This document shows, one piece after another, positions 1-64,000 of a stretch of 64,000 nucleotides of DNA. The stretch covers positions 1 through 64,000 of the forward strand of contig NZ_JACSIT010000083.1 in assembly GCF_014349155.1 (NCBI RefSeq), written 5' to 3'. Both the position numbers and the translations under genes were made by a program. How positions within the stretch are numbered: the first letter of the stretch is position 1; each line of letters begins with the position of its first letter. Below the pieces are notes generated by a model. That model ran no database searches, was not told where the DNA came from, and saw nothing but the letters and a program-made list of their open reading frames with translations. Origin of the DNA: Neolewinella lacunae. Lineage in GTDB: Bacteria; Bacteroidota; Bacteroidia; Chitinophagales; Saprospiraceae.

Positions 1-3000
1 GGGCAGACGGCAATCTCCGTAGCCGTGAAGGTGCGCGTCAGGATGACATCTTCACACAGGGGGTCTTCGGCGTCGTAGGCCACCACGTCGTTGACGCACA
101 CCCGGATACGGTCCGTGCAGCCGTCCGTGAAGGTCGGCAGCAGCGGCGTCAGGCCACCGGCCAGCAGGCGGGCCCGCAGCTGGGGGGCCATCGTACCCGC
201 TACCGTCGTGCCAGCTACCGCACCAACTTGGCCGGAAGCCGTAGCGCTGCGGTTGTTGGAGAATACTTCGTAGCACTTGCTGATGTTGGCCGGAAGCGTC
301 GTCAGCGTGTTCGCGTCAAGGTCTACGCAGAGCAGGTTCACGTCTTCAACTTCCGTGACAACCGCTGGCGGCGTCTTGTCTTCGGCGTTGACGATGCCCC
401 AGCAGGTCTCGAAGTCGAGGCCCAGCAGTTCACCACCACCAAAGCTGAAGTTGCTGATCGTTACCCGGCTGATGTTGCCAGAGGTAGAGAAGTCATCGCC
501 TTCGAGCATGATCATCAGCGTGCTGCCAGCGGGGACGTCTTCATTTACGTTGAAGTTGCCGGACTCAATCGGGCCAGTCGTGCCTTCGTTGCCGATGGAC
601 TGGAAGATGATGTTGCCGTCGAAGTCGATGATCAGAATGTCTTCAATGATCTCCGTCTCCAGTTCGTAGTCGACGTCAAAGTTGACCGTACCTGCACTTG
701 CGAACTGGTAAGAGACCGTGATGTCGTCGGAGTTGCTGAAGTCGCCATCGTTCACTACACCGGAAGTGATTTCCAGCGTAGTGGGCGTAAACGTTGCAGA
801 AGCTTCGGCACCCGTGGCGTTTACCGTCCAGTTGGCAGGAGCAAAGGCGCCCGTGAAGCCGTTGGTCGTAGCTCCGCTTTGGGAAGTAGAGCGGATCATG
901 TACTGGAAGCTGCCGCAGCCGTCGATGATCGGGCCGTTGCTCGGGTCGCTGTCCATGACCGTGATGTCAAAACCGAAGACGTCCAGGCAAGCTACGTTGC
1001 CCGTCAGCACCATGCGGGGGATCAGCAGGCCCTGGCAATCGTCGTTCAAGGTCAGGTTGATCTCGCCGATGCAGGACAGGTTGGGCTGCAGGAACTCTAC
1101 CGTTACGATGACCGGGGCCGTCGTTACGTTGCCATTGACGTCGGTGGCGGTGATGATCACTTCCACCTCGCCGATGTCTTCGCAGGTGAAGAGCAGCTGG
1201 CTGGCCGTCAAAGAGGCGATGCCGCAGATGTCCGTGGCGGTAGCCAGGTCGGCAACCGTCAGGGTAGCCGTTCCCGTGGCGTTGCTCAATACTACCGTTT
1301 GGGGCGTGACAACGATCTCGGGAGCGATGTTGTCTTCTACCGTTACCGTAGCTTCGCAGCTGGCGCTGTTGCCGTTCACGTCCGTTACCGTCAGGGTAAC
1401 CACGTTGGGGCCTACGTTGGCGCAGGTGAAGTCCGCTTGGCTGACCGCGTAAGTCGCGATGCCACAGGCATCAGAAGAGCCGCCGTCGACCAGGGGTGCA
1501 TCGCTGCTGCCGCCGCCACCGTCGCCGGCCGCAAAGACCTGGCCACCGTTGGCGCTGCTGATCGTGTAGGTGTAAGGTCCATCCGGAACGTTTCCGGAGA
1601 AGGTGCTAGTGACCAGAGTGTAGTTGCCGGGAACAAGCGTCAGTTGAATCATCAACTCTGGCTCAGTACTGCCGGGACCGTCATCGTCGCCCGCCAGGAA
1701 GTTGGCGCAAGGCAGCGCCGGATCAAAACCTCCTTCGTAAAGGATGAAGTAGAAGTCGGGGCCAAGCACATCCATCATCGTGAAGGTGTACATGTCTTCA
1801 GCCGAGATCGTGAAGTTGAACACTTCGTAGTAGTGGTCGGCGGGAGATGTCGTGCCACAAGTCAAACCGTTGGCGTTCGGGCGGGCAAACTGGAGATCGC
1901 CCACGTCCAGGGAACCACTTACTTCCGTTACGGCAGTAGGCGTACCAGTAGCACCAGCGGCGATGGAGGCATTGCCTTCTTCGTCGAGCTCAATGGTCAC
2001 GTTCTGGCAAATGGCAACGGGGGAAACCGTATCCAGCACCGTGATCGTGATGGTACACACCTCGCTTACGTTGCCGGAAGCGTCGACGTCAGACTCATTG
2101 AATACGAAAGACTCACCAGCTGACGCACAGTCGAAGGCTACCAGCGGGTCACCTACCAACACCAGGGGTGGGCAGGCATCTTCGGTCACCAGCAATTCGC
2201 CGGGAGCGATGGAGGCAAAGCCGTTTTCGTCCAGGTAAATGGTCGTATCCGTTACGCAAGAGACGATGACGGGGGCGATATTATCGACCACCGTGACATC
2301 GTAGGTGCACTCGCCGCGGTTGCCGCTGGCATCCGTAATGACGACGGTGCGCTGGAAGGTAGAGTCAGCAAAAGAGCAATCGAAGGTCCGAAAGGTCGGG
2401 CCGCCAACGGTGAAAGGACCGCTCAAATCATCGGGGCAGTTGTCGTAGATGCTCACCACTGCGTCAGCATTTTCGATCGTGGCATTGCCGGTGCTGTCGA
2501 GCGCCACTTCAATGGCTTCGCAGACGATGACGGGGGCGATCGTGTCGATGATTGATACGTCGTAAGTGCAGCTGCCTTGGTTGCCGCTGGCGTCCGTAAC
2601 CACTACGGTGCGCTGGTAAGTGGAGTCGGCGTCCAAGCAATCGAACATCCGGGCGGTCGGACCACCTACGGTGAAAGGGCCAGAAAGGTTGCCGCCACAG
2701 TTGTCCTCGATGCTGACAACGGCGTCACCGTTGGCAATCGTTACGTTGCCGGTGCTGTCGAGGGCTACCTCAATGGCTTCGCAGATGATGATGGGGGCGG
2801 TGGTATCCTGGACGGTGAAGACCTGCTCGCAGGTCGTAATCTGGCCACAACCGTCGGTGGCGGTATACGTAAAGGTGTAGGTCGTACCAGCCATATCTGG
2901 CGCACCTACGACAACCGCATCAGAAACGGTAATGACGGGCGTGCCACAACCAGAAGTGGCGGTAGCATCGTCGGCATCAACGACGGGCACTACGCCGCAG

Positions 3001-3875
3001 TCGATAAGGGAATCCGCTGGGCAGACGGTGAACACGGGTGCCTCGCCGTCGAAGGCGATCGTGGAGCGGAAGAAAATGGAATCCGCCGCCTGGTTGCCCA
3101 CTTCGTCGCGAATGACCACCACGTTGATGATGTCTACGGAGCAGCCGGGGACCCGGTTTTCTTCGTAAGAATCAACGAAGGCAGCCTCGAAATCTTCGGA
3201 GCAGTTGTCATCTACGCAGGCAGACAGGTCGAAAGATGCAACGTAAATACCGCCGGCAGCAACGGAGAAATCACTCAAATCCCCGATGGGGAAAAAGGTG
3301 CCCGTGGGGGAGTTCGGGAAGATAGCGTCCGCACAAGCGTTGAAGTTGGCCGTGAACTCGGGGCAGGCCACGACGGGAGGGGTCATGTCGACAATACCGT
3401 CTATTTCCAGGGAAAATGCAAAGTCCGAAGTGGTACCCACGAAGGCGTCGTGCACATACATAAGATAGGTAAGGTTGGGGTCCGTGTTGACCACCATCAC
3501 CAGCGCGTCAAGACCGGGCCCACTATCGTCGTCGCCAGTAACACAGGTCAGGCTGGCGCAGCTGCCGCTGTAGACGTTGACTTCTGGATCCCAATCAGGA
3601 CCTTCCGGGAACATGAAGGTCCAGGTATTCCCATCACCCACGAAGGTGTACCAAACGCCTTCTCCTTCCGCATCGGCACCAGTCCCACAGGTGGCTGCTC
3701 CGTTCGGGTTCTGGGCAGTTGCGTCAATGGTGGTGCCGTTGTAGCACCCTGGCATAGTGAGGACAATGGCGTCGGCGCAAAGGTCGTTGACCGGTTGGGC
3801 AAACGCAGTAAGCCCGCTGAGTAAGAGCAGGCAGATCAGGCCTATTCGGCCCATTCTGGGTAAAAAATTCTTCAT
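1..3875 (-). CDS. Giant secreted HYR-repeat protein, partial (C-terminus outside window)
   Basis: The minus frame is open from an ATG at 3875 to the window edge (1291 codons, no stop), so this is the N-terminal part only. It starts with a signal peptide (about residues 1-26, ending AFAQ). A Saprospirales-type secreted N-terminal domain follows (about 27-165, with NDLCADAI and VWYTFVG). After that come repeated HYR-like immunoglobulin-fold units with the recurring pattern DxxxPxIxCxxxxxxLDxxG and TDxxGNxxxC. Two neighbouring units are nearly identical in DNA (period 261 bp, near 2321 and 2582), which suggests recent internal duplication. Family knowledge: HYR repeats occur in cell-surface and extracellular proteins, often exported by T9SS, with a sorting domain at the end that cannot be seen here. 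Long open frames on the plus strand across this region are shadows of its biased codons. Function is probably structural or adhesive (inference). Confidence 0.88.
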   Translation of the reverse strand, partial: MKNFLPRMGRIGLICLLLLSGLTAFAQPVNDLCADAIVLTMPGCYNGTTIDATAQNPNGAATCGTGADAEGEGVWYTFVGDGNTWTFMFPEGPDWDPEVNVYSGSCASLTCVTGDDDSGPGLDALVMVVNTDPNLTYLMYVHDAFVGTTSDFAFSLEIDGIVDMTPPVVACPEFTANFNACADAIFPNSPTGTFFPIGDLSDFSVAAGGIYVASFDLSACVDDNCSEDFEAAFVDSYEENRVPGCSVDIINVVVIRDEVGNQAADSIFFRSTIAFDGEAPVFTVCPADSLIDCGVVPVVDADDATATSGCGTPVITVSDAVVVGAPDMAGTTYTFTYTATDGCGQITTCEQVFTVQDTTAPIIICEAIEVALDSTGNVTIANGDAVVSIEDNCGGNLSGPFTVGGPTARMFDCLDADSTYQRTVVVTDASGNQGSCTYDVSIIDTIAPVIVCEAIEVALDSTGNATIENADAVVSIYDNCPDDLSGPFTVGGPTFRTFDCSFADSTFQRTVVITDASGNRGECTYDVTVVDNIAPVIVSCVTDTTIYLDENGFASIAPGELLVTEDACPPLVLVGDPLVAFDCASAGESFVFNESDVDASGNVSEVCTITITVLDTVSPVAICQNVTIELDEEGNASIAAGATGTPTAVTEVSGSLDVGDLQFARPNANGLTCGTTSPADHYYEVFNFTISAEDMYTFTMMDVLGPDFYFILYEGGFDPALPCANFLAGDDDGPGSTEPELMIQLTLVPGNYTLVTSTFSGNVPDGPYTYTISSANGGQVFAAGDGGGGSSDAPLVDGGSSDACGIATYAVSQADFTCANVGPNVVTLTVTDVNGNSASCEATVTVEDNIAPEIVVTPQTVVLSNATGTATLTVADLATATDICGIASLTASQLLFTCEDIGEVEVIITATDVNGNVTTAPVIVTVEFLQPNLSCIGEINLTLNDDCQGLLIPRMVLTGNVACLDVFGFDITVMDSDPSNGPIIDGCGSFQYMIRSTSQSGATTNGFTGAFAPANWTVNATGAEASATFTPTTLEITSGVVNDGDFSNSDDITVSYQFASAGTVNFDVDYELETEIIEDILIIDFDGNIIFQSIGNEGTTGPIESGNFNVNEDVPAGSTLMIMLEGDDFSTSGNISRVTISNFSFGGGELLGLDFETCWGIVNAEDKTPPAVVTEVEDVNLLCVDLDANTLTTLPANISKCYEVFSNNRSATASGQVGAVAGTTVAGTMAPQLRARLLAGGLTPLLPTFTDGCTDRIRVCVNDVVAYDAEDPLCEDVILTRTFTATEIAVC
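2283..2790 (-). repeat. 261-bp tandem repeat inside the HYR gene
   Basis: Two consecutive HYR-coding units share long stretches of near-identical DNA; for example TGCCGCTGGC starts at 2321 and again at 2582. The period is 261 bp, or 87 codons, so the reading frame is kept. Confidence 0.75.
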
Positions 3876-4086
3876 TGGGTCGTCTTTAAAATTCGAGATT
3901 ATAAGGCAGGGCTTCCCCAAGGGCGAAGCGCAATTGAGGGTAAAAATAACACCAGAAGGAAGCAAACACCAAGGATTAAAGAAAAAAATATGTTTGTACG
4001 GATTGCATTCAGCCTGGTGGGGCCTTGTTGGTGGTCAAATCCCTCATCCTCCCAGGCTTCCTCTGCTCCCTTGTCCTAACGCCCCG

Positions 4087-4104
4087 GCACCTGCGTCCGC
4101 GCCC
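4087..4104 (-). repeat. Iterated 18-bp motif, copy 1
   Basis: Exact match to GGGCGCKGNCGCAGGTGC (minus strand). It overlaps the last base of the stop codon of the DUF779 gene, so it directly follows that gene. Confidence 0.85.
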
Positions 4105-4445
4105 TACTCCAGATCGGCTTCGGTAAGGATGCGTGAGTTGACCACGAAGCGTAGCCCCAGCGGAATTTCCGCCGAAAAACTGGCACCCCGGCCCGGGGTG
4201 ACGTCGAGGGTCAGGTGGGTATGCTGCCAGTATTCATACTGAAATTTGGACATGTAATAGGGGCAGCCGTGGACCTCCCCGAGCAACTCGTCGTTATCGT
4301 CAATGAAAAACTCTCCGTCGGGGAAGCACATCGGCGCGGAGCCGTCGCAACAGCCGCCGCTCTGGTGAAAAATGAGGTCGCCGTGCTGGGCGCGCAGGGT
4401 ATCGATGACGGCGCGCGCGGCGTCGGTAATGTCTACTTTGGGCAT
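4104..4445 (-). CDS. DUF779 family protein
   Basis: 113 residues, soluble, no signal peptide. The sequence matches the DUF779 pattern: a CxxGSAPMC-type segment (SGGCCDGSAPMC, about residues 29-40) and a C-terminal stretch HTHLTLDVTPGRGASFS followed by a short strand-rich end. The family has no established biochemical role. Its genes are repeatedly found next to NAD-dependent aldehyde dehydrogenases of the ExaC/AldB type, as here, where the dehydrogenase lies 77 bp upstream on the same strand. The paired cysteines could bind metal or a thiol cofactor (inference). A hairpin followed by a T-rich stretch sits just upstream of the start codon, so full read-through from the dehydrogenase is not guaranteed. 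Confidence 0.88.
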   Translation of the reverse strand: MPKVDITDAARAVIDTLRAQHGDLIFHQSGGCCDGSAPMCFPDGEFFIDDNDELLGEVHGCPYYMSKFQYEYWQHTHLTLDVTPGRGASFSAEIPLGLRFVVNSRILTEADLE

Positions 4446-4454
4446 GATTTTGGT

Positions 4455-4492
4455 AAATAAAACGCCGACTGGAAACAGTGCTCCAGCCGGCG
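4455..4492 (-). terminator. Hairpin terminator/attenuator between aldehyde dehydrogenase and DUF779 genes
   Basis: Stem CGCCGACTGGA (4463-4473) pairs with TCCAGCCGGCG (4482-4492) with one mismatch and an 8-nt loop. Read on the minus strand it is followed by TTTTATTT, the form of an intrinsic terminator. It lies after the dehydrogenase stop and 10 bp before the DUF779 start. Confidence 0.65.
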
Positions 4493-4522
4493 TAGGTTTT
4501 GGGGAATCGGGAAGAAACTAGC

Positions 4523-6046
4523 CTAGAAGAAGCCCAATTTTTCCTTGCTGTAGCTGATGAGCATGTTCTTCGTCTGCCGGTAATGATCGAGCATCATCTT
4601 GTGGTTTTCGCGGCCGATGCCGGATTTCTTGTAGCCACCGAAGGGGGCGTGGGCGGGGTAATCGTGGTAGCAATTGACCCAGACGCGGCCGGCTTTGATC
4701 TTGCGGGCCATGCCGTAGGCTTCGTGGGTGTCCCGCGTCCAGAGGCCAGCCCCGAGGCCGTAGAGGGTATCGTTGGCGATCTCGATGGCCTCGGCTTCGT
4801 CCTTGAAGGTGGTGATACAGACTACGGGACCGAAGATTTCTTCCTGGAAGACGCGCATCTTGTTGTTGCCCTTCAGCACGGTGGGCTGGATGTAGAAGCC
4901 GCCGGAGAGCTCATCGACGAAGGCGGGGCCGCCGCCCGCGAGGACTTCACAACCCTCTTCCTTGCCAATTTCGATGTACTTGAGGATTTTCTCGTACTGG
5001 TCGTTGCTGGCCTGGGCACCCATCATGGTGGAGGGATCGAGGGGGTGGCCCATTTTAATGGCCTTGACCCGTTCGATGAAGCGTTCGACGAACCGGTCGT
5101 AGATGGATTCATCCACCAGAATGCGGCTGGGGCAGGTGCAGACCTCGCCCTGGTTGAGGGCAAACATGGCGGCACCTTCGAGGCACTTATCGAAGAAGGC
5201 GTCGTCGGCATCCATCACGCTTTTCATGAAGATGTTGGGGCTTTTGCCGCCGAGCTCCAGGGTAACGGGGATGATGTTCTTGCTGGCGTACTGCATGATG
5301 AGCTGGCCGGTGGTCGTTTCACCGGTGAAGGCAATCTTGCAGATGTCGGGGTGGCTGGCCAGGGGCTTACCGGCTTCGATACCGAAACCGTTGACGATGT
5401 TGAGCACGCCGGCGGGCAGGATGCCGTCGATGAGTTCCATCAGGATGAGGATGCCGACGGGGGTTTGCTCGGCGGGCTTGAGCACGATGCAGTTGCCGGC
5501 AGCCAGGGCGGGGGCGATCTTCCAGGCCGCCATCAGGAGGGGGAAGTTCCAGGGGATGATCTGCCCGACGACACCGAGGGGCTCCCAGACGTTCATGGAA
5601 ACGGTGCTGCTGTTGAGCTCGGAGACGCCGCCTTCCTCGCCGCGGATGACGCCAGCGAAGTAGCGGAAGTGGTCGATGGCCAGGGGCAAATCCGCCGCCC
5701 GGGTTTCACGGATGGACTTGCCGTTGTCCCAGGTCTCGGCGCGGGCCAGGACTTCGAGGTTATCTTCCATCACCTGGGCAATCTTGAGGAGGAGGTTGCT
5801 GCGCTCGGTGGCCGAGGTGTTGTTCCAGTGGTCGGCTGCCTTCCAGGCCGCGGCAACGGCCTTATCGATGTCTTCCTTCGTGGAGCGGGGGATGCGCGTG
5901 AAGGAATTGCCGTCTACCGGCGAGATGTTGTCGAAGTATTCTCCGTTGGTGGGGGCGACCCATTCGCCGCCGATGTAGTTTTCGTACTGGTCCTTAAACT
6001 TAGGACGCGAAAGCGTAGGAGAAGAGGTGGTTGCTGTGGTACTCAT
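4523..6046 (-). CDS. NAD-dependent aldehyde dehydrogenase, ExaC/AldB type
   Basis: 507 residues, full length for the family. It should oxidise a short-chain aldehyde, most likely acetaldehyde, to the acid using NAD(P). Visible landmarks are PWNFPLLM and KPAEQTP in the cofactor-binding half, the general base Glu264 in LELGGKS, and the catalytic Cys303 in [11 protein letters not shown]; the CxC form is typical of the AldB/ExaC/acetaldehyde subgroup. The C-terminal EEIFGPV and PFGGYKKSG motifs are present. Neighbours support an acetaldehyde role: a DUF779 gene downstream, a divergent AraC regulator, and acetyl-CoA synthetase just beyond it. A TAnnTTTG-type box (6105-6112) and a direct-repeat operator candidate lie upstream, suggesting activation by the AraC protein. 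Confidence 0.93.
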
Positions 6047-6104
6047 GATCGATCGATTTTAATGTGATGGGGGCACCCAAAAACAGTGCGCCGCTTGATA
6101 CCTC

Positions 6105-6112
6105 CAAAAGTA
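6105..6112 (-). promoter_or_regulatory. Candidate -7 box for the aldehyde dehydrogenase gene
   Basis: TACTTTTG on the minus strand fits the TAnnTTTG element of Bacteroidota promoters. It lies 58 bp before the ATG, with the direct repeats at 6135-6166 immediately upstream. Confidence 0.5.
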
Positions 6113-6134
6113 GTCCGTCCTCCTCCCCGCCCCC

Positions 6135-6166
6135 TTGCACAATCCACCCAAGGAATTGCACAATCC
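6135..6166. promoter_or_regulatory. Direct repeat TTGCACAATCC x2: probable AraC-protein operator
   Basis: TTGCACAATCC occurs at 6135-6145 and identically at 6156-6166, a 21-bp step (two helical turns) in direct orientation, the arrangement AraC-family dimers usually bind. The pair lies between divergent TAnnTTTG boxes for the dehydrogenase and the AraC gene, and the second copy touches the AraC-side box. Confidence 0.68.
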
Positions 6167-6174
6167 TACATTTG
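6167..6174 (+). promoter_or_regulatory. Candidate -7 box for the AraC regulator gene
   Basis: TACATTTG matches TAnnTTTG and directly abuts the second TTGCACAATCC repeat, so a bound regulator would contact or block polymerase here (autoregulation, inferred). The ATG is 78 bp downstream. Confidence 0.52.
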
Positions 6175-6252
6175 TATGGCAATTGGCGCGAACCACCACC
6201 TGCGCTACGGCTTTTTATACCTACATTTATACATTGTTCTGAAAAACCGATC

Positions 6253-7152
6253 ATGCTCAACGTTCAGTCCTTGCCCGTCCGCCAGCTGCAGACCCTGGTG
6301 GAAAACCGGACCACTTTCACCGCCGACAGCTCCGCACTCAGTCTTTTCGAGACCCACGAGGAGGCCGGTGCCGTGCATTTGCGTTTCGATAAACCGGTGT
6401 TGGCCAGCATGATCCAGGGCCGTAAGGTGATGCACCTGCGCGACCGGCCCGGCTTCAATTTCCTGCCCGGCGAATCCGTCTTATTGCCCCCGGACGAGCT
6501 AATGGTGATCGACTTCCCCGACGCGCGGCCCGGCAGCGCCACGAAGTGCCTGGCGCTGGAGGTAGACCCTGCGGAGATCAACAAGGTGCTGGACGGCATG
6601 AACGAGCGCCGCCCGCGCTCCGACGGCAAAGACTGGAAGCGGGAACACAACAATTTCCACTTCACCAACGACCCCGGCATCACCCAGCTCCTGCAGCGCC
6701 TCGTTTACCTCTACGCCGAAAAACACCCGGCGCGGGATCTCTTTGTCGGGATGTCCTTACGTGAACTGCTCATCCGGCTGCTCGAGGCGGAGTCCCGCGA
6801 ACAGCACCTGCTCGACCCCAATAACCTGGCCACCAGCCAACCCATCACCGCCGCCGTTTCCTACATCCTCAATCATCTGGACGATAAGCTGACCATCGCC
6901 AGCCTCAGCCGCCTGGCCTGCATGAGCGAATCGGGCTTCCACCGGGCCTTCAAAAATGAGATGGGCATTTCGCCGGTCGATTTCATCAACGCCGAACGCA
7001 TCAAGCTGGCCAGGCGGCTGCTGCAGTACGAATCCCTGAGCATCCAGGAGATTGCCCTGCAGGCCGGGTTCAACAGCGCCAGCTACTTCACCCGCATGTT
7101 CAAACGGCAGTTCGGGATCAGCCCCGCCCGCTTTCAGGCCCAGGCCAGTTGA
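6253..7152 (+). CDS. AraC-family transcriptional regulator of the C2 module
   Basis: 299 residues from the ATG at 6253 (starts MLNVQSLP); the frame is open further upstream but that part overlaps the promoter region. The N-terminal half (about 1-190) is an AraC_N-type ligand/oligomerisation domain (VHLRFDKPVLASMIQGRK, GESVLLPP). The C-terminal 100 residues hold the two helix-turn-helix motifs (SLSRLACMSESGFHRAFK and SIQEIALQAGFNSASYFTRMFK). Proteins of this type are known as activators of aldehyde/alcohol dehydrogenase genes. Its position, divergent from the dehydrogenase and upstream of acs, with a two-turn direct repeat between the promoters, suggests it controls acetaldehyde/acetate use (inference). 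No helices for membrane insertion are seen. Confidence 0.9.
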   Translation: MLNVQSLPVRQLQTLVENRTTFTADSSALSLFETHEEAGAVHLRFDKPVLASMIQGRKVMHLRDRPGFNFLPGESVLLPPDELMVIDFPDARPGSATKCLALEVDPAEINKVLDGMNERRPRSDGKDWKREHNNFHFTNDPGITQLLQRLVYLYAEKHPARDLFVGMSLRELLIRLLEAESREQHLLDPNNLATSQPITAAVSYILNHLDDKLTIASLSRLACMSESGFHRAFKNEMGISPVDFINAERIKLARRLLQYESLSIQEIALQAGFNSASYFTRMFKRQFGISPARFQAQAS

Positions 7153-7172
7153 CCTCCCCCGCTCCTCTGTCC

Positions 7173-7221
7173 CTTCTCCCCCCCTTCGGGGGGTCGGGGG
7201 GGAGCACCTGCGGCCGCGCCC
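7173..7221 (-). repeat. Composite C/G-rich repeat containing iterated motif, copy 2
   Basis: The exact 18-bp motif (minus strand) is at 7204-7221. It is joined to a C-run/G-run hairpin that also accompanies the copies at 37454 and 60692. It lies between the AraC gene and acs. Confidence 0.8.
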
Positions 7222-7283
7222 CAAAAAGCGAGTAGTTATTACATTGCCACCCATTAAACCTCCAACTGACCATCATTCAGATC

Positions 7284-9188
7284 ATGCTACCTACCCAAAT
7301 CACCTCTTTTGAACACTACCAATCCGAATACGCCCGCTCCGTCAACGATCCGGAAGGCTTCTGGGCCAAACAGGCCAGCACCTTCAACTGGCGGAAAAAG
7401 TGGGACCATGTACTGGAATGGAACTTTGAAGAACCTAACATCAAGTGGTTCCAGGGTGGCAAGCTGAACATCACGGAAAACTGCCTGGACCGCCACCTGG
7501 CCACCCGCAGCCAGCAAACGGCCCTGCTGTTTGAACCCAACGCGCCGGGTGACCCCGCACGCCACATCAGCTACCGGGAACTCTACGAGGAAGTCTGCAA
7601 AACCGGAAATGCCCTGCGCGAACTCGGCATCGGCAAGGGCGATCGCGTTTGTTTTTACATGCCGATGGTGCCCGAGCTGGCCATTTCCGTGCTCGCCTGC
7701 GCCCGCATCGGGGCCATTCATTCCGTGGTCTTTGCCGGCTTCAGCGCCCAGGCCCTGGCCGACCGGGTGAACGACGCCGACTGCAAAATGATCATCTGTT
7801 CCGACTACAATAAGCGCGGGAACAAGAACATCGGCGTGAAGGAAATCGTCGACGAAGCCCTGGCCATCGGCTGCCCCAGCGTGCAAACCGTGCTGGTGCA
7901 CCGCAATACCGGTGAGGAAATTGCCTGGGACGAAAGCTACGACGTCTGGTACCACGAAAAAGTGGACGGTCAAGCGGCGGAATGTCCGGCAGAGGAAATG
8001 GACGCCGAAGACGTCCTGTTCATCCTCTACACCTCCGGCAGCACGGGCAAGCCCAAGGGCGTCGTCCACACCTGCGGCGGCTACATGGTATACACCGCCT
8101 ACAGCTTCCTCAACGTTTTCCAGTACCAGCCCGGCGACGTCTACTGGTGTACGGCCGACATTGGCTGGATCACCGGCCACAGCTACATCGTCTACGGCCC
8201 GCTGCTCTGCGGCGCGACCTCGCTGATGTTCGAGGGCGTACCGACCTACCCCGACGCGGGCCGCTTCTGGGAGGTATGTGCTAAGCATAAAGTCAACCAA
8301 TTCTACACCGCCCCCACGGCCATTCGCGCGCTCATGGCGCAGGGCGACGAATTCACGGAGGGCTACGACCTGAGCCACCTCAAAGTGATCGGCTCGGTGG
8401 GTGAGCCCATCAACGAAGAAGCCTGGGAGTGGTACAAAAAGCACATTGGCAAGGACACCGTGCCGGTGGTCGACACCTGGTGGCAAACCGAGACCGGAGG
8501 CATGATGATCTCCGGCATGGGCGGACACAGTCCGCAAAAACCCACCTTCGCCGGTTATCCACTGCCGGGCATCCAGCCCTGCCTGGTCGATAAAAACACG
8601 ATGCAGGAAGAGGAGGGCAACCCCGCGGCGGGATTGCTCGCCATCAAATTCCCCTGGCCCAGCATCCTGCGCACCACCTGGGGCGATCACCTGCGTTGTA
8701 AACACACCTACTTCAGCACCATCCCCGGCATGTACTTCACCGGCGACGGCGCGCGGCGGGACGCCGACGGCATGTACCGCATCATCGGGCGGGTTGACGA
8801 CGTGGTCAACGTCTCCGGCCACCGCCTCGGCACGGCCGAGGTGGAAAACGCCATCGATGAGCACCCCCAGGTAGTGGAATCCGCCGTGGTGGGCTATCCC
8901 CACGACATCAAAGGCCAGGGCATTTACGCCTACGTTATTGTGGGCGCGGGCGCAGGTGCCGACGATGCCTTAAGAGCAGAGATTGTCGCGACGGTCCGCC
9001 AGGAAATCGGCCCCATTGCGAAGCCCGATAAGATCCAGTTCGTCTCCGCCCTCCCCAAAACGCGCTCGGGTAAAATCATGCGCCGCATCCTCCGCAAAAT
9101 CGCCGCCGGCGAGCAGGATTCCTTGGGGGACGTGAGTACGCTGCTCAACCCCGAGGTGGTGGAGGAATTGATTTTGGGGAGGGTGTAG
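7284..9188 (+). CDS. acs: Acetyl-CoA synthetase (AMP-forming)
   Basis: 634 residues, full length. It converts acetate, ATP and CoA to acetyl-CoA via acetyl-AMP in the cytoplasm. Evidence: N-terminal ACS domain (FNWRKKWDHVLEWN), the P-loop-like signature YTSGSTGKPKG at 249-259, the acetate-pocket region VDTWWQTETGG, the hinge region ending DDVVNVSGHRLGT, and the catalytic lysine in KTRSGKIMRR (Lys597), the usual target of reversible acetylation. It follows the AraC gene on the same strand after 131 bp and completes an acetaldehyde to acetate to acetyl-CoA route with the dehydrogenase. An exact copy of the iterated 18-bp motif lies inside the gene and encodes GAGAGA in a C-terminal loop. The stop codon overlaps a sequence also found at the ends of the MITE-like element near 52 kb. 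Confidence 0.97.
   Translation: MLPTQITSFEHYQSEYARSVNDPEGFWAKQASTFNWRKKWDHVLEWNFEEPNIKWFQGGKLNITENCLDRHLATRSQQTALLFEPNAPGDPARHISYRELYEEVCKTGNALRELGIGKGDRVCFYMPMVPELAISVLACARIGAIHSVVFAGFSAQALADRVNDADCKMIICSDYNKRGNKNIGVKEIVDEALAIGCPSVQTVLVHRNTGEEIAWDESYDVWYHEKVDGQAAECPAEEMDAEDVLFILYTSGSTGKPKGVVHTCGGYMVYTAYSFLNVFQYQPGDVYWCTADIGWITGHSYIVYGPLLCGATSLMFEGVPTYPDAGRFWEVCAKHKVNQFYTAPTAIRALMAQGDEFTEGYDLSHLKVIGSVGEPINEEAWEWYKKHIGKDTVPVVDTWWQTETGGMMISGMGGHSPQKPTFAGYPLPGIQPCLVDKNTMQEEEGNPAAGLLAIKFPWPSILRTTWGDHLRCKHTYFSTIPGMYFTGDGARRDADGMYRIIGRVDDVVNVSGHRLGTAEVENAIDEHPQVVESAVVGYPHDIKGQGIYAYVIVGAGAGADDALRAEIVATVRQEIGPIAKPDKIQFVSALPKTRSGKIMRRILRKIAAGEQDSLGDVSTLLNPEVVEELILGRV
8942..8959 (+). repeat. Iterated 18-bp motif, copy 3 (inside acs)
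   Basis: Exact match, in frame, encoding GAGAGA. This is the same reading phase as the copy inside the sugar porter gene. Confidence 0.8.
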
Positions 9189-9200
9189 GCTGTCTAATTA
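9186..9200 (+). repeat. Solo copy of the MITE terminal sequence
   Basis: TAGGCTGTCTAATTA is identical to the first 15 bases of the MITE-like element at 51830. Its first three bases are the acs stop codon. No matching inverted end is obvious nearby. Confidence 0.5.
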
Positions 9201-9312
9201 ATTGGGATGAACCCGTACTCCCTCCGGGGAACTGCGCTTTTCCGCTGCGCGGGGTTTTTCACCACTAAGAGCTTGTCTAAGCGCTTAGCGTTCGTTTGGA
9301 TTTTTACTTCCG

Positions 9313-9354
9313 GAGAACCAATGCGTTTGCTACGCAGCAAACGCATTGGTTCTC
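9313..9354. terminator. Perfect 19-bp inverted repeat between convergent acs and GH32 genes
   Basis: Arms at 9313-9331 and 9336-9354 are perfectly complementary with a 4-nt loop (ACGC). It lies between two converging genes, so a bidirectional terminator is the simplest reading. It lacks a clean T-run on either strand. Confidence 0.55.
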
Positions 9355-9379
9355 AGTCCTTACCACCCCCGACACGCTC

Positions 9380-11044
9380 TTATTTTTTAGCTGGCCATAT
9401 ACTGTTCAGGGGATAAAACTTTCCACCGAGGAATTTTACGCCTCCACTCCTTTCCTGATACAGGCTAATGTGATTAAATATTTCCCCGGGGAAGTAAATA
9501 TCCGTGATCACGGTGGCTCCCTCATCTCCAAACAGCTCTGCGGAAGCATGGTCGAAAAAGAGGTGCATTTGCACGGTATCGGATTGAACAACGCGGGGCG
9601 CACGAGTAACTTTATCAGCAAATGCTTCGGAAAAAGAATGGTCTCCGCTTTCCCGGCGGTCACTGAAAAACTCCTGATTTCCGGGGTGGTAACCTACCCG
9701 ATAGGCTTCGCCCAAATCATTGTTTAACAACACGCCGAAGGGGCTTGCTTCGGGTGACGTGATAAGAAAATCGAGGATCAACTCATAGGTACCCGACGCA
9801 TTCTTTTCTGGCGTGGCCGCAGGTGCAAACAAGGATTCAAGGGGCAGGGGTGTTTTGTCCATGGTGCTACCCGCGAGCACCTTTTCGTTGCGGCGAAGTT
9901 GTTGCAACTCCTTTACGGGTGTTGAGAATACCCGGTAACCGGCCGGCAGGCGATGAAGCTCCAGTTTACGGGGAAGCGTAGAGGCACTTCGCCATTTTTC
10001 GGTGGGAACTTCGCGGGCATATTGCCAGTTACTCATCCAGCCGATGAACAGGCGCCGGCCGTCGCTTTCGGGGATATTAGACCACGTTACCCCGGCGTAG
10101 TTGTCTCTTCCGTAATCCAGCCAAACTGCTTGCTCTGCGGTAACATCCGGTTTGAAGGTTTCGTCAAGCGTAAACACCTTACCATCGAAGTCTCCCACAA
10201 AGTACTGCGTGGCCGACCCACCATTGGGTCCACCAGGGTTGATGCTCGCGATCAAGACCCATTTTGTAGTACCGTCACCGACTACTTTCATCGGGAAAAA
10301 GTCGGGGCATTCCCATACGCCGGCGTGCGTGCCGTAGGTTTCACCAAATTCACTCAGGAATTCCCAATCGATGAGGTTGGGGCTTTTCCAGAACATCATC
10401 CGGTTTTGGGCGGCAAAGACCATTAGCCAGTATCCCCCTTTTTCGTACCAGCTAACCTTTGGGTCTCGGAAATCTCTGATGGGCGTAGTGTTGGGAACTA
10501 CCGGGTTGCCTGCGTACTTCTCCCAGGTTCGTCCTTTGTCGTTGCTGTAGGCGATGCCCTGGTATTGGTAATCCTGCCTTCCGGCTTTTTCCATTACCGA
10601 ATTGTGGTAAGTGAAGATCGCGATCAGCGGGCCCTTACCGTCCTTACCGAGTCCGCTGGTATTGTTTTTGTCAATAACTGCGCTACCGGAGAATATCCAT
10701 CCCAGGGTATCGGGGTAGAGTGCGATGGGGAGGTGCTCCCAGTGTACCAGGTCTTCGCTTACTGCGTGCCCCCAATGCATGGGGCCCCACACGGTACTGT
10801 CGGGATAGTATTGGTAAAAAAGGTGGTATTCCCCTTCGTAATAGACCATCCCGTTGGGATCGTTCATCCATTTTTCCCGAGGGGTGAAATGAAGCTGTGG
10901 CCGATGGGGTTCCTGAAAGTCAGTAACGTATTGTTGGTCCGTTTTTTTACTGCCGGCTTCAGTACCATCCTCACCGGTACCCGGCTGACACGATACGAAC
11001 AGCGCCAGCAACAGGAGGCAGAAAGATGGGAGGAAGATCTTCAT
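9380..11044 (-). CDS. GH32 lipoprotein: levanase / fructan beta-fructosidase
   Basis: 554 residues. A lipoprotein signal with the lipobox Cys19 (LFVSC) predicts anchoring to the membrane, probably at the cell surface. GH32 landmarks are all present: nucleophile Asp62 in WMNDPNG, transition-state stabiliser Asp194 in FRDP, and acid/base Glu246 in ECPDFF, followed by the C-terminal beta-sandwich. Family activity is release of fructose from levan, inulin or sucrose; exo or endo mode cannot be told from sequence alone. It is the last gene of the fructan locus and the only hydrolase in it. A degenerate copy of the iterated 18-bp motif (9809-9826) encodes APAATP in the linker between the two domains. 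Confidence 0.94.
   Translation of the reverse strand: MKIFLPSFCLLLLALFVSCQPGTGEDGTEAGSKKTDQQYVTDFQEPHRPQLHFTPREKWMNDPNGMVYYEGEYHLFYQYYPDSTVWGPMHWGHAVSEDLVHWEHLPIALYPDTLGWIFSGSAVIDKNNTSGLGKDGKGPLIAIFTYHNSVMEKAGRQDYQYQGIAYSNDKGRTWEKYAGNPVVPNTTPIRDFRDPKVSWYEKGGYWLMVFAAQNRMMFWKSPNLIDWEFLSEFGETYGTHAGVWECPDFFPMKVVGDGTTKWVLIASINPGGPNGGSATQYFVGDFDGKVFTLDETFKPDVTAEQAVWLDYGRDNYAGVTWSNIPESDGRRLFIGWMSNWQYAREVPTEKWRSASTLPRKLELHRLPAGYRVFSTPVKELQQLRRNEKVLAGSTMDKTPLPLESLFAPAATPEKNASGTYELILDFLITSPEASPFGVLLNNDLGEAYRVGYHPGNQEFFSDRRESGDHSFSEAFADKVTRAPRVVQSDTVQMHLFFDHASAELFGDEGATVITDIYFPGEIFNHISLYQERSGGVKFLGGKFYPLNSIWPAKK
9809..9826 (+). repeat. Degenerate copy of the iterated 18-bp motif (inside GH32 gene)
   Basis: TGGCGTGGCCGCAGGTGC differs at two positions from the consensus. 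It encodes APAATP in the GH32 gene, the same phase as the fructokinase copy. Confidence 0.45.
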
Positions 11045-11068
11045 TTTGAGAAAATTACTTAGTGGTGG

Positions 11069-12889
11069 TCAATTGTTTTGTTTCAGCAGTTTGCCGGTGC
11101 TTACTGACTTATCGGAAGTGAGGCGGTAGAAGTAAGTTCCTTTGGGATGGACGCTGGCATTCCAAGTAAAACTTACGGTTCCGGTAGCGGGCACTGTGGC
11201 ACTGGCTTGCCAAATGGGTTGACCAGTTGTGGAAAAAACATCAAGGGAAACACCCTGTCCAGCGGGAAGCTTAAAACGGAGGTTGACTTCCTGGTCAAAG
11301 GGGTTGGGAAATGCCGCAGCCGTAATTCCTCTTGGCCCCCCTGGTGGATCGCCTACGTCGGTGAGGCTTCCTCCTTCGGTAACGTTGATGGTCTGGTTCA
11401 CCCCAATCCTACGGTAAGTTTCTACCGCACCGGATAACCAAGTAATCTGAATTTCCTCCACCTCGGTGGCGGCACCTACGCCAATGTGGACGGCTTTCTG
11501 GCTCTGGGAAAAGAAAGCGGAGCCATGGTGCCAGCGGTAATAAGTTTTGCCCCCCACCGTTACCTTCACTTCGGTGCCGTAAGCCGAACGGTTGGATGCG
11601 GTTCCTTCCAGCCGGATTTTGAGCCAGTTGCGGGCACCATCGTTTTCGAGATTGTTACGAAAGAGGATAGGCGTAGATTCAACATTGGCAATTAAAATAT
11701 CTAAATCACCATCCCCGTCGTAATCGAAAACCTCCATCCCCCGGGCGCGTTCCATAGCACCTAATCCAGTTTCTACGGTCTTATCCAAAAAGCCCTCTAC
11801 TCCATTTTCTACTAAGGTATTCTGAAAGAAATAATTGGGTTCATCCTGTTGTTCGGCACCGCCGATGTATTGTTTGCTGACCACTCCGTTGACGGCATAC
11901 AAGTCTTCGTCTCCGTCGTGATCGACATCTAAAAAGTGTACCCCCCAGCCCCATCCGGTGTTATCAACGCCCAGTCTTGGGGCTACATCCTCAAAGCGAC
12001 GCTGTCCGGTGTCTTTGTAAAGCGGATTAGGGTGATGATTAAAAATGTTGGTTACGTAGATATCGAAAAGGCCATCGTTGTTGTAGTCCCCTATGGCGAT
12101 CCCCATTCCCGCCCCTTCATCTGCCAGGCGGTAAGCCAGGCTGTTGTCGTTGTAATGTACCCCAGAGGTGTTGGCAAAGCATTGGTTATTTTGGGTGTCA
12201 TTAGCGAGGTAGAGGTCCAAAAACCCATCTTTACCAATGTCTAGGGCAGCCGTTGTCCAGGTAATGCTTTGACTAAAAAGTATGGGGAGGTTTGTAAATA
12301 GGGAGAACCGACCATTGCCTAAGTTTTCGTAGGCGAGATTCGGGCCGTTGAGAACACTGACGTAGAGGTCTAGATCGCCATCCCGGTCATGGTCAAACCA
12401 GGTAGCCCCTGCACTGTAACATTCGTTGCAAGCGATCAGGCCAGAGGTGGCACTCACGTCGGTAAACGTACCATCTCCGTTGTTGTGGTACAACTGGTCC
12501 TTGCGGCTGTTGCTCAGGTAAAGATCGGGATACCCGTCGTTGTCGTAATCGCCCCAAGAGGCACCCATCTTCTCCCCCAAAGAAGCAATTATGTCGGTAT
12601 TGACGAATTGGTCGGTAAAGCCCGCCGCGATCGTCACATCGGTAAAGGTACCGTCCCCGTTGTTCCTCATTAATCGATTCCAGGTGGAATCCGCCCTAGC
12701 CTCGAAACTATGGTAGCCTGTGAAAAATAGGTCTTCGTAACCGTCCTGGTCATAATCGGCAATGGCCACGCCGTTGTTGTCGGAGATATGCCCGAGGCCA
12801 GCCTCCAGTTCCACCCTGGTAAATGGTTGGGCGTATAGCTGGGAGACGAGGAGGGAAAAGATTACATAAAGCATTTTTTGTGCGTGCAT
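11069..12889 (-). CDS. Secreted FG-GAP/ASPIC-UnbV repeat protein with T9SS sorting domain
   Basis: 606 residues. A signal peptide (about 1-20, ending LYAQ) is followed by repeated FG-GAP/VCBS calcium-loop units with DxDxDGxxD-like motifs (DYDQDGYEDLFF, DYDNDGYPDLYL, DHDRDGDLDLYV, DVDHDGDEDLYA, DYDGDGDLDILI), predicting a beta-propeller. An ASPIC/UnbV domain comes next (about 415-490, NWLKIRLEGTASNRSAYG). The protein ends in a T9SS type A sorting domain (AAFPNPF ... GTYFYRLTSDKS). It therefore should be secreted or surface-attached. It lies 24 bp upstream of the GH32 gene and downstream of susD, where classical loci place SusE/F-like surface glycan binders, so a fructan-binding role is possible (inference only). 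Confidence 0.88.
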   Translation of the reverse strand: MHAQKMLYVIFSLLVSQLYAQPFTRVELEAGLGHISDNNGVAIADYDQDGYEDLFFTGYHSFEARADSTWNRLMRNNGDGTFTDVTIAAGFTDQFVNTDIIASLGEKMGASWGDYDNDGYPDLYLSNSRKDQLYHNNGDGTFTDVSATSGLIACNECYSAGATWFDHDRDGDLDLYVSVLNGPNLAYENLGNGRFSLFTNLPILFSQSITWTTAALDIGKDGFLDLYLANDTQNNQCFANTSGVHYNDNSLAYRLADEGAGMGIAIGDYNNDGLFDIYVTNIFNHHPNPLYKDTGQRRFEDVAPRLGVDNTGWGWGVHFLDVDHDGDEDLYAVNGVVSKQYIGGAEQQDEPNYFFQNTLVENGVEGFLDKTVETGLGAMERARGMEVFDYDGDGDLDILIANVESTPILFRNNLENDGARNWLKIRLEGTASNRSAYGTEVKVTVGGKTYYRWHHGSAFFSQSQKAVHIGVGAATEVEEIQITWLSGAVETYRRIGVNQTINVTEGGSLTDVGDPPGGPRGITAAAFPNPFDQEVNLRFKLPAGQGVSLDVFSTTGQPIWQASATVPATGTVSFTWNASVHPKGTYFYRLTSDKSVSTGKLLKQNN

Positions 12890-12930
12890 AACAAAATATT
12901 TGAAAGACTAAAAACTGCTTATTGGTAAAG

Positions 12931-12967
12931 ATGCTCCGGAGGCTATGGGGGCTAGCCCCCGGAGCAT
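12931..12967 (-). repeat. Hairpin between susD and the FG-GAP gene
   Basis: ATGCTCCGG (12931-12939) pairs with CCGGAGCAT (12959-12967), with a second G/C-rich pairing inside the loop. There is no T-run, so an mRNA-processing or stability element is as likely as a terminator. Confidence 0.5.
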
Positions 12968-12993
12968 GAATGGTCGGGCAATCAGTAAAGCAG

Positions 12994-14748
12994 CTAGTTG
13001 TAACCGGGATTCTGAACGTAAAGCCCCTGGGAGATCGTGATCTGTTGCTGGGGGATGGCGAGGTACTCGTCCCGGCCAGCCGTAAACAAAGCGTCCGTTA
13101 GGTGCGCTACTCGGCTACGCTCTTCATTGAAGTACTGATTGAGCGTTTCTTCGGCAATGCCCCACCGAACCAGATCAAAGAACCGCTTCGACTCAAAGGC
13201 AAGTTCAAGCCGCCGTTCCATCCGGAGAATCTGGCGGGCGTTGTCCTGGCTGCCCAAGTCCGTGTATTCACCCACGTTCCAGTTGCCCGTAGGGTTACCC
13301 CCAGCGTCCATTATCCGCGAAAGACTTGCGTTAGAAATAGCCCGGCGCCGAATCTGATTGATGATCGGCAATGCCTCTCCAATGCGGTTAAGTTCAATGA
13401 GCGCCTCTGCTTTCCACAGCAATACCTCCGCCCAGCGGATCTGGTCGGTATTTCGGGCAATGCTGAAGAAAGCTTCATACTGCCGGAAAGCCGGTGAGCT
13501 GGGCAGTTCCTGGTCCTTCATCCCCATTTTAAAGCCGTACACGCCTGGCACGCGGGAATAAGATTCATCATATATCCGGTTGGGGTCATACTTGAACGGC
13601 ATACCGATCAGGCCGATGGTATGCGCAATACGGGGGTCCATGTTGGTGGCCCGGGTATCCTCGATGGATTGAATCTGTAGCCCCGCGTTGAAGTCACCAT
13701 GCAGCGGCAGTCCGTTTTCGTCGGTCTTATAGGCATTGGCCAGGTTCTGAGATGGTTGGTTAAAGGAGCAGCACCCGTAGCCGGGGCCAAGGGAGGAGGT
13801 CAGGCCCGTAGAGAAATTCCCTCTGCCCTGATTTGACCCATCGTTGATGGAACGCATAACGGCCCATACCGATTCAATGCCGCTTTCAAACTCCCAGAGG
13901 AAATTCTTTGCGTAGTCGTCGTGCAAAGCGTATTCGTTCGTCCCCTCAATGGTCGTAATCAGGTCGACGGCTTCCTGCAATTCAGCAGCATTGATGCTGA
14001 TTACCTGATGGTTATCATCCTGAATGTAGGCTTTGTACATCAGTACTTTGGCGAGGTAAGCCCGGGCGGCGTTCTTGGTTGGCCGCCCTTCATCCGCCTG
14101 CACGTCGGGCAACGAAGTAACCCCGGCGCGGAATTCATCGGCAATGTAGGCCCACCCCTCTTGGTCGCTAAGTACCCGGTTGGAGATGTTGATGATCTCC
14201 TCTTTCGGCACATTCTCGTCTACGAAAACGGGATATTTATGCAATATCTTTAGGATGAACTGGTAATGCCCCCGGAGAAAGCGCATTTCCGCCAGGCGTT
14301 GGTCCACACTCACGCCTACCTCGGCCTGGTAAGCAGCGGGGTCAATGGCCTTAATCCGACGCATAGCGTCGTTTACGCGCGAAATCCCCGCGTAAATCCA
14401 CCGCCAGTTGAGGTTGGCATTAAAGTTGTTGGGGTCATTGAGCGTGAAAACCTCCGTTTGGTGCGTAGGAAATTGATCGCCAATACCGCCCCCGCCTTTG
14501 TACCCATCGTCGGAGCGGGTAGTACCCCAGGCCCAGAGGTCTCCGTACTGGTGGGCAAGTAACCCGTCGTTACCCAAACTGGCGTAAGCGGCAACTACCA
14601 TTGCCTCTACGGCCGCCGGGGTTTCTAAATCGCCGCTCGATACGACCCCCGTAGGCGTAAATTCCAGGAATTCTTCGCTACAGGAAGTAAAGATGAGGAG
14701 CAGCGAGAAGATCGCAAGATACGTATGCATCTGAATTTTTCGATTCAT
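12994..14748 (-). CDS. SusD/RagB-family outer-membrane nutrient-binding lipoprotein
   Basis: 584 residues from the ATG at 14748 (MNRKIQMHTYL); an earlier in-frame start would place non-signal residues before the lipoprotein signal. Lipobox LLIFTSC is followed by EEFLEFTPTG, typical of SusD N-termini. The family's TPR-like helical region (EMRFLRGHYQFILKIL, WKAEALIELNRIGEALPIINQIR) and the C-terminal ERRLELAFESKRFFDLVRWG and FTAGRDEYLAIPQQQI signatures are visible. SusD proteins cap the SusC channel and capture oligosaccharide. It is directly downstream of susC and belongs to the fructan locus by context, so levan- or inulin-type oligosaccharides are the likely ligands (inference). Confidence 0.95.
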   Translation of the reverse strand: MNRKIQMHTYLAIFSLLLIFTSCSEEFLEFTPTGVVSSGDLETPAAVEAMVVAAYASLGNDGLLAHQYGDLWAWGTTRSDDGYKGGGGIGDQFPTHQTEVFTLNDPNNFNANLNWRWIYAGISRVNDAMRRIKAIDPAAYQAEVGVSVDQRLAEMRFLRGHYQFILKILHKYPVFVDENVPKEEIINISNRVLSDQEGWAYIADEFRAGVTSLPDVQADEGRPTKNAARAYLAKVLMYKAYIQDDNHQVISINAAELQEAVDLITTIEGTNEYALHDDYAKNFLWEFESGIESVWAVMRSINDGSNQGRGNFSTGLTSSLGPGYGCCSFNQPSQNLANAYKTDENGLPLHGDFNAGLQIQSIEDTRATNMDPRIAHTIGLIGMPFKYDPNRIYDESYSRVPGVYGFKMGMKDQELPSSPAFRQYEAFFSIARNTDQIRWAEVLLWKAEALIELNRIGEALPIINQIRRRAISNASLSRIMDAGGNPTGNWNVGEYTDLGSQDNARQILRMERRLELAFESKRFFDLVRWGIAEETLNQYFNEERSRVAHLTDALFTAGRDEYLAIPQQQITISQGLYVQNPGYN

Positions 14749-14867
14749 GATATTCAATTTTTGGTTGCCCTGTGGGCGGAATGGGTGCCGCTCCGTTCCC
14801 ATCCCGCAGGCAGGCAAAGGAATATTGCAGCGCCCAGCCCACCAGCTGGAGCGTAAAATAATGGATG

Positions 14868-17800
14868 TTAAAAACCTGCGTTGAAGCCAAGCGAGATCCG
14901 CAATGGTTTTGGGTACAAACCCCCTACGTTGTTCTCTACGCGCCAGCCTACGTGCGGAAATTGGTTGGGACCATTGCGGTCAACAATCCAACCCAGGTTT
15001 TCAGCACTCAGGTATATGCGAAGATTGGAAAAAACATTGCGGAGGCCAGATACGGCAGGGAGGGTATAACCAATGGTGGCCTGACGGAAGGCAAAGAAGT
15101 TACCGTTGCGCAAATTATAGTCAAGCGAGAATCCAAAGGGCTGGTTACTATTGCTTATCGCAGGAATATAACTATCGGTGTTGGTAGGAGACCAAGCGCC
15201 GAGCTGGGCAACGCCACCATTTTCACCGTTGTTCAGAGAACCCAGCTCCATTCGGAAAACATCGGGGGCAACCGTGCGGCCCAGAGCTCCCCAGCCGAAT
15301 ACCGTAAGGTCGAAGTTCTTGTAATCAAGGCGCACGTTCACACCAAACTGAACGTCCGCTACCCCATTTCCACGTGAATCATCGTATTCCTGATCGAGTG
15401 CATCAATTACATTGTCCCCGTTGAGATCAACGAAGCGGAGCGCGCCTACGCGGGCACCGGTTTGCGATGCGTGCGCCGCCACTTCTTCGGCATTTTGGAA
15501 AATGCCGTCGGTGCGGTAACCAAAGAAAGCATTTGGGGCCTGTCCGATGATGTTCTGTTCCTGATTGCCAGGGTAGGAGGTCCATAAGTCTTCGGGCAGA
15601 TCGGTAATAATGGCTCGGTAGCTGCCAAAATTTGCTCCCACGGAGAACCCAAAGTTTTTCTTGACTAAGCTATTATATTGCAAAGTCAACTCCCATCCCG
15701 TGGTTTTAACATCTGCTGCGTTTACAAATCGACGCGCACCATCGCCAAAGGCACCAATCGCCGTAGGAATAATGAGAATGTCCTCGGTCATCTTATTGAA
15801 AACCTCGAATGTACCGGTGATGGCGTCGTTCTTCAGGCCAAAGTCCATCCCAAAATTCAGTTCGGTGGAGGTTTCCCACTTCAAGTCGGGGTTGGCCGTT
15901 TGGATGGCAAGGAAGCCAGAAGGAAGGATGCCACTGTCGTTGTTCCCGATATCGTAAGCCGTAGCCGCATCGTTACAAACGGTTTCGGCACAGCCCCCTC
16001 CCCAGGGCAAGACGACGTTCTGCGGAGCATAAACCGCCCGGTACAAAGCCAATGTGGCGTCATTAGCCGTAAACTGGTTGCCCGTCTGTCCATAAGCCAC
16101 CCTAACTTTTAGATCGGAAATGAGGTTGTTGTTGACCAGGAATGGCTCTTGGCTGATTCTCCAACCCAAGGAGGCAGCGGGAAATACGGCAAAGCGGTTG
16201 TTCGCCCCAAACCGGGATGACCCGTCACGCCGCAACGTGAAGGAGGCCAAGTACCGGTCGTCAAAGCTGTACCCTACCTTCCCGAAGTAAGAAAATAGGG
16301 AGAAACCCGTCTCTCCGCCATTATTCGACCTTTCCCCCGAAGCAGCACCCAGCTGGAAGTACTCGTTGGTCTCCAACGCAAATTCCCTGGCAGTTGCCGA
16401 ACTGAAACGCTGCGTATTTTCAATCGCTTCCGTCCCAACCAGAATGTTGAAATTATTCTTGCCTACATCAAACTTATAGGCCAGGGTATTATTAAAGACA
16501 ATACTGGCAAACTGGCTTTGGGTCAGCGTCAATTCCGCAATGTTGTTGGCCAAGAAACCACGGGAATAAGTCCTGAAAATATCCCGTGAGTTGATGTTGT
16601 CGTAGTCTACCCCTAAGTTTGTGCTAAAAGTAAGCCCAGGGAGTAAGTCCACGTTGGCGTAGACATTGCCAAAGATCTTAATGTTATCGACGTTATCGTC
16701 CCGATTATCAAACGCCAGGGCGATCGGGTTATCCCGGTCCGAAAATCCGCCCCCGGGAGGACCCGAGAAACGGCCGTCTTCCGTTCGCACCGGTAGAATG
16801 GTCTTGTAACGGTAGGGAGCCGCCTCCGCCGTACCACCAAAGCCGCTGTCCAATAGTTGACGATCACCGCGCACCACCGCCAGGTTTTCCCCGATGGTGA
16901 TCCGGTCATTGAAGAACTTGTGGTAAGAATTCAAGCGGAGGCCAATCCGCTCGTAAGCCGTTTCAATGACCACCCCTTTCTGGTTAAAGTAGTTGGCCGA
17001 AAACATGACGCCGCCCCGCTCGCCGCTTTCCGTAAAGGAAATGTCGTAGTTCTGTACCAAGCCCGTCTGGGAGATCTCATCCCAATAGTTCGTCCCTTCC
17101 TCAATGCGACCCCCGTACACACTATTGGGGTGGCCAGAGGGTCGGAGCTGATCGGCCTCGTCCAGCCACTCTGGATAAATGATCCGTTCCAGCACCGGAA
17201 CACCCGTGCCTTGGATGCCCGGCCCCAGGCTGGGGTCTAGGCGCCACTCGTAAGTGTAAACTCCCGTAGCATTGGGGTCTGAACCGTCATTTACGGCTCC
17301 CTGCCACTCAACCCGCGCTCGCTCTTCGTTATTCGTAAGCTGATCGAAACGGTTCCAGCTCTCTACACTGCTGCGAACGTTTAGGCTGATTTTGCCCTTC
17401 CCACTGTTCGGCCGGCGGGTAGTAATGATGATTACACCGTTGGACGCCCGCGATCCGTAAATCGAAGCAGAAGCAGCATCCTTAAGAACTTGGACCGACT
17501 CAATATCATTCGGGTTGAGCCAAGAGAGGCCCCAGTTTTGCGCGTAACCCGTACCCAGGGCATCCGTATTGAAAGGTTCAATGGGTACCCCATCCACAAT
17601 GTAGAGGGGATTGTTGTTGTTCAGCGTACTGGTCCCTCGCACCTGCACCCGTGCACCCTGGCCCGGGTCTCCAGAAAGGTCAACGTTGACCCCAGCCGTA
17701 CGCCCTTGGATGCTCTGCAGCACGTTTGGGTTGGCCACGTCCTGTATCTCTTCCATATTGATTACGGCAACCGCACCGAGCAGGTCCTTTTTACGCTCAG

Positions 17801-18128
17801 TCGCGTAGCCAGTAACGACTATCTCGTCAAAGTTGACCCCAGAGCTAAGGGACAAGTTGAGCACGCTTTGCCCCGCTTCAACTTTTATGCGCTGGGTCGT
17901 GTAGCCCGTGTAAGACACGACCAGCGTAGCGTCCGGAGTAACGCTCAGCATATACTTACCCTCAAAATCGGTCACCGTACCCGTGGTAGTCCCCTCCAGC
18001 ATGATGGAAGCACCAATCAGCGGATCACCGGATTCCGCATCGGTTATCGTACCGCTGAGGTTTTGTTGTGAATACACCTGTAAACCTATCGTAAAGAAGG
18101 CGAACAGCAGAAGTAACTTCAGTTTCAT
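14868..18128 (-). CDS. SusC/RagA-family TonB-linked outer-membrane transporter
   Basis: 1086 residues. Signal peptide (about 1-20, LQVYSQ), then a carboxypeptidase-regulatory-like domain (about 22-100, SGTITDAESGDPLIGASIML). The plug follows, beginning VVTGYATERKKDLLGAV with the SusC-type NPNVLQSIQGRTAGVNV and VDGVPI/SIYGSRASNGVIIITT motifs, and then a 22-strand barrel. It should import oligosaccharides released at the surface, driven by TonB, together with the SusD lid encoded next. The gap before it (18129-18360) contains an 18-bp perfect palindrome and a long inverted repeat, making this a candidate separately controlled unit after the fructokinase gene. Confidence 0.96.
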   Translation of the reverse strand: MKLKLLLLFAFFTIGLQVYSQQNLSGTITDAESGDPLIGASIMLEGTTTGTVTDFEGKYMLSVTPDATLVVSYTGYTTQRIKVEAGQSVLNLSLSSGVNFDEIVVTGYATERKKDLLGAVAVINMEEIQDVANPNVLQSIQGRTAGVNVDLSGDPGQGARVQVRGTSTLNNNNPLYIVDGVPIEPFNTDALGTGYAQNWGLSWLNPNDIESVQVLKDAASASIYGSRASNGVIIITTRRPNSGKGKISLNVRSSVESWNRFDQLTNNEERARVEWQGAVNDGSDPNATGVYTYEWRLDPSLGPGIQGTGVPVLERIIYPEWLDEADQLRPSGHPNSVYGGRIEEGTNYWDEISQTGLVQNYDISFTESGERGGVMFSANYFNQKGVVIETAYERIGLRLNSYHKFFNDRITIGENLAVVRGDRQLLDSGFGGTAEAAPYRYKTILPVRTEDGRFSGPPGGGFSDRDNPIALAFDNRDDNVDNIKIFGNVYANVDLLPGLTFSTNLGVDYDNINSRDIFRTYSRGFLANNIAELTLTQSQFASIVFNNTLAYKFDVGKNNFNILVGTEAIENTQRFSSATAREFALETNEYFQLGAASGERSNNGGETGFSLFSYFGKVGYSFDDRYLASFTLRRDGSSRFGANNRFAVFPAASLGWRISQEPFLVNNNLISDLKVRVAYGQTGNQFTANDATLALYRAVYAPQNVVLPWGGGCAETVCNDAATAYDIGNNDSGILPSGFLAIQTANPDLKWETSTELNFGMDFGLKNDAITGTFEVFNKMTEDILIIPTAIGAFGDGARRFVNAADVKTTGWELTLQYNSLVKKNFGFSVGANFGSYRAIITDLPEDLWTSYPGNQEQNIIGQAPNAFFGYRTDGIFQNAEEVAAHASQTGARVGALRFVDLNGDNVIDALDQEYDDSRGNGVADVQFGVNVRLDYKNFDLTVFGWGALGRTVAPDVFRMELGSLNNGENGGVAQLGAWSPTNTDSYIPAISNSNQPFGFSLDYNLRNGNFFAFRQATIGYTLPAVSGLRNVFSNLRIYLSAENLGWIVDRNGPNQFPHVGWRVENNVGGLYPKPLRISLGFNAGF

Positions 18129-18216
18129 AGTTGATTAGTTAATGTGAAATAATACTGGCCTATTTTTCATCGCAGAAAATCGTGCCGTTGTGAGTTACAT
18201 GGTTTTTATTCGTTCT

Positions 18217-18234
18217 TCAACCACTAGTGGTTGA
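18217..18234. promoter_or_regulatory. 18-bp perfect palindrome upstream of susC
   Basis: TCAACCACTAGTGGTTGA is a perfect palindrome about 90 bp before the susC start. A half-site, TCAACCACTAG, recurs at 18380-18390 in the end of the fructokinase gene. A dimeric regulator site is plausible; the regulator is unknown. Confidence 0.5.
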
Positions 18235-18250
18235 GGAATGAATTAGGGCT

Positions 18251-18363
18251 TAGCTTGGGCGAAGGGATCGTGGCGCTGAACAAGTGGACGAAACGCCAGC
18301 ATAGCCGACCTATGGTGGCGTTTTGGCCAGGCAGTTCAGTGCCGCGAGGGCAAGTCCAAGCTA
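18251..18363. repeat. Long imperfect inverted repeat after the fructokinase gene
   Basis: Arms of about 54 bases (18251-18304 and 18310-18363) pair along most of their length. Perfect blocks include TAGCTTGG with CCAAGCTA at the base, and the apex pairs AAACGCCA with TGGCGTTT. The fructokinase stop codon lies in one arm. It would form a large hairpin in the transcript before susC. Confidence 0.65.
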
Positions 18364-19293
18364 GATCGGAATTCGTTTTTCAACCACTAGGTCTTTCAAA
18401 CTGTAGTTGGGCGTACCTCCCGTTTGGCTGGCAACGTACGCCCCAACTCTACAGGCGTAAGCCAGGCTCACCGCGGGGCCCTCTCCGCCGAGGTACCGGA
18501 TCAGAAAAGCAGCCAGAAAGGCATCTCCCGCGCCAATCGAATCGGCCACTTCCACGGCAATGCCCGGGTGTTCGTAATATCCACTATGGTCCAACAGGGT
18601 TGCTCCTTTGCCGCCCCGGGTAAGTACCACCGCCCCAAGCCCAAATTTTTCTAGCATTTTACCCAGTAATTCCCTGTCATCTCCCCACCAGCCACACCAA
18701 GCGCCAATCACTCGGAGCTCCTCCTCGTTTACCTTCACCAGGTCGGCGTGGCCAAGCAATTCCCGAACCGTCTTTTCGTTAAAAAAAGGTGCCCGGAGAT
18801 TTACGTCCATTACCCGCACCCTCGCCAGAAAAAGTAGCGTCCGTAAATGGCTTAAATTGGTTTCCGACCGCGCGGCCAGGCTGCCAAAAACCAGCGCTTG
18901 CGCCATGCTTACCGCAGTTTTTGTCTCCTCACTAATGCCAATTTGATCCCACGCGACGGGGCCGTGTATCGTGTATTCCGGCGTTTCGCGGTTGCGAAAA
19001 GTCACCCCAACCGTTCCGGTCTCAAGCACTTCATCTACCGGAACGGGGAGAGCGTCCAGGCCATGTTCACGGATAAAAGCCAGGATATCTTTGCCGAGTT
19101 CGTCGCGGCCAACCCGGCTGATGATGGCACTGCGGCCACCCAAGCGTTGTACGTGGTAGGCTACGTTCAAAGGCGCACCTCCAATGCGCTTTGCGGTGGG
19201 CATCAGATCGATGAGCGTTTCCCCAAAACAAACAATGGCAGGAAAAGCCGGGCGATCGTAAAGGGGCGCGGTCGCAGGTGCAGTGGAAGTCAT
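18361..19293 (-). CDS. PfkB-family fructokinase
   Basis: 310 residues from the ATG at 19293 (MTSTAPATAP); an upstream in-frame extension would overlap the transporter gene deeply and is rejected. Ribokinase-fold landmarks: N-terminal FGETLIDLMP, the GG-containing substrate loop IGGAPLNVAYHVQRLGG (about 37-53), and the signature DSIGAGDAF with catalytic Asp257. The family phosphorylates fructose or related sugars; the linked GH32 enzyme and sugar porter point to fructose. The start codon overlaps the transporter stop by ATGA, indicating translational coupling. An exact copy of the iterated 18-bp motif encodes APATAP at the N-terminus, just before the conserved fold starts. Confidence 0.93.
   Translation of the reverse strand: MTSTAPATAPLYDRPAFPAIVCFGETLIDLMPTAKRIGGAPLNVAYHVQRLGGRSAIISRVGRDELGKDILAFIREHGLDALPVPVDEVLETGTVGVTFRNRETPEYTIHGPVAWDQIGISEETKTAVSMAQALVFGSLAARSETNLSHLRTLLFLARVRVMDVNLRAPFFNEKTVRELLGHADLVKVNEEELRVIGAWCGWWGDDRELLGKMLEKFGLGAVVLTRGGKGATLLDHSGYYEHPGIAVEVADSIGAGDAFLAAFLIRYLGGEGPAVSLAYACRVGAYVASQTGGTPNYSLKDLVVEKRIPI
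19264..19281 (+). repeat. Iterated 18-bp motif, copy 4 (inside fructokinase gene)
   Basis: Exact match lying in the unconserved N-terminal tail of the kinase, read as APATAP. Confidence 0.8.
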
Positions 19294-20690
19294 TGGGCAA
19301 TGTTGGTTTTGAGCACAGTACCGAGTGCTTCGAGCGGAATACCTTTGGTTTCGGGCATCATGCGCCAAACGAAAAGCAACTGCAGTACCATCATAAAAGC
19401 GAAAAAGGCAAACACCGGAGCGGTACCCACCGTAGAGAAAAGCACCGGCACCAGTGAAGGAATAATCGCCGCCAATACCCAGTGCACGGAAGTCCCGAAA
19501 GACGTTCCACTCGCCCGCAGGTGATTGGGGAAAATTTCGCTGAGGAACACCCAGATCACCGTACCCTGCCCAATAGCGTGTGCGGCAATGAAAACAAAAA
19601 GAAACCCGGGCACGTACCAACCCTGCCAGCCCAGCCCAAAGGCCAAAGCCACCATACTCAGAGAAATGATGTAGCCCACGGAACCGATATACATCAACTG
19701 CCGACGGCCAAACCGATCAATTAAAGCAAGACCTAGCAGGGTAAAAACCAGGTTGACCACGCCAATCCCTACGCTGCTCAATAAGGCCGAACGCTGCTCC
19801 AGCCCAGCGGCCTCGAAAATGCGGGGCGCGTAATAAAGAAAGGCATTGATCCCCGAAAACTGGTTGAACGCGGCAAGCAGAAAAGCCAGCAGAAGAGGAA
19901 ACCGGTAGCGGGTTTGGAAAATCGTCTCAGCGCTATCCGCTCGTTGGTCTTCCGCTGCTATTTCAGCCATCATTGCACCTGCGTCCGCGCCCGGATGAAT
20001 GAGCGCCAAAACCCGCTTCGCTTCCTCCGGTTGCTTGCCCCGCGTCAGGAGCCAGCGGGGCGAACGGGGCACCCCCAAAACAAGTAAGGTGTAGATGAAG
20101 GCCGGGAGCGCTTCCACCCCAATCATCCACCGCCAGGCATTTTCCCCCATTCCACTCAGCAAGTAGTTGGAAAGAAAGGCTACCAGGATGCCAAACACAA
20201 TGTTGAACTGGTAGGTGGCCACTAGCTTGCCGCGGTCCGCCGCCGGAGCAATCTCAGAGATGTAAGTCGGTGCCGCAATGGTACTGACCCCTACCGCAAT
20301 GCCCCCCAGGAAACGTAAACTGGCAAAAACCCAAGGGTCACTTACCAGGGCCGAACCCAGCGCAGAAACGAAATAGAAGACGCCAATCCAAAGAAGGGTA
20401 GTTTTTCTTCCCAGGCGGTCCGTAGGTATTCCCCCAAACAGGGCACCGGCAACCGTTCCCCAAAGCGCCGAGGCCATTACCACCAGCCCATGAAACAGCT
20501 CACCCCGCCCCCACAGCTTCTGTAAGGGAATGTCGGCCCCCGAAATCACTACGGTATCGAAGCCGAAGAGAAATCCGGCCAGAGCCACTACAACAGACCA
20601 GAATAAAATTTTACTGTTTTGCAATTTGTCAACTTTAATGTTGGCAAATGTCGACTTATGAAAAACTTTAGGGAGGTAAATTAGTACCAA
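19290..20690 (-). CDS. MFS sugar porter (probable fructose importer)
   Basis: 466 residues, 12 membrane helices, inner membrane. Sugar-porter signatures are present: GFLFGFDTVVISGA in helix 1, the RxGRR-like loop GGIPTDRLGRK, RFLGGIAVGVSTIAAPTYISEIAPA, PRSPRWLL after helix 6, QFSGINAFLYYAP in helix 7, DRFGRRQL, and PETKGIPLE at the C-terminus. The annotated start is a TTG at 20690; a second TTG at 20624 (before the conserved NSKILFWSVV) is equally possible. It lies between the regulator and the fructokinase, and its stop overlaps the kinase start by 4 bp. Import followed by phosphorylation of free fructose is the likely role (inference from context). Confidence 0.93.
   Translation of the reverse strand: MVLIYLPKVFHKSTFANIKVDKLQNSKILFWSVVVALAGFLFGFDTVVISGADIPLQKLWGRGELFHGLVVMASALWGTVAGALFGGIPTDRLGRKTTLLWIGVFYFVSALGSALVSDPWVFASLRFLGGIAVGVSTIAAPTYISEIAPAADRGKLVATYQFNIVFGILVAFLSNYLLSGMGENAWRWMIGVEALPAFIYTLLVLGVPRSPRWLLTRGKQPEEAKRVLALIHPGADAGAMMAEIAAEDQRADSAETIFQTRYRFPLLLAFLLAAFNQFSGINAFLYYAPRIFEAAGLEQRSALLSSVGIGVVNLVFTLLGLALIDRFGRRQLMYIGSVGYIISLSMVALAFGLGWQGWYVPGFLFVFIAAHAIGQGTVIWVFLSEIFPNHLRASGTSFGTSVHWVLAAIIPSLVPVLFSTVGTAPVFAFFAFMMVLQLLFVWRMMPETKGIPLEALGTVLKTNIAQ
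19975..19992 (-). repeat. Iterated 18-bp motif, copy 5 (inside sugar porter gene)
   Basis: Exact match in frame, encoding GADAGA in the cytoplasmic loop after the PRSPRWLL motif. Confidence 0.8.
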
Positions 20691-20827
20691 AGATTCTGCA
20701 CTATTGTCCCACTACGCACCAACAGGTAAATTGCTGATAATCAACAATTTAAGGCCTCCTTTTTCGCAAAAATTTGTCGACTGGTAAAATCGTCCCAAGG
20801 GCTGCGGACCATTTTGAAGGGCCGTCA

Positions 20828-22588
20828 TTATGTCCCTTGGCGGTGCCGGTCTCGAAAACCCGAAGGCGACAGTTGATAGCGGGCTTTGAAGACCTTGGCA
20901 AAGTACTCAGGAGTGGAATATCCAACGCTGTAGGCGATTTCTGCGATGGAGTCGTTGGTATCCAGCAGGAGCCTTTCGGCATTGCGCAGACGCACGTTCT
21001 CCACGTAACTGATCACCCCCTCCCCCATCAGCTCCTTGACTTTGCGGTAGAGGTGGGAGCGAGATACCCCCAACTCCTGGCAAAGATCCGTCGCTTTAAA
21101 ATCCGAATCGGCGTAGTGGGCCTCTACATAAGCAGCCATTCGTTGCAGAAAGTCGTGGTCTTCCGCCAAAAGTTCCTCCTTCCGCAGCACTTGGTCTAAT
21201 TTGGACTCCCCGCTAGCGGCAGTTTCCTCTTCCGGGTTTACCCCACCGTTGCGCTGCTGCTTTAGCAGCATCCGCTGGATACGGGAAATGAAGTATTCCA
21301 CATCAAATGGTTTGTCCTCATTAAAGGTCACCTCGTCCGCTTCGGCCATCTGCTCCGCCAGCTGCTTCAGTTGACGCTGGCTTTCGAGGATTTCCCGGTT
21401 TTTTTGCTGTAGGCTTGCATTGGCGGCTTGCTTGGTGCGTAGGGACCGAAATAAAGAAACGGCCAGAATGAACCCTCCTAGCAGCGCCGCGAGGAGCACG
21501 GTGATCAATACCCGCTGGCTGCGGTAAGTAGCCTGGAGAGATGCCAGTAGGCTGATTTCTTCGTCAATCATGACCTGCAACTTATCCACACGTTTCATCT
21601 GGTTGTGCAGGATGGTAGCGTTACTTGGTTCGATTACGATGGTCTCCAGTTTGTTCTCTTTTTGGTAGGGCAGCCCTTGCAGGATGGCCATGATCAATCG
21701 GACGGCCTCATCCCCGCCCGTGGGGTAGAGGACGGAAGCATCCAGAATGCCATCCTTAACGGCCTCGATGCCGCGGCCCGAGCCCGGGATACCATCAATT
21801 CCAATAAAAAAAAGGCTGTCCTCCAGCCCATTCTCCTGAGCAAAGGAGTGCGCCTTCTCCGCCAAGACGTCCGTGTGGGAGAAGACAATATCAATGTCCT
21901 TACTGTCAACGATCATGCGCCGCAGGGAGTCTGGGTTGTCAAACACAATATCGTCGCTGATCGCCCGTACAATGCGCAAGCCAGGGTTCGCCGAAATACC
22001 TTCGCTAAAGCCCTTCGTTCTGGCCATTCCCGGCGAGATGGTTTCGGGAATTTCTATGGCCATGATGTTTCCACCCGCCGGAAATTTGCCCGCCAAGTAC
22101 TGCCCGGCAGTACGCCCCACCTCATAATTATCCGCGCCGATAAAAGCAGTGTACAAATTGGATTCAATTTTTCGATCAATCAGCACCACCGGTATTCCTG
22201 CCTTATAAGCATCTTCCAGCACGGGGGTAAGCGGAGCTGATTCGTTGGGGGAAACCAGCAGCACATCAATCCCCTCCTCTATTAAGCCTTTGATGTGGGC
22301 AATTTGCTCCCTGCTGTTGTTGCTCGACCCCCGGAATAAAACGGACACTTCGGGGTGCAAGGACGCTTCCCGCATGACCTCTTTGTTCATCACGTCTCTC
22401 CAGCCGTCATTGCAACACTGAGAAAAACCAATCTTGATGGCGGCAGGCAACGCTTCGTTAGCCGCAGGCGAGCCGCAGGAGGACAAAGCCAGAAACACCA
22501 GCAACCGTAAGAAAATCGTAAAATAGTTGCCCAACTTAGTAATTTTCCGTGAAGGTAAGGGTTTAGCACCTTTCAACAGCCAGACCAA
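20828..22588 (-). CDS. Membrane-spanning regulator: periplasmic sugar-binding domain fused to AraC DNA-binding domain
   Basis: 586 residues. An N-terminal signal with lipobox-like LALSSC (Cys38) precedes a periplasmic-binding-protein domain (about 48-325; KIGFSQCCNDGWRDVMNKE, IDVLLVSPNESAPLTPVL, PVVLIDRK, GIDGIPGSGRGI) of the ribose/fructose-binding type. Then come a single membrane helix (360-380), a coiled coil (about 382-415), and a C-terminal AraC domain (about 480-585; DLCQELGVSRSHLYRKVKEL, SIAEIAYSVGYSTPEYFAKVFK). No histidine-kinase or receiver motif is visible. In Bacteroides, fructan loci are controlled by a hybrid two-component protein with a similar sensor but with kinase and receiver between membrane and AraC parts. 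Here binding of fructose outside would have to act directly on a tethered DNA-binding domain. The start is TTG at 22588; another TTG at 22534 is possible. Confidence 0.9.
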   Translation of the reverse strand: MVWLLKGAKPLPSRKITKLGNYFTIFLRLLVFLALSSCGSPAANEALPAAIKIGFSQCCNDGWRDVMNKEVMREASLHPEVSVLFRGSSNNSREQIAHIKGLIEEGIDVLLVSPNESAPLTPVLEDAYKAGIPVVLIDRKIESNLYTAFIGADNYEVGRTAGQYLAGKFPAGGNIMAIEIPETISPGMARTKGFSEGISANPGLRIVRAISDDIVFDNPDSLRRMIVDSKDIDIVFSHTDVLAEKAHSFAQENGLEDSLFFIGIDGIPGSGRGIEAVKDGILDASVLYPTGGDEAVRLIMAILQGLPYQKENKLETIVIEPSNATILHNQMKRVDKLQVMIDEEISLLASLQATYRSQRVLITVLLAALLGGFILAVSLFRSLRTKQAANASLQQKNREILESQRQLKQLAEQMAEADEVTFNEDKPFDVEYFISRIQRMLLKQQRNGGVNPEEETAASGESKLDQVLRKEELLAEDHDFLQRMAAYVEAHYADSDFKATDLCQELGVSRSHLYRKVKELMGEGVISYVENVRLRNAERLLLDTNDSIAEIAYSVGYSTPEYFAKVFKARYQLSPSGFRDRHRQGT

Positions 22589-22827
22589 TGACGGTCAATC
22601 ACTTAGGACCTAACAACCCCCAATACAGCGTGTCTACTAAACCAGCTTGCGGGTTTTGCCCCCAGTTCACACCGCCAAGTACTACTGCACCCCGCAGGTA
22701 ACGCTCAAGCGGCAGCAAAGCTGCTGGGGGGAGTCGAGGTGGAAACCCTAACGGCCCAGCGACGGTCAGCGCAGTTAAAAGAGCCAGCAAAAAATCGCAG
22801 CGCTAGAGTGGTTCAACTACACCCTTC

Positions 22828-23715
22828 CTAAAACACCCCCTGCAAATGCGCCTTAAAGTACGCCGCACTGTCTGCCGCACTCTGCAGCGGGTTGTGCGCA
22901 AAGTTGCCCCCTTGTTCCAGATAGTAGTACTCGAGCCCAGAGACCTGCGGGTCCGGTAAAACTTCCCGGTAGTCAATGGAGCCGTTGCCCAGCTCGGTGT
23001 AATCGCGCGATACCTTGTGCATATCTTTAATGTGCCACATCACGTAGCGGCCCGGGGCGTTTTGGATGAGTTCTTTCGGCGTGAGCTTGGAAGAATGCAT
23101 CACCCAGTACAGGTCCAGCTGGAGTTTAACCAGTGCGGGGTCGGTTTCCCTCAGAATGATGTCGTAGCCGGTTTGCCCATCGTAGTCAATGAACTCGAAG
23201 TCGTGGTTGTGGTAGGCGAAGCCCAGCCCTGCGGCATTGATCTGTTCGCCAATCCGATTCAGTTTTTCCGGAAGGCGTTGGAAAGTTTCCAGGGTTCGTT
23301 GCTCGGGGGCCATCCAGGGCCAGGTGATGTAGGGCATCCCCATGGTCGTTGCCCCTGTAATGCACTGGTCAACGAATCGCTTCAACTCGTCGTCCGTCTT
23401 GTCGAGCAAAGGATGGAACATGAAGTGGCCACTGGTGGTCGTTACATTCAGGTCTTCGAGCACCTTCCTGAATTCAGCGGAGGTATAGCCATAAATAGTG
23501 TTTTTTTCCGCCTCGTAGCCGTACACTTCAAAGTCCTGGTAGCCCATTTTGATCAGGGCTTTGAGCGTAGCCAGAGGGTCTTTGGCCATGTCTTCCCGGA
23601 CGGAAAAAAGTTGGTAACCCAGCTTCCGGTGCTGTGCAGGCACAGAAGAGGAGATTGGGAGCAAAGCGGCAGCACCGAGGAGGCTGGTCTGCGTCAGAAA
23701 AGTACGGCGATTCAT
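22828..23715 (-). CDS. Tat-exported sugar phosphate isomerase/epimerase-like TIM-barrel protein
   Basis: 295 residues. The N-terminus MNRRTFLTQTSLLGAAAL is a twin-arginine signal, so the folded protein should be exported to the periplasm. The rest is an AP_endonuc_2/xylose isomerase-like TIM barrel: GYQLFSVREDMAKDPLATL, FEVYGYEAEK, FAYHNHDFEFI, LQLDLYWVMHSS, WHIKDMHK and a C-terminal YYYLEQGG. Metal-binding Glu/His/Asp residues are present (YHNHDFEF, LDLYW, WHIKDM). The family includes inosose and 3-keto-sugar hydratases/epimerases, and the substrate cannot be assigned. It is on the same strand upstream of the fructan regulator, but 239 bp away, and has its own TACATTTG box, so it need not belong to that locus. 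Confidence 0.88.
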   Translation of the reverse strand: MNRRTFLTQTSLLGAAALLPISSSVPAQHRKLGYQLFSVREDMAKDPLATLKALIKMGYQDFEVYGYEAEKNTIYGYTSAEFRKVLEDLNVTTTSGHFMFHPLLDKTDDELKRFVDQCITGATTMGMPYITWPWMAPEQRTLETFQRLPEKLNRIGEQINAAGLGFAYHNHDFEFIDYDGQTGYDIILRETDPALVKLQLDLYWVMHSSKLTPKELIQNAPGRYVMWHIKDMHKVSRDYTELGNGSIDYREVLPDPQVSGLEYYYLEQGGNFAHNPLQSAADSAAYFKAHLQGVF

Positions 23716-23762
23716 AGTGAGATTTGCTGATCGACCGATGAAAAGGCCACCGTCGGTTTGGG

Positions 23763-23792
23763 CAAATGTAGTTGTTTAGGTCGAATCCCAAA
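23763..23792 (-). promoter_or_regulatory. Promoter of the TIM-barrel gene
   Basis: On the minus strand TTTG (23792-23789) and TACATTTG (23770-23763) are 18 bases apart, close to the -33/-7 arrangement of Bacteroidota promoters. The ATG is 47 bp downstream. Confidence 0.6.
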
Positions 23793-23795
23793 CTC

Positions 23796-24830
23796 TTACA
23801 CCTCCAACAAAAACCCCAACGTATCCACCCCATCCGCATAATCTCCCAGGCCCGGCCGTTGGGCAGCACCGAAGGGGAAAGTCGGCAGCTCCGTTTGCAG
23901 CAAGCCGGGTTGGGCCACGACGAGTTGGATCTCCTCCCTCCGCTCCAGTAACTCCGCCGCCAGGCCATCCAGGTCGGCGTAACGCGTGAAGTGCAACGTA
24001 GCAATGCGGGAGGTAATGGCGGGGTATTCCAGCAGCATCAGCGGTCCCGTCAGGTGAAAGCTTTCTTTGTTGAGCGTGGTCAGGGCGTAGTTGTAGTCAA
24101 AATTGTTCTTCCACTTGCTGTGGTTTTGCAAGTGTTTCCATTCGTGAAATACCTCCAGCAGGGGCTGGAAGTCGTAGTCCTGGGGCACGTAAAGCTTCGC
24201 TACGTTGCGGCAACCCAGACCGAAGTACTGGAAAACATCGTCGCCCAAGGCCCGCAATTCCGCTTCGCTTTCCTGGCCGGAAAGAACGGCCACGGCGTTG
24301 CGGTTCTTGCGAATGATGTGGGGGTATTTTCCAAAGTAAGCTTCGAAATAGCGCGCCGAGTTGTCCGATCCCGTGGCAATCACCGCGTCAAAGCCTTTCA
24401 GCATCGGGACGATCTCAAAGTAGTCCGCCGCCCGCGCATCGTAGCGCGCCAGCAGTTGCAGCAGGTAGGGCAAAACGTACTCGTCCTTGCTGCTCAGCTT
24501 GATCTGCGAACGGTGCCCGGCCACGTAAACACACAGGAGGTCATGAAAGCCTACCAGTGGAATATTGCCCGCCAGGACCAATCCGACGGTAAAACGCGGC
24601 TCCGTCGGCGCGTCGGCCACGGCGGGGTAATCGGCCAGCCAGCGCCGCAGCGCCGCCTCGTCTAAAAAGGCACTGGCGATGGCCTGCACCGCCGACCGCT
24701 GGTTGTCTTGGGTAAACCAGCCGTTGTGGAATTCCGTCCGCTGCTGGAGCGCCGCGAGGTACTCATCATTGTTGGCCAGCAGGTGCTGACCGAGCTGGGT
24801 GAGGGTCCTTAGTCTTTCGTCTAGTGTCAT
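23796..24830 (-). CDS. LuxC-like acyl-CoA reductase family protein
   Basis: 344 residues, cytoplasmic. The sequence follows the LuxC/acyl-CoA reductase family found widely in Bacteroidota: FTVGLVLAGNIPLVGFHDLLCVYVAGH, KLSSKDEYVLPYLLQLL, FDAVIATGSDNSARYFEAYFGKYPHIIRKNRNAVAVLSG, and the active-site region DVFQYFGLGCRNVAKLYVP with a conserved cysteine in the position of the LuxC thioester cysteine. LuxC proteins reduce activated fatty acids to aldehydes; for the shorter Bacteroidota members the substrate is not established. No luciferase, LuxE or LuxD genes are nearby. A near-consensus TATCTTCG lies about 9-16 bp upstream of the ATG. Confidence 0.85.
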   Translation of the reverse strand: MTLDERLRTLTQLGQHLLANNDEYLAALQQRTEFHNGWFTQDNQRSAVQAIASAFLDEAALRRWLADYPAVADAPTEPRFTVGLVLAGNIPLVGFHDLLCVYVAGHRSQIKLSSKDEYVLPYLLQLLARYDARAADYFEIVPMLKGFDAVIATGSDNSARYFEAYFGKYPHIIRKNRNAVAVLSGQESEAELRALGDDVFQYFGLGCRNVAKLYVPQDYDFQPLLEVFHEWKHLQNHSKWKNNFDYNYALTTLNKESFHLTGPLMLLEYPAITSRIATLHFTRYADLDGLAAELLERREEIQLVVAQPGLLQTELPTFPFGAAQRPGLGDYADGVDTLGFLLEV

Positions 24831-24886
24831 CTGGAGGGCGAAGATAGGGGCTGCAGACGAGGGTTACCGCTCTACACAGCACCCAT

Positions 24887-26347
24887 TTAGTCTCTCACCA
24901 GATCCCCCTCGGGCGTTTTAGTGACGTCGTACAGCCTAAATACCTCGTCATCAGTGATGATGTAGTAAGGAAGCGGCTTATCGTACCTACTTTTATCGAC
25001 TACCAAAAAGCGTAAACCCAAGCGGCGGTAACTCACCATCCAATTGTGATGATCCAAGGTACTGCCATCTGCAAACCACCCTCTCCGGTGTGCGTAGTAC
25101 ATATTGGTCGGGTTCATCCATACGTCGTGCACCATGATCAACTCGTCCTTCGGTACGCCAGCCGCAGTGAGTAGCGCATCTAACTCAAGGGCCGGTATTT
25201 CAGGCACCAAGTTGATGTCCCGGTAACCATAGCTCAATGGTTGATAAGCCAGGCCAAGCACAATCACCAAGGCCAGCCAGCGTGGCAACCAAGGCTGCGA
25301 CAGCATTTTCCCAGCGTAAAGTGCCATCAGCGGGATAAACGGAATGACATAGTAATTGTGCGTTGAAAAAACGGGGCCCGTCTTAAAGATAAATAATAAA
25401 AAAATGAGCGCGTAGGCCAAGGTACCTGCCAAAATCTTCCACTCCCGACGGTAAACTGCCAGAGCTACCCCCGCCAGAAAAAGGTAAGCGGGAATGGGGC
25501 CACAAAAGGCTAAGATATGAAAACGATGCAGCGAATCCCCCAAGGCATCGAAAAAGAAAATGCGAAAACCTTCGGCCAGGCTCACGGGATAAATAAGCGG
25601 CGCACATCGCGTTAATGCCTGCAAATGCGGCATCCAGGCAAAATACCACCCCGCCGAAAGAAGTCCACCAATTCCAAGAACCACAAACACATTTACCTTA
25701 CGCCGCCAAGATATTTCTCTCGTCAATACCGGAACACTCAATAGACAAATTACGACCACCGAAGGTATTTTACTCAACACCCCAAGGGCAACAAGCACTC
25801 CTCCGAGAATGAGCCACCAATGCCTACCCCGCTGTAAGTAATCATACAAAAAGTATACCCCAATGGTCACCAGCGCCACCGAAAAAGTATCCGGCATAAT
25901 CTTCCGCCCAAACATCGTGGCGATGGAACCGACCATAAAAAGCATGGAAAAAAGACCCACCGGCCGCTTCATCAACTTATCACAAAGCCCGGCAAAGAAC
26001 CAGAGCCCCAGGCAATAAACTGCCCAATTAATCAAGCGACCAATCCAGTATTCCTCCCCAAAAATATAGTACCCAAAGGTCATTAAAATTTGCAGGAAAG
26101 GAAATTCCGTCGCAAAATAATTGGGCGAGGTCTCGCCACAAATGTTCATCGTCGGGTACATGGGGTTCAAGCCCAGTTCATAAAAGTTACGGGCAATGGT
26201 TGCGGTTACCGCCTGCCGCTGAACGTGGTCCCCATGAAACGGCAGATCAAGAAAAAATAACCCGCTTAAAAAGAGTAAAACAGCCCAAAAAGCGGGGGAA
26301 AAAACGCTGCGCTCAAGGGTAATAGTGGGTAAGGTTTTAGGGAGCAT
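24887..26347 (-). CDS. GT-C (GT39/ArnT-like) membrane glycosyltransferase
   Basis: 486 residues with about 10-12 membrane helices and a short C-terminal periplasmic part. The first periplasmic loop holds the DxxxxR-like acidic motif LDLPFHGDHVQRQAV, the usual catalytic region of dolichyl/undecaprenyl-phosphate-sugar transferases. It is followed by a PTMNICGETSPNYFATEFPFLQ segment resembling the ArnT/PMT_2 family. Such enzymes move a sugar from a polyprenyl phosphate donor to protein or lipid acceptors on the outer face of the inner membrane. Substrates are unknown. No partner genes of a glycan cluster are adjacent. A TAATTTTG box (26372-26365) lies only 17 bp before the ATG, implying a very short leader. 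Confidence 0.82.
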   Translation of the reverse strand: MLPKTLPTITLERSVFSPAFWAVLLFLSGLFFLDLPFHGDHVQRQAVTATIARNFYELGLNPMYPTMNICGETSPNYFATEFPFLQILMTFGYYIFGEEYWIGRLINWAVYCLGLWFFAGLCDKLMKRPVGLFSMLFMVGSIATMFGRKIMPDTFSVALVTIGVYFLYDYLQRGRHWWLILGGVLVALGVLSKIPSVVVICLLSVPVLTREISWRRKVNVFVVLGIGGLLSAGWYFAWMPHLQALTRCAPLIYPVSLAEGFRIFFFDALGDSLHRFHILAFCGPIPAYLFLAGVALAVYRREWKILAGTLAYALIFLLFIFKTGPVFSTHNYYVIPFIPLMALYAGKMLSQPWLPRWLALVIVLGLAYQPLSYGYRDINLVPEIPALELDALLTAAGVPKDELIMVHDVWMNPTNMYYAHRRGWFADGSTLDHHNWMVSYRRLGLRFLVVDKSRYDKPLPYYIITDDEVFRLYDVTKTPEGDLVRD

Positions 26348-26722
26348 GCTTAGCTTTTAGACTACAAAATTAGTAGTTCTCTAGCAATTTGTGCCGTGGT
26401 ATTTTGTGCGCTGCCGGACATTTTTGCACGTCGCAACTCGGACTCCCAGCCTGTCCACCTCCCTGAGCAGCCTAAGTAAAAGCCCTGTAACCAGCAGCAA
26501 GTCTCGCTTTTTTGTCAGAATTCTGCGCGAAGAAGCCGCCCTTCCCAGCAGGCCACACCAGCAGTAGCGGCCCGAAGAAGGCTCACCAACCCGCTCCAAT
26601 GTCCCCAAAGACAGAAAAGGCTACCCCCTTCACCAACCCACCAAATTTTCCGTAACTTTGCGAAGCATCCACCCCAACACTACCGCAGAAGACCTCTATC
26701 TTATCACTTCAAGCTTCCTGCT
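26348..26722. other. Intergenic region with divergent promoters
   Basis: 375 bp between divergent genes. It holds TAATTTTG (minus, 26372-26365) for the glycosyltransferase and TAACTTTG (plus, 26653-26660) for the DUF4240 gene. The middle has no convincing gene; a 75-codon minus frame at 26381-26608 has no recognisable features. Confidence 0.5.
26653..26660 (+). promoter_or_regulatory. Candidate -7 box for the DUF4240 gene
   Basis: TAACTTTG fits TAnnTTTG, 62 bp upstream of the ATG. Confidence 0.45.
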
Positions 26723-27286
26723 ATGGCAACGGTTCTGAAAGTTAACATCAACGACCTCAACAGTCAGTTTTTTCTTGATTTAGGTCAAAAAGTTGCTGAT
26801 GCTACGGAAATCGAAATTCGCATACCAGATCAGCCTTCAAAAATTGAGCTTTTCCCAGATGCCGATTTTTGGAAAATCATTGACTGCTTGGACTGGTCGA
26901 AGGAGGAACCTGCCGAAATCCTCCTGCCTGCGATCAAAAAGTTGGCAGCGATGCCCGTAGTAAACATCTATCTTTTTGCTGACAAACTTGCAGAAAAACT
27001 GTTCGAACTCGATACACGAAGCCACGGAGAGGCCTATTTACAACAGGTAGGAGAAGATGATATCTCGATTGATGATTTTTTGTACGCAAGGTGCGCTGTT
27101 GTTGCGGAAGGAAAATCGTATTTTGAGGAAGTCCTCCAAGACCCGCAAGCCATTTCTGGCGAAAGCACTTTTGAGTCTATTTTGAACTTACCCGATGGCG
27201 CATACGAGCTTAAAACTGGGAGGGAATTTGAATACCTGCCAAGCATTAACCACGAGACATATAGTAATCACATAAATTGGAATTAA
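26723..27286 (+). CDS. DUF4240 domain protein
   Basis: 187 residues, soluble, no signal. The segment from about residue 50 (FWKIIDCLDW) through VNIYLFADKLAEKLFELDTRSHGEAYL and SIDDFLYARCAVVAEGKSYFEEVLQDP matches the DUF4240 pattern, a helical domain of unknown function often found singly or near toxin/immunity genes. The N-terminal 45 residues (VLKVNINDLNSQFFLDLG) look like a small separate strand-helix unit resembling antitoxin N-termini; this is weak. Base composition is clearly more A/T-rich than the flanking genes, which suggests acquisition by transfer (inference). It reads into rarA on the same strand after a 94-bp A/T-rich gap. Confidence 0.65.
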   Translation: MATVLKVNINDLNSQFFLDLGQKVADATEIEIRIPDQPSKIELFPDADFWKIIDCLDWSKEEPAEILLPAIKKLAAMPVVNIYLFADKLAEKLFELDTRSHGEAYLQQVGEDDISIDDFLYARCAVVAEGKSYFEEVLQDPQAISGESTFESILNLPDGAYELKTGREFEYLPSINHETYSNHINWN

Positions 27287-27380
27287 ATAGGAAATTAAAC
27301 AAAATTACCATGCATATTCGCCTCTTGGAAGCATATCAAAAATAAAATACAGCCCACCAGTAAAATATTACCTGCCTCCA

Positions 27381-28658
27381 ATGCAACCCCTAGCCGAGCG
27401 CATGCGCCCCCAATCGCTGGATGAATACGTCGGCCAGGCCCATTTGGTGGGGCCCGGGGCGGTCTTGCGGCGGGCGGTGGAGACCGGCCGGCTGCCCAGT
27501 TTTATCTTGTGGGGACCGCCCGGCGTTGGCAAAACCACCCTGGCCAAAATCATCGCCAGCCAATTGGCGGTGCCTTTTTACCTGCTTTCCGCCATCAATT
27601 CCGGGGTAAAAGACGTCCGCGATACGATCGACAAGGCCAAGCGCAGCCAGTTTTTCGACCGCGCCAGCCCCATCCTGTTCATCGACGAAATCCACCGCTT
27701 CAGCAAATCCCAGCAAGACAGCCTCCTCGGGGCCGTCGAGGCGGGCACCGTCACCCTCATCGGGGCCACCACCGAAAATCCCAGTTTCGAGGTCATCCCC
27801 GCCCTCCTCAGCCGCTGCCAGGTCTACGTCCTCGAACCCCTCGGCGCCGAAGATTTGCGCAGCATGGTCGAGCGGGCGCTGACGCAGGATGCAGTGCTCA
27901 GTAAACGAGCAGTGGAAGTCCAGGAGGACACCGCGCTGCTCCGCTACTCCGGCGGAGACGGTCGCCGCCTCTACAACCTCCTCGAACTGGTCACCAACAA
28001 CGCCGACCCCGCCGAGGCCATCACCATTACCGACGAGCTGGTCAGCACCCGCGTCCAGGAAAACCTCACCCGCTACGATAAAACGGGTGAACAGCACTAC
28101 GACATCGCTTCGGCCATGATCAAGTCCATCCGTGGTTCCGACCCCAACGGCGCCGTCTACTGGCTGGCCCGGATGATCGACGGGGGCGAAGACGTCAAAT
28201 TCATCTGCCGCCGCCTCATCATCTCCGCCTCCGAAGACATCGGCCTAGCCAACCCCAACGCCCTGCTACTGGCCACCACCGCCGCCCAGGCCGCCCAGCT
28301 TGTAGGCTACCCCGAAGCCCGGATCATCCTCAGCCAGGCCGTCATCTACCTGGCCACCAGCCCCAAGAGCAACTCCAGCTACCTGGCCATCAACGAAGCC
28401 CAGGCCGCCGTCCGCAACACCGGCACCCTGCCCGTCCCCCTGCACTTGCGCAACGCGCCCACCAAGTTGATGAAACAGCTCGACTACGGCAAAAACTACG
28501 ACTACAGCCACGATAACCCCGGCAATTTTCGCGCCCAGGAATACCTCCCCGATGCCCTCAGCGGCACGGCCTTCTTCCAGCCCAAGCCCGATAACCCCCA
28601 GGAAAAAGCCCTCCTCGAGCGGCTTAAGGCCTGGTGGCGGGGGAAGTACTATCCTTAA
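27381..28658 (+). CDS. rarA: Replication-associated recombination protein A (MgsA/RarA AAA+ ATPase)
   Basis: 425 residues, full length. Walker [10 protein letters not shown] (45-53), Walker [11 protein letters not shown] (about 98-107) and sensor 1 [12 protein letters not shown] are the RarA/WRNIP1 signatures. The C-terminal tetramerisation domain is present ([44 protein letters not shown] ... [23 protein letters not shown]). The protein acts at stalled replication forks with single-stranded-DNA-binding protein. The C-terminal CW-rich end matches family length. It is followed by repeat-rich DNA. Confidence 0.97.
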
Positions 28659-28738
28659 TGCGTGAATGCTTGAATGCGGGAATGCGTGAATGCTTGAATG
28701 CGTGAATGCGGGAATGCTTGAATGCGGGAATAATTAGT
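28659..28738 (+). repeat. Period-8 tandem repeat (TGAATGCN type)
   Basis: About nine 8-bp units (TGCGTGAA, TGCTTGAA, TGCGGGAA) run directly after the rarA stop. The complementary units (ATTCACGC, CATTCGCT) reappear in inverted order near 29412-29452, so the pair brackets the small gene between them. Confidence 0.8.
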
Positions 28739-28739
28739 G

Positions 28740-28765
28740 AATGAGTGACCGCCGTAGGCAGCAGC
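28740..28765 (+). repeat. Left arm of a 26-bp inverted repeat bracketing the small membrane gene
   Basis: 26 bases here are exactly complementary to 29337-29362. A degenerate third copy lies at 29303-29330. Together with the period-8 repeats they frame 28962-29186. Confidence 0.8.
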
Positions 28766-28961
28766 GTAGGATACAAGCTAATGAGCTGCCGCACTGGATA
28801 GGCGTTACCAATATCGGCTGCGGGACTGTTGTGGGAATAAAAATTGAAAGCTATTTTTACAGCACTGTAAGCCATTCATCTTTAGCCAAATTATTATTTC
28901 ACCTAAAGAGCAGGGATTTAACATTATTCGAAAGTTAACCCTTCTCGCATCATCAATTGCA

Positions 28962-29186
28962 ATGCAAACCAAAATTTTAAACAGGGCCGTGTTTTTTGCC
29001 GCGTTGACCCTTGCCGTTTTTATCGGGTATTTGTATTGGATGACTTCCCAACATTTCGGCACCCATGCCACAATAGAATACACGGACTTGTGGAAGATAA
29101 TCCGCAAAGCCTCCCTCTTGATAATAGTGCATCTCCTAATTGGTTATGGGGTAGGAAAATTCGCCATTTATCATGAGAATAAATAG
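28962..29186 (+). CDS. Small two-helix membrane protein, unknown
   Basis: 74 residues starting MQTKILNRAVFF. Two hydrophobic stretches (about 8-26, AVFFAALTLAVFIGYLYW, and about 50-68, LLIIVHLLIGYGVGKFAIY) predict a membrane hairpin. No family was recognised. The gene is A/T-richer than its surroundings and lies inside a pair of inverted repeats, which makes it resemble cargo of a mobile cassette, though no recombinase is present. It could also be a spurious frame; the clean helix pattern argues for a real gene. Confidence 0.45.
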   Translation: MQTKILNRAVFFAALTLAVFIGYLYWMTSQHFGTHATIEYTDLWKIIRKASLLIIVHLLIGYGVGKFAIYHENK

Positions 29187-29302
29187 CGATTTGATTTTCA
29201 GGGCTTTGTGTGTAGAAATTAGATTTAGGTCCTTCCCCATTTCTCGTGTGTGAAAATGCTAAATGCCCAAGTTGAATCCGAAATTTGTTCAGTCATTAGC
29301 TG

Positions 29303-29452
29303 CGCTGCTGCCTATCGGCGGTCACGCATTAGCTAGGCTGCTGCCTACGGCGGTCACTCATTGTCAGGTCGCTCGCGGTAGCGTGTCGCGTGCGGCAGCG
29401 TGTCGCGCGCGGCAGCCCATTCACGCCTTCACGCATTCGCTCATTCGCTCAT
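29303..29452 (-). repeat. Right-hand repeat cluster: inverted 26-mer, degenerate copy and period-8 units
   Basis: Contains the degenerate copy (29303-29330), the exact inverted 26-mer (29337-29362) and period-8 units complementary to those at 28659. The cluster runs up to the stop codon of the ketosynthase gene. Confidence 0.7.
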
Positions 29453-30561
29453 TCCAAAAAAACCGAAACCACATTCCCCCCAAACCCCGTAGCATTCACC
29501 AGCACCGAGCGCACCCCCTTCCCTCCCGGCAAGTACGCCAAACCAGCGGCATCCCCAGCGCGCAGGATGGCAATGGCCAGCTCCAGGGCCAGCGGACCGG
29601 AAGCACCGAATGTATGCCCCGTTGCCCATTTGCCGGAAGTGACGGCCTGGTCTGGCCCAAACACTTTTCGGATGGCAAACAACTCAGCCGCATCCCCCCG
29701 CCGGGTCCCCGGGGCGTGAGCGATGATAAGATCGGGGGACTTACCCGCCGTGGCCGCCGCTTCGCGCATGGTTTTTTGGAGTCCTTCCCCCGTGGGCGTA
29801 ATGCCCGTTGGACTGCCCGCCACCTCCCGCGCAAAGGCGAGTCCCGTGATCCGGGCGATGGGCGGCGGGGCACTGTCTAGCTCCAGGGCCAGAAACGCGG
29901 CCCCTTCGCCCACGACCATCCCCGTCGGCGGCTGGGCCAGGGGGCGACAAACCGGCAGGCAATCATCCTCCGGCGGAACGGCGTAGATGCGCAAAGCCTC
30001 CATTTGCCGCAGCGTAAAGGGGGTCAGCGGAGCTTCCGCGCCACCCACCAAGACCCGGCTGGCCATCCCCGCCCGCAGCAAAGCCACGCCGTGCAGCAAA
30101 GCGTGCAAGCCCGAAGAGCAAGTCACACTAAGGCTGCTGGCCAAACTGGCGCTGGAGAAGTAAGCCCCCAACCCAAACCCGATGCTGCCCAAGGTCGTCG
30201 CAGGGGAAGTCCGGGGCCCTACCCTACCCGCCCCCGCAAACTGCTCGTACCCCGCCTCCCAACTCATGGTAGGGCCACGGGAAGAACCCACCAGTACGGA
30301 AAAGTCTTCCCCCCTCCATCCCGCGTGCTCCACCGCCCGGTCGGCAGCGTACAGGGCCAACAGCGTGGCGCGGTCCAGGTCCTGCTCCGCACTAAATGCT
30401 TCAATTCCGGCGTGGGACGGCAGCTGGGCCCGGTACACGGGCAAATGGATACTGGGGTCCATAACCCAGCGGGCCGGCCCCTCCGTGTAGGTCCGCCAAA
30501 CTTCCTGCGGGTCGCTGCCCGCCGCGGAGATGCCGCCAATGCCGGTAATACTGATGTTCAT
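29449..30561 (-). CDS. Beta-ketoacyl synthase family protein
   Basis: 370 residues, a little shorter than FabF (about 410). The thiolase-fold catalytic triad is present: Cys148 in VTCSSGLHAL, His282 in AHAPGTRRGD and His316 in KWATGHTFGASG. Decarboxylative condensation of acyl and malonyl groups on an acyl carrier protein is the family reaction. It is not in a fatty-acid gene cluster. The BioF-like enzyme two genes upstream on the same strand suggests supply of an acyl chain for biotin or for another alpha-oxoamine product (inference). A TACCTTTG box (30576-30569) lies 7 bp before the ATG, so the transcript may be leaderless. Confidence 0.85.
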   Translation of the reverse strand: MNISITGIGGISAAGSDPQEVWRTYTEGPARWVMDPSIHLPVYRAQLPSHAGIEAFSAEQDLDRATLLALYAADRAVEHAGWRGEDFSVLVGSSRGPTMSWEAGYEQFAGAGRVGPRTSPATTLGSIGFGLGAYFSSASLASSLSVTCSSGLHALLHGVALLRAGMASRVLVGGAEAPLTPFTLRQMEALRIYAVPPEDDCLPVCRPLAQPPTGMVVGEGAAFLALELDSAPPPIARITGLAFAREVAGSPTGITPTGEGLQKTMREAAATAGKSPDLIIAHAPGTRRGDAAELFAIRKVFGPDQAVTSGKWATGHTFGASGPLALELAIAILRAGDAAGLAYLPGGKGVRSVLVNATGFGGNVVSVFLE

Positions 30562-30568
30562 GGGCGGG

Positions 30569-30576
30569 CAAAGGTA
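30569..30576 (-). promoter_or_regulatory. Candidate -7 box for the ketosynthase gene, leaderless configuration
   Basis: TACCTTTG ends 7 bp before the ATG, so transcription would begin at or next to the start codon. Confidence 0.45.
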
Positions 30577-30650
30577 GGCAGAGAAACGCTGCGAAATGGT
30601 GGCCCACTAGGAATTCCGGCAACAGCGCACGCCAATCTTAATTGCCCACT

Positions 30651-31418
30651 TTAGAAAAACCGGGAAACCGAAAAGGTTAGTTTCAGCGGATTAAACTTTT
30701 CAAAACCAGTTGGAACGGTGGTAGAACGACCTCTAATTACAGTAGCTTGGTTTACCGTATGACTATCAACAAAGTGGTTGTTGTATAGCCGGACACCTAA
30801 CTCAAATGCCAATTTATTCCTGCACATATAACGCACCCCACCCAAATATTCAATGGACTTTGGCTCAAAGCCCCAAATCCCTGGGATCCTCCAAATATGG
30901 GAATTTTCTATCGACGAATGATACCCCGTTGTATAAAACCGATAGCGTGGCCGGAATCTTCCGAATAAACCAAATCGCGGACTAAGCTGGTATACCAAGG
31001 ATAGCTCCGGGGCAATCATAAAATCGTAGAAGCGATCAGCCGTTCGAAGATCAAAAGAAATGATGTCACCAGGTTTGTATCCTGGGCGATAAGGCCGAGT
31101 GAATGTCGCAAGCTGAAAATGAGCACCTGCACCAACCCATAGGGATAAACGGCGAAAGTTCAATACCTTTTTTTGCCCAGATATGCCAATTCCATACGTG
31201 CCGAAATATTCAGGCTGACTGCGCAGCAATTCACGTGAAGACGAACCATACAATCGTTTATCATGCGCCTCAATAGCCGTTTCAATCGTCAAACCCCAGC
31301 GGGAAGAATCCAATTGAGCACGCACTGAACCTAAGGGCAAAAATAAGATTACCAATACAATTACGAAGGAACCCAACACAAAGGTATTCCAGCTAGGAAA
31401 GTTGGAGCAGCGGATCAT
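30651..31418 (-). CDS. Secreted beta-barrel-like protein, unknown
   Basis: 255 residues. A hydrophobic N-terminal signal (about 12-34, LGSFVIVLVILFLPLGSVRAQ) is followed by alternating aromatic strands (LSLWVGAGAHFQLATF, LSLVYQLSPRFGLFGRFRPRYRFYTTGYHSS, YMCRNKLAFELGVRLYNNHF) and a terminal Phe (KLTFSVSRFF). This is the usual look of a small outer-membrane barrel recognised by the BAM complex. No named family was recognised. The codon composition is more A/T-rich than neighbours. Its ATG overlaps the stop of the short T9SS-like frame upstream by 4 bp. Confidence 0.65.
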   Translation of the reverse strand: MIRCSNFPSWNTFVLGSFVIVLVILFLPLGSVRAQLDSSRWGLTIETAIEAHDKRLYGSSSRELLRSQPEYFGTYGIGISGQKKVLNFRRLSLWVGAGAHFQLATFTRPYRPGYKPGDIISFDLRTADRFYDFMIAPELSLVYQLSPRFGLFGRFRPRYRFYTTGYHSSIENSHIWRIPGIWGFEPKSIEYLGGVRYMCRNKLAFELGVRLYNNHFVDSHTVNQATVIRGRSTTVPTGFEKFNPLKLTFSVSRFF

Positions 31419-31597
31419 TGAATAATAATTTTACGGGTGGTCGTACTTTGCGGAGTACTTAACCTTAAGAAATATACCCCTGAAACGTAGGGACGTGGAA
31501 CAATGCTGCTTAGCTCTTCACCCATTCGCCAAACAACAAGAATTGCCCAGTTGCTGCTTTGCTTACTAACCCCAATAACGTAATGCGAAGCGAACAC
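31415..31597 (-). pseudogene. Remnant of a T9SS sorting domain (C-terminal fragment)
   Basis: A 60-codon frame (GTG start) ending in SGVYFLRLSTPQSTTTRKII, which matches the last strands of a type A T9SS sorting domain. It has no signal peptide and no upstream body: an in-frame TAA lies two codons before the GTG. It therefore looks like the surviving tail of a deleted secreted protein. Its stop overlaps the next gene by ATGA. Confidence 0.55.
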
Positions 31598-31675
31598 AAG
31601 TTAGTTCCTTTTTCTGAATGTTCAAATGGCTGTATTTGACTAGAAAAGGGAAATCCTTCTTTTCACTTATTCTCC

Positions 31676-32818
31676 TTAATCAACATCCCCCAACCCCGCC
31701 AACACCCTCAACAGCGCATCCATTTCCGCAGCGGTGTTGTAGGCGTGCAGGCAAATCCGGAGCCGTTCTGCACCAGCGGCCACGGTGGGCGAACGGATGC
31801 CTTTGACCAAAAGACCCGCCCTGCGGCAAGCGGCTTCGGCGGCCAGCACCGCCGCGTTGCCGGGGGTGGAAAAGATTTGAATGGGGCCTTCTCCCCCACT
31901 CAGGGAGACACCGAGCCCGGCCCGCTCCGCCGCGCTGCGGAAGTAAGCAATGTTGTCGCCCAGGGCTGCGTAACGGCTGGCGTGGTAATTGGCCAGCTTA
32001 GCATAGGCCCCCGCAATGCCGTACCATTGATCAGGGGCAGGGCCAGTCGTGTAAATGAACGGACGGCAGGTATTGATCAGGTATTCCCGCAAATTTTGGC
32101 TGCCCAACACCGCCCCGCCGTGGGTGCCAAATGCCTTACCGTAAGTGATGATGGTCGCAAAAACCTGGTCTTGGAGGCCGTGGCTGGCGACCAATCCGGC
32201 CCCGGCCCGCCCCTCCAATCCCCCGGAGTGCGCTTCGTCTACGATCAGCTGGGCCCCGAAACGCGCACAAAGCCCGGCCAGCTCCGGCAGGGGCGCTAAG
32301 TCTCCATCCATACTGAAGCGGCTTTCGGTCAATACGAAGCGCTGTCCATCGGGTCGGGCCGCGGCCAGCAGCCGTTCCAGGGCCAGGAGGTCATTGTGCG
32401 GAAAGCGAAGGGCCTTGCCCAGGCCCAGGCGGATGCCATCGCGGCAACTGGCGTGCACGAGTTCGTCGTAGAGCAGCGTATCCGTCCGGCGTACGAGGGC
32501 GGAGAGCAAGCCGAGGTTGGCGGTATAGCCAGAGTTGAAGACCAGGGCGGTGGGATAGCCGTGGTAGGCGGCAATGTCGGCTTCAATGCCGTGCCACTCG
32601 GCTGCGTCGCCGGAGATGGAACGGGAGCCCGTTGCGCCAGACCAGGTGCTGGCCGCCGTCTCGCCCCGCTTTTGCAAGGACGTTCCCGGCACCTGCGTTC
32701 GCGCCAAACCCAAATAGTCGTTCGACCAAAAATCTACCCCCGCCAGCGTGCCCCCCAGCGTGCGCCAGGTACCGGCCGCCGCAATTTCGGCCAAACGTTG
32801 TTGGAGAAAGTCCGCCAT
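31676..32818 (-). CDS. bioF: 8-amino-7-oxononanoate synthase-like PLP enzyme
   Basis: 380 residues from the ATG at 32818 (MADFLQQRL). An earlier in-frame start would overlap the pseudouridine synthase gene. Fold type I alpha-oxoamine synthase landmarks: WSNDYLGLA, TGSRSISGDAAEWHGIEADIAAYHG, FNSGYTANLG, DELVHASCRDGIRLG, IVDEAHSGGLEG, and the PLP-binding Lys228 in TYGKAFGTHGG. BioF condenses pimeloyl-ACP with alanine for biotin; other family members make sphingoid bases or aminoketones, so the exact product is not certain. No other bio genes are visible. A degenerate copy of the iterated 18-bp motif (32689-32706) lies in the N-terminal coding region. Confidence 0.82.
   Translation of the reverse strand: MADFLQQRLAEIAAAGTWRTLGGTLAGVDFWSNDYLGLARTQVPGTSLQKRGETAASTWSGATGSRSISGDAAEWHGIEADIAAYHGYPTALVFNSGYTANLGLLSALVRRTDTLLYDELVHASCRDGIRLGLGKALRFPHNDLLALERLLAAARPDGQRFVLTESRFSMDGDLAPLPELAGLCARFGAQLIVDEAHSGGLEGRAGAGLVASHGLQDQVFATIITYGKAFGTHGGAVLGSQNLREYLINTCRPFIYTTGPAPDQWYGIAGAYAKLANYHASRYAALGDNIAYFRSAAERAGLGVSLSGGEGPIQIFSTPGNAAVLAAEAACRRAGLLVKGIRSPTVAAGAERLRICLHAYNTAAEMDALLRVLAGLGDVD
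32689..32706 (-). repeat. Degenerate copy of the iterated 18-bp motif (inside bioF)
   Basis: TGGCGCGAACGCAGGTGC on the minus strand, two changes from the consensus; encodes LARTQV in a third reading phase. Confidence 0.5.
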
Positions 32819-32829
32819 CCCTTCCGAAT

Positions 32830-33534
32830 TTACCACTCGGTCATCTCCCCGAAAAGCTGCCAAAGTTGGTCGTCCTGGGGGATGGGCGCGATGATGTGTA
32901 CGGTCTCTTTTTTCACCGGGTGCTCAAAGCGGAGCGAGCGGCTGTGCAGGTTGATCGTGTTCTGGTCGTTGCGGTAACGGGAGCCGTATTTTACGTCGCC
33001 CTGGATCGGGGTTTTCAGTTGGTCGGCGAGTTGCACCCGGATCTGGTGCGGGCGGCCGGTTTCGGGGGTGACTTCCAGCAGGACGTTGGAGCCGACACGG
33101 CCGAGGAGGCGGTAGCTGAGCTTGGCCAGTTTAGCGCCCTGGTGGCGGTTGGAGTCGGCCTTCGGGACGATCTTGCTGCGGTTCTTTTCGCTGTCCTTAT
33201 ACAGGAAGCCCGAAAGGCTGCCCTCAATGGGGTCGGGCTGTTCGCCGACGATGGCCCAGTAGGTTTTGGCTACTTGGCGGTCGCGGAACTGCTCGTTCAT
33301 GCGGGTGAGCGCCTTGCTGGTGCGGGCGAAGAGGATGAGGCCACTGACGGGGCGGTCGAGGCGGTGTACGGAGCCGAGGAAGACATCGCCGGGCTTGTTG
33401 TAGCGGAGCTTGATGTACCGTTTGGCCCAGTCCATCACCGTCTCGTCGCCCGTAATGTCGCTTTGGCTGAGCAAGCCGGCGGGTTTGTTGATGGCGATGA
33501 GGTGGTTGTCTTCGAAGAGGATCTGGAAGTTCAT
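32830..33534 (-). CDS. RluA-family RNA pseudouridine synthase
   Basis: 234 residues, a minimal form without an S4 domain. Motif I/II region NKPAGLLSQSD and the catalytic aspartate Asp60 in GSVHRLDRPVSGLILFARTSKA identify the RluA family; the C-terminal ETGRPHQIRVQLA and GDVKYG motifs are also present. It should isomerise a uridine in rRNA or tRNA (RluC/TruC-like group), but the target cannot be read from sequence. It lies 11 bp upstream of bioF on the same strand, so they may be cotranscribed. A near-consensus GATCTTTG lies about 45 bp before the ATG. Confidence 0.92.
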   Translation of the reverse strand: MNFQILFEDNHLIAINKPAGLLSQSDITGDETVMDWAKRYIKLRYNKPGDVFLGSVHRLDRPVSGLILFARTSKALTRMNEQFRDRQVAKTYWAIVGEQPDPIEGSLSGFLYKDSEKNRSKIVPKADSNRHQGAKLAKLSYRLLGRVGSNVLLEVTPETGRPHQIRVQLADQLKTPIQGDVKYGSRYRNDQNTINLHSRSLRFEHPVKKETVHIIAPIPQDDQLWQLFGEMTEW

Positions 33535-33860
33535 TGGTACGGCTTTGAGGTCACAGGTCTTCCTGGCCTTGGTTTGGGGCGCAAAGATCGGAATTTAATG
33601 CCGACCGCAACCCAGGGTACTATTGAACGTGCGGTTGAGCCCATGGAGTAACAACAACTAATTGGTCTTCAACGGCCTTGTAGTATTGTAGTTTTGTAGT
33701 TTTGTAGTTTTGTAGTTTTGTAGTTCGGTAGTACTGTAGTAGAAAACTACCGAATTATGAAACCATTGCACGCTAACCATCTGAAAATCAGCTTACCTCT
33801 ACGTTGTATACCCCAAGCTGACGTTATTGATGGTTAAATGAACTAGCCAAATCCCCCACC
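33535..33860. other. Divergent intergenic region rluA-type gene / mqnD
   Basis: 326 bp, non-coding. Most of it is the structured element described at 33662-33818. No exact TAnnTTTG box was found for mqnD. Confidence 0.5.
33662..33818 (+). repeat. Two-copy structured upstream element, copy A
   Basis: Starts with TTGGTCTTCAACGGCC (33662-33677), continues with a variable period-8 TAGTTTTG tandem block (to about 33755), then CTAACCAT/CTGAAAATCAGC (33773-33792), CTACGTTG and TGACGTTA. The same order of blocks occurs in opposite orientation at 61966-62121. It lies directly upstream of mqnD in the mqnD direction. Confidence 0.75.
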
Positions 33861-34703
33861 GTGCTGCTAACCCTCGGTTTTTCTCCGTGCCCCAACGACA
33901 CTTTCATTTTTGACGCGCTGGTCCACGGCCGCATTGATACGGAGGGGCTGCGCTTTGCGGTCCGCCTGGCCGACGTAGAGGAGCTCAACCGCCTGGCATT
34001 TGCGGGCGAGCTGGACTGCACCAAGCTCAGCTACCACGCCCTGGGCTACCTGACGGAAAGCTACGCCTTGCTTAACGCCGGCAGCGCCCTGGGCCGGGGG
34101 GTGGGCCCCTTGCTGGTGACGGCCGACGCCGCGCTGGCCCAAAATTTCGTACCCGACGCCAGCACGAAAACCGCCATTCCCGGCAAATACACCACCGCCA
34201 ATTACCTGCTGGGACTGGCCTACCCCAACCTGCAACAAAAGGAGGAAGTCTTGTTTTCGGACATCGAAGGCAAGGTCCTGGCGGGCGAATTCAGCACCGG
34301 CGTGCTCATCCACGAAAACCGCTTTACTTACCAGGAGCGGGGCCTGCACAAGATTGCCGACCTGGGCGAATACTGGGAGGGCAGCACCGGCCACCCCATT
34401 CCCCTGGGCGGCATCGTTGTACGGCGCACGCTGCCGCCGGAGGTGCAGGCGACGGTGGATCGGGTGCTGGCGCGGTCCGTCCGCTACGCCTTCGACCACC
34501 CCGCCGCCTCCGAAGATTATGTGGCGGCCCACGCCCAGGAGATGGACCCCGGGGTGCGCCGGCAGCACATTTCCCTTTACGTCAATGACTATTCCGAGGA
34601 CCTCGGCGTGGCGGGCCGGGCAGCGGTGACGGCCTTCCTGGCGCAGGGCAAAGAGCGGGGCGTGATTCCGGCGGGGCGGGCCGACGTATTCGTAACCCGG
34701 TAG
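33861..34703 (+). CDS. mqnD: 1,4-dihydroxy-6-naphthoate synthase (futalosine menaquinone pathway)
   Basis: 280 residues, GTG start at 33861. The N-terminus LTLGFSPCPNDTFIFDALVHG and the segments ELDCTKLSYHALGYLT, GRGVGPLLVT and IPLGGIVVRR are diagnostic of MqnD, a periplasmic-binding-protein-like enzyme that converts cyclic dehypoxanthine futalosine to dihydroxynaphthoate. The protein has no signal and works in the cytoplasm. Its presence indicates that the organism makes menaquinone by the futalosine route. Other mqn genes are not in the window. It is preceded by the structured repeat element at 33662-33818. Confidence 0.95.
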   Translation: MLLTLGFSPCPNDTFIFDALVHGRIDTEGLRFAVRLADVEELNRLAFAGELDCTKLSYHALGYLTESYALLNAGSALGRGVGPLLVTADAALAQNFVPDASTKTAIPGKYTTANYLLGLAYPNLQQKEEVLFSDIEGKVLAGEFSTGVLIHENRFTYQERGLHKIADLGEYWEGSTGHPIPLGGIVVRRTLPPEVQATVDRVLARSVRYAFDHPAASEDYVAAHAQEMDPGVRRQHISLYVNDYSEDLGVAGRAAVTAFLAQGKERGVIPAGRADVFVTR

Positions 34704-34754
34704 ATGCGCGGCCGCCGTTCGTCGAAAAGCACCAGGCCGCCCGACGGAAAGCGC

Positions 34755-34762
34755 TACATTTG
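34755..34762 (+). promoter_or_regulatory. Candidate -7 box for the ABC permease gene, leaderless configuration
   Basis: TACATTTG ends 6 bp before the ATG at 34769 and 15 bp before the ATG at 34778, so the transcript would have almost no leader. Confidence 0.45.
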
Positions 34763-34768
34763 GACCCT

Positions 34769-36010
34769 ATGGGATTAATGGAAAACATCCGCGTTGCCCT
34801 GCGCAGCGTCAACGCTAACCTCCTTCGGGCGCTGCTCACCACGCTCATCATTGCCGTTGGCATCATGGCCTTGGTCGGCATCCTTACGGCCATCGATGCG
34901 GCGATCTATTCGCTCTCCTCCAACCTCTCCAGCCTGGGGGCCAACACGATCGAGATCGAGCGCGTCAGCACCAGCCTGCGCGGCGGCGGTGATGGCCGGG
35001 GCCCGCGCAAGCAATCAGCGCCGTTCACCTACGACCAGGCGAGGGAGTTTGCCGAGCGTTACAATTACCCCTCCGACATCAGCCTCAGCTTTTTCGCCAC
35101 CGGGGCTACGGTGATCAAGTACGCCGACCGCGAGACGAACCCCAACGTTTCCCTCTACGGCATGAGCGTCAACTACCTCAACAGCAAAGGCTACGAAATC
35201 GACTACGGCCGCAATTTCACGGAGCGGGAAGTGGCCGAGGGCGGCAACATCGCCATCATCGGTTCCGATCTGGTGGACGACCTCTTTGATGGCAAAGCAG
35301 AATTTGCCGTCGGAAAAGAAATCCAGGCCGGCACGCTGCGCCTGACGGTGGTCGGGGCCCTCAAAAGCCGCGGCAGCAGCATGAACACCAGCCAGGACCG
35401 CCGCGTGCTCATCCCCCTGCAAACGGCCAAACGCTACTATGGCTCGGGGCAGACGAGCTACGACATCCTCATTGCCGTGAAAGACCCTGCCGGCGTGGAA
35501 GCGGCCATGGCCGAGGCTACCGTAACGATGCGCAACGTCCGCCGCCTGCGCGCCGGCGAGGAAAATGACTTTCAAGTAGAAAACAGCTCCGATCTGGTGA
35601 GCATCATCAAAGACAACACCGTGACGCTGCGCCTGGCCGCCGTTTCCATTGGCTTGATGACCCTGCTGGGCGCCGCTATCGGCCTGATGAACATCATGCT
35701 CGTGTCGGTGACAGAGCGTACCCGCGAAATTGGCGTGCGCAAGGCCCTGGGTGCCACCCGCCGCAACGTCCTGCTGCAGTTCCTGGTGGAAGCCATCGTC
35801 ATTTGCCAGATCGGCGGTATTCTCGGCATCATCCTCGGAGTGGCGGCGGGCAACGGTGTCGCCCTGGCCACCGGGGGCAACTTCATCATGCCCTGGGTCT
35901 GGATCGGGATGGCGCTCGTCGTCTGTACCGTAGTGGGCCTGGTGTCCGGGCTCTACCCCGCCATGCGGGCGGCGGCGCTGGACCCCATCGAGTCTTTGCG
36001 CTACGAGTAG
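34769..36010 (+). CDS. MacB/FtsX-type ABC transporter permease
   Basis: 413 residues from the ATG at 34769 (MGLMENIRVAL); an ATG at 34778 or a TTG at 34760 is also possible. The N-terminal helix (LLRALLTTLIIAVGIMALVGI) is followed by a MacB_PCD-type periplasmic domain (about 40-265). Three C-terminal helices form the FtsX domain, with the coupling segment TERTREIGVRKALGATRRNVLLQFLVEA. Such permeases need an MacB-like ATPase, which is not adjacent, so the partner must be encoded elsewhere. The family does mechanical work for lipoprotein release, efflux or cell-division hydrolase control; which applies here is unknown. It converges on panD with a strong inverted repeat between them. Confidence 0.92.
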   Translation: MGLMENIRVALRSVNANLLRALLTTLIIAVGIMALVGILTAIDAAIYSLSSNLSSLGANTIEIERVSTSLRGGGDGRGPRKQSAPFTYDQAREFAERYNYPSDISLSFFATGATVIKYADRETNPNVSLYGMSVNYLNSKGYEIDYGRNFTEREVAEGGNIAIIGSDLVDDLFDGKAEFAVGKEIQAGTLRLTVVGALKSRGSSMNTSQDRRVLIPLQTAKRYYGSGQTSYDILIAVKDPAGVEAAMAEATVTMRNVRRLRAGEENDFQVENSSDLVSIIKDNTVTLRLAAVSIGLMTLLGAAIGLMNIMLVSVTERTREIGVRKALGATRRNVLLQFLVEAIVICQIGGILGIILGVAAGNGVALATGGNFIMPWVWIGMALVVCTVVGLVSGLYPAMRAAALDPIESLRYE

Positions 36011-36036
36011 GGGGGCGAAAGGCTTACGGTAGGTCT

Positions 36037-36093
36037 GGCTGAGGGTGTCCCCACCCGAATATGTCCACGTTTCGGGTGGGGACACCCTCAGCC
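36037..36093. terminator. Bidirectional terminator, perfect 23-bp inverted repeat
   Basis: Arms 36037-36059 and 36071-36093 are perfectly complementary with an 11-nt loop and a G/C-rich stem, followed by TATTTTA on the plus strand. It separates the converging ABC permease and panD genes. Confidence 0.75.
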
Positions 36094-36121
36094 GGTATTT
36101 TACGGGAGGGGACTGCCTCCC

Positions 36122-36466
36122 TCAGAGCAAATTATTCGCATCGGGGAAAGCCACTTTGGGCTCAAAAACCAGGGCTTCTTCGGTCGTCATGTAACCATAG
36201 GCGATGATGATGACGACGTCGCCCACCTGGCAGCGGCGTGCGGCGGCCCCGTTAAGGCAGATGATGCCGGTGCCTTCCTCGCCGCGGATGGTGTAGGTTT
36301 CGATCCGTTCACCGTTGTTGTTGTTGACGATCTGCACCTTTTCGCCTTCGATGATGCCGGCGGCATCCAGCAGCTTGCCGTCGATGGTGATGGAGCCGAC
36401 GTAATTGAGGTTGGCCTCAGTAACGGTGGCGCGATGAATTTTTCCTTTAAAGCGTTGAATCAGCAT
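36122..36466 (-). CDS. panD: Aspartate 1-decarboxylase proenzyme
   Basis: 114 residues, typical size. The self-cleavage site is Gly24-Ser25 in NYVGSITID, which generates the pyruvoyl cofactor; Lys9 and the conserved [20 protein letters not shown] and [12 protein letters not shown] segments are present. It makes beta-alanine from aspartate for pantothenate and coenzyme A. It lies 84 bp downstream of panC on the same strand, so the two steps that make and use beta-alanine are probably one transcript. Confidence 0.97.
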
Positions 36467-36550
36467 AATCTGACTGGGTTGGGGCGGTAAACTGTGGTAT
36501 TTCGCCTACGCAAGACGGCAGCTCGCCGGGGAGAAAACGGTAATTAATGC

Positions 36551-37414
36551 TTAAGGGTTGAATGGTGCGGCCAATGCGTGGTTATCAATCAGGCGCACCG
36601 GGCCGCAACGCACGGCCGTGGCTACCACGATTTCGCGGCTCGTTTCGCCTTCGGTGTAAGGCAAAAGGGTATCGCCGTGGCAAATTTCGACGTATTCGGG
36701 GTCCAGGAGCGGATGGCGGCGGAGGCCATCCAGGGCCAGGGCTTCGAGCTGGCGGGCGGGCCAGCCCGCCCGCAGGCCGGCGACAACGGCGGCCAGGTGG
36801 CGGTTGATGGCCGGTGCGGCCTGCCGTTCGGCGGGACCCAGGCGGCGGTTGCGGCTGCTCATCGCCAGGCCGTCGGCTTCCCGGACGGTCGCCACCGCGC
36901 GCAGCACCACCCCCAAACCCAACTGGGCAATCATGGAGCGGACGACGGCCACCTGCTGGTAATCTTTTTGTCCCATCACCAGCGTGGTGGGCCGGACGAT
37001 CTCCAGCAGGCGGCTCACCACCTGCGCTACGCCCGCGAAATGGCCGGGGCGGTGCGCCCCCTCCATGCGGGTGGTCAGACTGCCGAAGTCGAGTTGCTCC
37101 GCCAGGCTCACGGCCGTGCCGGTGGGGTACACGTCTTCGACGTCGGGCAGGTACAACACCTCGCAGTCTACGCCGGCCAGCAGGGCCGCATCGGCCTCGG
37201 GCGTGCGAGGGTAGGCCTCCAAATCCGCCGCCTCGTTGAACTGTGTGGGGTTCACGAAAATGCTGCACACCACCGTCGGGTGGTCAGCGCGGGCGGCGCG
37301 CACCAGGGCCAGGTGCCCCTCGTGCAAGGCCCCCATCGTAGGTACGAAAGCGATGGGGCCCGGAGCCCGGTCTAAGTAGTCCCGCAGTGCTTCCGCGGTG
37401 GTAAATATCTGCAT
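36551..37414 (-). CDS. panC: Pantothenate synthetase
   Basis: 287 residues. Nucleotidyltransferase-fold signatures are clear: FVPTMGALHEGHLALVRAAR (HxGH), VVCSIFVNPTQFNEAADLEAYPRT, GAHRPGHFAGVAQVVSRLL, VMGQKDYQQVAVVRSMI and MSSRNRRLGPAER. It joins pantoate and beta-alanine using ATP. The gene is divergent from a short glycogen-synthase-like gene, and the intervening 378 bp carries two oppositely oriented copies of the iterated 18-bp motif, one of them with the C/G-rich extension. Confidence 0.97.
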   Translation of the reverse strand: MQIFTTAEALRDYLDRAPGPIAFVPTMGALHEGHLALVRAARADHPTVVCSIFVNPTQFNEAADLEAYPRTPEADAALLAGVDCEVLYLPDVEDVYPTGTAVSLAEQLDFGSLTTRMEGAHRPGHFAGVAQVVSRLLEIVRPTTLVMGQKDYQQVAVVRSMIAQLGLGVVLRAVATVREADGLAMSSRNRRLGPAERQAAPAINRHLAAVVAGLRAGWPARQLEALALDGLRRHPLLDPEYVEICHGDTLLPYTEGETSREIVVATAVRCGPVRLIDNHALAAPFNP

Positions 37415-37453
37415 TGCGAAGTGGCTCGGGTAGGTTGGGCGGGTAAGTATTTC

Positions 37454-37500
37454 GGGCGCGGCCGCAGGTGCTCCCCCCCGCCCCCCCGAAGGGGGGAGTA
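37454..37500 (+). repeat. Composite C/G-rich repeat with iterated motif, copy 6
   Basis: Exact 18-bp motif at 37454-37471, followed by CTCCCCCCCG and a CCCCCCC-GAA-GGGGGG hairpin. The first 45 bases match the copy at 60692 except for one position in the motif. Confidence 0.85.
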
Positions 37501-37590
37501 GGTTGGCCCCCCAACCCCCAAAGGGGGAGCAGCGGGGGAAGTCCGGGGGCCAGCCGAGGCCTTAACCCCGCTGTTGAAAAGACGTTCGCG

Positions 37591-37608
37591 GCACCTGCGA
37601 CAGCGCCC
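37591..37608 (-). repeat. Iterated 18-bp motif, copy 7
   Basis: Exact match on the minus strand (K=T, N=T), 137 bp from copy 6 and inverted relative to it. Confidence 0.85.
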
Positions 37609-37709
37609 AATTGGTAAAACGAAGAAGCAAAAAGGGGCCGAAAGTGCCGAAAAACCTGGGTCGGCGGGCCGAAATGGCGGCGAAGATAGTCGGTCTCCAT
37701 AATATTTCG

Positions 37710-37717
37710 TAAATTTG
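37710..37717 (+). promoter_or_regulatory. Candidate -7 box for the glycogen-synthase-like gene
   Basis: TAAATTTG fits TAnnTTTG, 75 bp upstream of the ATG. Confidence 0.45.
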
Positions 37718-37792
37718 CCCCGGCTGATGCCTCGGCGGTGGTGGACAATGGTCCCGGTCCGGCGAACAACCTGAATTGATACCGATAGCGAT

Positions 37793-38617
37793 ATGAGTAA
37801 AAGAAAGGTGCTGATTGTCACCCAGGAAATGGAACCCTACACCGTTGCAAAGGATATTGCGACTACCGTGCGGGCCCTGGCTCCTCATCTCCAGAAGAAT
37901 CAAATGGAAATCCGCGTGTTGATGCCCCGCTATGGCACCATCAACGAGCGCCGCCATCGCCTTCACGAAGTCGTTCGCCTCTCGGGCATGAACATCATCG
38001 TTGATGACAATGACTTCCCCCTCATCATCAAGGTAGCGTCGCTGCCCGATAAGGGCCTGCGTATGCAGGTGTACTTCCTGGACAACGAAGATTTTTTCAA
38101 GCGCAAGTTTGTTCACCACGACAAAGAGGGCAAGCCTTTTGCCGACAATGCCGACCGCACCGCCTTTTTCTGTAAGGGCGTCATCGAGACGGTCAAAAAA
38201 TTTGGTTGGCCGCCCGACATTATCCACTGCCACGGCTGGATGACGAGCCTCATCCCTTTCTATCTCCGCACGGCTTACAGCACGGAACCGCTCTTTGCGG
38301 ACAGCAAGATCGTCTACAGCCTCTACCAGAGTGAGGCGGAGGAGCACATTGCGACCGACTTCCCCAACAAGGCCAGCATCAACGCCCTTTCGGCCGAAGA
38401 CCTGGCGCCCTACATGCACGAAGGCAAGCCCGACCTGCACGGCGGTGCCATCAAATTTGCCGATGCGGTGATCAAGGGCTCCACGGAGCTGAGCGCCCAC
38501 AACGAAAGTTTGCTGGCGGCGGCGGAAGTGCCCGTCCTCGACGTCCAGGGCGAAGATGCCCCGGCGGCCAGTCTGGATTTCTACTTCAGCCTGCTCGAAG
38601 AAGAGGTGGTGAAATAG
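37793..38617 (+). CDS. Glycogen/starch synthase-like protein, N-terminal GT5 domain only
   Basis: 274 residues. It resembles the first Rossmann domain of GT5 glycogen synthases (VLIVTQEMEPYTVAKDIATTVRALAPHLQ, PPDIIHCHGWMTSLIPFYLRTAY), but it stops where a full enzyme (about 470-500 residues) would begin its second domain. Normal genes ending with a clean stop and terminator show this is not a recent truncation. From memory, Bacteroidota commonly carry such a short protein between pan genes and a DUF4270 gene. Without the ADP-glucose-binding second domain, a glycogen synthase activity is doubtful; a regulatory or binding role is possible (inference). Confidence 0.82.
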   Translation: MSKRKVLIVTQEMEPYTVAKDIATTVRALAPHLQKNQMEIRVLMPRYGTINERRHRLHEVVRLSGMNIIVDDNDFPLIIKVASLPDKGLRMQVYFLDNEDFFKRKFVHHDKEGKPFADNADRTAFFCKGVIETVKKFGWPPDIIHCHGWMTSLIPFYLRTAYSTEPLFADSKIVYSLYQSEAEEHIATDFPNKASINALSAEDLAPYMHEGKPDLHGGAIKFADAVIKGSTELSAHNESLLAAAEVPVLDVQGEDAPAASLDFYFSLLEEEVVK

Positions 38618-38692
38618 CGGTGTAATTACCGGGCCGCAGCAAAAAACCAGCGGCGATACCAACCTTAAGGCCCACCACCGGGGTCTATTAGC

Positions 38693-38730
38693 AAAAATCC
38701 TTCCTTCGCTCCGGTGGGGGAAGGATTTTT
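38693..38730 (+). terminator. Intrinsic terminator after the glycogen-synthase-like gene
   Basis: AAAAATCCTTCC (38693-38704) pairs with GGAAGGATTTTT (38719-38730); the second arm ends in the T-run. Confidence 0.75.
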
Positions 38731-38874
38731 AAGCGCAAGTCGGGCGGTTTACCCGGCTCCGCTGCCGCTGCTCCGGTGGCGGTCGTTTCCATTCTTTAAC
38801 CTGTCTTTACCCCTAACCGGCCTCCTGACTTTTGGTGCGGCTCCGGTGTGTTCCCTTCCCCAATACCAACGACG

Positions 38875-40269
38875 ATGACTAAGTATCTCTTTTTTGCGGC
38901 GGCTGCCCTGATCTTGCTGCAGAGTGCCTGCACCGACCCCATCACGGTAGGCTCCGACCTCCTGGCGGGCGACCGGGCCGAGTTGGGGCAGACGGTGGAC
39001 ATCACGTTCACCACCCGCGTAGTGCCCGACGATAGTTTGCTGACTTACGATGCCAGCAGCAACTCGGCCGTCGGGACGTTCAACTTTGGGCATCTCAGCG
39101 ACCCCTTCGCGGGGGAATGGATCCACAGTGTTTACATCATCCCCGAACTTAACCGCCGCCAGAGCACCGGCCTGATTGACGTGCCAGCGTTTGCCCTGCG
39201 CCCTGAGGTGTTGGTAGATTCCGTGGTCTTGCTCCTTCCGATTGACACAGCGCAGGCCCTTTATGGCCCGGGGCGTCTTTTCCCCTACCGGCTCAACCAA
39301 TTGGCGGGGGCGGTCGATCAATCCCGTGATTACGATTCCAACGTCAGCTTTCCCCGGGGCTTCAACGAGCTCAACCGGGAGAATGTGTTTCTGGCCACGC
39401 GCGAGCCACGGCTGCTTTACGACACGATCATCGCCAGGGGTGCAGACTCTTCGCGGTACAACTTTCCGCACGTACGTATTCCTCTGGACCAGCAGTTTGT
39501 GGACCAGCTGAACCTAAGGGACGCCAGCACCTTTGAGAGCGATACTACCTTCTGGGAATTTCTGGCGGGTTTTCAATTAGAGCCAACGGAAGTGACGAAT
39601 GCTTTGCTAAAGCTACAGCCCTTACCTGCGCGAGCGGGTGAAATTCCCTTCGCAGGTTTGTACTTCTTCTACCCCGATACGCTCGACCAGCGGCCCACCT
39701 TTTACCGGGCACCGCTTTCGCTTTCGCTGCCGCGCTACGAGCGCAACTACGCGGGGTCTTTGGCGGGTGATTTGCTGTTACAGGGCGTCAACAACGAACG
39801 AACGTTCCTCGGCGGCCAGGCCAGCCTGATGACGGAGATCAATTTCCCCGATCTGACGAGCCTCGAAGACGTGGTGATCAACCAGGCCGAAATCAAGCTG
39901 TACCTGGAAGACGTGGCGGGCTACGATTACGCAGACTACCCCTATCCTACCTTCATTGCACTGTACTACCGCGACGGAAGTGGAAACCTGACGCCTATTC
40001 TCGACCGGCAACTGCTGGGCAACCCGAACAGCAACCTTGCCATCCGGCAGTTTTTGGGTGGAAACCCCCAGGAAGACGAAGAGGGGAACATTTTTTACCT
40101 CCCCCGCTTCTCGGTACACCTGCAGCGGATGATCGACGGAACGGTGCCTTCCACCATTTACGCGCGGGTAGTGCCCATCGACCGCGACCCGAGCCGGGCG
40201 GTACTGGCTGGGCCCGAGGCAAGCGTCCGGCCCGCTACGGTGAAGGTGACTTTTACTAAGCTGGACTAG
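38875..40269 (+). CDS. DUF4270 lipoprotein
   Basis: 464 residues from the ATG at 38875 (MTKYLFFAA); an in-frame start 27 bp earlier adds an unlikely extension before the signal. The lipobox is LLQSAC. The remaining sequence follows the DUF4270 pattern: DPITVGSDLL, TTRVVPDDSLLTY, GTFNFGHLSDPFAGEW, strand-rich middle, and a C-terminal AEIKLYLEDV ... PATVKVTFTKLD. Function is unknown; the family is confined largely to Bacteroidota and predicted to be anchored in the outer membrane. It lies between the short glycogen-synthase-like gene and glmS, a neighbourhood I recall as conserved, but it has its own upstream terminator. Confidence 0.85.
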   Translation: MTKYLFFAAAALILLQSACTDPITVGSDLLAGDRAELGQTVDITFTTRVVPDDSLLTYDASSNSAVGTFNFGHLSDPFAGEWIHSVYIIPELNRRQSTGLIDVPAFALRPEVLVDSVVLLLPIDTAQALYGPGRLFPYRLNQLAGAVDQSRDYDSNVSFPRGFNELNRENVFLATREPRLLYDTIIARGADSSRYNFPHVRIPLDQQFVDQLNLRDASTFESDTTFWEFLAGFQLEPTEVTNALLKLQPLPARAGEIPFAGLYFFYPDTLDQRPTFYRAPLSLSLPRYERNYAGSLAGDLLLQGVNNERTFLGGQASLMTEINFPDLTSLEDVVINQAEIKLYLEDVAGYDYADYPYPTFIALYYRDGSGNLTPILDRQLLGNPNSNLAIRQFLGGNPQEDEEGNIFYLPRFSVHLQRMIDGTVPSTIYARVVPIDRDPSRAVLAGPEASVRPATVKVTFTKLD

Positions 40270-40443
40270 TCTATAGGTACAGGTTTGGACAGCTTGGTTT
40301 CGCTTGGGACAAACTAAGCAGTAAAACAAGGCGTTTGCTTAGGTGGGCTGAGACTTTGGCCTCAATTGCCCGGCCCGGACTACCCGTTCACCGAGGGCTC
40401 CTGCTGGCTGCTGCCCTCCTTTTTATTATTAAGCATTCAATTT

Positions 40444-42285
40444 ATGTGTGGAATTGTAGGTTACATCGGCCATCGTCAGGCGGATGAACTCATCATTAAA
40501 GGTCTGGAACGGCTGGAGTACCGTGGATACGACAGTGCGGGCCTGGCCATCATCAACCAGGACGGCCTGGCCATCCACAAAAAGGCGGGTAAAGTAAAGG
40601 CGCTTCGCAAACTGCTGAGCACGGAAGACACCAGCGGCACCATCGGCATCGGGCACACCCGCTGGGCCACCCACGGGGAACCCAACGACCGCAATGCCCA
40701 CCCCCACACGGGCGGGAAAAACCGCCTGGCCCTGGTCCATAATGGCATCATTGAGAACTACGCCGTCCTGAAAAGCGCCCTCATTGCCGAGGGGCACCAC
40801 TTCACGAGCGACACCGATACGGAAGTGTTGGTCCACCTGATCGAAGAAATCCAGCGGGAGGGCGACCTGGCCCTGGACGAGGCCGTCCGCCTGGCCCTCA
40901 ACCGGGTAGAGGGAGCCTACGCCATTGCGGTGATTGACCGGGAGAACCCAACCATGCTGGTAGGCGCACGCAAGGCCAGTCCGCTGGTCGTCGGCATCGG
41001 CGAAGGGGAGTTTTTCATCGGTTCTGATGCTTCGCCGTTCCTGGACAGCACCAAACGGGTGGTGTACCTGGACGACAACCAGATTGCGTCCATCTCCCTG
41101 GAGCACGGATTGCAACTGCGGAATAAGGACAACGTGACGCAGCCAGCCTTTATCCAGGAGCTCGACCTCCACATCGAAGCGCTGGAGAAAGAGGGTTACG
41201 ACCACTTCATGCTCAAAGAAATCTACGAGCAACCGAAGACCATCCTGGACGCGATGCGGGGGCGGATCAGCAGCAAAGAAAGCCGCGTCATCCTGCGGGG
41301 CATGGAAGAGTACGCCAACCGCTTCGTGCGGGCCAACCGGATCATCATCGTGGCGTGCGGGACGAGCTACCACTCGGGCCTCATCGGGGAGTACCTGATT
41401 GAGGACCTGGCCCGGATCCCCGTGGAGGTAGAGTACGCCAGCGAATTCCGCTACCGCAACCCCATCATCAACGAGCACGACGTGGTTATTGCCATCAGCC
41501 AAAGCGGCGAGACGGCCGATACCCTGGCTGCGCTGGAGCTGGCCAAGAGCAAGGGTGCCCTGATTTACGGCATTGTCAACAGCGTTGGCTCCAGCATTGC
41601 GCGGCTGACGGATGCGGGCAGCTACATCCACTGTGGCCCCGAGATTGGGGTGGCCAGCACCAAGGCCTTTACCGGGCAGGTGACGGTACTGACGCTGCTG
41701 GCCCTCAGCCTGGCCCGCAAGCTGAGCACCATCAGCAACACCTATTTCCAGACGCTGCTGAGTGAGCTGGAGCTGATCCCCCAGAAAGTGGAGGAAACGC
41801 TCAAATCCAGCGACCACATCAAGTACATCGCCAAGGAAATCAAAGGCCACCACAATGCCTTGTACCTGGGCCGGGGCTATAACTTCCCCGTAGCGTTGGA
41901 AGGTGCCCTGAAGTTGAAAGAAATCAGCTACATCCACGCCGAGGGTTACCCCGCAGCGGAGATGAAGCACGGTCCCATTGCACTGATTGACGAAAACATG
42001 CCGGTGATTGTGACGGCGACCAACCGTTCGGCGTACGAGAAGATCGTGAGCAACGTCCAGGAAGTGGTTGCGCGCAAGGGGCGGGTGATTGCCATCGTCA
42101 ACAAGGGCGAGCAGGCCATTACCAGGATTGCCGACCACGTGATTGAGATACCGGACACGGAAGAGCCGTTTTCGCCCCTGCTTTCGGTCATTCCGCTGCA
42201 ACTGCTGAGCTACTATATTGCCGTAGAATTGGGTAAAAACGTAGACCAGCCCCGGAATCTGGCCAAATCGGTGACGGTAGAATAG
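40444..42285 (+). CDS. glmS: Glutamine--fructose-6-phosphate aminotransferase (isomerizing)
   Basis: 613 residues. The start is set by MCGIVGYIG, whose Cys2 becomes the N-terminal nucleophile of the class II glutaminase domain (about 1-240; GIGHTRWATHGEPNDRNAHPH). Two SIS sugar isomerase domains follow (CGTSYHSGLIGEYLIEDLARIP, SQSGETADTLAALELAKSKG; then LGRGYNFPVALEGALKLKEISYIHAEGYPAAEMKHGPIALI), ending in the conserved NLAKSVTVE. It makes glucosamine-6-phosphate, the entry point to peptidoglycan and LPS precursors. No glmS ribozyme-like leader was recognised; the short gap before it contains only a modest G/C-rich stretch. Confidence 0.98.
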   Translation: MCGIVGYIGHRQADELIIKGLERLEYRGYDSAGLAIINQDGLAIHKKAGKVKALRKLLSTEDTSGTIGIGHTRWATHGEPNDRNAHPHTGGKNRLALVHNGIIENYAVLKSALIAEGHHFTSDTDTEVLVHLIEEIQREGDLALDEAVRLALNRVEGAYAIAVIDRENPTMLVGARKASPLVVGIGEGEFFIGSDASPFLDSTKRVVYLDDNQIASISLEHGLQLRNKDNVTQPAFIQELDLHIEALEKEGYDHFMLKEIYEQPKTILDAMRGRISSKESRVILRGMEEYANRFVRANRIIIVACGTSYHSGLIGEYLIEDLARIPVEVEYASEFRYRNPIINEHDVVIAISQSGETADTLAALELAKSKGALIYGIVNSVGSSIARLTDAGSYIHCGPEIGVASTKAFTGQVTVLTLLALSLARKLSTISNTYFQTLLSELELIPQKVEETLKSSDHIKYIAKEIKGHHNALYLGRGYNFPVALEGALKLKEISYIHAEGYPAAEMKHGPIALIDENMPVIVTATNRSAYEKIVSNVQEVVARKGRVIAIVNKGEQAITRIADHVIEIPDTEEPFSPLLSVIPLQLLSYYIAVELGKNVDQPRNLAKSVTVE

Positions 42286-42347
42286 CGCCAGGGGAGGCCG
42301 CAGTTGGGGGCGGAGACCTTTGCGACGGACATTGCTGTTCAAGGCGC

Positions 42348-42355
42348 TATCTTTG
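42348..42355 (+). promoter_or_regulatory. Candidate -7 box for the DUF4290 gene
   Basis: TATCTTTG fits TAnnTTTG. Its last G is also the first base of the iterated 18-bp motif at 42355, so the motif would cover the transcription start site. Confidence 0.5.
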
Positions 42356-42372
42356 CACCTGCGTCCGCGCCC
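42355..42372 (-). repeat. Iterated 18-bp motif, copy 8
   Basis: Exact match (minus strand) in the glmS-DUF4290 gap, overlapping the TATCTTTG box by one base. Confidence 0.85.
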
Positions 42373-42459
42373 CACTGGGCAAAAATTGTAAATGTAGTGG
42401 CTGCCGCCCAGCGGAGAGCGCCACTAAAAAAAGACGCCAGTCTAAAAAAAGACTAAGCT

Positions 42460-43185
42460 ATGGAATGGGATATTGCCTATAACACCACCCAGGAGGAACT
42501 GATTTTCAGTGAGTACGGCCGTGCGGTGCAGGAACTGCTGCGCAACGCCAACAACGTGGAAGACGACGACGAGCGGCAGGCTTACGTGGAACGCGTGATC
42601 AAGCTGATGCTGCAGATGCAGCCCGGCATCAAGACGCAGGATAAGTACGAGGAGCGGCTGTGGCGCCACGCCTTTCAGATTGCGGGTGAGCCCCTCAAAG
42701 TACAGCTGCCCGAGGGCGTAACGCTGGAGCCGGCGACGGAAGAAAAAGAACTGGAGCCCCTGCCCTACCCCGAATCTACGGTACGGATGCGGCACTACGG
42801 GCAGCACGTGCAAGACCTGATCAAGGCCGCCATGGCGATGGAAGATGGCCCAGAACGGGACCTGGCGACGTACACCGCAGCCTACTACATGAAAATAGCG
42901 CTGAGCAGCTGGGACCAGGGGAAATTTGTCAACGAAGACATGATCCGCAAGGACCTGTACGAGTTGAGCGAGCGCAAGCTGGTGTTGCCGCCCGATGCCA
43001 AGCTGGGCGAACCCGGCCCCAACCAGCCGGCGCAGCACGACGACAAAAAGAAGAAAAAGAAAAGCAAAAACCGGAGCATGAAGCAGACGATCCAGCCGCC
43101 CCAGGTTTCGCGCCCGACGGGTGGCCACACGGGTGGCGGCGGCGGTGGCAGCAAAAGCCGCAACCGGAATAAGCGGCGGCGGTAG
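42460..43185 (+). CDS. DUF4290 family protein
   Basis: 241 residues, cytoplasmic. Matches the DUF4290 pattern, a helical family restricted to Bacteroidota: YNTTQEELIFSEYGRAVQELL, RQAYVERVIKLMLQMQP, YEERLWRHAFQIAG, YPESTVRMRHYGQHVQDLI, and AYYMKIALSSWDQGKFVNEDMIRKDLYELSERKL. The C-terminal 65 residues are a lysine-rich and then glycine/serine-rich tail (DDKKKKKKSKN, GGGGGSKSRNRNKRRR), strongly basic, which suggests RNA or DNA contact (inference). Function is unknown. In many Bacteroidota genomes it precedes murA-type genes; that partner is not seen here. Confidence 0.88.
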   Translation: MEWDIAYNTTQEELIFSEYGRAVQELLRNANNVEDDDERQAYVERVIKLMLQMQPGIKTQDKYEERLWRHAFQIAGEPLKVQLPEGVTLEPATEEKELEPLPYPESTVRMRHYGQHVQDLIKAAMAMEDGPERDLATYTAAYYMKIALSSWDQGKFVNEDMIRKDLYELSERKLVLPPDAKLGEPGPNQPAQHDDKKKKKKSKNRSMKQTIQPPQVSRPTGGHTGGGGGGSKSRNRNKRRR

Positions 43186-43371
43186 GGAGTTGCGGCGGGC
43201 GCAAGCACAATTTCTCCGTTAGCGGCCGTCCTTGCGCAAGCTCCTAGTGCTTGATACCCTATGCTCACACAAAGACCCATCCGGACGGACCGTAAGAGGA
43301 AAGGGAAAGTAGTCCCGGTGGGCAGCTACCTAAAAAGGAAGTCCTTACCTCACCCACCAATCCACCTCCTC

Positions 43372-43920
43372 ATGAAAAAAACCTGCACCAGCCTCTTCCT
43401 ACTCCTTTTCCTGGCCTGGAATCTGGGCGCACAAACGGAGGCCGACTACATAAAGGCCCTGGGCCAACACCTGCAAGGGCAGACGGAACACGCAGTGGAA
43501 AACGGACGGGTGGATATCCTGACTGCTACCCACGCCATTGAAGTGGAATGGGCAACGAAGTGGAAAAACAGCATCGGGCAGGCGCTTTGGTACAGCCTAC
43601 AGACCAACAAGAAAGCGGGCATCATTTTGCTGCTCAAGGAGCCCAAAGATTACGCGCAGGTCATTCGCCTGGGGAGTACTTTGCGCTATGCGGGGCTCGG
43701 GGAGCAGGTTAAAGTCTGGGTTTACCCCAACGATTTCCCGGGCCTGCAGGTGGCTCCGCCATCAGTGTCCCCCAACGCCGACCCCAGCCTCACGCACTGG
43801 CTGAATCTGAATTCCCAGAAACGGCATAACGCCAAATGCACCAGCAACTACGGGCGTACCAGCAACGGCCGTTATTGCCGGGCCGATGAGGGAGTTGCCT
43901 GCGGGATTTGCGGCGGTTAG
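43372..43920 (+). CDS. Secreted PD-(D/E)XK nuclease-like protein with Cys-rich tail
   Basis: 182 residues from the ATG at 43372 (MKKTCTSLFL); the upstream in-frame extension lacks signal character. Signal peptide about 1-20 (WNLGAQ). The core GRVDILTATHAIEVEWATKWKNSIGQALWYSLQT resembles the PD-(D/E)XK fold: Asp48, then Glu57-x-Glu59 (the ExE variant seen in BamHI in place of ExK), then a helix with Gln70. Glu39 could be the N-terminal acidic residue. The last 30 residues hold His152, Cys156, Cys169, Cys177 and Cys180 in a pattern HNxxC-x12-C-x7-CxxC, a likely zinc site or disulfide knot. A secreted nuclease-like enzyme is an inference; no toxin partner or immunity gene is adjacent. Confidence 0.6.
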   Translation: MKKTCTSLFLLLFLAWNLGAQTEADYIKALGQHLQGQTEHAVENGRVDILTATHAIEVEWATKWKNSIGQALWYSLQTNKKAGIILLLKEPKDYAQVIRLGSTLRYAGLGEQVKVWVYPNDFPGLQVAPPSVSPNADPSLTHWLNLNSQKRHNAKCTSNYGRTSNGRYCRADEGVACGICGG

Positions 43921-43970
43921 CTGGCGGTAATACGTCAAAACCGCAGGAAAAATGCCCGCCCAGAGCGCGC

Positions 43971-44492
43971 TCAGACCTTCATGGCAACGTTGGATAGCAC
44001 TGGCGTGGCGGCGCTGGCTGCTTTTTTGATGATGGCGACATCGCCGGTGGTTTCCAGGATGATCATGTCTACGCCGTCTAAGGTAGAAAAACCTTGCTGG
44101 CGGGCGGCGCTGTAGATTTCCTCTTTCGTCAGCCGCTCCTTTTTCATGGCGGACTCCACAAAACTCCCCTGGTAAAAAATCAGGTTCGGGCGGCTGGTGA
44201 TCAGGGTTTTTACGGCTTTTATGCGGACGGAGAGCCAGGTCAACAGGAATTGTAAACCAATAAAGATCAGCATTGCCATGACGCCATTGACGAGGGGAAC
44301 ACTCTTATTGAGGGCAACACTGGCCAGTACCGAGCCCAGGGCAACGGTTACTACGAAATCAAAGGCATTCATTTTTGCCAAAGTGCGTTTGCCGGAAGCC
44401 CGCAGCAAAACCACCATGGCTGCGTAGGCCAGAGGAGTAGTGAGGACCACTTTGAGAAGACCTTCCCAACTGTCGAACCAGAAGTTTTCCAT
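43971..44492 (-). CDS. DUF421 (YetF-like) membrane protein
   Basis: 173 residues. Three N-terminal helices (about 14-32, 44-62, 66-86) are followed by a cytoplasmic alpha/beta domain. Family signatures: LLRASGKRTLAKMNAFDFVVTVALGSVLAS and RPNLIFYQGSFVESAMKKERLTKEEIYSAARQQGFSTLDGVDMIILETTGDVAII. DUF421 proteins such as Bacillus YetF are envelope proteins of uncertain function, linked in some species to spore germination or lipid handling; none of this can be transferred with confidence. It is downstream of the MCE gene on the same strand but separated by 240 bp. Confidence 0.88.
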   Translation of the reverse strand: MENFWFDSWEGLLKVVLTTPLAYAAMVVLLRASGKRTLAKMNAFDFVVTVALGSVLASVALNKSVPLVNGVMAMLIFIGLQFLLTWLSVRIKAVKTLITSRPNLIFYQGSFVESAMKKERLTKEEIYSAARQQGFSTLDGVDMIILETTGDVAIIKKAASAATPVLSNVAMKV

Positions 44493-44664
44493 AGACTGCG
44501 ACGCTTTAATTGAATGGCCAGTACAGAATTCTGCAGTGGGCGCAGCGTGGAACTTTTGCGCTCCGGTAGTGTGCCCTCAGGTACTACGGAAGGCGTAGCC
44601 AATTGTTCGTTGTGGGGTGGGGCCAGCCCACGCTGGGCCGCTTTGAAGGCCTGGGTGGCGGCCA

Positions 44665-44736
44665 TCAGCTTGGCAAGTTGAGTTCTTCGGCGACGTAGGC
44701 TTCGGTGATGCGGAGTATTTCCTGGGGTGCGATCAT
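44665..44736 (-). CDS. Possible 23-residue coupled small ORF
   Basis: A 24-codon frame starting MIAPQEILRITEAYV and ending ELNLPS, whose ATG overlaps the stop of the MCE gene by ATGA. Amphipathic in its first half. There is no independent evidence that it is translated; it is listed because the coupling geometry is exact. Confidence 0.25.
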   Translation of the reverse strand: MIAPQEILRITEAYVAEELNLPS

Positions 44737-45221
44737 TCGTTTTTATTCCATTTTTCCAGGTTGTTATTCAGCCGCCGGATTTCGATCAGTAGTGAGTCTT
44801 GGTTGGAGGGCCTGGTAAAACCCTCCAAGACATCTTTCAAAAATGTTGACAAGGTATCGGAACCAAATAAACTCGGGCCTGCAAATACCAGCAAGGTATC
44901 TCCAGACGCGATCATCTCCTTCTCCGTTCCTAGCTCAACCATAAGCTCTACTTCGCCCAGCAGACCCACACTACCAAGTTGAAATTTTGAGTCAAGGGGC
45001 AATACTGGTTCTTTCTGAAGTTGCAGTTCCAAGACGACCTGACCTCGAGGACTTAAAGCGATATCATCTATCTGCCCTATTTCAATGCCGTGGAGGGTTA
45101 CGGGAGTTTCCACCCGAAGTCCGCCCACCTCATCTGCTACCAAGTAAATGGTGTTCACCTCGTTTTTACACGAGTAAAAAAGACTGGCCAAAATCAGGGC
45201 AAACAAAAAATATTTTCTCAT
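44733..45221 (-). CDS. MCE/MlaD-domain lipoprotein
   Basis: 162 residues. The lipobox is ASLFYSC (Cys18), followed by one MCE domain (about 24-110; IYLVADEVGGLRVETPVTLHGIEIGQIDDI, VVLELQLQKEPVLPLDSKFQLGSVGLLGEVELMVELG). A short helical tail follows. MCE proteins carry lipids between the inner and outer membrane with an MlaEF-type ABC transporter. Here the protein is a stand-alone lipoprotein rather than the usual inner-membrane-anchored form, and no permease or ATPase is adjacent. It could be a periplasmic or outer-membrane-attached partner of a system encoded elsewhere (inference). Its stop codon overlaps a 23-codon small frame. Confidence 0.82.
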   Translation of the reverse strand: MRKYFLFALILASLFYSCKNEVNTIYLVADEVGGLRVETPVTLHGIEIGQIDDIALSPRGQVVLELQLQKEPVLPLDSKFQLGSVGLLGEVELMVELGTEKEMIASGDTLLVFAGPSLFGSDTLSTFLKDVLEGFTRPSNQDSLLIEIRRLNNNLEKWNKNE

Positions 45222-45267
45222 CGAATGGCAATTTTAGTCAAGTACTCAAAAGCAAAAGCCACCTCAT

Positions 45268-47226
45268 TTACCCCCTCCCAAAATCAATCCTACGGATGTT
45301 CTTGGCCACCTCGATACGGTCGTAGAGGGCATCGATGATGAGGGCGTAGAGTTTATCGCCCAGAACGACGTCTTCGATGCCAACGTCAATGTTGGGGTTG
45401 TCATTGACCTCTACGACGTAGACTTTGCCGTCGATCATCTTCAGGTCAACGCCGTACAGGCCATCACCGATCAAGGCGGCGGCCTTCAGTGCAGTTTTTA
45501 CCACTACGGCGGGAACGGCCTCAATGGGCAGGGTTTCCGAATCTCCGGAGGTTTCTTCGGCCTCCCCTTTCCAGTTATAGATCTGCCAGTGGCCTTTGGA
45601 CATGTAGTACTTGCAGGCAAAGATGGCTTGGTTGTTCATGATGCCGATGCGCCAGTCGAAATCGGAATACAAAAATTCCTGGCACACCACCATATCCGAT
45701 TTTTTGAACAATTCCCGCAGCGCGTCGGCGGCCTCCCGCGCCGTGGCGACTTTGGTGATGCCCAGGGAAAACGCGCTATCGGGCTGCTTGAGCACCAAGG
45801 GGAAATTCATCCCTTCCAGGTCTTTTTTAGTAAAGAGATTTTTGGTAAAAATGGTGGTGGCGGGGGTGAGGATTTTGTGTTTCCGAAATATCTCGTTCTG
45901 GTATATTTTGTTGGAGCATTTGAGGATTGACCACGGGTCATCCATCACCACCAGGCCTTCAGCGTAGGCCATGCGCGAAAATTCGTAAGTGTAATCGTTG
46001 ACGTTGGTGGTGGCGCGGATGAAAAGTGCGTCAAATTCATTGATCTTATCGGCGTCCGCACGCGTAATAAATTCTACGTAAAGGCCCCGGCGGTTGGCCA
46101 TTTCCTTGAATTTCTTCAGCGCCCGGGGGCACGAAGGGGGCGTATCTTCCGAGGGGTCCACCAGAATGGCAATATCGTATTTATAATTAACCAGTTTGGT
46201 TTTATTGAAGCGCTTTTTGCTGAAATACTTTTTTGCCGCTGCGTACATCGGGGCGAGGTCCTGCTCCGGCAATTTATTGATGCTCAGCACTTTCATGTCC
46301 TTGATCATCCATTTATCGTGGCGGACGAAATGGACCTCAAAAAGCGGTGCCTCAAAAAGCTGGTAGAGTTTACGGGCCAGGCCGTTGTAGCCCTTGGTGT
46401 TGGAACGTCCGAAGTAGATGTGGAGAGAAAAATCATTGCCGTTCACCTTGCGCAGGGCCTTATTGATGGCCTCGTCTACGTCGTAGGCAACAGATTTAAT
46501 GACGTTGAAAATCTTAAAGTCCCGGATCGTGAGGGTGCTGGGGATGATGCGTTGCCCGCGGGCGGAAGCCAGCAGCGACACGTAGTAGCCGTAGCTCTGG
46601 TAGCGGTAGGAACTGCAGAGGTTGAAAATCCGCAGGTCGTTATCGGAATGGTAGACCGGATTATTGATGTATTCTTTGACGGAGATGACCTTGGCGTTTA
46701 CGTCGGGGAAAGTCCAGGTAATGGGCTGGTTGATGACGATAACGTTGCTCATCTTTTTGCCCTTCGCGGGCGGGTCGATTTTGAGTTCCATTTTCACGGC
46801 GTGGTGGCCCGGGCCATAGTAATCGGGAAGGGTGCCGACCTTTTGAAACCCGCGTTTGGCGTACCATGCGAGCAGCTTGGCGTGGTCGGCGCGGGCTTCG
46901 ATGGCCAGTTTTTGGTAGCCGTTGCGGGTGGCCAACTCACGGGCTTGGTGCAGCAGGGCGTCGCCCACCCCCTGTCCCTGACATTCCGGCAGGGTGGCGA
47001 TGGAGTAAATCCGCAGCGTTTTGCGGTATTTAAAAAGGATGAGTGCGCCCACCGGACGGCGCGGCTCCCCGGTGCTTTCGGCGATGAGTACGTCCTGAAA
47101 ATCGCTGGTGATGGCCCGCGCCAGGTTCTTTTTTGCGTTGCGCTGGTGCGGCAAAAACGCCTCCCGCTCCAGATGATCGAGGAAAGACAGGTCTTCCGGG
47201 GCGGCTTTTCGAATATCAAGTTGCAT
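45268..47226 (-). CDS. Fusion of GNAT acetyltransferase and RLAN/RimK-like ATP-grasp ligase
   Basis: 652 residues from the ATG at 47226 (MQLDIRKAAP); a longer frame upstream overlaps the divergent M14 gene's leader. Domain 1 is GNAT (about 1-150) with the acetyl-CoA loop CQGQGVGDALL. After a short linker comes an RLAN domain (about 160-320; NVIVINQPITWTFPDVNAKVISVKEYI, IFNLCSSYRYQSYGYYVSLLASARGQR). A RimK-like ATP-grasp domain (about 380-645) closes the protein (NFPLVLKQPDSAFSLGITKV, GLYGVDLKMIDGKVYVVEVNDNPNIDVG). RLAN-ATP-grasp proteins are predicted peptide or amino-acid ligases; the GNAT part may acylate the same product. Two activities on one chain, next to a divergent exported M14 carboxypeptidase, suggest synthesis and turnover of a small peptide-like compound (inference). 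Substrates are unknown. Confidence 0.88.
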   Translation of the reverse strand: MQLDIRKAAPEDLSFLDHLEREAFLPHQRNAKKNLARAITSDFQDVLIAESTGEPRRPVGALILFKYRKTLRIYSIATLPECQGQGVGDALLHQARELATRNGYQKLAIEARADHAKLLAWYAKRGFQKVGTLPDYYGPGHHAVKMELKIDPPAKGKKMSNVIVINQPITWTFPDVNAKVISVKEYINNPVYHSDNDLRIFNLCSSYRYQSYGYYVSLLASARGQRIIPSTLTIRDFKIFNVIKSVAYDVDEAINKALRKVNGNDFSLHIYFGRSNTKGYNGLARKLYQLFEAPLFEVHFVRHDKWMIKDMKVLSINKLPEQDLAPMYAAAKKYFSKKRFNKTKLVNYKYDIAILVDPSEDTPPSCPRALKKFKEMANRRGLYVEFITRADADKINEFDALFIRATTNVNDYTYEFSRMAYAEGLVVMDDPWSILKCSNKIYQNEIFRKHKILTPATTIFTKNLFTKKDLEGMNFPLVLKQPDSAFSLGITKVATAREAADALRELFKKSDMVVCQEFLYSDFDWRIGIMNNQAIFACKYYMSKGHWQIYNWKGEAEETSGDSETLPIEAVPAVVVKTALKAAALIGDGLYGVDLKMIDGKVYVVEVNDNPNIDVGIEDVVLGDKLYALIIDALYDRIEVAKNIRRIDFGRG

Positions 47227-47286
47227 ACGGTAAAAAGGGGATAGCGGGCGTCGTTGGTCTGCGCAAGCGCAATAATACGAACAATT

Positions 47287-47304
47287 GGGCGCGGCCGCAG
47301 GTGC
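47287..47304 (+). repeat. Iterated 18-bp motif, copy 9
   Basis: Exact match in the divergent gap between the GNAT/ATP-grasp and M14 genes; 160 bp from the inverted copy 10, matching the panC arrangement. Confidence 0.85.
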
Positions 47305-47406
47305 GGAGTTGGCCCCGGTGAAAGCAAAGTAAGTCGCCTGATTTGCCAGCTGGGTTGTACTTTTCAATTTACCCCTATCTTCCGGCCCGAACCAAATGCT
47401 CCTGCC

Positions 47407-49962
47407 GTGCGCGCGTACCCGATCTTTGCTCTTCTCCTCTTCCTTTGCACCTGCGTCAGCGCCCCACTGCCCGGGCAAACCAGCAACTCCGAGGCCCCGC
47501 GCCCCCTGACGTACTACCTGCCCGCGCTGGATTACAACCCGGCCATTACCACGCCCGAGGAGTTTCTGGGCTGGCAGATTGGCGATTGGCACCTGAGCCA
47601 CGATCTTCAGCTGGCCTATATGCGCCTGCTGGCCAGCCAGAGTGACCGCATTGTGCTGGAAGAAATTGGCCGCACTTACGAAGACCGACCCCTAGTCAAC
47701 CTCATCTTCACCAGCCCGGCCAACCACGCCAAGCTCGGGGAACTGCGCGAAAAACACCTTGGCTGGAACGACCGCAACTCTGCGGTAAAAGCCAACATGA
47801 TCGACGAAATTCCCGCCATCCTCTACCAGGGTTTCAGCATCCACGGCAACGAAGCCAGCGGGGGCAACGCCGCCCCGCTGGTGGCCTACTACCTGGCCGC
47901 CGCGCCCGCCAGCGCCGTCGGCAAACTCCTGGACAACAACATCGTCCTCTTCGACCCCTGTTACAACCCCGACGGCTTTAACCGCTTCGCCAGCTGGGCC
48001 AATGTCCACAAAAACAAAAACCTGACCGCCGACGGGGCCGACCGCGAGTACAGCGAAGCCTTCCCCGGCGGCCGCACCAACCACTACTGGTTTGACCTCA
48101 ACCGCGACTGGCTCCCCGTCCAGCACCCCGAAAGCCGCGCCCGCATTGCCCAGTTCCACAAGTGGAAGCCCAACGTGCTGACCGATCACCACGAAATGGG
48201 CAAAGATGCCACCTTCTTTTTCATGCCCGGCGAGCCCACCCGCGTCCATCCCCTGACGCCGAAAATCAACCAGGAACTCACCTACAAAATCGGGCAGTAC
48301 CACGCCGCCGCCCTAGATGAGATCGGCTCCCTCTACTACTCCGGCGAGGGCTACGACGACTTTTACTACGGCAAGGGATCCACCTACCCCGACATCAACG
48401 GCTGCGTCGGCATCCTCTTCGAGCAGGCCAGTTCCCGCGGGCACCTGCAGGAGACCGAAAACGGCCTGCTGAGTTTCGCCTTCACCATCCGCAACCAGGT
48501 AGCTACGGCCCTGAGCACCCACGCGGCCTTTGCCGACCTGCGCAACAACCTGCTCACCTACCAGCGGGAGTTCCACCTGGCCCAAAACGTCACGAGCAAT
48601 GGCTACCTAGTGGACGCCGATGGCGACGCGGGCCGCACCCGGGAGTTCATCCAAATGCTCCAGCGCCACCAGGTCGACATCCGCCAAGACGGTCCGGGCC
48701 GCAACGCCCCCCGCTATTTCGTCCCCGAAACTCCCTTCACCAAGGCCATCTTTGATCCCATCACCACCTTCGAAGACAGCCTTTTTTACGACGTTTCGAC
48801 CTTCGTAATGCCCCACGCCTACAACCTGCCTTACGAGCGGGTGACCACGGGCGCGCCCAGAAACGGCAAGTGGCAGCATATTCCCAACGTCAGCATCCAG
48901 TCCGTGCCCACCTCCGCGCCGGCCGACTACGCCTATTTGCTGAGCTGGGACGATTACTACGCCGCCAAAGCGCTCTACCAGCTCCTCGCCGCCGGCGTCA
49001 ACGTGAAAGTCAGCAGCCGCCCCTTCCGGGCGGCTGACGGACAGTCTTTCAGCCGGGGCACCATCATGGTTCCCGTGGCGAACAACCAAACCATGGACCC
49101 GGCCGAACTGCACCGCCTGATCAATGAAGTTGAAGGCAACACCCACCTGGCATTCACGCCCGTAAGCACCGGCACCGTGGCCGAAGGACTCATGTTGGGC
49201 AGCCGCGATGCCTACCAGCCCCTCCGCCAGCCCAAAATTGCCCTCCTCATCGATGGCGGTGTCAGCAGCTACGACGCTGGCGAAACCTGGCACTTGCTCG
49301 ACCAGCGCTTCGGGATCCCCATCACCAAATTGCCCCTCTCCCGTGTGGGCCGCACCGATCTGAGCCGCTACAACACGATCATTATGGTCGATGGATCCTA
49401 CAACGACCTTGGTGCAGCGGGTACCGAAGCCCTCAAGCGCTGGCTTGGTCCGGGCAACGTCCTCATCACCCAAAAAAGGGCCTCCAGCTGGGCCGCAGCC
49501 AATGGCCTGGCCAACGTACGTACCCGCGTTGCTCCAGACCCCGACCGTAACGATAACACCCGCCGGGCCTACGCCAGCGCGGAAAAGGACAGTGGCGGAA
49601 AAGTCCTCGGCGGAGCCATTTTCCAGGCCCAGGGTGACCTGACCCACCCCCTGCTCTTCGGGATGCGCCGACCGGAAATCCCCGTCTTCAAGCGGAGCAC
49701 GCTGCTGTTTGAACCCAGCAGCAATGCCTACGCCTCCCCGCTGATGTACCGCGAAAAAGCGCTCTTGAGTGGCTACTCTCCCCGGGGGTTTGAACAGCAG
49801 CTGTCGAATACCGCCGCCGTAGTGGTCAGCGGCATCGGAGGCGGACGGACCATCTCTTTTGCCGACAACCCCAACTTCCGGGGGCACTGGTACGGCACCA
49901 ACCGCGTGTTCCTTAATGCTATTTTCTTTGGCGCTACGGTTGATGGGAGTACCACCGAATAA
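47407..49962 (+). CDS. Secreted M14-family zinc carboxypeptidase with GATase-like C-terminal domain
   Basis: 851 residues if the GTG at 47407 is the start, which places a signal peptide (YPIFALLLFLCTC) at the N-terminus; the open frame extends upstream without signal character. The M14 zinc site is visible: His146 and Glu149 in SIHGNEASG, His261/262 in TDHHEMG, and the catalytic Glu in VGILFEQASSRGH. From about residue 610 a class I glutamine-amidotransferase-like fold follows (IALLIDGGVSSYDAGETWHLLDQRFGI, YNTIIMVDGSYNDLG) without a recognisable catalytic cysteine. This layout is common in long secreted M14 peptidases of Bacteroidota. It hydrolyses C-terminal residues of peptides, substrate unknown. 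Copy 10 of the iterated motif falls in the signal-peptide codons. Confidence 0.9.
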   Translation: MRAYPIFALLLFLCTCVSAPLPGQTSNSEAPRPLTYYLPALDYNPAITTPEEFLGWQIGDWHLSHDLQLAYMRLLASQSDRIVLEEIGRTYEDRPLVNLIFTSPANHAKLGELREKHLGWNDRNSAVKANMIDEIPAILYQGFSIHGNEASGGNAAPLVAYYLAAAPASAVGKLLDNNIVLFDPCYNPDGFNRFASWANVHKNKNLTADGADREYSEAFPGGRTNHYWFDLNRDWLPVQHPESRARIAQFHKWKPNVLTDHHEMGKDATFFFMPGEPTRVHPLTPKINQELTYKIGQYHAAALDEIGSLYYSGEGYDDFYYGKGSTYPDINGCVGILFEQASSRGHLQETENGLLSFAFTIRNQVATALSTHAAFADLRNNLLTYQREFHLAQNVTSNGYLVDADGDAGRTREFIQMLQRHQVDIRQDGPGRNAPRYFVPETPFTKAIFDPITTFEDSLFYDVSTFVMPHAYNLPYERVTTGAPRNGKWQHIPNVSIQSVPTSAPADYAYLLSWDDYYAAKALYQLLAAGVNVKVSSRPFRAADGQSFSRGTIMVPVANNQTMDPAELHRLINEVEGNTHLAFTPVSTGTVAEGLMLGSRDAYQPLRQPKIALLIDGGVSSYDAGETWHLLDQRFGIPITKLPLSRVGRTDLSRYNTIIMVDGSYNDLGAAGTEALKRWLGPGNVLITQKRASSWAAANGLANVRTRVAPDPDRNDNTRRAYASAEKDSGGKVLGGAIFQAQGDLTHPLLFGMRRPEIPVFKRSTLLFEPSSNAYASPLMYREKALLSGYSPRGFEQQLSNTAAVVVSGIGGGRTISFADNPNFRGHWYGTNRVFLNAIFFGATVDGSTTE
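47447..47464 (-). repeat. Iterated 18-bp motif, copy 10 (inside M14 signal sequence)
   Basis: Exact match (minus strand), coding for CTCVSA at the end of the signal peptide. Confidence 0.85.
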
Positions 49963-50220
49963 GGTGGGCCCAGGGAGCTTACTACTTTAGCCCAGGGAGT
50001 TGGTAGATCGGTTCCGGACCTCCGGTCCGGCTGCGGTTATAAGCCCAGGGAGTTGCATGGAGTAAAACATGGAGTTACTTGGAGTTTGTGGACATGTGAG
50101 GTAAAGAGGTTCTACGTCGACCACTGTCCTTATTCGGCGTACAACGCCTCGACCACTACTGCTCCAAAACTCCGTGTACTTAGTAGTTCAAAATGGTCGA
50201 GCAGTTGTACGGCGATGGTC
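49963..50220. repeat. Repeat-rich gap left of the IS element
   Basis: GCCCAGGGAG occurs three times (49968, 49990, 50043). CCGGACC-TCC-GGTCCGG forms a small hairpin near 50015. A degenerate inverted pair (CGGCGTACAACGCCTCGACCA near 50137 and its imperfect complement near 50193) surrounds the rest. No gene was recognised. Confidence 0.5.
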
Positions 50221-50256
50221 TGGCCCCCTATTTCTTGGACAGTGTGATGAAATAGT

Positions 50257-51417
50257 TTAGGAGGGTTCTCCGGCCGTTGCCGGGTTGTTCTGTAGCATCA
50301 AATCGCTGTTGGCGGCTGCCGGAACGGATGCCCCCTTTACTTCGTGAGGGGCATCCGTTCCGTCACCCCCCGACAGCTCGTCGGTCAAGTCATTATCGGG
50401 GGAAGAAGTAGTAATCTCTTCCAGCGTCTCGGCCAAAAGGTAACGCTTGATCTTGAGGTAGAAAATCAAGCGGCCTTGTTTTTGGTCGTGGCCAATCAGG
50501 TCATGCTTCCAGGCTAGCAAAAAACGGGCTGGTGACAGGTCGCAGATGCTGGAATGGAGGCGTTTGTTATTGTAGAACACATAGAACGTCTTGAGCCACT
50601 CGGCGAGGTCGACACGGTCCTCGAAGTCAAGCCCTTCAATGGCTTCTTCCAAGATGCTGTGAAAACTCTCGATATGGGCGTTCTCCTCCGGTGTGGCAAC
50701 GTGGGTAAACTCCTGAGCAATGCCCTGGTCCGCGAAGAACGCTTGGACGCTTTTGGCGATGAACTGTGAACCATTATCGTTGCGTACCCTCACATTGCCT
50801 ACCTCGTCAGGTCCATAGTCCCGGAAGACCTCCTGACTCAGGGCGCGTTGCCAGAGCGCCTTGACCTCGTGTTGCGTCATTTGATACCCAAGGCTGTAAT
50901 CGAGCGCGTACCTGGAGTGTGTGTCGATGATGGTGAGCAAGAATATGGCCCGACCTTTTCCCTTGATATACAGGTACTTAATGTCCATTTCCAAGAAGAC
51001 AAAAGGAGCTTCGGGGCGAACCATTCTGCCACCGGCACGGTCCGCCTTACCCGTGGTCTGGATACGAGCGCCCCGCAGTAGTCCAGCATCTTTCATTAAG
51101 CGATAGACTTTTTTGTGGTTGATATGGTAGCATTCATTGCCCAGCGCGCTGTGGCATTTCCGGTACCCGTAGTCGATCAAAGGTTGGTCCAGCAGTGTCT
51201 GCAGGAACTCGATCACAACGGTATCCTCCACCTTGATCCACTCGCCCGCTACGTAACGCAATGTAAAGCCAGGAGCCTTCCGGCCAGGGTGGCCGACAAC
51301 GCTGCTGGTCTCTACCTTGAGCTGGAAGTAGTAACTGCTTTTAGGTAGTCCCACCACGGCCAATGCTTTGACGACAGCCAACCCCAGGTGGGCGTACTTG
51401 GTGATGAGCTGTATCAT
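50257..51417 (-). CDS. IS3-family transposase OrfB (DDE integrase domain)
   Basis: 386 residues. An HTH_21-like region (about 45-105) precedes an rve/DDE integrase core: first Asp in FLEMDIKYLYIKG, second Asp in RVRNDNGSQFI, and Glu in EENAHIESFHSILEE. A C-terminal tail with a serine/glycine-rich end extends beyond the usual length. The ATG overlaps the orfA stop region (ATGA). In IS3 elements the active transposase is normally an OrfAB fusion made by -1 frameshifting; the frame of orfB is open back through the A-run in orfA, which supports this. Confidence 0.95.
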   Translation of the reverse strand: MIQLITKYAHLGLAVVKALAVVGLPKSSYYFQLKVETSSVVGHPGRKAPGFTLRYVAGEWIKVEDTVVIEFLQTLLDQPLIDYGYRKCHSALGNECYHINHKKVYRLMKDAGLLRGARIQTTGKADRAGGRMVRPEAPFVFLEMDIKYLYIKGKGRAIFLLTIIDTHSRYALDYSLGYQMTQHEVKALWQRALSQEVFRDYGPDEVGNVRVRNDNGSQFIAKSVQAFFADQGIAQEFTHVATPEENAHIESFHSILEEAIEGLDFEDRVDLAEWLKTFYVFYNNKRLHSSICDLSPARFLLAWKHDLIGHDQKQGRLIFYLKIKRYLLAETLEEITTSSPDNDLTDELSGGDGTDAPHEVKGASVPAAANSDLMLQNNPATAGEPS

Positions 51418-51734
51418 TTCGTAGCGGTCAAGGACTTTTTTTTTATCAGATCCTTGGCCAGGCTGAGCTCCATCTCTTTCTCCGCCAAAAGCCGTTTAAG
51501 CAGGGCGTTTTCAGACTTCATCTGCGCCAACTCTGCCATCTCTGGGCTAGGGGAGCTACGTTTGCCTGCCAGCCCCTCGGGACCGTTCTCCTTCAGAATC
51601 TTGGACCACCTGTAGTACAAGGAATTAGCGATGCCGTGCTCGCGGCAGGTTTGAGCAACGCCGTTAGCGTCACCTTGAGCGAGGATGAATTGCTTCTCCT
51701 CGGCGGTGTGGAATTTGCGTTTCTTCATGGTCAA
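51414..51734 (-). CDS. IS3-family transposase OrfA (helix-turn-helix protein)
   Basis: 106 residues. The N-terminal helix-turn-helix (KRKFHTAEEKQFILAQGDANGVAQTCREHGIANSLYYRWSKIL) is of the transposase_8 type and is followed by a leucine-zipper-like segment (MKSENALLKRLLAEKEMELSLAKDLIKKK). A run of nine A residues on the coding strand (about 51431-51439 in plus coordinates) lies near the end. A -1 slip there joins the frame of orfB, the standard expression control of this family. Confidence 0.93.
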   Translation of the reverse strand: MTMKKRKFHTAEEKQFILAQGDANGVAQTCREHGIANSLYYRWSKILKENGPEGLAGKRSSPSPEMAELAQMKSENALLKRLLAEKEMELSLAKDLIKKKSLTATK

Positions 51735-51819
51735 AAGTCTCCTATAAAGTTAGGAGGAATTTGTCCAAGGTATTAGGGGGCTAGTCCAGGCGACTCCCCA
51801 ATCTTAGCACCTCTTCGTG

Positions 51820-51829
51820 TCCTTAGTGG
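51820..51829 (+). repeat. Target duplication left of the MITE
   Basis: TCCTTAGTGG, repeated exactly at 52075-52084 on the other side of the element. Confidence 0.8.
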
Positions 51830-52074
51830 TAGGCTGTCTAATTAGCCAGGCCGCAGCCGTACTCACTTTGGCCAACCGGGGAGGCTCAAGCGCTTAATAG
51901 GTCGAAACCCTCTGGGTCGTAGGAGAATACGCCAATGTACTTAGCTGGATCGACACAGAGGGTCTCAACCTAGGGAGGCACCGTGATTAGCTGGATCGAC
52001 ACAGAGGGTCTCAACCTAGGCGGTCCAGGCCCCTAAAGCGCGCACGGGTTAAACCCATTAGATTAGACAGCCTA
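51830..52074. mobile_element. MITE-like element, 245 bp, 13-bp terminal inverted repeats
   Basis: TAGGCTGTCTAAT (51830-51842) is exactly complementary to ATTAGACAGCCTA (52062-52074). Both ends are flanked by the 10-bp direct repeat TCCTTAGTGG. The inside holds no gene but a 34-bp direct repeat (51941-51974 and 51987-52020) and an inverted partial copy near 51900-51918. The features fit a non-autonomous element mobilised in trans; the transposase family is unknown. It is not related in its ends to the neighbouring IS3 element. Confidence 0.85.
51941..52020 (+). repeat. 34-bp direct repeat inside the MITE
   Basis: Two identical 34-bp copies start at 51941 and 51987 (46-bp period). An imperfect inverted copy of the central part lies at 51900-51918, so the interior can fold into alternative hairpins. 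Confidence 0.8.
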
Positions 52075-52084
52075 TCCTTAGTGG
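52075..52084 (+). repeat. Target duplication right of the MITE
   Basis: TCCTTAGTGG, identical to 51820-51829. Confidence 0.8.
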
Positions 52085-52111
52085 TTCAAACAAGCTTCGC
52101 AGGAGCCCCTC

Positions 52112-52900
52112 TCAAGCCGCCACCCGTTGCAACTGGCGAACAACTTCCGCGTCAGCGGGCGGTGCAAAGAGAAGGTCCCCTTGCCGGTCGTCAACGATTT
52201 CCAGGCGCAGCTGCCGGGCCAGCTCCAGGGCCAGCTTGCCCATTTGCTGGGCGTAGGGCAGGGAATTACCCAGGGCGGCGTAGTGATCGACGATCCCGAT
52301 GCGGATCAGTTCGAGCGGTGCTACGAGGGTCAGCAAGTCGCGCAAGTCATGGCGCGCACTGCTTTTTTGCCCGGATTTTTGGAGTTGCTCCCTGAGTTCG
52401 GCCACGGTAGTGAATACGACTTGTTCCCGGCGGAAGAGGTTCCAGTAAGATCCGTCCTGACGGCGTGAGGTGTAGTACGCCAGGTGGCGGTGTTCTGCGG
52501 CTTTCTGGCAGCTGATGCGGGCCATGGCCTTGGTTTGTTCCAGCAATTCCAGGGTTTCCGCTACGGAAAGTTGGACCGTTTCGGGGTACACCGCTTCCTC
52601 CTTCCTGAGCTTGGTGGCTACCGCTTGTTTTAGCCGGGATTTGGATGCCAGGGCGATGAGTTTGGCAAATTCGATCTGGAGGTAGTATTCCTGCACCAAC
52701 TCCCCTTTCGTCTGGGGTGAACGGGCGTAATCTCTGAGGCCCTCGGGGCGGCGGATGCCGTCGGCGAAGAGGTAAACGTCCTTCAGCCACTGCCGTACGT
52801 TGTTTTGGTAGTGGTGGTCGGCCAGATCCAGCGCCCGGTGAAGATCCGTTGCTTTTACCACCCGGGTACCTTTCTTACTGATCAGAATTGTTAGTTCCAT
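52112..52900 (-). CDS. AntA/antirepressor-like protein
   Basis: 262 residues from the ATG at 52900 (MELTILISKK); an earlier frame start adds 15 residues in the promoter region. The first 105 residues resemble phage antirepressor N-domains of the AntA/KilA-N type: VVKATDLHRALDLADHHYQNNVRQWLKDVYLF, then EYYLQIEFAKLIALASKSRLKQAVATKL. The C-terminal half is helical (LSVAETLELLEQTKAMARISCQKAAEHRHLAYY) without a recognised family. No other phage genes are near, so this may be a domesticated or stand-alone regulator. The assignment rests on a motif pattern and needs a profile search. Confidence 0.5.
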   Translation of the reverse strand: MELTILISKKGTRVVKATDLHRALDLADHHYQNNVRQWLKDVYLFADGIRRPEGLRDYARSPQTKGELVQEYYLQIEFAKLIALASKSRLKQAVATKLRKEEAVYPETVQLSVAETLELLEQTKAMARISCQKAAEHRHLAYYTSRRQDGSYWNLFRREQVVFTTVAELREQLQKSGQKSSARHDLRDLLTLVAPLELIRIGIVDHYAALGNSLPYAQQMGKLALELARQLRLEIVDDRQGDLLFAPPADAEVVRQLQRVAA

Positions 52901-53242
52901 GTTGGAAAACTGCTGTTGACAAAACAAAAATACAGGATGTTGCAATAAAAATCAAGTTTAAAACAAATAATTTTTCGCTTTTTCTTGAAAAAAATTAGCA
53001 AAGTCAATGAAAAAGGCAGAATTTAACTTTTTTGGTTACAATTATTTGTGACTTATCCATACGCCAGACCACTAGTTTGCTCTTTCATTAGTGTCGGGGG
53101 CGGTGTGGGCAGAGAACGATGTCTGGCTTAGGACGTTATAAGGGACGTGAGGCCAGGGGATTCCGCATCCGCATTCCCTTTGCCGGACGTGGCGCATCCA
53201 CCCGGTTCAGGTATATTTGCGCCAAGCATAAATCCAACTGTT
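52901..53242. other. A/T-rich divergent intergenic region
   Basis: 342 bp. The first 130 bp are markedly A/T-rich compared with the rest of the window, consistent with a promoter region for the antirepressor-like gene. The right half holds TATATTTG (53212-53219). No gene is apparent. Confidence 0.5.
53212..53219 (+). promoter_or_regulatory. Candidate -7 box for the phosphatidylserine decarboxylase gene
   Basis: TATATTTG fits TAnnTTTG and lies 23 bp upstream of the proposed TTG start, which supports that start over the longer frame beginning at 53147. Confidence 0.55.
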
Positions 53243-53908
53243 TTGAAAAGCCCATTTCGCATTCACTCGGAAGGCCAAAAACTTCTCCTGCTGCTCTTCC
53301 TGGTTCTGGTGGCGATCACGGCCATCGTTTTCTGGCTCGCTCCCGCGTGGGTTTGGCTGGCCGCTGGCCTGGGCGTAGCCTTTTACCTGATCATTTTGCA
53401 GTTTTTCCGCAATCCGTTGCGCTTGGTGCCGTTAGAAGACGACAACCTGGTGTATGCCCCGGCCGATGGTAAAGTGGTGGTGATTGAGGAAGCGGTGGAA
53501 GGAGAATACTTTCACGATCGCCGCTTGCAGGTGAGCATCTTCATGTCTCCGGTCAACGTCCACGTTAACCGCAGTCCCGTCAGTGGAAAAGTGACTTATA
53601 ACGCCTACCACCCTGGCAAGTACCTCGTTGCCTGGCACCCCAAGAGCAGTACGGAAAACGAGCGCACCACGGTAGTGATCCATAATGGCAGGACCGAAAT
53701 TCTGCTGCGACAGATTGCCGGGGCCCTTGCGAAACGGATCAAGAACTATCTGGAAGTCGGGCAGTCCGTCCGCCAGGGCGAAGACTTCGGTTTCATCAAA
53801 TTTGGCAGCCGGGTGGATATTTTTCTGCCCCTGGGCACCAAAATTGAGGTCTCCCTGAATCAGAAGGTGAAAGGCAACCGCACCGTCATTGCCCGCCTTG
53901 TAAGCTAA
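53243..53908 (+). CDS. psd: Phosphatidylserine decarboxylase proenzyme (short form)
   Basis: 221 residues if the TTG at 53243 (KSPFRIHSEGQ) is the start. This removes a poorly conserved 32-residue extension that would lie upstream of the TATATTTG box. Two N-terminal membrane helices (LLLLLFLVLVAITAIVFWL, VWLAAGLGVAFYLIILQFF) anchor the protein. The catalytic part shows YAPADGKVVVIEE, FMSPVNVHVNRSPVSGKV and ENERTTVVI. The cleavage site is Gly188-Ser189 in IKFGSRVD, which generates the pyruvoyl group. It makes phosphatidylethanolamine at the inner membrane. A 2TM-domain gene follows after 13 bp and is probably cotranscribed. Confidence 0.93.
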   Translation: MKSPFRIHSEGQKLLLLLFLVLVAITAIVFWLAPAWVWLAAGLGVAFYLIILQFFRNPLRLVPLEDDNLVYAPADGKVVVIEEAVEGEYFHDRRLQVSIFMSPVNVHVNRSPVSGKVTYNAYHPGKYLVAWHPKSSTENERTTVVIHNGRTEILLRQIAGALAKRIKNYLEVGQSVRQGEDFGFIKFGSRVDIFLPLGTKIEVSLNQKVKGNRTVIARLVS

Positions 53909-53921
53909 AATCACTCTACCC

Positions 53922-54266
53922 ATGAGCCGCAAAGCAAAAAAGGTCAAGTACGAACAAAAAACCCTCCGCGAGAAGCAGATCGACTTCAAGCGTCACTTGC
54001 GTACCTACCTGGTCATGTCGGTCTTCTTCATTGTTCTGGATACCATTTCCGGCCCGGGTTCGTGGGCGATGTGGCCCATTATGGGCTGGGGCATCGGCGT
54101 GGCCATGCAGGCGCTGAGCCTCTACGGCCCGTTGCGCGACCCCGATGAGGCCCACCCTACCGATCAGGAGTTCTCGGGCCCCCTGCCCGATTTGCGCGAT
54201 CGCCCCGAGCCGCTGAAACTCCGCGAGCTTGATGCCCGTCCTTACCGCGACGAGGACCTGGTTTAA
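53922..54266 (+). CDS. 2TM domain protein
   Basis: 114 residues. A charged N-terminus (KQIDFKRHLRTYL) leads into two membrane helices (about 29-47, YLVMSVFFIVLDTI, and about 50-68, WAMWPIMGWGIGVAMQAL), the pattern of the 2TM domain family common in Bacteroidota, sometimes attached to histidine kinases. The rest is an acidic, proline-rich cytoplasmic tail. Function unknown. It follows psd by 13 bp on the same strand. Confidence 0.8.
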   Translation: MSRKAKKVKYEQKTLREKQIDFKRHLRTYLVMSVFFIVLDTISGPGSWAMWPIMGWGIGVAMQALSLYGPLRDPDEAHPTDQEFSGPLPDLRDRPEPLKLRELDARPYRDEDLV

Positions 54267-54306
54267 CTGCGAGTGGGGCCATTCCCGGGGAGCAGGCGCA
54301 GAAGTT

Positions 54307-54324
54307 GGGCGCGGCCGCAGGTGC
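54307..54324 (+). repeat. Iterated 18-bp motif, copy 11
   Basis: Exact match in the gap after the 2TM gene. Confidence 0.85.
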
Positions 54325-54428
54325 CGGGGAAGGGGACGGAGGAGCCGGGAACGCAGAAAAGCCGCCCCGTTAGGCAAAGTTTTCCATAAAATCCATGTTT
54401 ACCACCAAAATATCCCCTAAGTTTGTGG

Positions 54429-54457
54429 TTGGTTGTGAACTTCCGCAGCTAAATTTG
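54429..54457 (+). promoter_or_regulatory. Promoter of the RRM gene with a long leader
   Basis: TTG (54429-54431) and TAAATTTG (54450-54457) are 18 bases apart, close to the Bacteroidota -33/-7 layout. This leaves a leader of roughly 145 nt. An alternative box TAAGTTTG is at 54418-54425. Confidence 0.55.
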
Positions 54458-54606
54458 TTACAGTAATGCTTTTACGAGCGGCTTTTGAGCAGGCACTTCT
54501 AAATCTTTAGAGACTTTTCCTTTGCTTTCTATCCATCCAGCTTTGCCTCTGTCATTTCCCGCTGTTCTAATATTCCATCTCTTTTTTTCATTTTTTCCTT
54601 GTTGTT

Positions 54607-55419
54607 ATGAACTTATTTGTTGCCCGGCTTAGCTGGGATACTGACGAAGATACCCTCCAGAATACCTTCAGCGCCTACGGAGAGGTTGAGACAGTTAAAA
54701 TTATCCTCGACCGGGAAACTGGTCGCTCGCGCGGGTTCGGCTTTGTAGAAATGCCGAATGATGAGGAAGCCAAGGCGGCCATCGAAGCCCTGGACCAGAC
54801 CGAACTCGACGGTCGCACCATCGTAGTTAAGGTTAACGATCGGCCCGGCGGCGGCGAAGGCGGCGGCGGCGGCTTCCGTGGCGGCGCAGGCGGCGGTGGC
54901 GGTGGCTACCGTGGCGGTGCAGGCGGCGGTGGCGGTGGCTACCGTGGCGGTGCAGGCGGCGGTGGCGGTGGCTACCGTGGCGGCAGCGGCGGTGGCGGCT
55001 ACGGCGGCGGCAGCGGCGGTGGCGGCTACGAACGCGGCGGAAGCGGCGGCGGTGGCTACGAGCGCGGCGGAAGCGGCGGCGGTGGCTACGAGCGCGGCGG
55101 CGGCGGTGGCTACGGCGGCGGTCGCAGCGGTGGCGGTGGCTTTGATCGCGGCGGACGCGGCGGCGGCGGCGGTTTCGATCGCGGCGGACGCGGCGGCGGC
55201 GGCTTTGACCGTGGCGGACGCGGCGGCGGAGGTCGCAGCTTCGACCGCAACGACGACGGCGGCGGACGCTACGACCGTGGTCGCAGCTTCGATCGCGATG
55301 CTTCTAACGACGGCGACGACTTCGAAGGACGCAACAACTACAACAACTACGGCCCAACCCGTCGCCCCCGGGTATCCCGCAGCGACGACTTCCGTTCCTA
55401 CAACGAAGACGGCGAATAG
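54607..55419 (+). CDS. Glycine-rich RNA-binding protein (RRM domain)
   Basis: 270 residues. One RRM domain (about 1-80) with RNP2 LFVARL (3-8) and RNP1 RGFGFVEM (42-49), both with the aromatic residues that stack on RNA. The remainder (about 84-250) is a low-complexity tail made of GGYRGGAGGGG repeats, then GGSGGGGYER repeats, then FDRGGRGGGG repeats, ending in acidic/tyrosine residues (FRSYNEDGE). RGG/YGG tails add RNA affinity and phase-separation propensity in related eukaryotic and cyanobacterial proteins. Bacterial RRM proteins are often cold-induced; the roughly 145-nt leader fits that kind of control (inference). The tail is coded by expanding DNA repeats, so length probably varies between strains. 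Confidence 0.92.
   Translation: MNLFVARLSWDTDEDTLQNTFSAYGEVETVKIILDRETGRSRGFGFVEMPNDEEAKAAIEALDQTELDGRTIVVKVNDRPGGGEGGGGGFRGGAGGGGGGYRGGAGGGGGGYRGGAGGGGGGYRGGSGGGGYGGGSGGGGYERGGSGGGGYERGGSGGGGYERGGGGGYGGGRSGGGGFDRGGRGGGGGFDRGGRGGGGFDRGGRGGGGRSFDRNDDGGGRYDRGRSFDRDASNDGDDFEGRNNYNNYGPTRRPRVSRSDDFRSYNEDGE
54852..55256 (+). repeat. Glycine-codon tandem repeats in the RRM gene
   Basis: Successive GGTGGC/GGCGGC-based units; for instance a 39-bp unit encoding GGYRGGAGGGGGG recurs with near-identity three times from about 54895. It is a likely site of slippage or recombination. Confidence 0.8.
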
Positions 55420-55460
55420 ATCGATCTTCAGCCCATTAACCCGGGCCTGACCAACGAATT

Positions 55461-55505
55461 CGAACACCCACCCCACTCCCGTGGCGGTGGGTGTTCGTGT
55501 TTTTT
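55461..55505 (+). terminator. Intrinsic terminator after the RRM gene
   Basis: CGAACACCCACC (55461-55472) pairs perfectly with GGTGGGTGTTCG (55486-55497), with CCAC/GTGG pairing inside, and TGTTTTTT follows. Confidence 0.85.
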
Positions 55506-55797
55506 GCCCCTTCGTAAACCCGCCAGCAAGCGCCCCTGGCATCCCCAGCCCCCAGCAACACCAGCTTGCTTACCCCAAGGCCCAGTCTACGCCCACCACT
55601 TTTTTTTCCTCATTTGACGTACTGCCGCCTTAAGAAGGTGGCGTAAGCGCCGGGGACTGATTACCTTAGTGCGCATTAACATCCGCCGCCCGGGCAAGGC
55701 TTGTCCGTTGGCATTAGGCAAAACCATCTGAGTGCCCGGCCAGGAACGGTTAGTTGTTCTTCCCTCCTGCCCTCTACCTTCCCCAATCCGTACCATC
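55506..55797. other. Gap between RRM gene terminator and alpha-amylase gene
   Basis: About 290 bp with no recognised gene and no exact TAnnTTTG box; the amylase promoter was not identified. Confidence 0.4.
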
Positions 55798-58700
55798 ATG
55801 CAACGTTATTTTTTATTCCTCGTTCTCACCCTTTTTTCCGCCGGGCTCTGGGCCCAGCTGATCATTACGGACCCGGCCGCCCCGACCGACGACCGGGCGG
55901 TGACCATCACTTTTGATGCCACCCAGGGCAATGCGGGATTGGCCAACTGCGGCTGCGACATCTACCTGCACACCGGCGTCATCACGAACAACAGCACCAG
56001 TCCCAGTGATTGGAAATACGTCCAGACCACCTGGGGCGTGGCCAATGCCGCCTGGAGGCTGACTCCGGTGGCCGGGCAGCCCAATAAGTTTACGTACACT
56101 TTTGGCCCCAGCATCCGGGAATACTTCGGGGTGCCGGCGGCGGAAGTCATCCAGCGCATCGCTTTCGTTTTCCGCAACGCCGACGGAACCCGGGAAGGCA
56201 AAGCTTCGGGCAACGCCGATATTTTTGTGGACGTCAGTGCCGGCGGCGGCGCGCTGGGCATTACCGTGGTAGGGGACCCTGGCCAAGCCACCTGGCCCCT
56301 CGGCAGGCCCCTGCCCGTCCTCCTCGGCGCTACCCGCGAAGCAACCCTGGAAATTTATGACAACGCCGCGCTGGTGGCATCCACAACCGGCGTAGAACTG
56401 CCCGCCGACCTGGTCTTCACGACCTCCGGATTGCACAACATCCGCTTCGTGGCCCGCACGGGGGACGGACAAACGGCCGTAGATTCCTTCGCGATCACCG
56501 CCCGCCTGGAAGCGGAATTCACCCAGCCCAGCACCGGCATCACCAATGCCACCGCAGGCAGCACCGTCACGCTGGCCGGAACGAGCTACCTGGCCACCGA
56601 TCTTTCCATCAGCGACGGCACCAACACGGTATTTACGGGAGCAGCCAGCACCTTCAGCCAGCAGGTGACCCTGCCCAACGCGGCGGTAACGACCTACACG
56701 CTGACGAGCACCTACCAGGGCGAGACGGCCACCGACCAGGTCACCTTCGTTACCGGCAGCCCGGAGGTAGCCGAGCCACCGGCAGGATTCCGGCCCGGCG
56801 CGGTGGACCTGGACAACGGCGACGTCCTGCTCCAACTGCGGGCACCGGGTAAAGACGACGTCTTCGTCATCGGCAACTTCAACAACTGGCAACCAACGGC
56901 CGCCAGCCGCATGAAGAAGTCGGCCAACGACACCACCTTCTGGCTTACCGTCAGCGGACTGGAGCCCGACGAAGACCTGATCTACCAGTACCTCATTGAC
57001 GGGAACATCCGCCAGCCGGATCCCTTCAGCACCCTCGTGCTGGACCCCAACAACGATCCATTCATCGAAGAGACGACCTTTGCGGGCATCCCCGATTACC
57101 CCAGCACTGCTACTACTGGTATCCTTTCCTGGCACCTGCGTTCCGCGCCCGAATACGTCTGGGAAACCAATGACTACGAGCGGCCTGATCCGAAAAAAAT
57201 GGTGGTGTACGAACTGCTCGTCCGCGATTTTCTGGAAGACCACAGCTTCAAATCGCTGCAGGACACCCTCGATTACCTGCAGCGCCTGGGCGTAAACACC
57301 ATCGAATTTATGCCACTCAATGAATTCGAGGGCAACATCAGCTGGGGCTACAACGTGAGTTTCCACATGGCCCTGGATAAGTACTACGGCAGCCCCAACG
57401 ACCTCAAAGCCCTCATTGACGCCTGCCACTCCCGCGGAATGGCCGTGGTGCTGGACGTGGTCTACAACCACGCCTTCGGGCAGTCTTCCCTGGCGCGGAT
57501 GTGGTGGGACGAAGCCAATTTCCGCCCCACGCCCGAGAACCCTTACCTCAACGTGACCGCCCGCCACCCCTTTAACGTGGGCTACGACTTCAACCACGAA
57601 AGCCCCCTGACGAAAGAGTACCTGAAAGTAGGTATTCAGTACTGGATCGAGGAGTTCCGCTTCGATGGTTTCCGCTTCGACCTCAGTAAAGGTTTTACCC
57701 AGACCAATACGGGCAACGACGTAGGGGCCTGGAACCGCTACGACGCTGGCCGCATCGCCACGCTAAAGGATTACGCCGACCACATCTGGAGCATCGACCC
57801 AGAGACCTACGTGATTATGGAACACCTGGCGGAAAGCCGCGAGGAAGAGGAGCTGGCCCAGTACGGCAACGGGATGTACTTCTGGTCGGGCTTCGAGCCG
57901 CACAACCAATACCTGGAGGGATCCCTGGGGGCTTCCAGCAATTTCAGCCAGGTGCTGGCCAGCAACCGGGGCTTCAGCGACCGCAGCCTGGTGGCCTACA
58001 TGGAAAGTCACGACGAAGAGCGGATGCAGTACAAAAACCGGCAGTTTGGCCGCAGCGCGGGCACCTACAACATCCGCAACGTCAACACGGGCCTCGACCG
58101 CGTCCAACTGGCGAGCACCTTCTTCTACCCCATGCCCGGCCCGAAAATGCTCTGGCAGTTCGGCGAACTGGGTTACGACTTCAGCATCAACCAGTGCCCC
58201 AACAACGGGGGCATCAACAACGGCTGCCGCACCGACCCCAAGCCCATTCGCTGGGACTACCGGGAAGAGCCCGCGCGGCAACAGGTATACAACTGGATTG
58301 CCGATTTGCTTTACCTGCGCAACAACTACGACTTCTTCCACGGCACCGTCGTAAAACAACGCCTCGCTACGCCCGATAAGATCGTGCAACTCTCTGGCAC
58401 GGATGGCGAAGTGGCCATTGTGGGCAACTTCGGCATCACCCCCCTCAGCGCAACGGGCATCTGGCCGAGCGCGGGCACGTGGTACGACTACGAAACCGGC
58501 GAAACCATTACCGTCACTGACCCCAACGCTGCCCTGCAATTGGCCCCGGGAGAGTTTCACCTCTACCTCTCCCGTCCCATCGCCCGCGGCGGTGGCAACA
58601 TCGGCACCTCCACCAACCAGGCCGCCGTGGCGCGGCTTCAGTTGCGGGTTGATCCCAACCCCAGCAATGGTCCTCTGCGGGTCAGTTTCCACCTCGAGCG

Positions 58701-58884
58701 GGCGGGCAACGTAGCCATTGACGTGCTGGACCTGAGCGGACGCCGGCTCTCCCGCCTCTACCAGGGGCAGCTCAGCGCCGGCAACCAAAGCCTCCCGTTG
58801 CGTACGGACCTACCCGCTGGCCTTTACTTCCTGCGGGTGGAAGACGGCGTGGGTAGTGCGGTGCAGAAGGTTGTAGTTCAGTAG
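55798..58884 (+). CDS. Secreted GH13 alpha-amylase-type enzyme with T9SS sorting domain
   Basis: 1028 residues from the ATG at 55798, which begins the signal peptide (MQRYFLFLVLTLFSAGLWAQ); the frame is open 22 codons upstream without signal character. Order: N-terminal starch-binding-like domain (about 20-170), immunoglobulin-like repeats, a CBM48-like domain (about 350-425, DVFVIGNFNNWQPTAAS), and the GH13 barrel (about 470-880). The barrel holds DVVYNHAFG, nucleophile Asp628 in FDGFRFDLSKGF, acid/base Glu675 in VIMEHLAES, and Asp739 in MESHDEER. A type A sorting domain ends the protein (LRVDPNPSNGPLRV ... AGLYFLRVEDG). It should be exported and surface-attached by T9SS to cut alpha-glucans. 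The stop codon lies inside a period-8 repeat. Confidence 0.95.
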   Translation: MQRYFLFLVLTLFSAGLWAQLIITDPAAPTDDRAVTITFDATQGNAGLANCGCDIYLHTGVITNNSTSPSDWKYVQTTWGVANAAWRLTPVAGQPNKFTYTFGPSIREYFGVPAAEVIQRIAFVFRNADGTREGKASGNADIFVDVSAGGGALGITVVGDPGQATWPLGRPLPVLLGATREATLEIYDNAALVASTTGVELPADLVFTTSGLHNIRFVARTGDGQTAVDSFAITARLEAEFTQPSTGITNATAGSTVTLAGTSYLATDLSISDGTNTVFTGAASTFSQQVTLPNAAVTTYTLTSTYQGETATDQVTFVTGSPEVAEPPAGFRPGAVDLDNGDVLLQLRAPGKDDVFVIGNFNNWQPTAASRMKKSANDTTFWLTVSGLEPDEDLIYQYLIDGNIRQPDPFSTLVLDPNNDPFIEETTFAGIPDYPSTATTGILSWHLRSAPEYVWETNDYERPDPKKMVVYELLVRDFLEDHSFKSLQDTLDYLQRLGVNTIEFMPLNEFEGNISWGYNVSFHMALDKYYGSPNDLKALIDACHSRGMAVVLDVVYNHAFGQSSLARMWWDEANFRPTPENPYLNVTARHPFNVGYDFNHESPLTKEYLKVGIQYWIEEFRFDGFRFDLSKGFTQTNTGNDVGAWNRYDAGRIATLKDYADHIWSIDPETYVIMEHLAESREEEELAQYGNGMYFWSGFEPHNQYLEGSLGASSNFSQVLASNRGFSDRSLVAYMESHDEERMQYKNRQFGRSAGTYNIRNVNTGLDRVQLASTFFYPMPGPKMLWQFGELGYDFSINQCPNNGGINNGCRTDPKPIRWDYREEPARQQVYNWIADLLYLRNNYDFFHGTVVKQRLATPDKIVQLSGTDGEVAIVGNFGITPLSATGIWPSAGTWYDYETGETITVTDPNAALQLAPGEFHLYLSRPIARGGGNIGTSTNQAAVARLQLRVDPNPSNGPLRVSFHLERAGNVAIDVLDLSGRRLSRLYQGQLSAGNQSLPLRTDLPAGLYFLRVEDGVGSAVQKVVVQ

Positions 58885-59018
58885 TTCAGTAGTCGGTAGT
58901 TCATAGTTCAGTAGTTCAGTAGTTCAGTAGTCGGTAGTTCATAGTTTACTGGTAGCTAATGAACTATGAACTATGAACTATGAACTATGAACTATGAACT
59001 ATGAACTATGAACTACTA
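58872..59018. repeat. Period-8/period-7 hairpin repeat supplying both stop codons
   Basis: AGTTCAGT units (period 8, with a larger unit repeated twice) are followed by GAACTAT units (period 7), so the left half pairs with the right half in many registers. The TAG of the amylase gene (58882-58884) and the TAG of the converging oxidoreductase (59016-59018, minus strand) both fall inside it. Confidence 0.85.
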
Positions 59019-60038
59019 AACTCCATACATCGCCACAATCGTAGCCACCACCTGCCGGCCTTCTTCGGCGGTAGTGGCTACGGTGGCTTTGCCGTGGAGG
59101 ACGTCGATGACGTTGTCGATGACGAAGTGGTGGTTGGCGGCCGAGCCTGCGTAGGGGCCGTAGTTGTTGGCCGGGCTGCTGGCGGGTAGGTCGGGCGGAA
59201 GCAGGCCTTCGACGTGGCAGTACCGCACTTCGTTCATGTACTGGCCACCGAGTTTTACCGTGCCTTTTGACCCGATGACGATGAGGGTAGACTCAAAATT
59301 GCGGTCCCAGATGGCGGTGCTGAAGTTGAGGGTGCCGAGTGCGCCACCAGCCAGGGAATAGTGTACGGTGCCGGCGTCGGCGAAACGGTGCAGGCCCTGG
59401 TGTTGCTGGTTGGCAAAGCGGGCGGAGGCCACTTCCACCGGCCCGAAGCACCAGCAAAGAAGATCGACGAAGTGGGCAAACTGGGTAAAGAGTACGCCGC
59501 CGTCCAGTGCTTCGTCGCCGTGCCAGGGGTGGGGGCGGCCGTCGGGCGGCACCGTGTAATAGCGGTGATCGCGGTTCCAGAAGCAATTGAGGTGAACTTG
59601 CAGGATTTCCCCCAGGCGTTCCTGCTCCAGCTGTTCCTTCAGCCAGGCCGAGGCCGGGCTGTAGCGATTTTGCATCACGCCAAAGACGTGGCGGCCGGCC
59701 GCGCGGGCCGTTTCAATGATGGCATCCGCACCTGCGACGGTCAGTGCGAGGGGTTTTTCGACCACCACGTGCAGGCCCGCCCGCAGGAGCAGTTCGGCCT
59801 GGGCGGCGTGCAAGCCGTTGGGGGTGCAGATGCAAGCGACGTCGGCGGCCAGCCCAGCGGCCAGGAAGTCCTCCAGGGCAGCAAAAAGGGGAACTGCTGC
59901 GGGTACACCCTCCGGCCAGGCCAGCTGGCGGGGGGGAAGGACATCGCAAATGGCCACCACCTCCGCCGCCGGATGCGCAGCCACCAGAGTAGCGTGCCGG
60001 CGGCCGATGTGCCCCAGGCCAACAATCAGAAAACGAAT
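59016..60038 (-). CDS. Gfo/Idh/MocA-family sugar-nucleotide oxidoreductase
   Basis: 340 residues if an ATT at 60038 is used. The first in-frame GTG (59984) would cut off the first strand and the dinucleotide loop. Upstream of it the frame reads RFLIVGLGHIGRRHA, the intact GxGxxG Rossmann motif, and is closed by a stop just before, with no ATG, GTG or TTG available. The rest is typical: ACICTPNGLHAAQAELLLRAGLHVVVEKPLAL, GVMQNRYSPASAWLKEQL, and a C-terminal LNCFWNRDHRYYT domain. The neighbouring WlbB/WbpD-like acetyltransferase, 23 bp upstream, suggests a WlbA/WbpB-type UDP-GlcNAc(A) 3-dehydrogenase in making an acetamido sugar (inference); the aminotransferase of that pathway is not in view. 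Confidence 0.88.
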   Translation of the reverse strand: MRFLIVGLGHIGRRHATLVAAHPAAEVVAICDVLPPRQLAWPEGVPAAVPLFAALEDFLAAGLAADVACICTPNGLHAAQAELLLRAGLHVVVEKPLALTVAGADAIIETARAAGRHVFGVMQNRYSPASAWLKEQLEQERLGEILQVHLNCFWNRDHRYYTVPPDGRPHPWHGDEALDGGVLFTQFAHFVDLLCWCFGPVEVASARFANQQHQGLHRFADAGTVHYSLAGGALGTLNFSTAIWDRNFESTLIVIGSKGTVKLGGQYMNEVRYCHVEGLLPPDLPASSPANNYGPYAGSAANHHFVIDNVIDVLHGKATVATTAEEGRQVVATIVAMYGV

Positions 60039-60061
60039 GGGAGCTAGCGTAGCGATGGTGC

Positions 60062-60661
60062 TTAGTTTTTCTTAGGGAAGGGGTGATCGGGATCGATGTG
60101 GCGGAACACTTTGTCGCCATCCAGGCGGTACACCTGCTGGGTGACCGGACAGATGGCCCGTCCCGCCTCGTTGAAGTGCAGGCGGCCCCCGGCTACGCTC
60201 ATCCAGCCAATCTGCCGGGCGGGATTGCCCACCACCAGCGCGAAGGGAGCCACGTCTTTGGTCACCACACTCCCCGCCCCCACGAAAGCGTGGTGAGCCA
60301 GGCGCACGCCACACACGATGACGGCGTTGGCCCCGATGGTGACCCCGTCTTCGAGCAGCGTCGGGCGGTACTCATCGCGGCGATTAACGGCGGCGCGGGG
60401 ATTGAGCACGTTGGTAAACACGGCCGAAGGGCCAATAAATACGTCATCGCCGCAGGTCACACCCTCGTACAGACTCACGTTGTTCTGCACCTTGCAGTTG
60501 TTGCCCAGGCGCACGCCCGTAGCCACAAAAACGTTTTGCCCGAGGCTGCAATTTTCGCCGATCTCGCAGCCCGCCATCAGGTGGCAAAAATGCCAAACCC
60601 GGGTATTGTTGCCAATGCGGGCGCCGGAGTCAACGATGGCGCTGGGGTGAATGGTAGCCAT
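60062..60661 (-). CDS. Hexapeptide-repeat N-acetyltransferase, WlbB/WbpD-like
   Basis: 199 residues from the ATG at 60661 ([17 protein letters not shown]). Left-handed beta-helix repeats run through most of the protein ([103 protein letters not shown]). The Asn/His-containing active-site region NVSLYEGV is as in WbpD/WlbB, which acetylate the 3-amino group of a UDP-2-acetamido-3-amino sugar. Paired with the downstream oxidoreductase, it points to synthesis of a di-acetamido sugar for surface polysaccharide (inference). The repeat at 60692 lies 31 bp upstream. Confidence 0.9.
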
Positions 60662-60691
60662 GGCGGAGGGAGTTGAAGTTGATAAAAAAAT

Positions 60692-60738
60692 GGGCGCGGT
60701 CGCAGGTGCTCCCCCCCGCCCCCCCGAAGGGGGGAGAT
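60692..60738 (+). repeat. Composite C/G-rich repeat with iterated motif, copy 12
   Basis: Exact 18-bp motif at 60692-60709 followed by the same C-run / GAA / G-run hairpin as at 37454 and (inverted) 7173. Confidence 0.85.
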
Positions 60739-60761
60739 GGGACGAGGAGCAAAGAAAGCAA

Positions 60762-61919
60762 TTACTTCGCTTCCCCCAGTGTGCGCAAGGACACCCGGAT
60801 GAGCAAAGGAGCCCGCCGGGGTGGCCGAAAAGCGGCGTAGTTGGGCTTAGATTGCAACCACCGCCGCAGCACTTCCGTACCGAAGAAACGAAAGTAGGAA
60901 TAGCCCGCACCGTACTCCGCCGCCGCCCAGAGGCCAACTGCACTTTCGTAGTATTCGCAGTCGAGCGGCGCAGCGCCCTGGTTGCAAAAGCGCACCGGCT
61001 CACCCGCCCGCATGTTGGACCGCAGGCGCAGGGTAAAGGGGCTCAGGGAAGTCCGCTTGAAATAGTGCAGCCATTCCTGCCAGGGAATGTCGCTGTCCAC
61101 CTGCGCGGGGGCGGCCGCCGCGCGGTAGGCGATGTAGAGCCCGGTAGCCGTAGCGTTGGGGCCCAGCTGGCAGCGGTTGGTGGCACTGAAGGCGGCGCAG
61201 GGCAGGCGCGATTCTTCGAAGTACAGTTCGGTCGTCAGGTAGTTGGCCCAGTCGGTAAACGAGGGTTCCAGGTACTGCGTAGCGTAATAGCTTTCGTATA
61301 GGGAAAGGGTGTAAAGGGCCGCTGCGTTGTCCGCCGGACGAAAATATTCCTCGTCGTCGCGGCTGATCAGGTGCTTATAGCGGGCGCGCTGGAGGCGTTT
61401 GCCGAGGTGTTCACCCATCTTCTGGAAGCTGGCCGCGTAGCTTTCCTCGCGGGTGGCCAGCTGGTAGTGGCCCAAGACAGCCCCGGCGTGGGCCAGGAAA
61501 AACACCTCCCGGTCCAGGTCGGTCCCGCCCCGCCACTGCCGGAAGTTGCCCCGGTCGCTCACCCACTCGGCCAGTTGGCGGAGGGTAGAGTCGATCGCGG
61601 GCTTGCGCTCGGGGGCGTGTTCCAGCATCCGGTAGAGGGCACCGCTTCCCGTGGAGGCCAGAAACAACAATTCTTCGCGGTTGGTGAGGTCGTTGGCTTC
61701 CCACAGGTCGGGGCGGCGCAATTCCTCCAGCAAAGTGTCGAGGTCGTGCCTGGCCTGGACCTTCGCCACGTCCTGGTACTTCACGGTGAAGGTAAACAGC
61801 AGGATCAGGGCCCCGGTGACCAAAGGCGCGATGGCCCAGCGGTGCCAGGCCTTCGCCTTCTGGCGCATCCACCAGGCGAGAAGCAAAAATAAGAGCCCCA
61901 GGAGGAATGGCGGAATCAT
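60762..61919 (-). CDS. Membrane-anchored protein of unknown function
   Basis: 385 residues from the ATG at 61919 ([17 protein letters not shown]). Two N-terminal helices (about 1-17 and 30-47) are followed by a long soluble part rich in helices with regular spacing ([83 protein letters not shown]). This suggests an alpha/alpha-toroid like those of glycoside hydrolase- or terpene-cyclase-type folds; no family was recognised. Three cysteines near residues 270-350 might form a disulfide. A TAATTTTG box (61960-61953) lies 33 bp before the ATG, and the two-copy structured element sits directly upstream of it. Confidence 0.6.
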
Positions 61920-61952
61920 GGTGGTGGGATGAATTGGGAAATGCGGAAACAG

Positions 61953-61960
61953 CAAAATTA
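61953..61960 (-). promoter_or_regulatory. Candidate -7 box of the membrane-protein gene
   Basis: TAATTTTG on the minus strand, joined directly to the TGACGT end of the structured element at 61966-62121. Confidence 0.55.
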
Positions 61961-62121
61961 ACGTCAGGATGGAGGTATGCAACGTAGATATTCGCTGATT
62001 TTCAGATGGTTAGATCGCAATGGTTCTGTAGTTCAGTAGTTTTGTAGTTCGGTAGTGGGGCATTGTCTACTACCGAACTGCAAAACTACCGAACAGCCTT
62101 CTAAAGGCCGTTGAAGACCAA
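61961..62121 (-). repeat. Two-copy structured upstream element, copy B
   Basis: Read on the minus strand: TTGGTCTTCAACGGCC (62121-62106), a period-8 hairpin block (62096-62024), CTAACCAT/CTGAAAATCAGC (62013-61994), CTACGTTG, then TGACGTTA running into the -7 box. Same block order as 33662-33818. Confidence 0.75.
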
Positions 62122-62186
62122 CTAATTGTGATTATTGCAAGGGCTCAACCTCACGCAAAATTAAGCCCGCAGCGCAGGATGGCCGC

Positions 62187-64000
62187 CTATTCTTTTACCA
62201 AAATGGCCAGGTCGATGCCCCCCAGCGTCAGGCTTCCTTCCAGGCTGCGGCCCAGTCCGGCGGGGTCCACTGTCCGGCCATCCGCCACCCGCTTCCAGGT
62301 GCCTTCGGGCAGTTCGACTTTCCGATTGGCAGCGCTGCCGTTGAACGCCACGAGAATGTTCGTCCAGCTTTCCCCCGGCGCATCGGTGATGGTGTAGACG
62401 ATGAGCTGATCGTCTTCGGTATCCACAAAGCGGAGGTGCTGCTGCAGTTGCTCGGTAGTCTGCATCCGGAAAGCCGGGTGGGCTTTGCGCAGGGCGATGA
62501 GCTGGCGGACGAACTCGTAGGTCACCCGGTGTGTCTGCTTGGCGTTCCAGCGAATGGCATTGACGGCGTCGCCGGATTTATAGCTGTTTTCATCGCCGTT
62601 CTTCGTGCGGCACATTTCCGTCCCCGCGTGCAGGAAGGGAATCCCCTGGGAAGTCAGCACGATGCCCAGCGCCAGGCGGTGCATCTGCTCCCGTTGGCTG
62701 GGCGGCGTGGAGGGGTTGCTGATGGCCAGGCGATCCCAGAGCGTGTGGTTGTCGTGGCAACTGACGTAGTTGACGCACTGCGCCGGAACCTTCGCCCAGG
62801 GTGCGTTGGAGTAGTTGACGCTGTCGTACACCACGCCGGGGTGTTGGGTGGAGGCGACGATGCCGAAGCGGATGGACATGTCTTTACCACTGGCGCCGGA
62901 GACGAAGCCCTGCTCTTCGTGGACGAATACGCTGCCCTTCAGTCCGTCCCGCAGGTCATCACTGAAGGCCGCGATCTGCCGCAACTGGGGCGTATTGGCC
63001 TTGATGGCCTTCAGGCTATCGGGCAGGGGGCTGGTGCCGGCCGTCCAGCCCTCGCCGTAGAGGAGGATGCTGGAGTCGATGGCGTGGAGCGACTGGCTGA
63101 TCTCGTTCATCGTCGGGATGTCGTGAATCCCCATCAGGTCAAAGCGGAAGCCATCGACGTGGTATTCTTCCACCCAGTAGCTGACCGATTCGCGGATGTA
63201 TTTGCGCACCATGGGCCGTTCGCTGGCAATTTCGTTGCCGCAGGCGCTGGCGTCGCTCATGCTGCCATCCTCTTTGAAGCGGTAAAAGTAGTCGGGGATG
63301 AGGTGCTGAAAATGGCTGTCGGCGGAGCGGCCAGTGTGGTTATAGACCACATCCATGATCACCCGGATGCCCGCCCGGTGGAGGGCCTGGACCATTTGCT
63401 TGAACTCCCGGATCCGCGCTTTGCCATCGCTGGGGTTAGTGGAGTAGCTGCCTTCGGGCACGTTGTAGTTTTGGGGATCGTAGCCCCAGTTGTACTGTGG
63501 CTCGTCCAGCCGCGATTCATCCACACTCATGTAGTCGAAGCTGGGCAGGAGGTGCACGTGGGTCACGCCCAGCTCCACCAGGTGGTCTACGCCCGTCACG
63601 ATGCCCTGCGGCGTGGTGGTTCCCCGCTCGGTGAAGGCCAGGAATTTGCCCTTGTGCTGGATGCCCGAATTTTCATCAATGCCGAAATCGCGGACGTGCA
63701 GCTCGTACAAAACGGCGTCCGTCGGGGCCGCCAGGGGCGGGCGGGTATCCTGGTCCCAGCCTGCGGGGTCGGTATCGTCGAGGTTGACCACCTGACCGCG
63801 CAGGCCGTTGGTGCCCGTCGCGCGGGCGTAGGGGTCGGTGGCTTCCACGCCCCAGTTGCCGTCGCGTTTGATCTGGAAAGTGTAATAGCGGCCGTCTAGA
63901 TCGCCGTCCACTTTGGCCGTCCAGGCCCCGTCAATTTCATCGAGCTCGATGCTTTCCTGGGCTTCCTCGGTCGGCTCGTCCGTCAGGTACAGCCGCACGC
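62187..64000 (-). CDS. pulA: Type I pullulanase (GH13), N-terminus outside window
   Basis: The minus frame is open from the stop at 62187 to the window edge, about 604 codons. The part seen starts in the CBM48/N-terminal beta-domain (VRLYLTDEPTEEAQESIEL, YYTFQIKRDGNW), continues into the barrel with the pullulanase-specific YNWGYDPQNYNVPEGSYSTNP, and has DVVYNHTG, nucleophile Asp in VDGFRFDLMGI, acid/base Glu in LLYGEGWTAG and Asp in SCHDNHTLWDR. The C-terminal beta-domain is complete (LPEGTWKRVADG). Pullulanase cuts alpha-1,6 branches of pullulan, glycogen or starch. About 40-100 residues including any signal peptide are missing, so location in the cell cannot be told. A GTG at 63998 is not a credible start because the fold is already in progress. 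Confidence 0.95.
   Translation of the reverse strand, partial: VRLYLTDEPTEEAQESIELDEIDGAWTAKVDGDLDGRYYTFQIKRDGNWGVEATDPYARATGTNGLRGQVVNLDDTDPAGWDQDTRPPLAAPTDAVLYELHVRDFGIDENSGIQHKGKFLAFTERGTTTPQGIVTGVDHLVELGVTHVHLLPSFDYMSVDESRLDEPQYNWGYDPQNYNVPEGSYSTNPSDGKARIREFKQMVQALHRAGIRVIMDVVYNHTGRSADSHFQHLIPDYFYRFKEDGSMSDASACGNEIASERPMVRKYIRESVSYWVEEYHVDGFRFDLMGIHDIPTMNEISQSLHAIDSSILLYGEGWTAGTSPLPDSLKAIKANTPQLRQIAAFSDDLRDGLKGSVFVHEEQGFVSGASGKDMSIRFGIVASTQHPGVVYDSVNYSNAPWAKVPAQCVNYVSCHDNHTLWDRLAISNPSTPPSQREQMHRLALGIVLTSQGIPFLHAGTEMCRTKNGDENSYKSGDAVNAIRWNAKQTHRVTYEFVRQLIALRKAHPAFRMQTTEQLQQHLRFVDTEDDQLIVYTITDAPGESWTNILVAFNGSAANRKVELPEGTWKRVADGRTVDPAGLGRSLEGSLTLGGIDLAILVKE

Follow-up and report, generated by a model that had tools for sequence, protein, structure and literature searches.

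Why does one 18-bp word recur a dozen times within a single stretch of Neolewinella lacunae DNA (the window, 64,000 nucleotides analyzed as a whole)? The initial annotation had listed 12 exact copies and two with two mismatches (9809, plus strand; 32689, minus strand), had judged them far above chance, and had offered three candidate roles: a DNA-uptake word, a chromosome-organization word, or a tiny mobile element. Every coordinate and strand was confirmed, for 12 of 12 exact copies and for both others, and three further matches with three mismatches brought the window count to 17 (≤3 mismatches). In 100 dinucleotide shuffles of the window, the mean was 1.11 matches and the maximum 4.

The repeated word and its downstream box

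Across the home genome (G000), we counted 987 exact copies, split 505/482 between strands, while the reversed pattern used as a control gave 0. A sample of 856.5 kb held 171 exact copies vs. an expectation of 0.001 (order-2 Markov model) or 0.005 (order-5), bearing out the claim of an excess over chance. Matches with 0, 1, 2, 3, and 4 mismatches numbered 171, 37, 27, 46, and 209 in this sample, a spectrum with a trough separating perfect from chance copies. The earlier impression that variation was limited to two positions was an artefact of the exact pattern, as the 37 one-mismatch heads were changed mainly at positions 1, 8, and 13. The gross over-representation of a mostly perfect word that is expected of an uptake sequence was therefore found. 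Strands were also balanced in the sample (85/86) and on its longest contig (42/38 over 380 kb), with balance measured by contig strand, on the whole assembly and on contigs of up to 380 kb.

This word forms the head of an element made of two boxes. The second of them, the tail AAGGAGCAARGNAAGTC, lay ~19 bp downstream of the head in 150 of the 171 sampled copies, compared with 17 of 171 in the upstream control, as scored with a matrix that had been trained on 130 of the same copies and controlled with upstream and random stretches. Genic copies had it too, in 45 of 52 cases. Head-tail distances clustered at 19 bp (the mode), 41 bp, and 62 bp. About a quarter of the copies carried C/G hairpins, which look inserted, mostly immediately 3′ of GGTGC, and in these the tail was displaced to 41 or 62 bp. 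Because hairpin length is almost constant, these two longer modes need not mean helical phasing. In a wider search, 61 of 65 hairpins followed a head (≤3 mismatches) at no more than 100 bp, a further one did so when judged by eye, and three lay elsewhere. Inspection by eye revealed nothing evident in common among the flanks of hairpin-bearing copies outside the element. We know of no counterpart to such hairpin inserts in the DUS of Neisseriaceae or the USS of Pasteurellaceae. The elements in the window are as follows.

4055–4104, minus strand: element, intergenic; head 4087–4104, tail 4055–4071, distance 22 bp
7151–7221, minus strand: element with one C/G hairpin; head 7204–7221, hairpin 7177–7203, tail 7151–7167, distance 43 bp
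8942–8987, plus strand: element within the acs coding sequence; head 8942–8959, tail 8971–8987, distance 18 bp
9809–9855, plus strand: two-mismatch element, genic; head 9809–9826, tail 9839–9855, distance 19 bp
19264–19308, plus strand: element, intergenic by the trimmed gene start; head 19264–19281, weak tail (7.0 bits) 19292–19308, distance 17 bp
19947–19992, minus strand: element within the sugar-porter gene; head 19975–19992, tail 19947–19963, distance 18 bp
27874–27920, plus strand: three-mismatch element with a strong tail; head 27874–27891, tail 27904–27920, distance 19 bp
32658–32706, minus strand: two-mismatch element, genic; head 32689–32706, tail 32658–32674, distance 21 bp
37454–37543, plus strand: element with two C/G hairpins, left arm of the head-on pair with 37591(−); head 37454–37471, first hairpin 37472–37497, tail 37527–37543, distance 62 bp
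37560–37608, minus strand: element, right arm of the pair with 37454(+); head 37591–37608, weak tail (7.1 bits) 37560–37576, distance 21 bp
42324–42372, minus strand: element; head 42355–42372, tail 42324–42340, distance 21 bp
47287–47335, plus strand: element, left arm of the head-on pair with 47447(−); head 47287–47304, tail 47319–47335, distance 21 bp
47418–47464, minus strand: element at the M14 gene start, right arm of the pair with 47287(+); head 47447–47464, tail 47418–47434, distance 19 bp
54307–54355, plus strand: element; head 54307–54324, tail 54339–54355, distance 21 bp
60692–60760, plus strand: element with one C/G hairpin; head 60692–60709, hairpin 60710–60735, tail 60744–60760, distance 41 bp

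Placement, orientation, and origin of the copies

Copies were concentrated between genes, with 119 of 171 sampled copies in intergenic DNA vs. 17.5% of the sampled DNA overall, as delimited by a purpose-built, crude hexamer-model gene caller. The genic copies (n = 52) were divided equally by strand (26 and 26). Within the window, the exact copies had been assigned as eight intergenic and four genic, the latter in three reading phases. We instead found nine and three, with the genic copies (8942 in acs, 19975 in the sugar porter, and 47447 at the M14 start) occupying two phases; the copy at 19264, formerly placed inside a fructokinase N-terminus, lies before the trimmed start of a pfkB-family gene.

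The two inverted pairs noted earlier in the window are both head-on, and among copies <300 bp apart in the home sample, 10 pairs were head-on, 2 tail-on, and 0 same-strand. Four of these head-on pairs fell in divergent gaps, four in co-directional gaps, and two in convergent ones. Copies in convergent gaps were mostly oriented as the nearest gene (19 of 22), those in divergent gaps more often against it (21 of 33), and those in co-directional gaps lay both with the gene direction (33) and against it (30). We think that the bias in convergent and divergent gaps reflects geometry, because the element runs ~45 bp past its head toward the tail but not the other way. Copy spacing averaged 4.95 kb with a coefficient of variation of 0.88 (a raw value; a random process would give 1). 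A single motif-free stretch in the sample exceeded 16 kb, at 20 kb long.

At three comparable orthologous sites, alignments with relatives indicate that the head arose by substitution and not by insertion. Six sites were tried: acs 8942, 19975, and 7204 were comparable, 9809 and 19264 failed to align through, and 4087 aligned without a clear answer. At the acs site, net length was identical in all 15 orthologues aligned through it, of which G005 and G018 had the head with one mismatch, G007 and G014 with two, and eleven lacked the word. At 19975, the head was exact in G005 and had one mismatch in G018; in G007, it was absent with word length unchanged. At 7204, aligned without G005 (its stretch was too long), G018 (one mismatch) and G007 (two mismatches) had the head but not the hairpin. 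For the head at these sites, the suggestion of a tiny mobile element therefore failed.

Words in related genomes

The home word occurred in 18 of the 20 other genomes of the genus, at 7–432 copies each, and in 0 of 19 genomes outside it. Both genus genomes without it had words of their own. The G010 word, CAAAGTAGCARNG, reached 1,222 copies, with 0–3 in 24 other genomes and 0–5 per genome for its backward control, and its close pairs, counted by hand among ~100 places listed, were 8 head-on, 4 tail-on, and 0 same-strand. The G001 word, GSCGGAGCGCAGGW, reached 402 copies, with 155 in its sister G006, 0–33 in 23 others, and 0–2 for the control. Genome-wide counts cover these two dialects besides the home one; the others come from 100-kb samples, with a single region taken from each of 12 genomes among the 20 others of the genus, and some are weak.

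Sister species carry related yet distinct words, a pattern that resembles the dialects of DNA uptake sequences. In an Acs tree (one gene, G018 absent), the sister pairs with common words were G001/G006, G004/G017, and, more weakly, G012/G016. The words of G012, G016, and G020 were not clearly above other enriched k-mers in those genomes, and the 100-kb sample of G008 revealed no clear dialect. Samples of the outgroups G021 (94 kb), G022 (51 kb), and G023 (84 kb) contained no comparable dispersed word; G024 (8.6 kb) was left out.

Candidate roles

Of the roles first proposed, an uptake word fits best because species dialects, balanced strand counts, intergenic enrichment, and inverted pairs occur together. 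We infer, with a probability of about 0.6, that this word serves as the head box of a DNA uptake or self-recognition sequence specific to the genus. As of 2007, uptake sequences were described in Pasteurellaceae and Neisseriaceae, and in that account they had no orientation bias (PMC1939737); another reports inverted pairs and an intergenic excess (PMC2397512). The DUS of Neisseriaceae is given as a 10–12-mer recognized by ComP, a type IV minor pilin (PMC12061091), with dialects described as following phylogeny (PMC3630211). As far as these sources go, our word shares with DUS the hundreds to thousands of copies, phylogeny-following dialects, intergenic excess, and inverted pairs, and its strand counts are balanced on the contigs available, but it differs in its 18-bp head, second box, and lack of a clear type IV pilus motor. 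The USS is described as having less conserved, AT-rich regions ~two helical turns downstream of the core (PMC12616744). Our head-tail distance of 19 bp is similar, although the downstream box here is purine-rich and sequence-specific.

A genus-specific nucleoid or chromosome-organizing protein with two DNA-reading modules could also bind such a word, with direct selection keeping ~1,000 sites and evolving specificity producing dialects. The clustered box distances, the spacing values, and the fact that no uptake receptor was found would suit it. However, this role, also among those first proposed, is unlikely given the balanced strand counts, the location of most copies between genes, where substitutions cost little, and the dialect turnover, as a within-genus word change would require direct selection to replace ~1,000 sites. 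A polar word akin to KOPS or Chi, acting in replication or recombination, would likewise be short, dispersed, and abundant, but the balanced strands make it extremely improbable, and this identity was rejected for lack of polarity on contigs up to 380 kb.

REP elements are dispersed, mainly intergenic, and found in inverted pairs, as is our element, and matches to the Y1 (RAYT) transposase were found in 20 of 21 genus genomes. A REP- or MITE-like repeat moved by this or another transposase would account for the many copies, the inverted close pairs, and the seemingly inserted hairpins. We nevertheless consider it very unlikely: length was constant with or without the word at the compared sites, flanks of hairpin copies shared nothing evident, and G018 holds 432 copies yet has no Y1 match in its fragmented assembly. 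Moreover, the home genome has two Y1 genes, and no head with <3 mismatches lay within ~1.5 kb of either; the only matches were one with three and one with four mismatches, both at one of the loci. With no inserted unit at the three sites compared and no link to the Y1 genes of the home genome, a REP/BIME identity was rejected. An RNA-level role as a terminator or processing signal might explain why the ten head-on pairs fold at −54.5 to −94.3 kcal/mol (single strands; raw values) and why convergent- and divergent-gap copies are biased in orientation. Yet copies in co-directional gaps and in genes face both ways, head-on pairs occur in all three gap types, and the window contained no Rfam match, making this role quite improbable, too.

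Under the uptake reading, a receptor on the cell surface, part of the competence machinery, would bind the element on double-stranded DNA, and kin fragments carrying it would be preferentially taken up and recombined. This biased import (molecular drive) would multiply and maintain near-perfect copies where coding constraint permits, and a shift in receptor preference would let the whole set drift to a new dialect. More tentatively, and with somewhat less than even odds, we propose a putative type IV pilus-independent form of self-recognition in Bacteroidota, in which a two-headed surface receptor would read both boxes on one helix face and tolerate hairpin inserts (~two helical turns each), and in which receptor evolution may have driven dialect switches of ~1,000 sites within the genus, with a complete change in G010, which is also the only genome of the genus to yield the DUF5689 gene pair described below. 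Known or predicted uptake-sequence receptors are described as type IV minor pilins (PMC12616744, PMC12061091). Here we expect a receptor other than a type IV pilin. A PF00437 search of 24 genomes found no clear type IV pilus motor, a result that counts against the uptake reading; there were only partial matches, with scores in 12 of 24 genomes just reaching or slightly exceeding the 24.9-bit cut-off (best 25.5) and the home genome under it.

Against the uptake reading also stand the hairpin inserts, the G008 sample without a clear dialect, the weak words of G012, G016, and G020, the convergent-gap copies sharing the nearest gene's direction, and the outgroups that have a DUF5689 pair but lack a comparable word in small samples. 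ComEC was found in 24 of 24 genomes, which is weak support because ComEC is common, and the literature yielded no uptake or competence data for the genus. The machinery of Riemerella anatipestifer, also in Bacteroidota, comprises a DUF5689 protein, its outer-membrane neighbor, an HHH protein, a DUF1343 protein, ComEC, DprA, ComF, and RecA. In the main text of its transformation paper, the terms uptake sequence, uptake signal, DUS, and USS never occur. The pair of DUF5689 and outer-membrane proteins was detected in 5 of 25 genomes. Within the genus, G010 alone yielded it; the search gave no such pair in the home genome or in 19 of the 20 other genus genomes, which likewise counts against the uptake reading, and as a reader of the home word the pair was rejected because none was found in G000.

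If the uptake reading is true, this would be an independent case in Bacteroidota, meaning that DNA self-tagging evolved more than once, via different receptors. Several dialects in one genus would make receptor-word co-evolution readable from genomes, and the word could serve as a practical tool for transforming marine bacteria that resemble Lewinella. A scan of viral contigs for the word matched at least 80 loci, and among the matches listed, five loci had two matches.

Abundance and anatomy of the element

The window forms part of contig C65 of the home genome (5.8 Mb, 154 contigs), and the 12 exact and two two-mismatch copies of the 18-bp word listed in the initial annotation were all confirmed at their places. 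The claimed excess over chance also held, with 17 window matches at up to three mismatches vs. a shuffled mean of 1.11. Genome-wide, we counted 505 + 482 = 987 exact copies, and the backward-read pattern, used as a control, had 0 matches. In an 856.5-kb sample that included the window (15% of the genome), 171 exact copies stood against Markov expectations of 0.001 (order 2) or 0.005 (order 5). Counts with 0, 1, 2, 3, and 4 mismatches in this sample were 171, 37, 27, 46, and 209, so the word is mostly perfect; G at its K position was combined with C at its N position in 104 of the 171. A separate 10-mer, TAGTTCATAG, reached 60 occurrences with its overlaps vs. 0.21 expected in the same sample and probably represents tandem repeats.

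The word is the head of a longer element. A weakly T-rich stretch precedes it, A-R-R-G comes after it, and expectation maximisation on 130 non-hairpin copies yielded a second box, AAGGAGCAARGNAAGTC (log-likelihood 362 vs. 41–56 in five shuffles). A match to this tail of at least 7 bits lay up to 100 bp downstream of the head in 150 of 171 copies and upstream in 17 of 171, as scored by a matrix trained on the same copies; the control rate for such matches was 204 in 2,000 random 100-bp stretches. A tail accompanied 45 of the 52 genic copies. Measured from the GC at the head's end to the GC of the tail, the distance was 18–20 bp in 72 of 108 hairpin-free copies, with modes of 41 where one C/G-rich hairpin was present (16/34) and 62 where there were two (6/8). 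We scored 15 window copies (12 exact, two with two mismatches, and one of the three with three mismatches), and the best tail fell at 17–22, 41–43, or 62 bp in all of them, reaching only 7 bits in two. These ~21-bp steps suggest reading of the two boxes from the same side of the double helix, although a near-constant hairpin length alone could yield the same steps.

The hairpins have the form TCCCCCC...GGGGGGA or a second form, and one starts close behind the head in 41 of the 171 exact copies in the sample. Those in the window are:

7177–7203, C/G-rich hairpin
37472–37497, C/G-rich hairpin
60710–60735, C/G-rich hairpin

A head with up to three mismatches lay within 100 bp upstream of 61 of the 65 C/G hairpins in the 856.5-kb sample, directly adjoining in 47 of these; one of the remaining four came after a recognisable head that has one additional base, and three were elsewhere. 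The hairpins resemble a small, strictly target-specific element, and our guess at a possible mover is a single-strand (Y1-type) transposase. One Y1 transposase gene (L279, contig C123 near 378391 of the home genome) lies amid repetitive sequence in which long open frames overlap one another, and these repeats are probably that gene's own array, distinct from the head–tail element.

Placement, strand, and pairing

By the calls of a purpose-made hexamer-based gene caller, 119 of the 171 sample copies were intergenic, while 17.5% of the sample was intergenic. The 52 genic copies were divided 26 to either strand, and one of three phases per strand was nearly empty (0/26 and 1/26), probably because Arg- and Cys-rich peptides would result there. 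The two strands carried 85 and 86 of the sample copies, and 42 and 38 of those on the 380-kb contig. Spacing between sample copies averaged 4.95 kb (CV 0.88). The sole word-free stretch above 16 kb in the sample, allowing two mismatches, was 125952–145997 of contig C22 (L037, L038), which holds five called genes, one of ~2,236 codons.

Twelve sample pairs lay less than 300 bp apart, where about 9.5 of any kind would be expected at random; 10 were head-on, two tail-on, and none same-strand. In G010, a genus member with a word of its own, a hand count over ~100 listed places gave eight head-on, four tail-on, and no same-strand pairs. The head-on pairs of the home genome occupied divergent (four), co-directional (four), and convergent (two) gaps. 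Single copies had no orientation preference in co-directional gaps (33/30), but 19 of 22 in convergent gaps were oriented like the nearest gene and 21 of 33 in divergent gaps against it, so that the head is turned towards the nearer gene. This may be the plain geometry of an element extending on its tail side.

Dialects across the genus and origin of copies

Of 20 other genus genomes, 18 carried the exact word (7 to 432 copies each), as against none of 19 genomes from other genera of the same family and order. Among 80 loci listed from named genomes, at least 47 with the word belonged to Neolewinella persica, agarilytica, aurantiaca, and antarctica, Lewinella MAGs, and Saprospiraceae/Bacteroidia MAGs, as did all nine two-match loci; the other 33 came from other taxa, with a single match each. 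The home genome and its genus are thus probably Neolewinella/Lewinella. A contig filed as viral (IMGVR_UViG_3300009467_000002; L191, L220) carried four exact heads in 44.6 kb, with a tail-like box at some as judged by eye, and is either a phage of the genus that has adopted its host's word or a fragment of chromosome filed wrongly.

The two genomes without the exact word, G001 and G010, had different dispersed words in 100-kb samples. Genome-wide, CAAAGTAGCARNG had 603 + 619 copies in G010 and 0–3 in 24 other genomes (backward control, 0–5). GSCGGAGCGCAGGW had 402 copies in G001, 155 in G006, and 0–33 in 23 other genomes (control, 0–2), and thus has a few copies in many other members of the genus as well. 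Of the 20 further genomes in the genus, 12 were sampled for dialects, these two among them, and longer words were assembled from overlapping k-mers. Words of like design were GGGCGCGGTCGCGGGTGCAA in G019, GGGCGGGGCCGCAGGTGC in G011, and GCGCAGGTGCAA in G015; the G006 word was TTTTGCGCCGGAGCGCAGGA, and G017 and G004 had GGACGCAGGAGC, with an additional GCGGGAGCAA form in G004. Weak CGCGGGTGC forms in G012, G016, and G020 did not rise above some other k-mers there, and the G008 sample gave no clear dialect word. A one-gene Acs tree (20 rows) paired G001/G006 (support 100/96), G004/G017 (100/99), and G012/G016 (100/99) as sisters and joined G010 to G015 (90/89). Acs of G002, G003, G009, G013, and G019 (L327, L326, L329, L328, and L325) was 62–63% identical to the home protein, the other 14 genus proteins compared being at 78–88%; we read the five as a replaced or paralogous gene.

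Comparison of orthologous sites, also proposed initially, was informative for the copies at 8942 (acs), 19975 (sugar porter), and 7204 (intergenic), while the alignments at 4087, 9809, and 19264 could not be read clearly. At the acs site, 15 genus orthologues aligned through, all with equal net length and 12 gap-free, and four further loci aligned only partly. The word was absent from 11 of the 15, had one mismatch in G005 and G018, and had two in G007 and G014, where the tail box was retained. At the sugar-porter site, G018 had one mismatch, G005 had the exact word with 24 additional bases aligned just ahead of it, and G007 was without the word, the length within it unchanged. At 7204, the heads in G018 (one mismatch) and G007 (two) were both hairpin-free, so the hairpin was probably gained in the line of the home genome. 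As aligned, the word at the three readable sites differs by substitution rather than as an inserted unit.

A candidate uptake sequence and the machinery

The element resembles published uptake sequences (PMC3630211, PMC2397512, PMC1939737, PMC12616744) in that its dialects track phylogeny, copies originate in place, strands are balanced, copies are concentrated between genes, close pairs are inverted, and a further box lies some two helical turns from the core. Because these combined traits come close to the published description, we favor an uptake or self-recognition reading. From the presence of the word and the dialect differences, which are observed, we infer all steps beyond, and with a probability of roughly 60%, the element would be a candidate uptake or self-recognition sequence maintained by biased import. 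Among the matches listed, open-licence PubMed Central papers on uptake sequences or competence in Bacteroidota/Bacteroidetes, Lewinella, or Saprospir held no description of the element, nor did those under Neolewinella genome repeats or the word's core letters.

Neither known kind of uptake machinery was clearly found in the home genome. All 24 genomes searched had ComEC (PF03772), but its presence says little, since 10 of 14 control genomes had it too. The PF00437 motor ATPase gave partial matches in 24 of 24, 12 of them barely at the 24.9-bit cut-off (best, 25.5), and the home match was below it. One DUF5689 family member is essential for Riemerella anatipestifer transformation (PMC8459023). 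Among 25 genomes, DUF5689 matched in G010 and the outgroup genomes G021, G022, G024, and, weakly, G023, with no match in the other 20, two of which are <90% complete; it also occurred in 2 of 14 controls and is therefore no proof of competence. The pair of DUF5689 protein and outer-membrane neighbor was found in G010 and outgroup genera, whereas the searches of the remaining 20 genomes of the genus did not find it. G010 is thus the sole genus genome with the pair and owns the most divergent word, a single case that proves nothing. Its outer-membrane-receptor-like protein adjoins a protein with three DUF5689 stretches (L359:5673–10601), resembling the Riemerella transformation gene pair. The 933-residue receptor-like protein (L359:5673–8474) had the same distribution as DUF5689 at E 1e-20 and matched a carboxypeptidase-regulatory-like domain and a TonB plug in Pfam, both below cut-offs.
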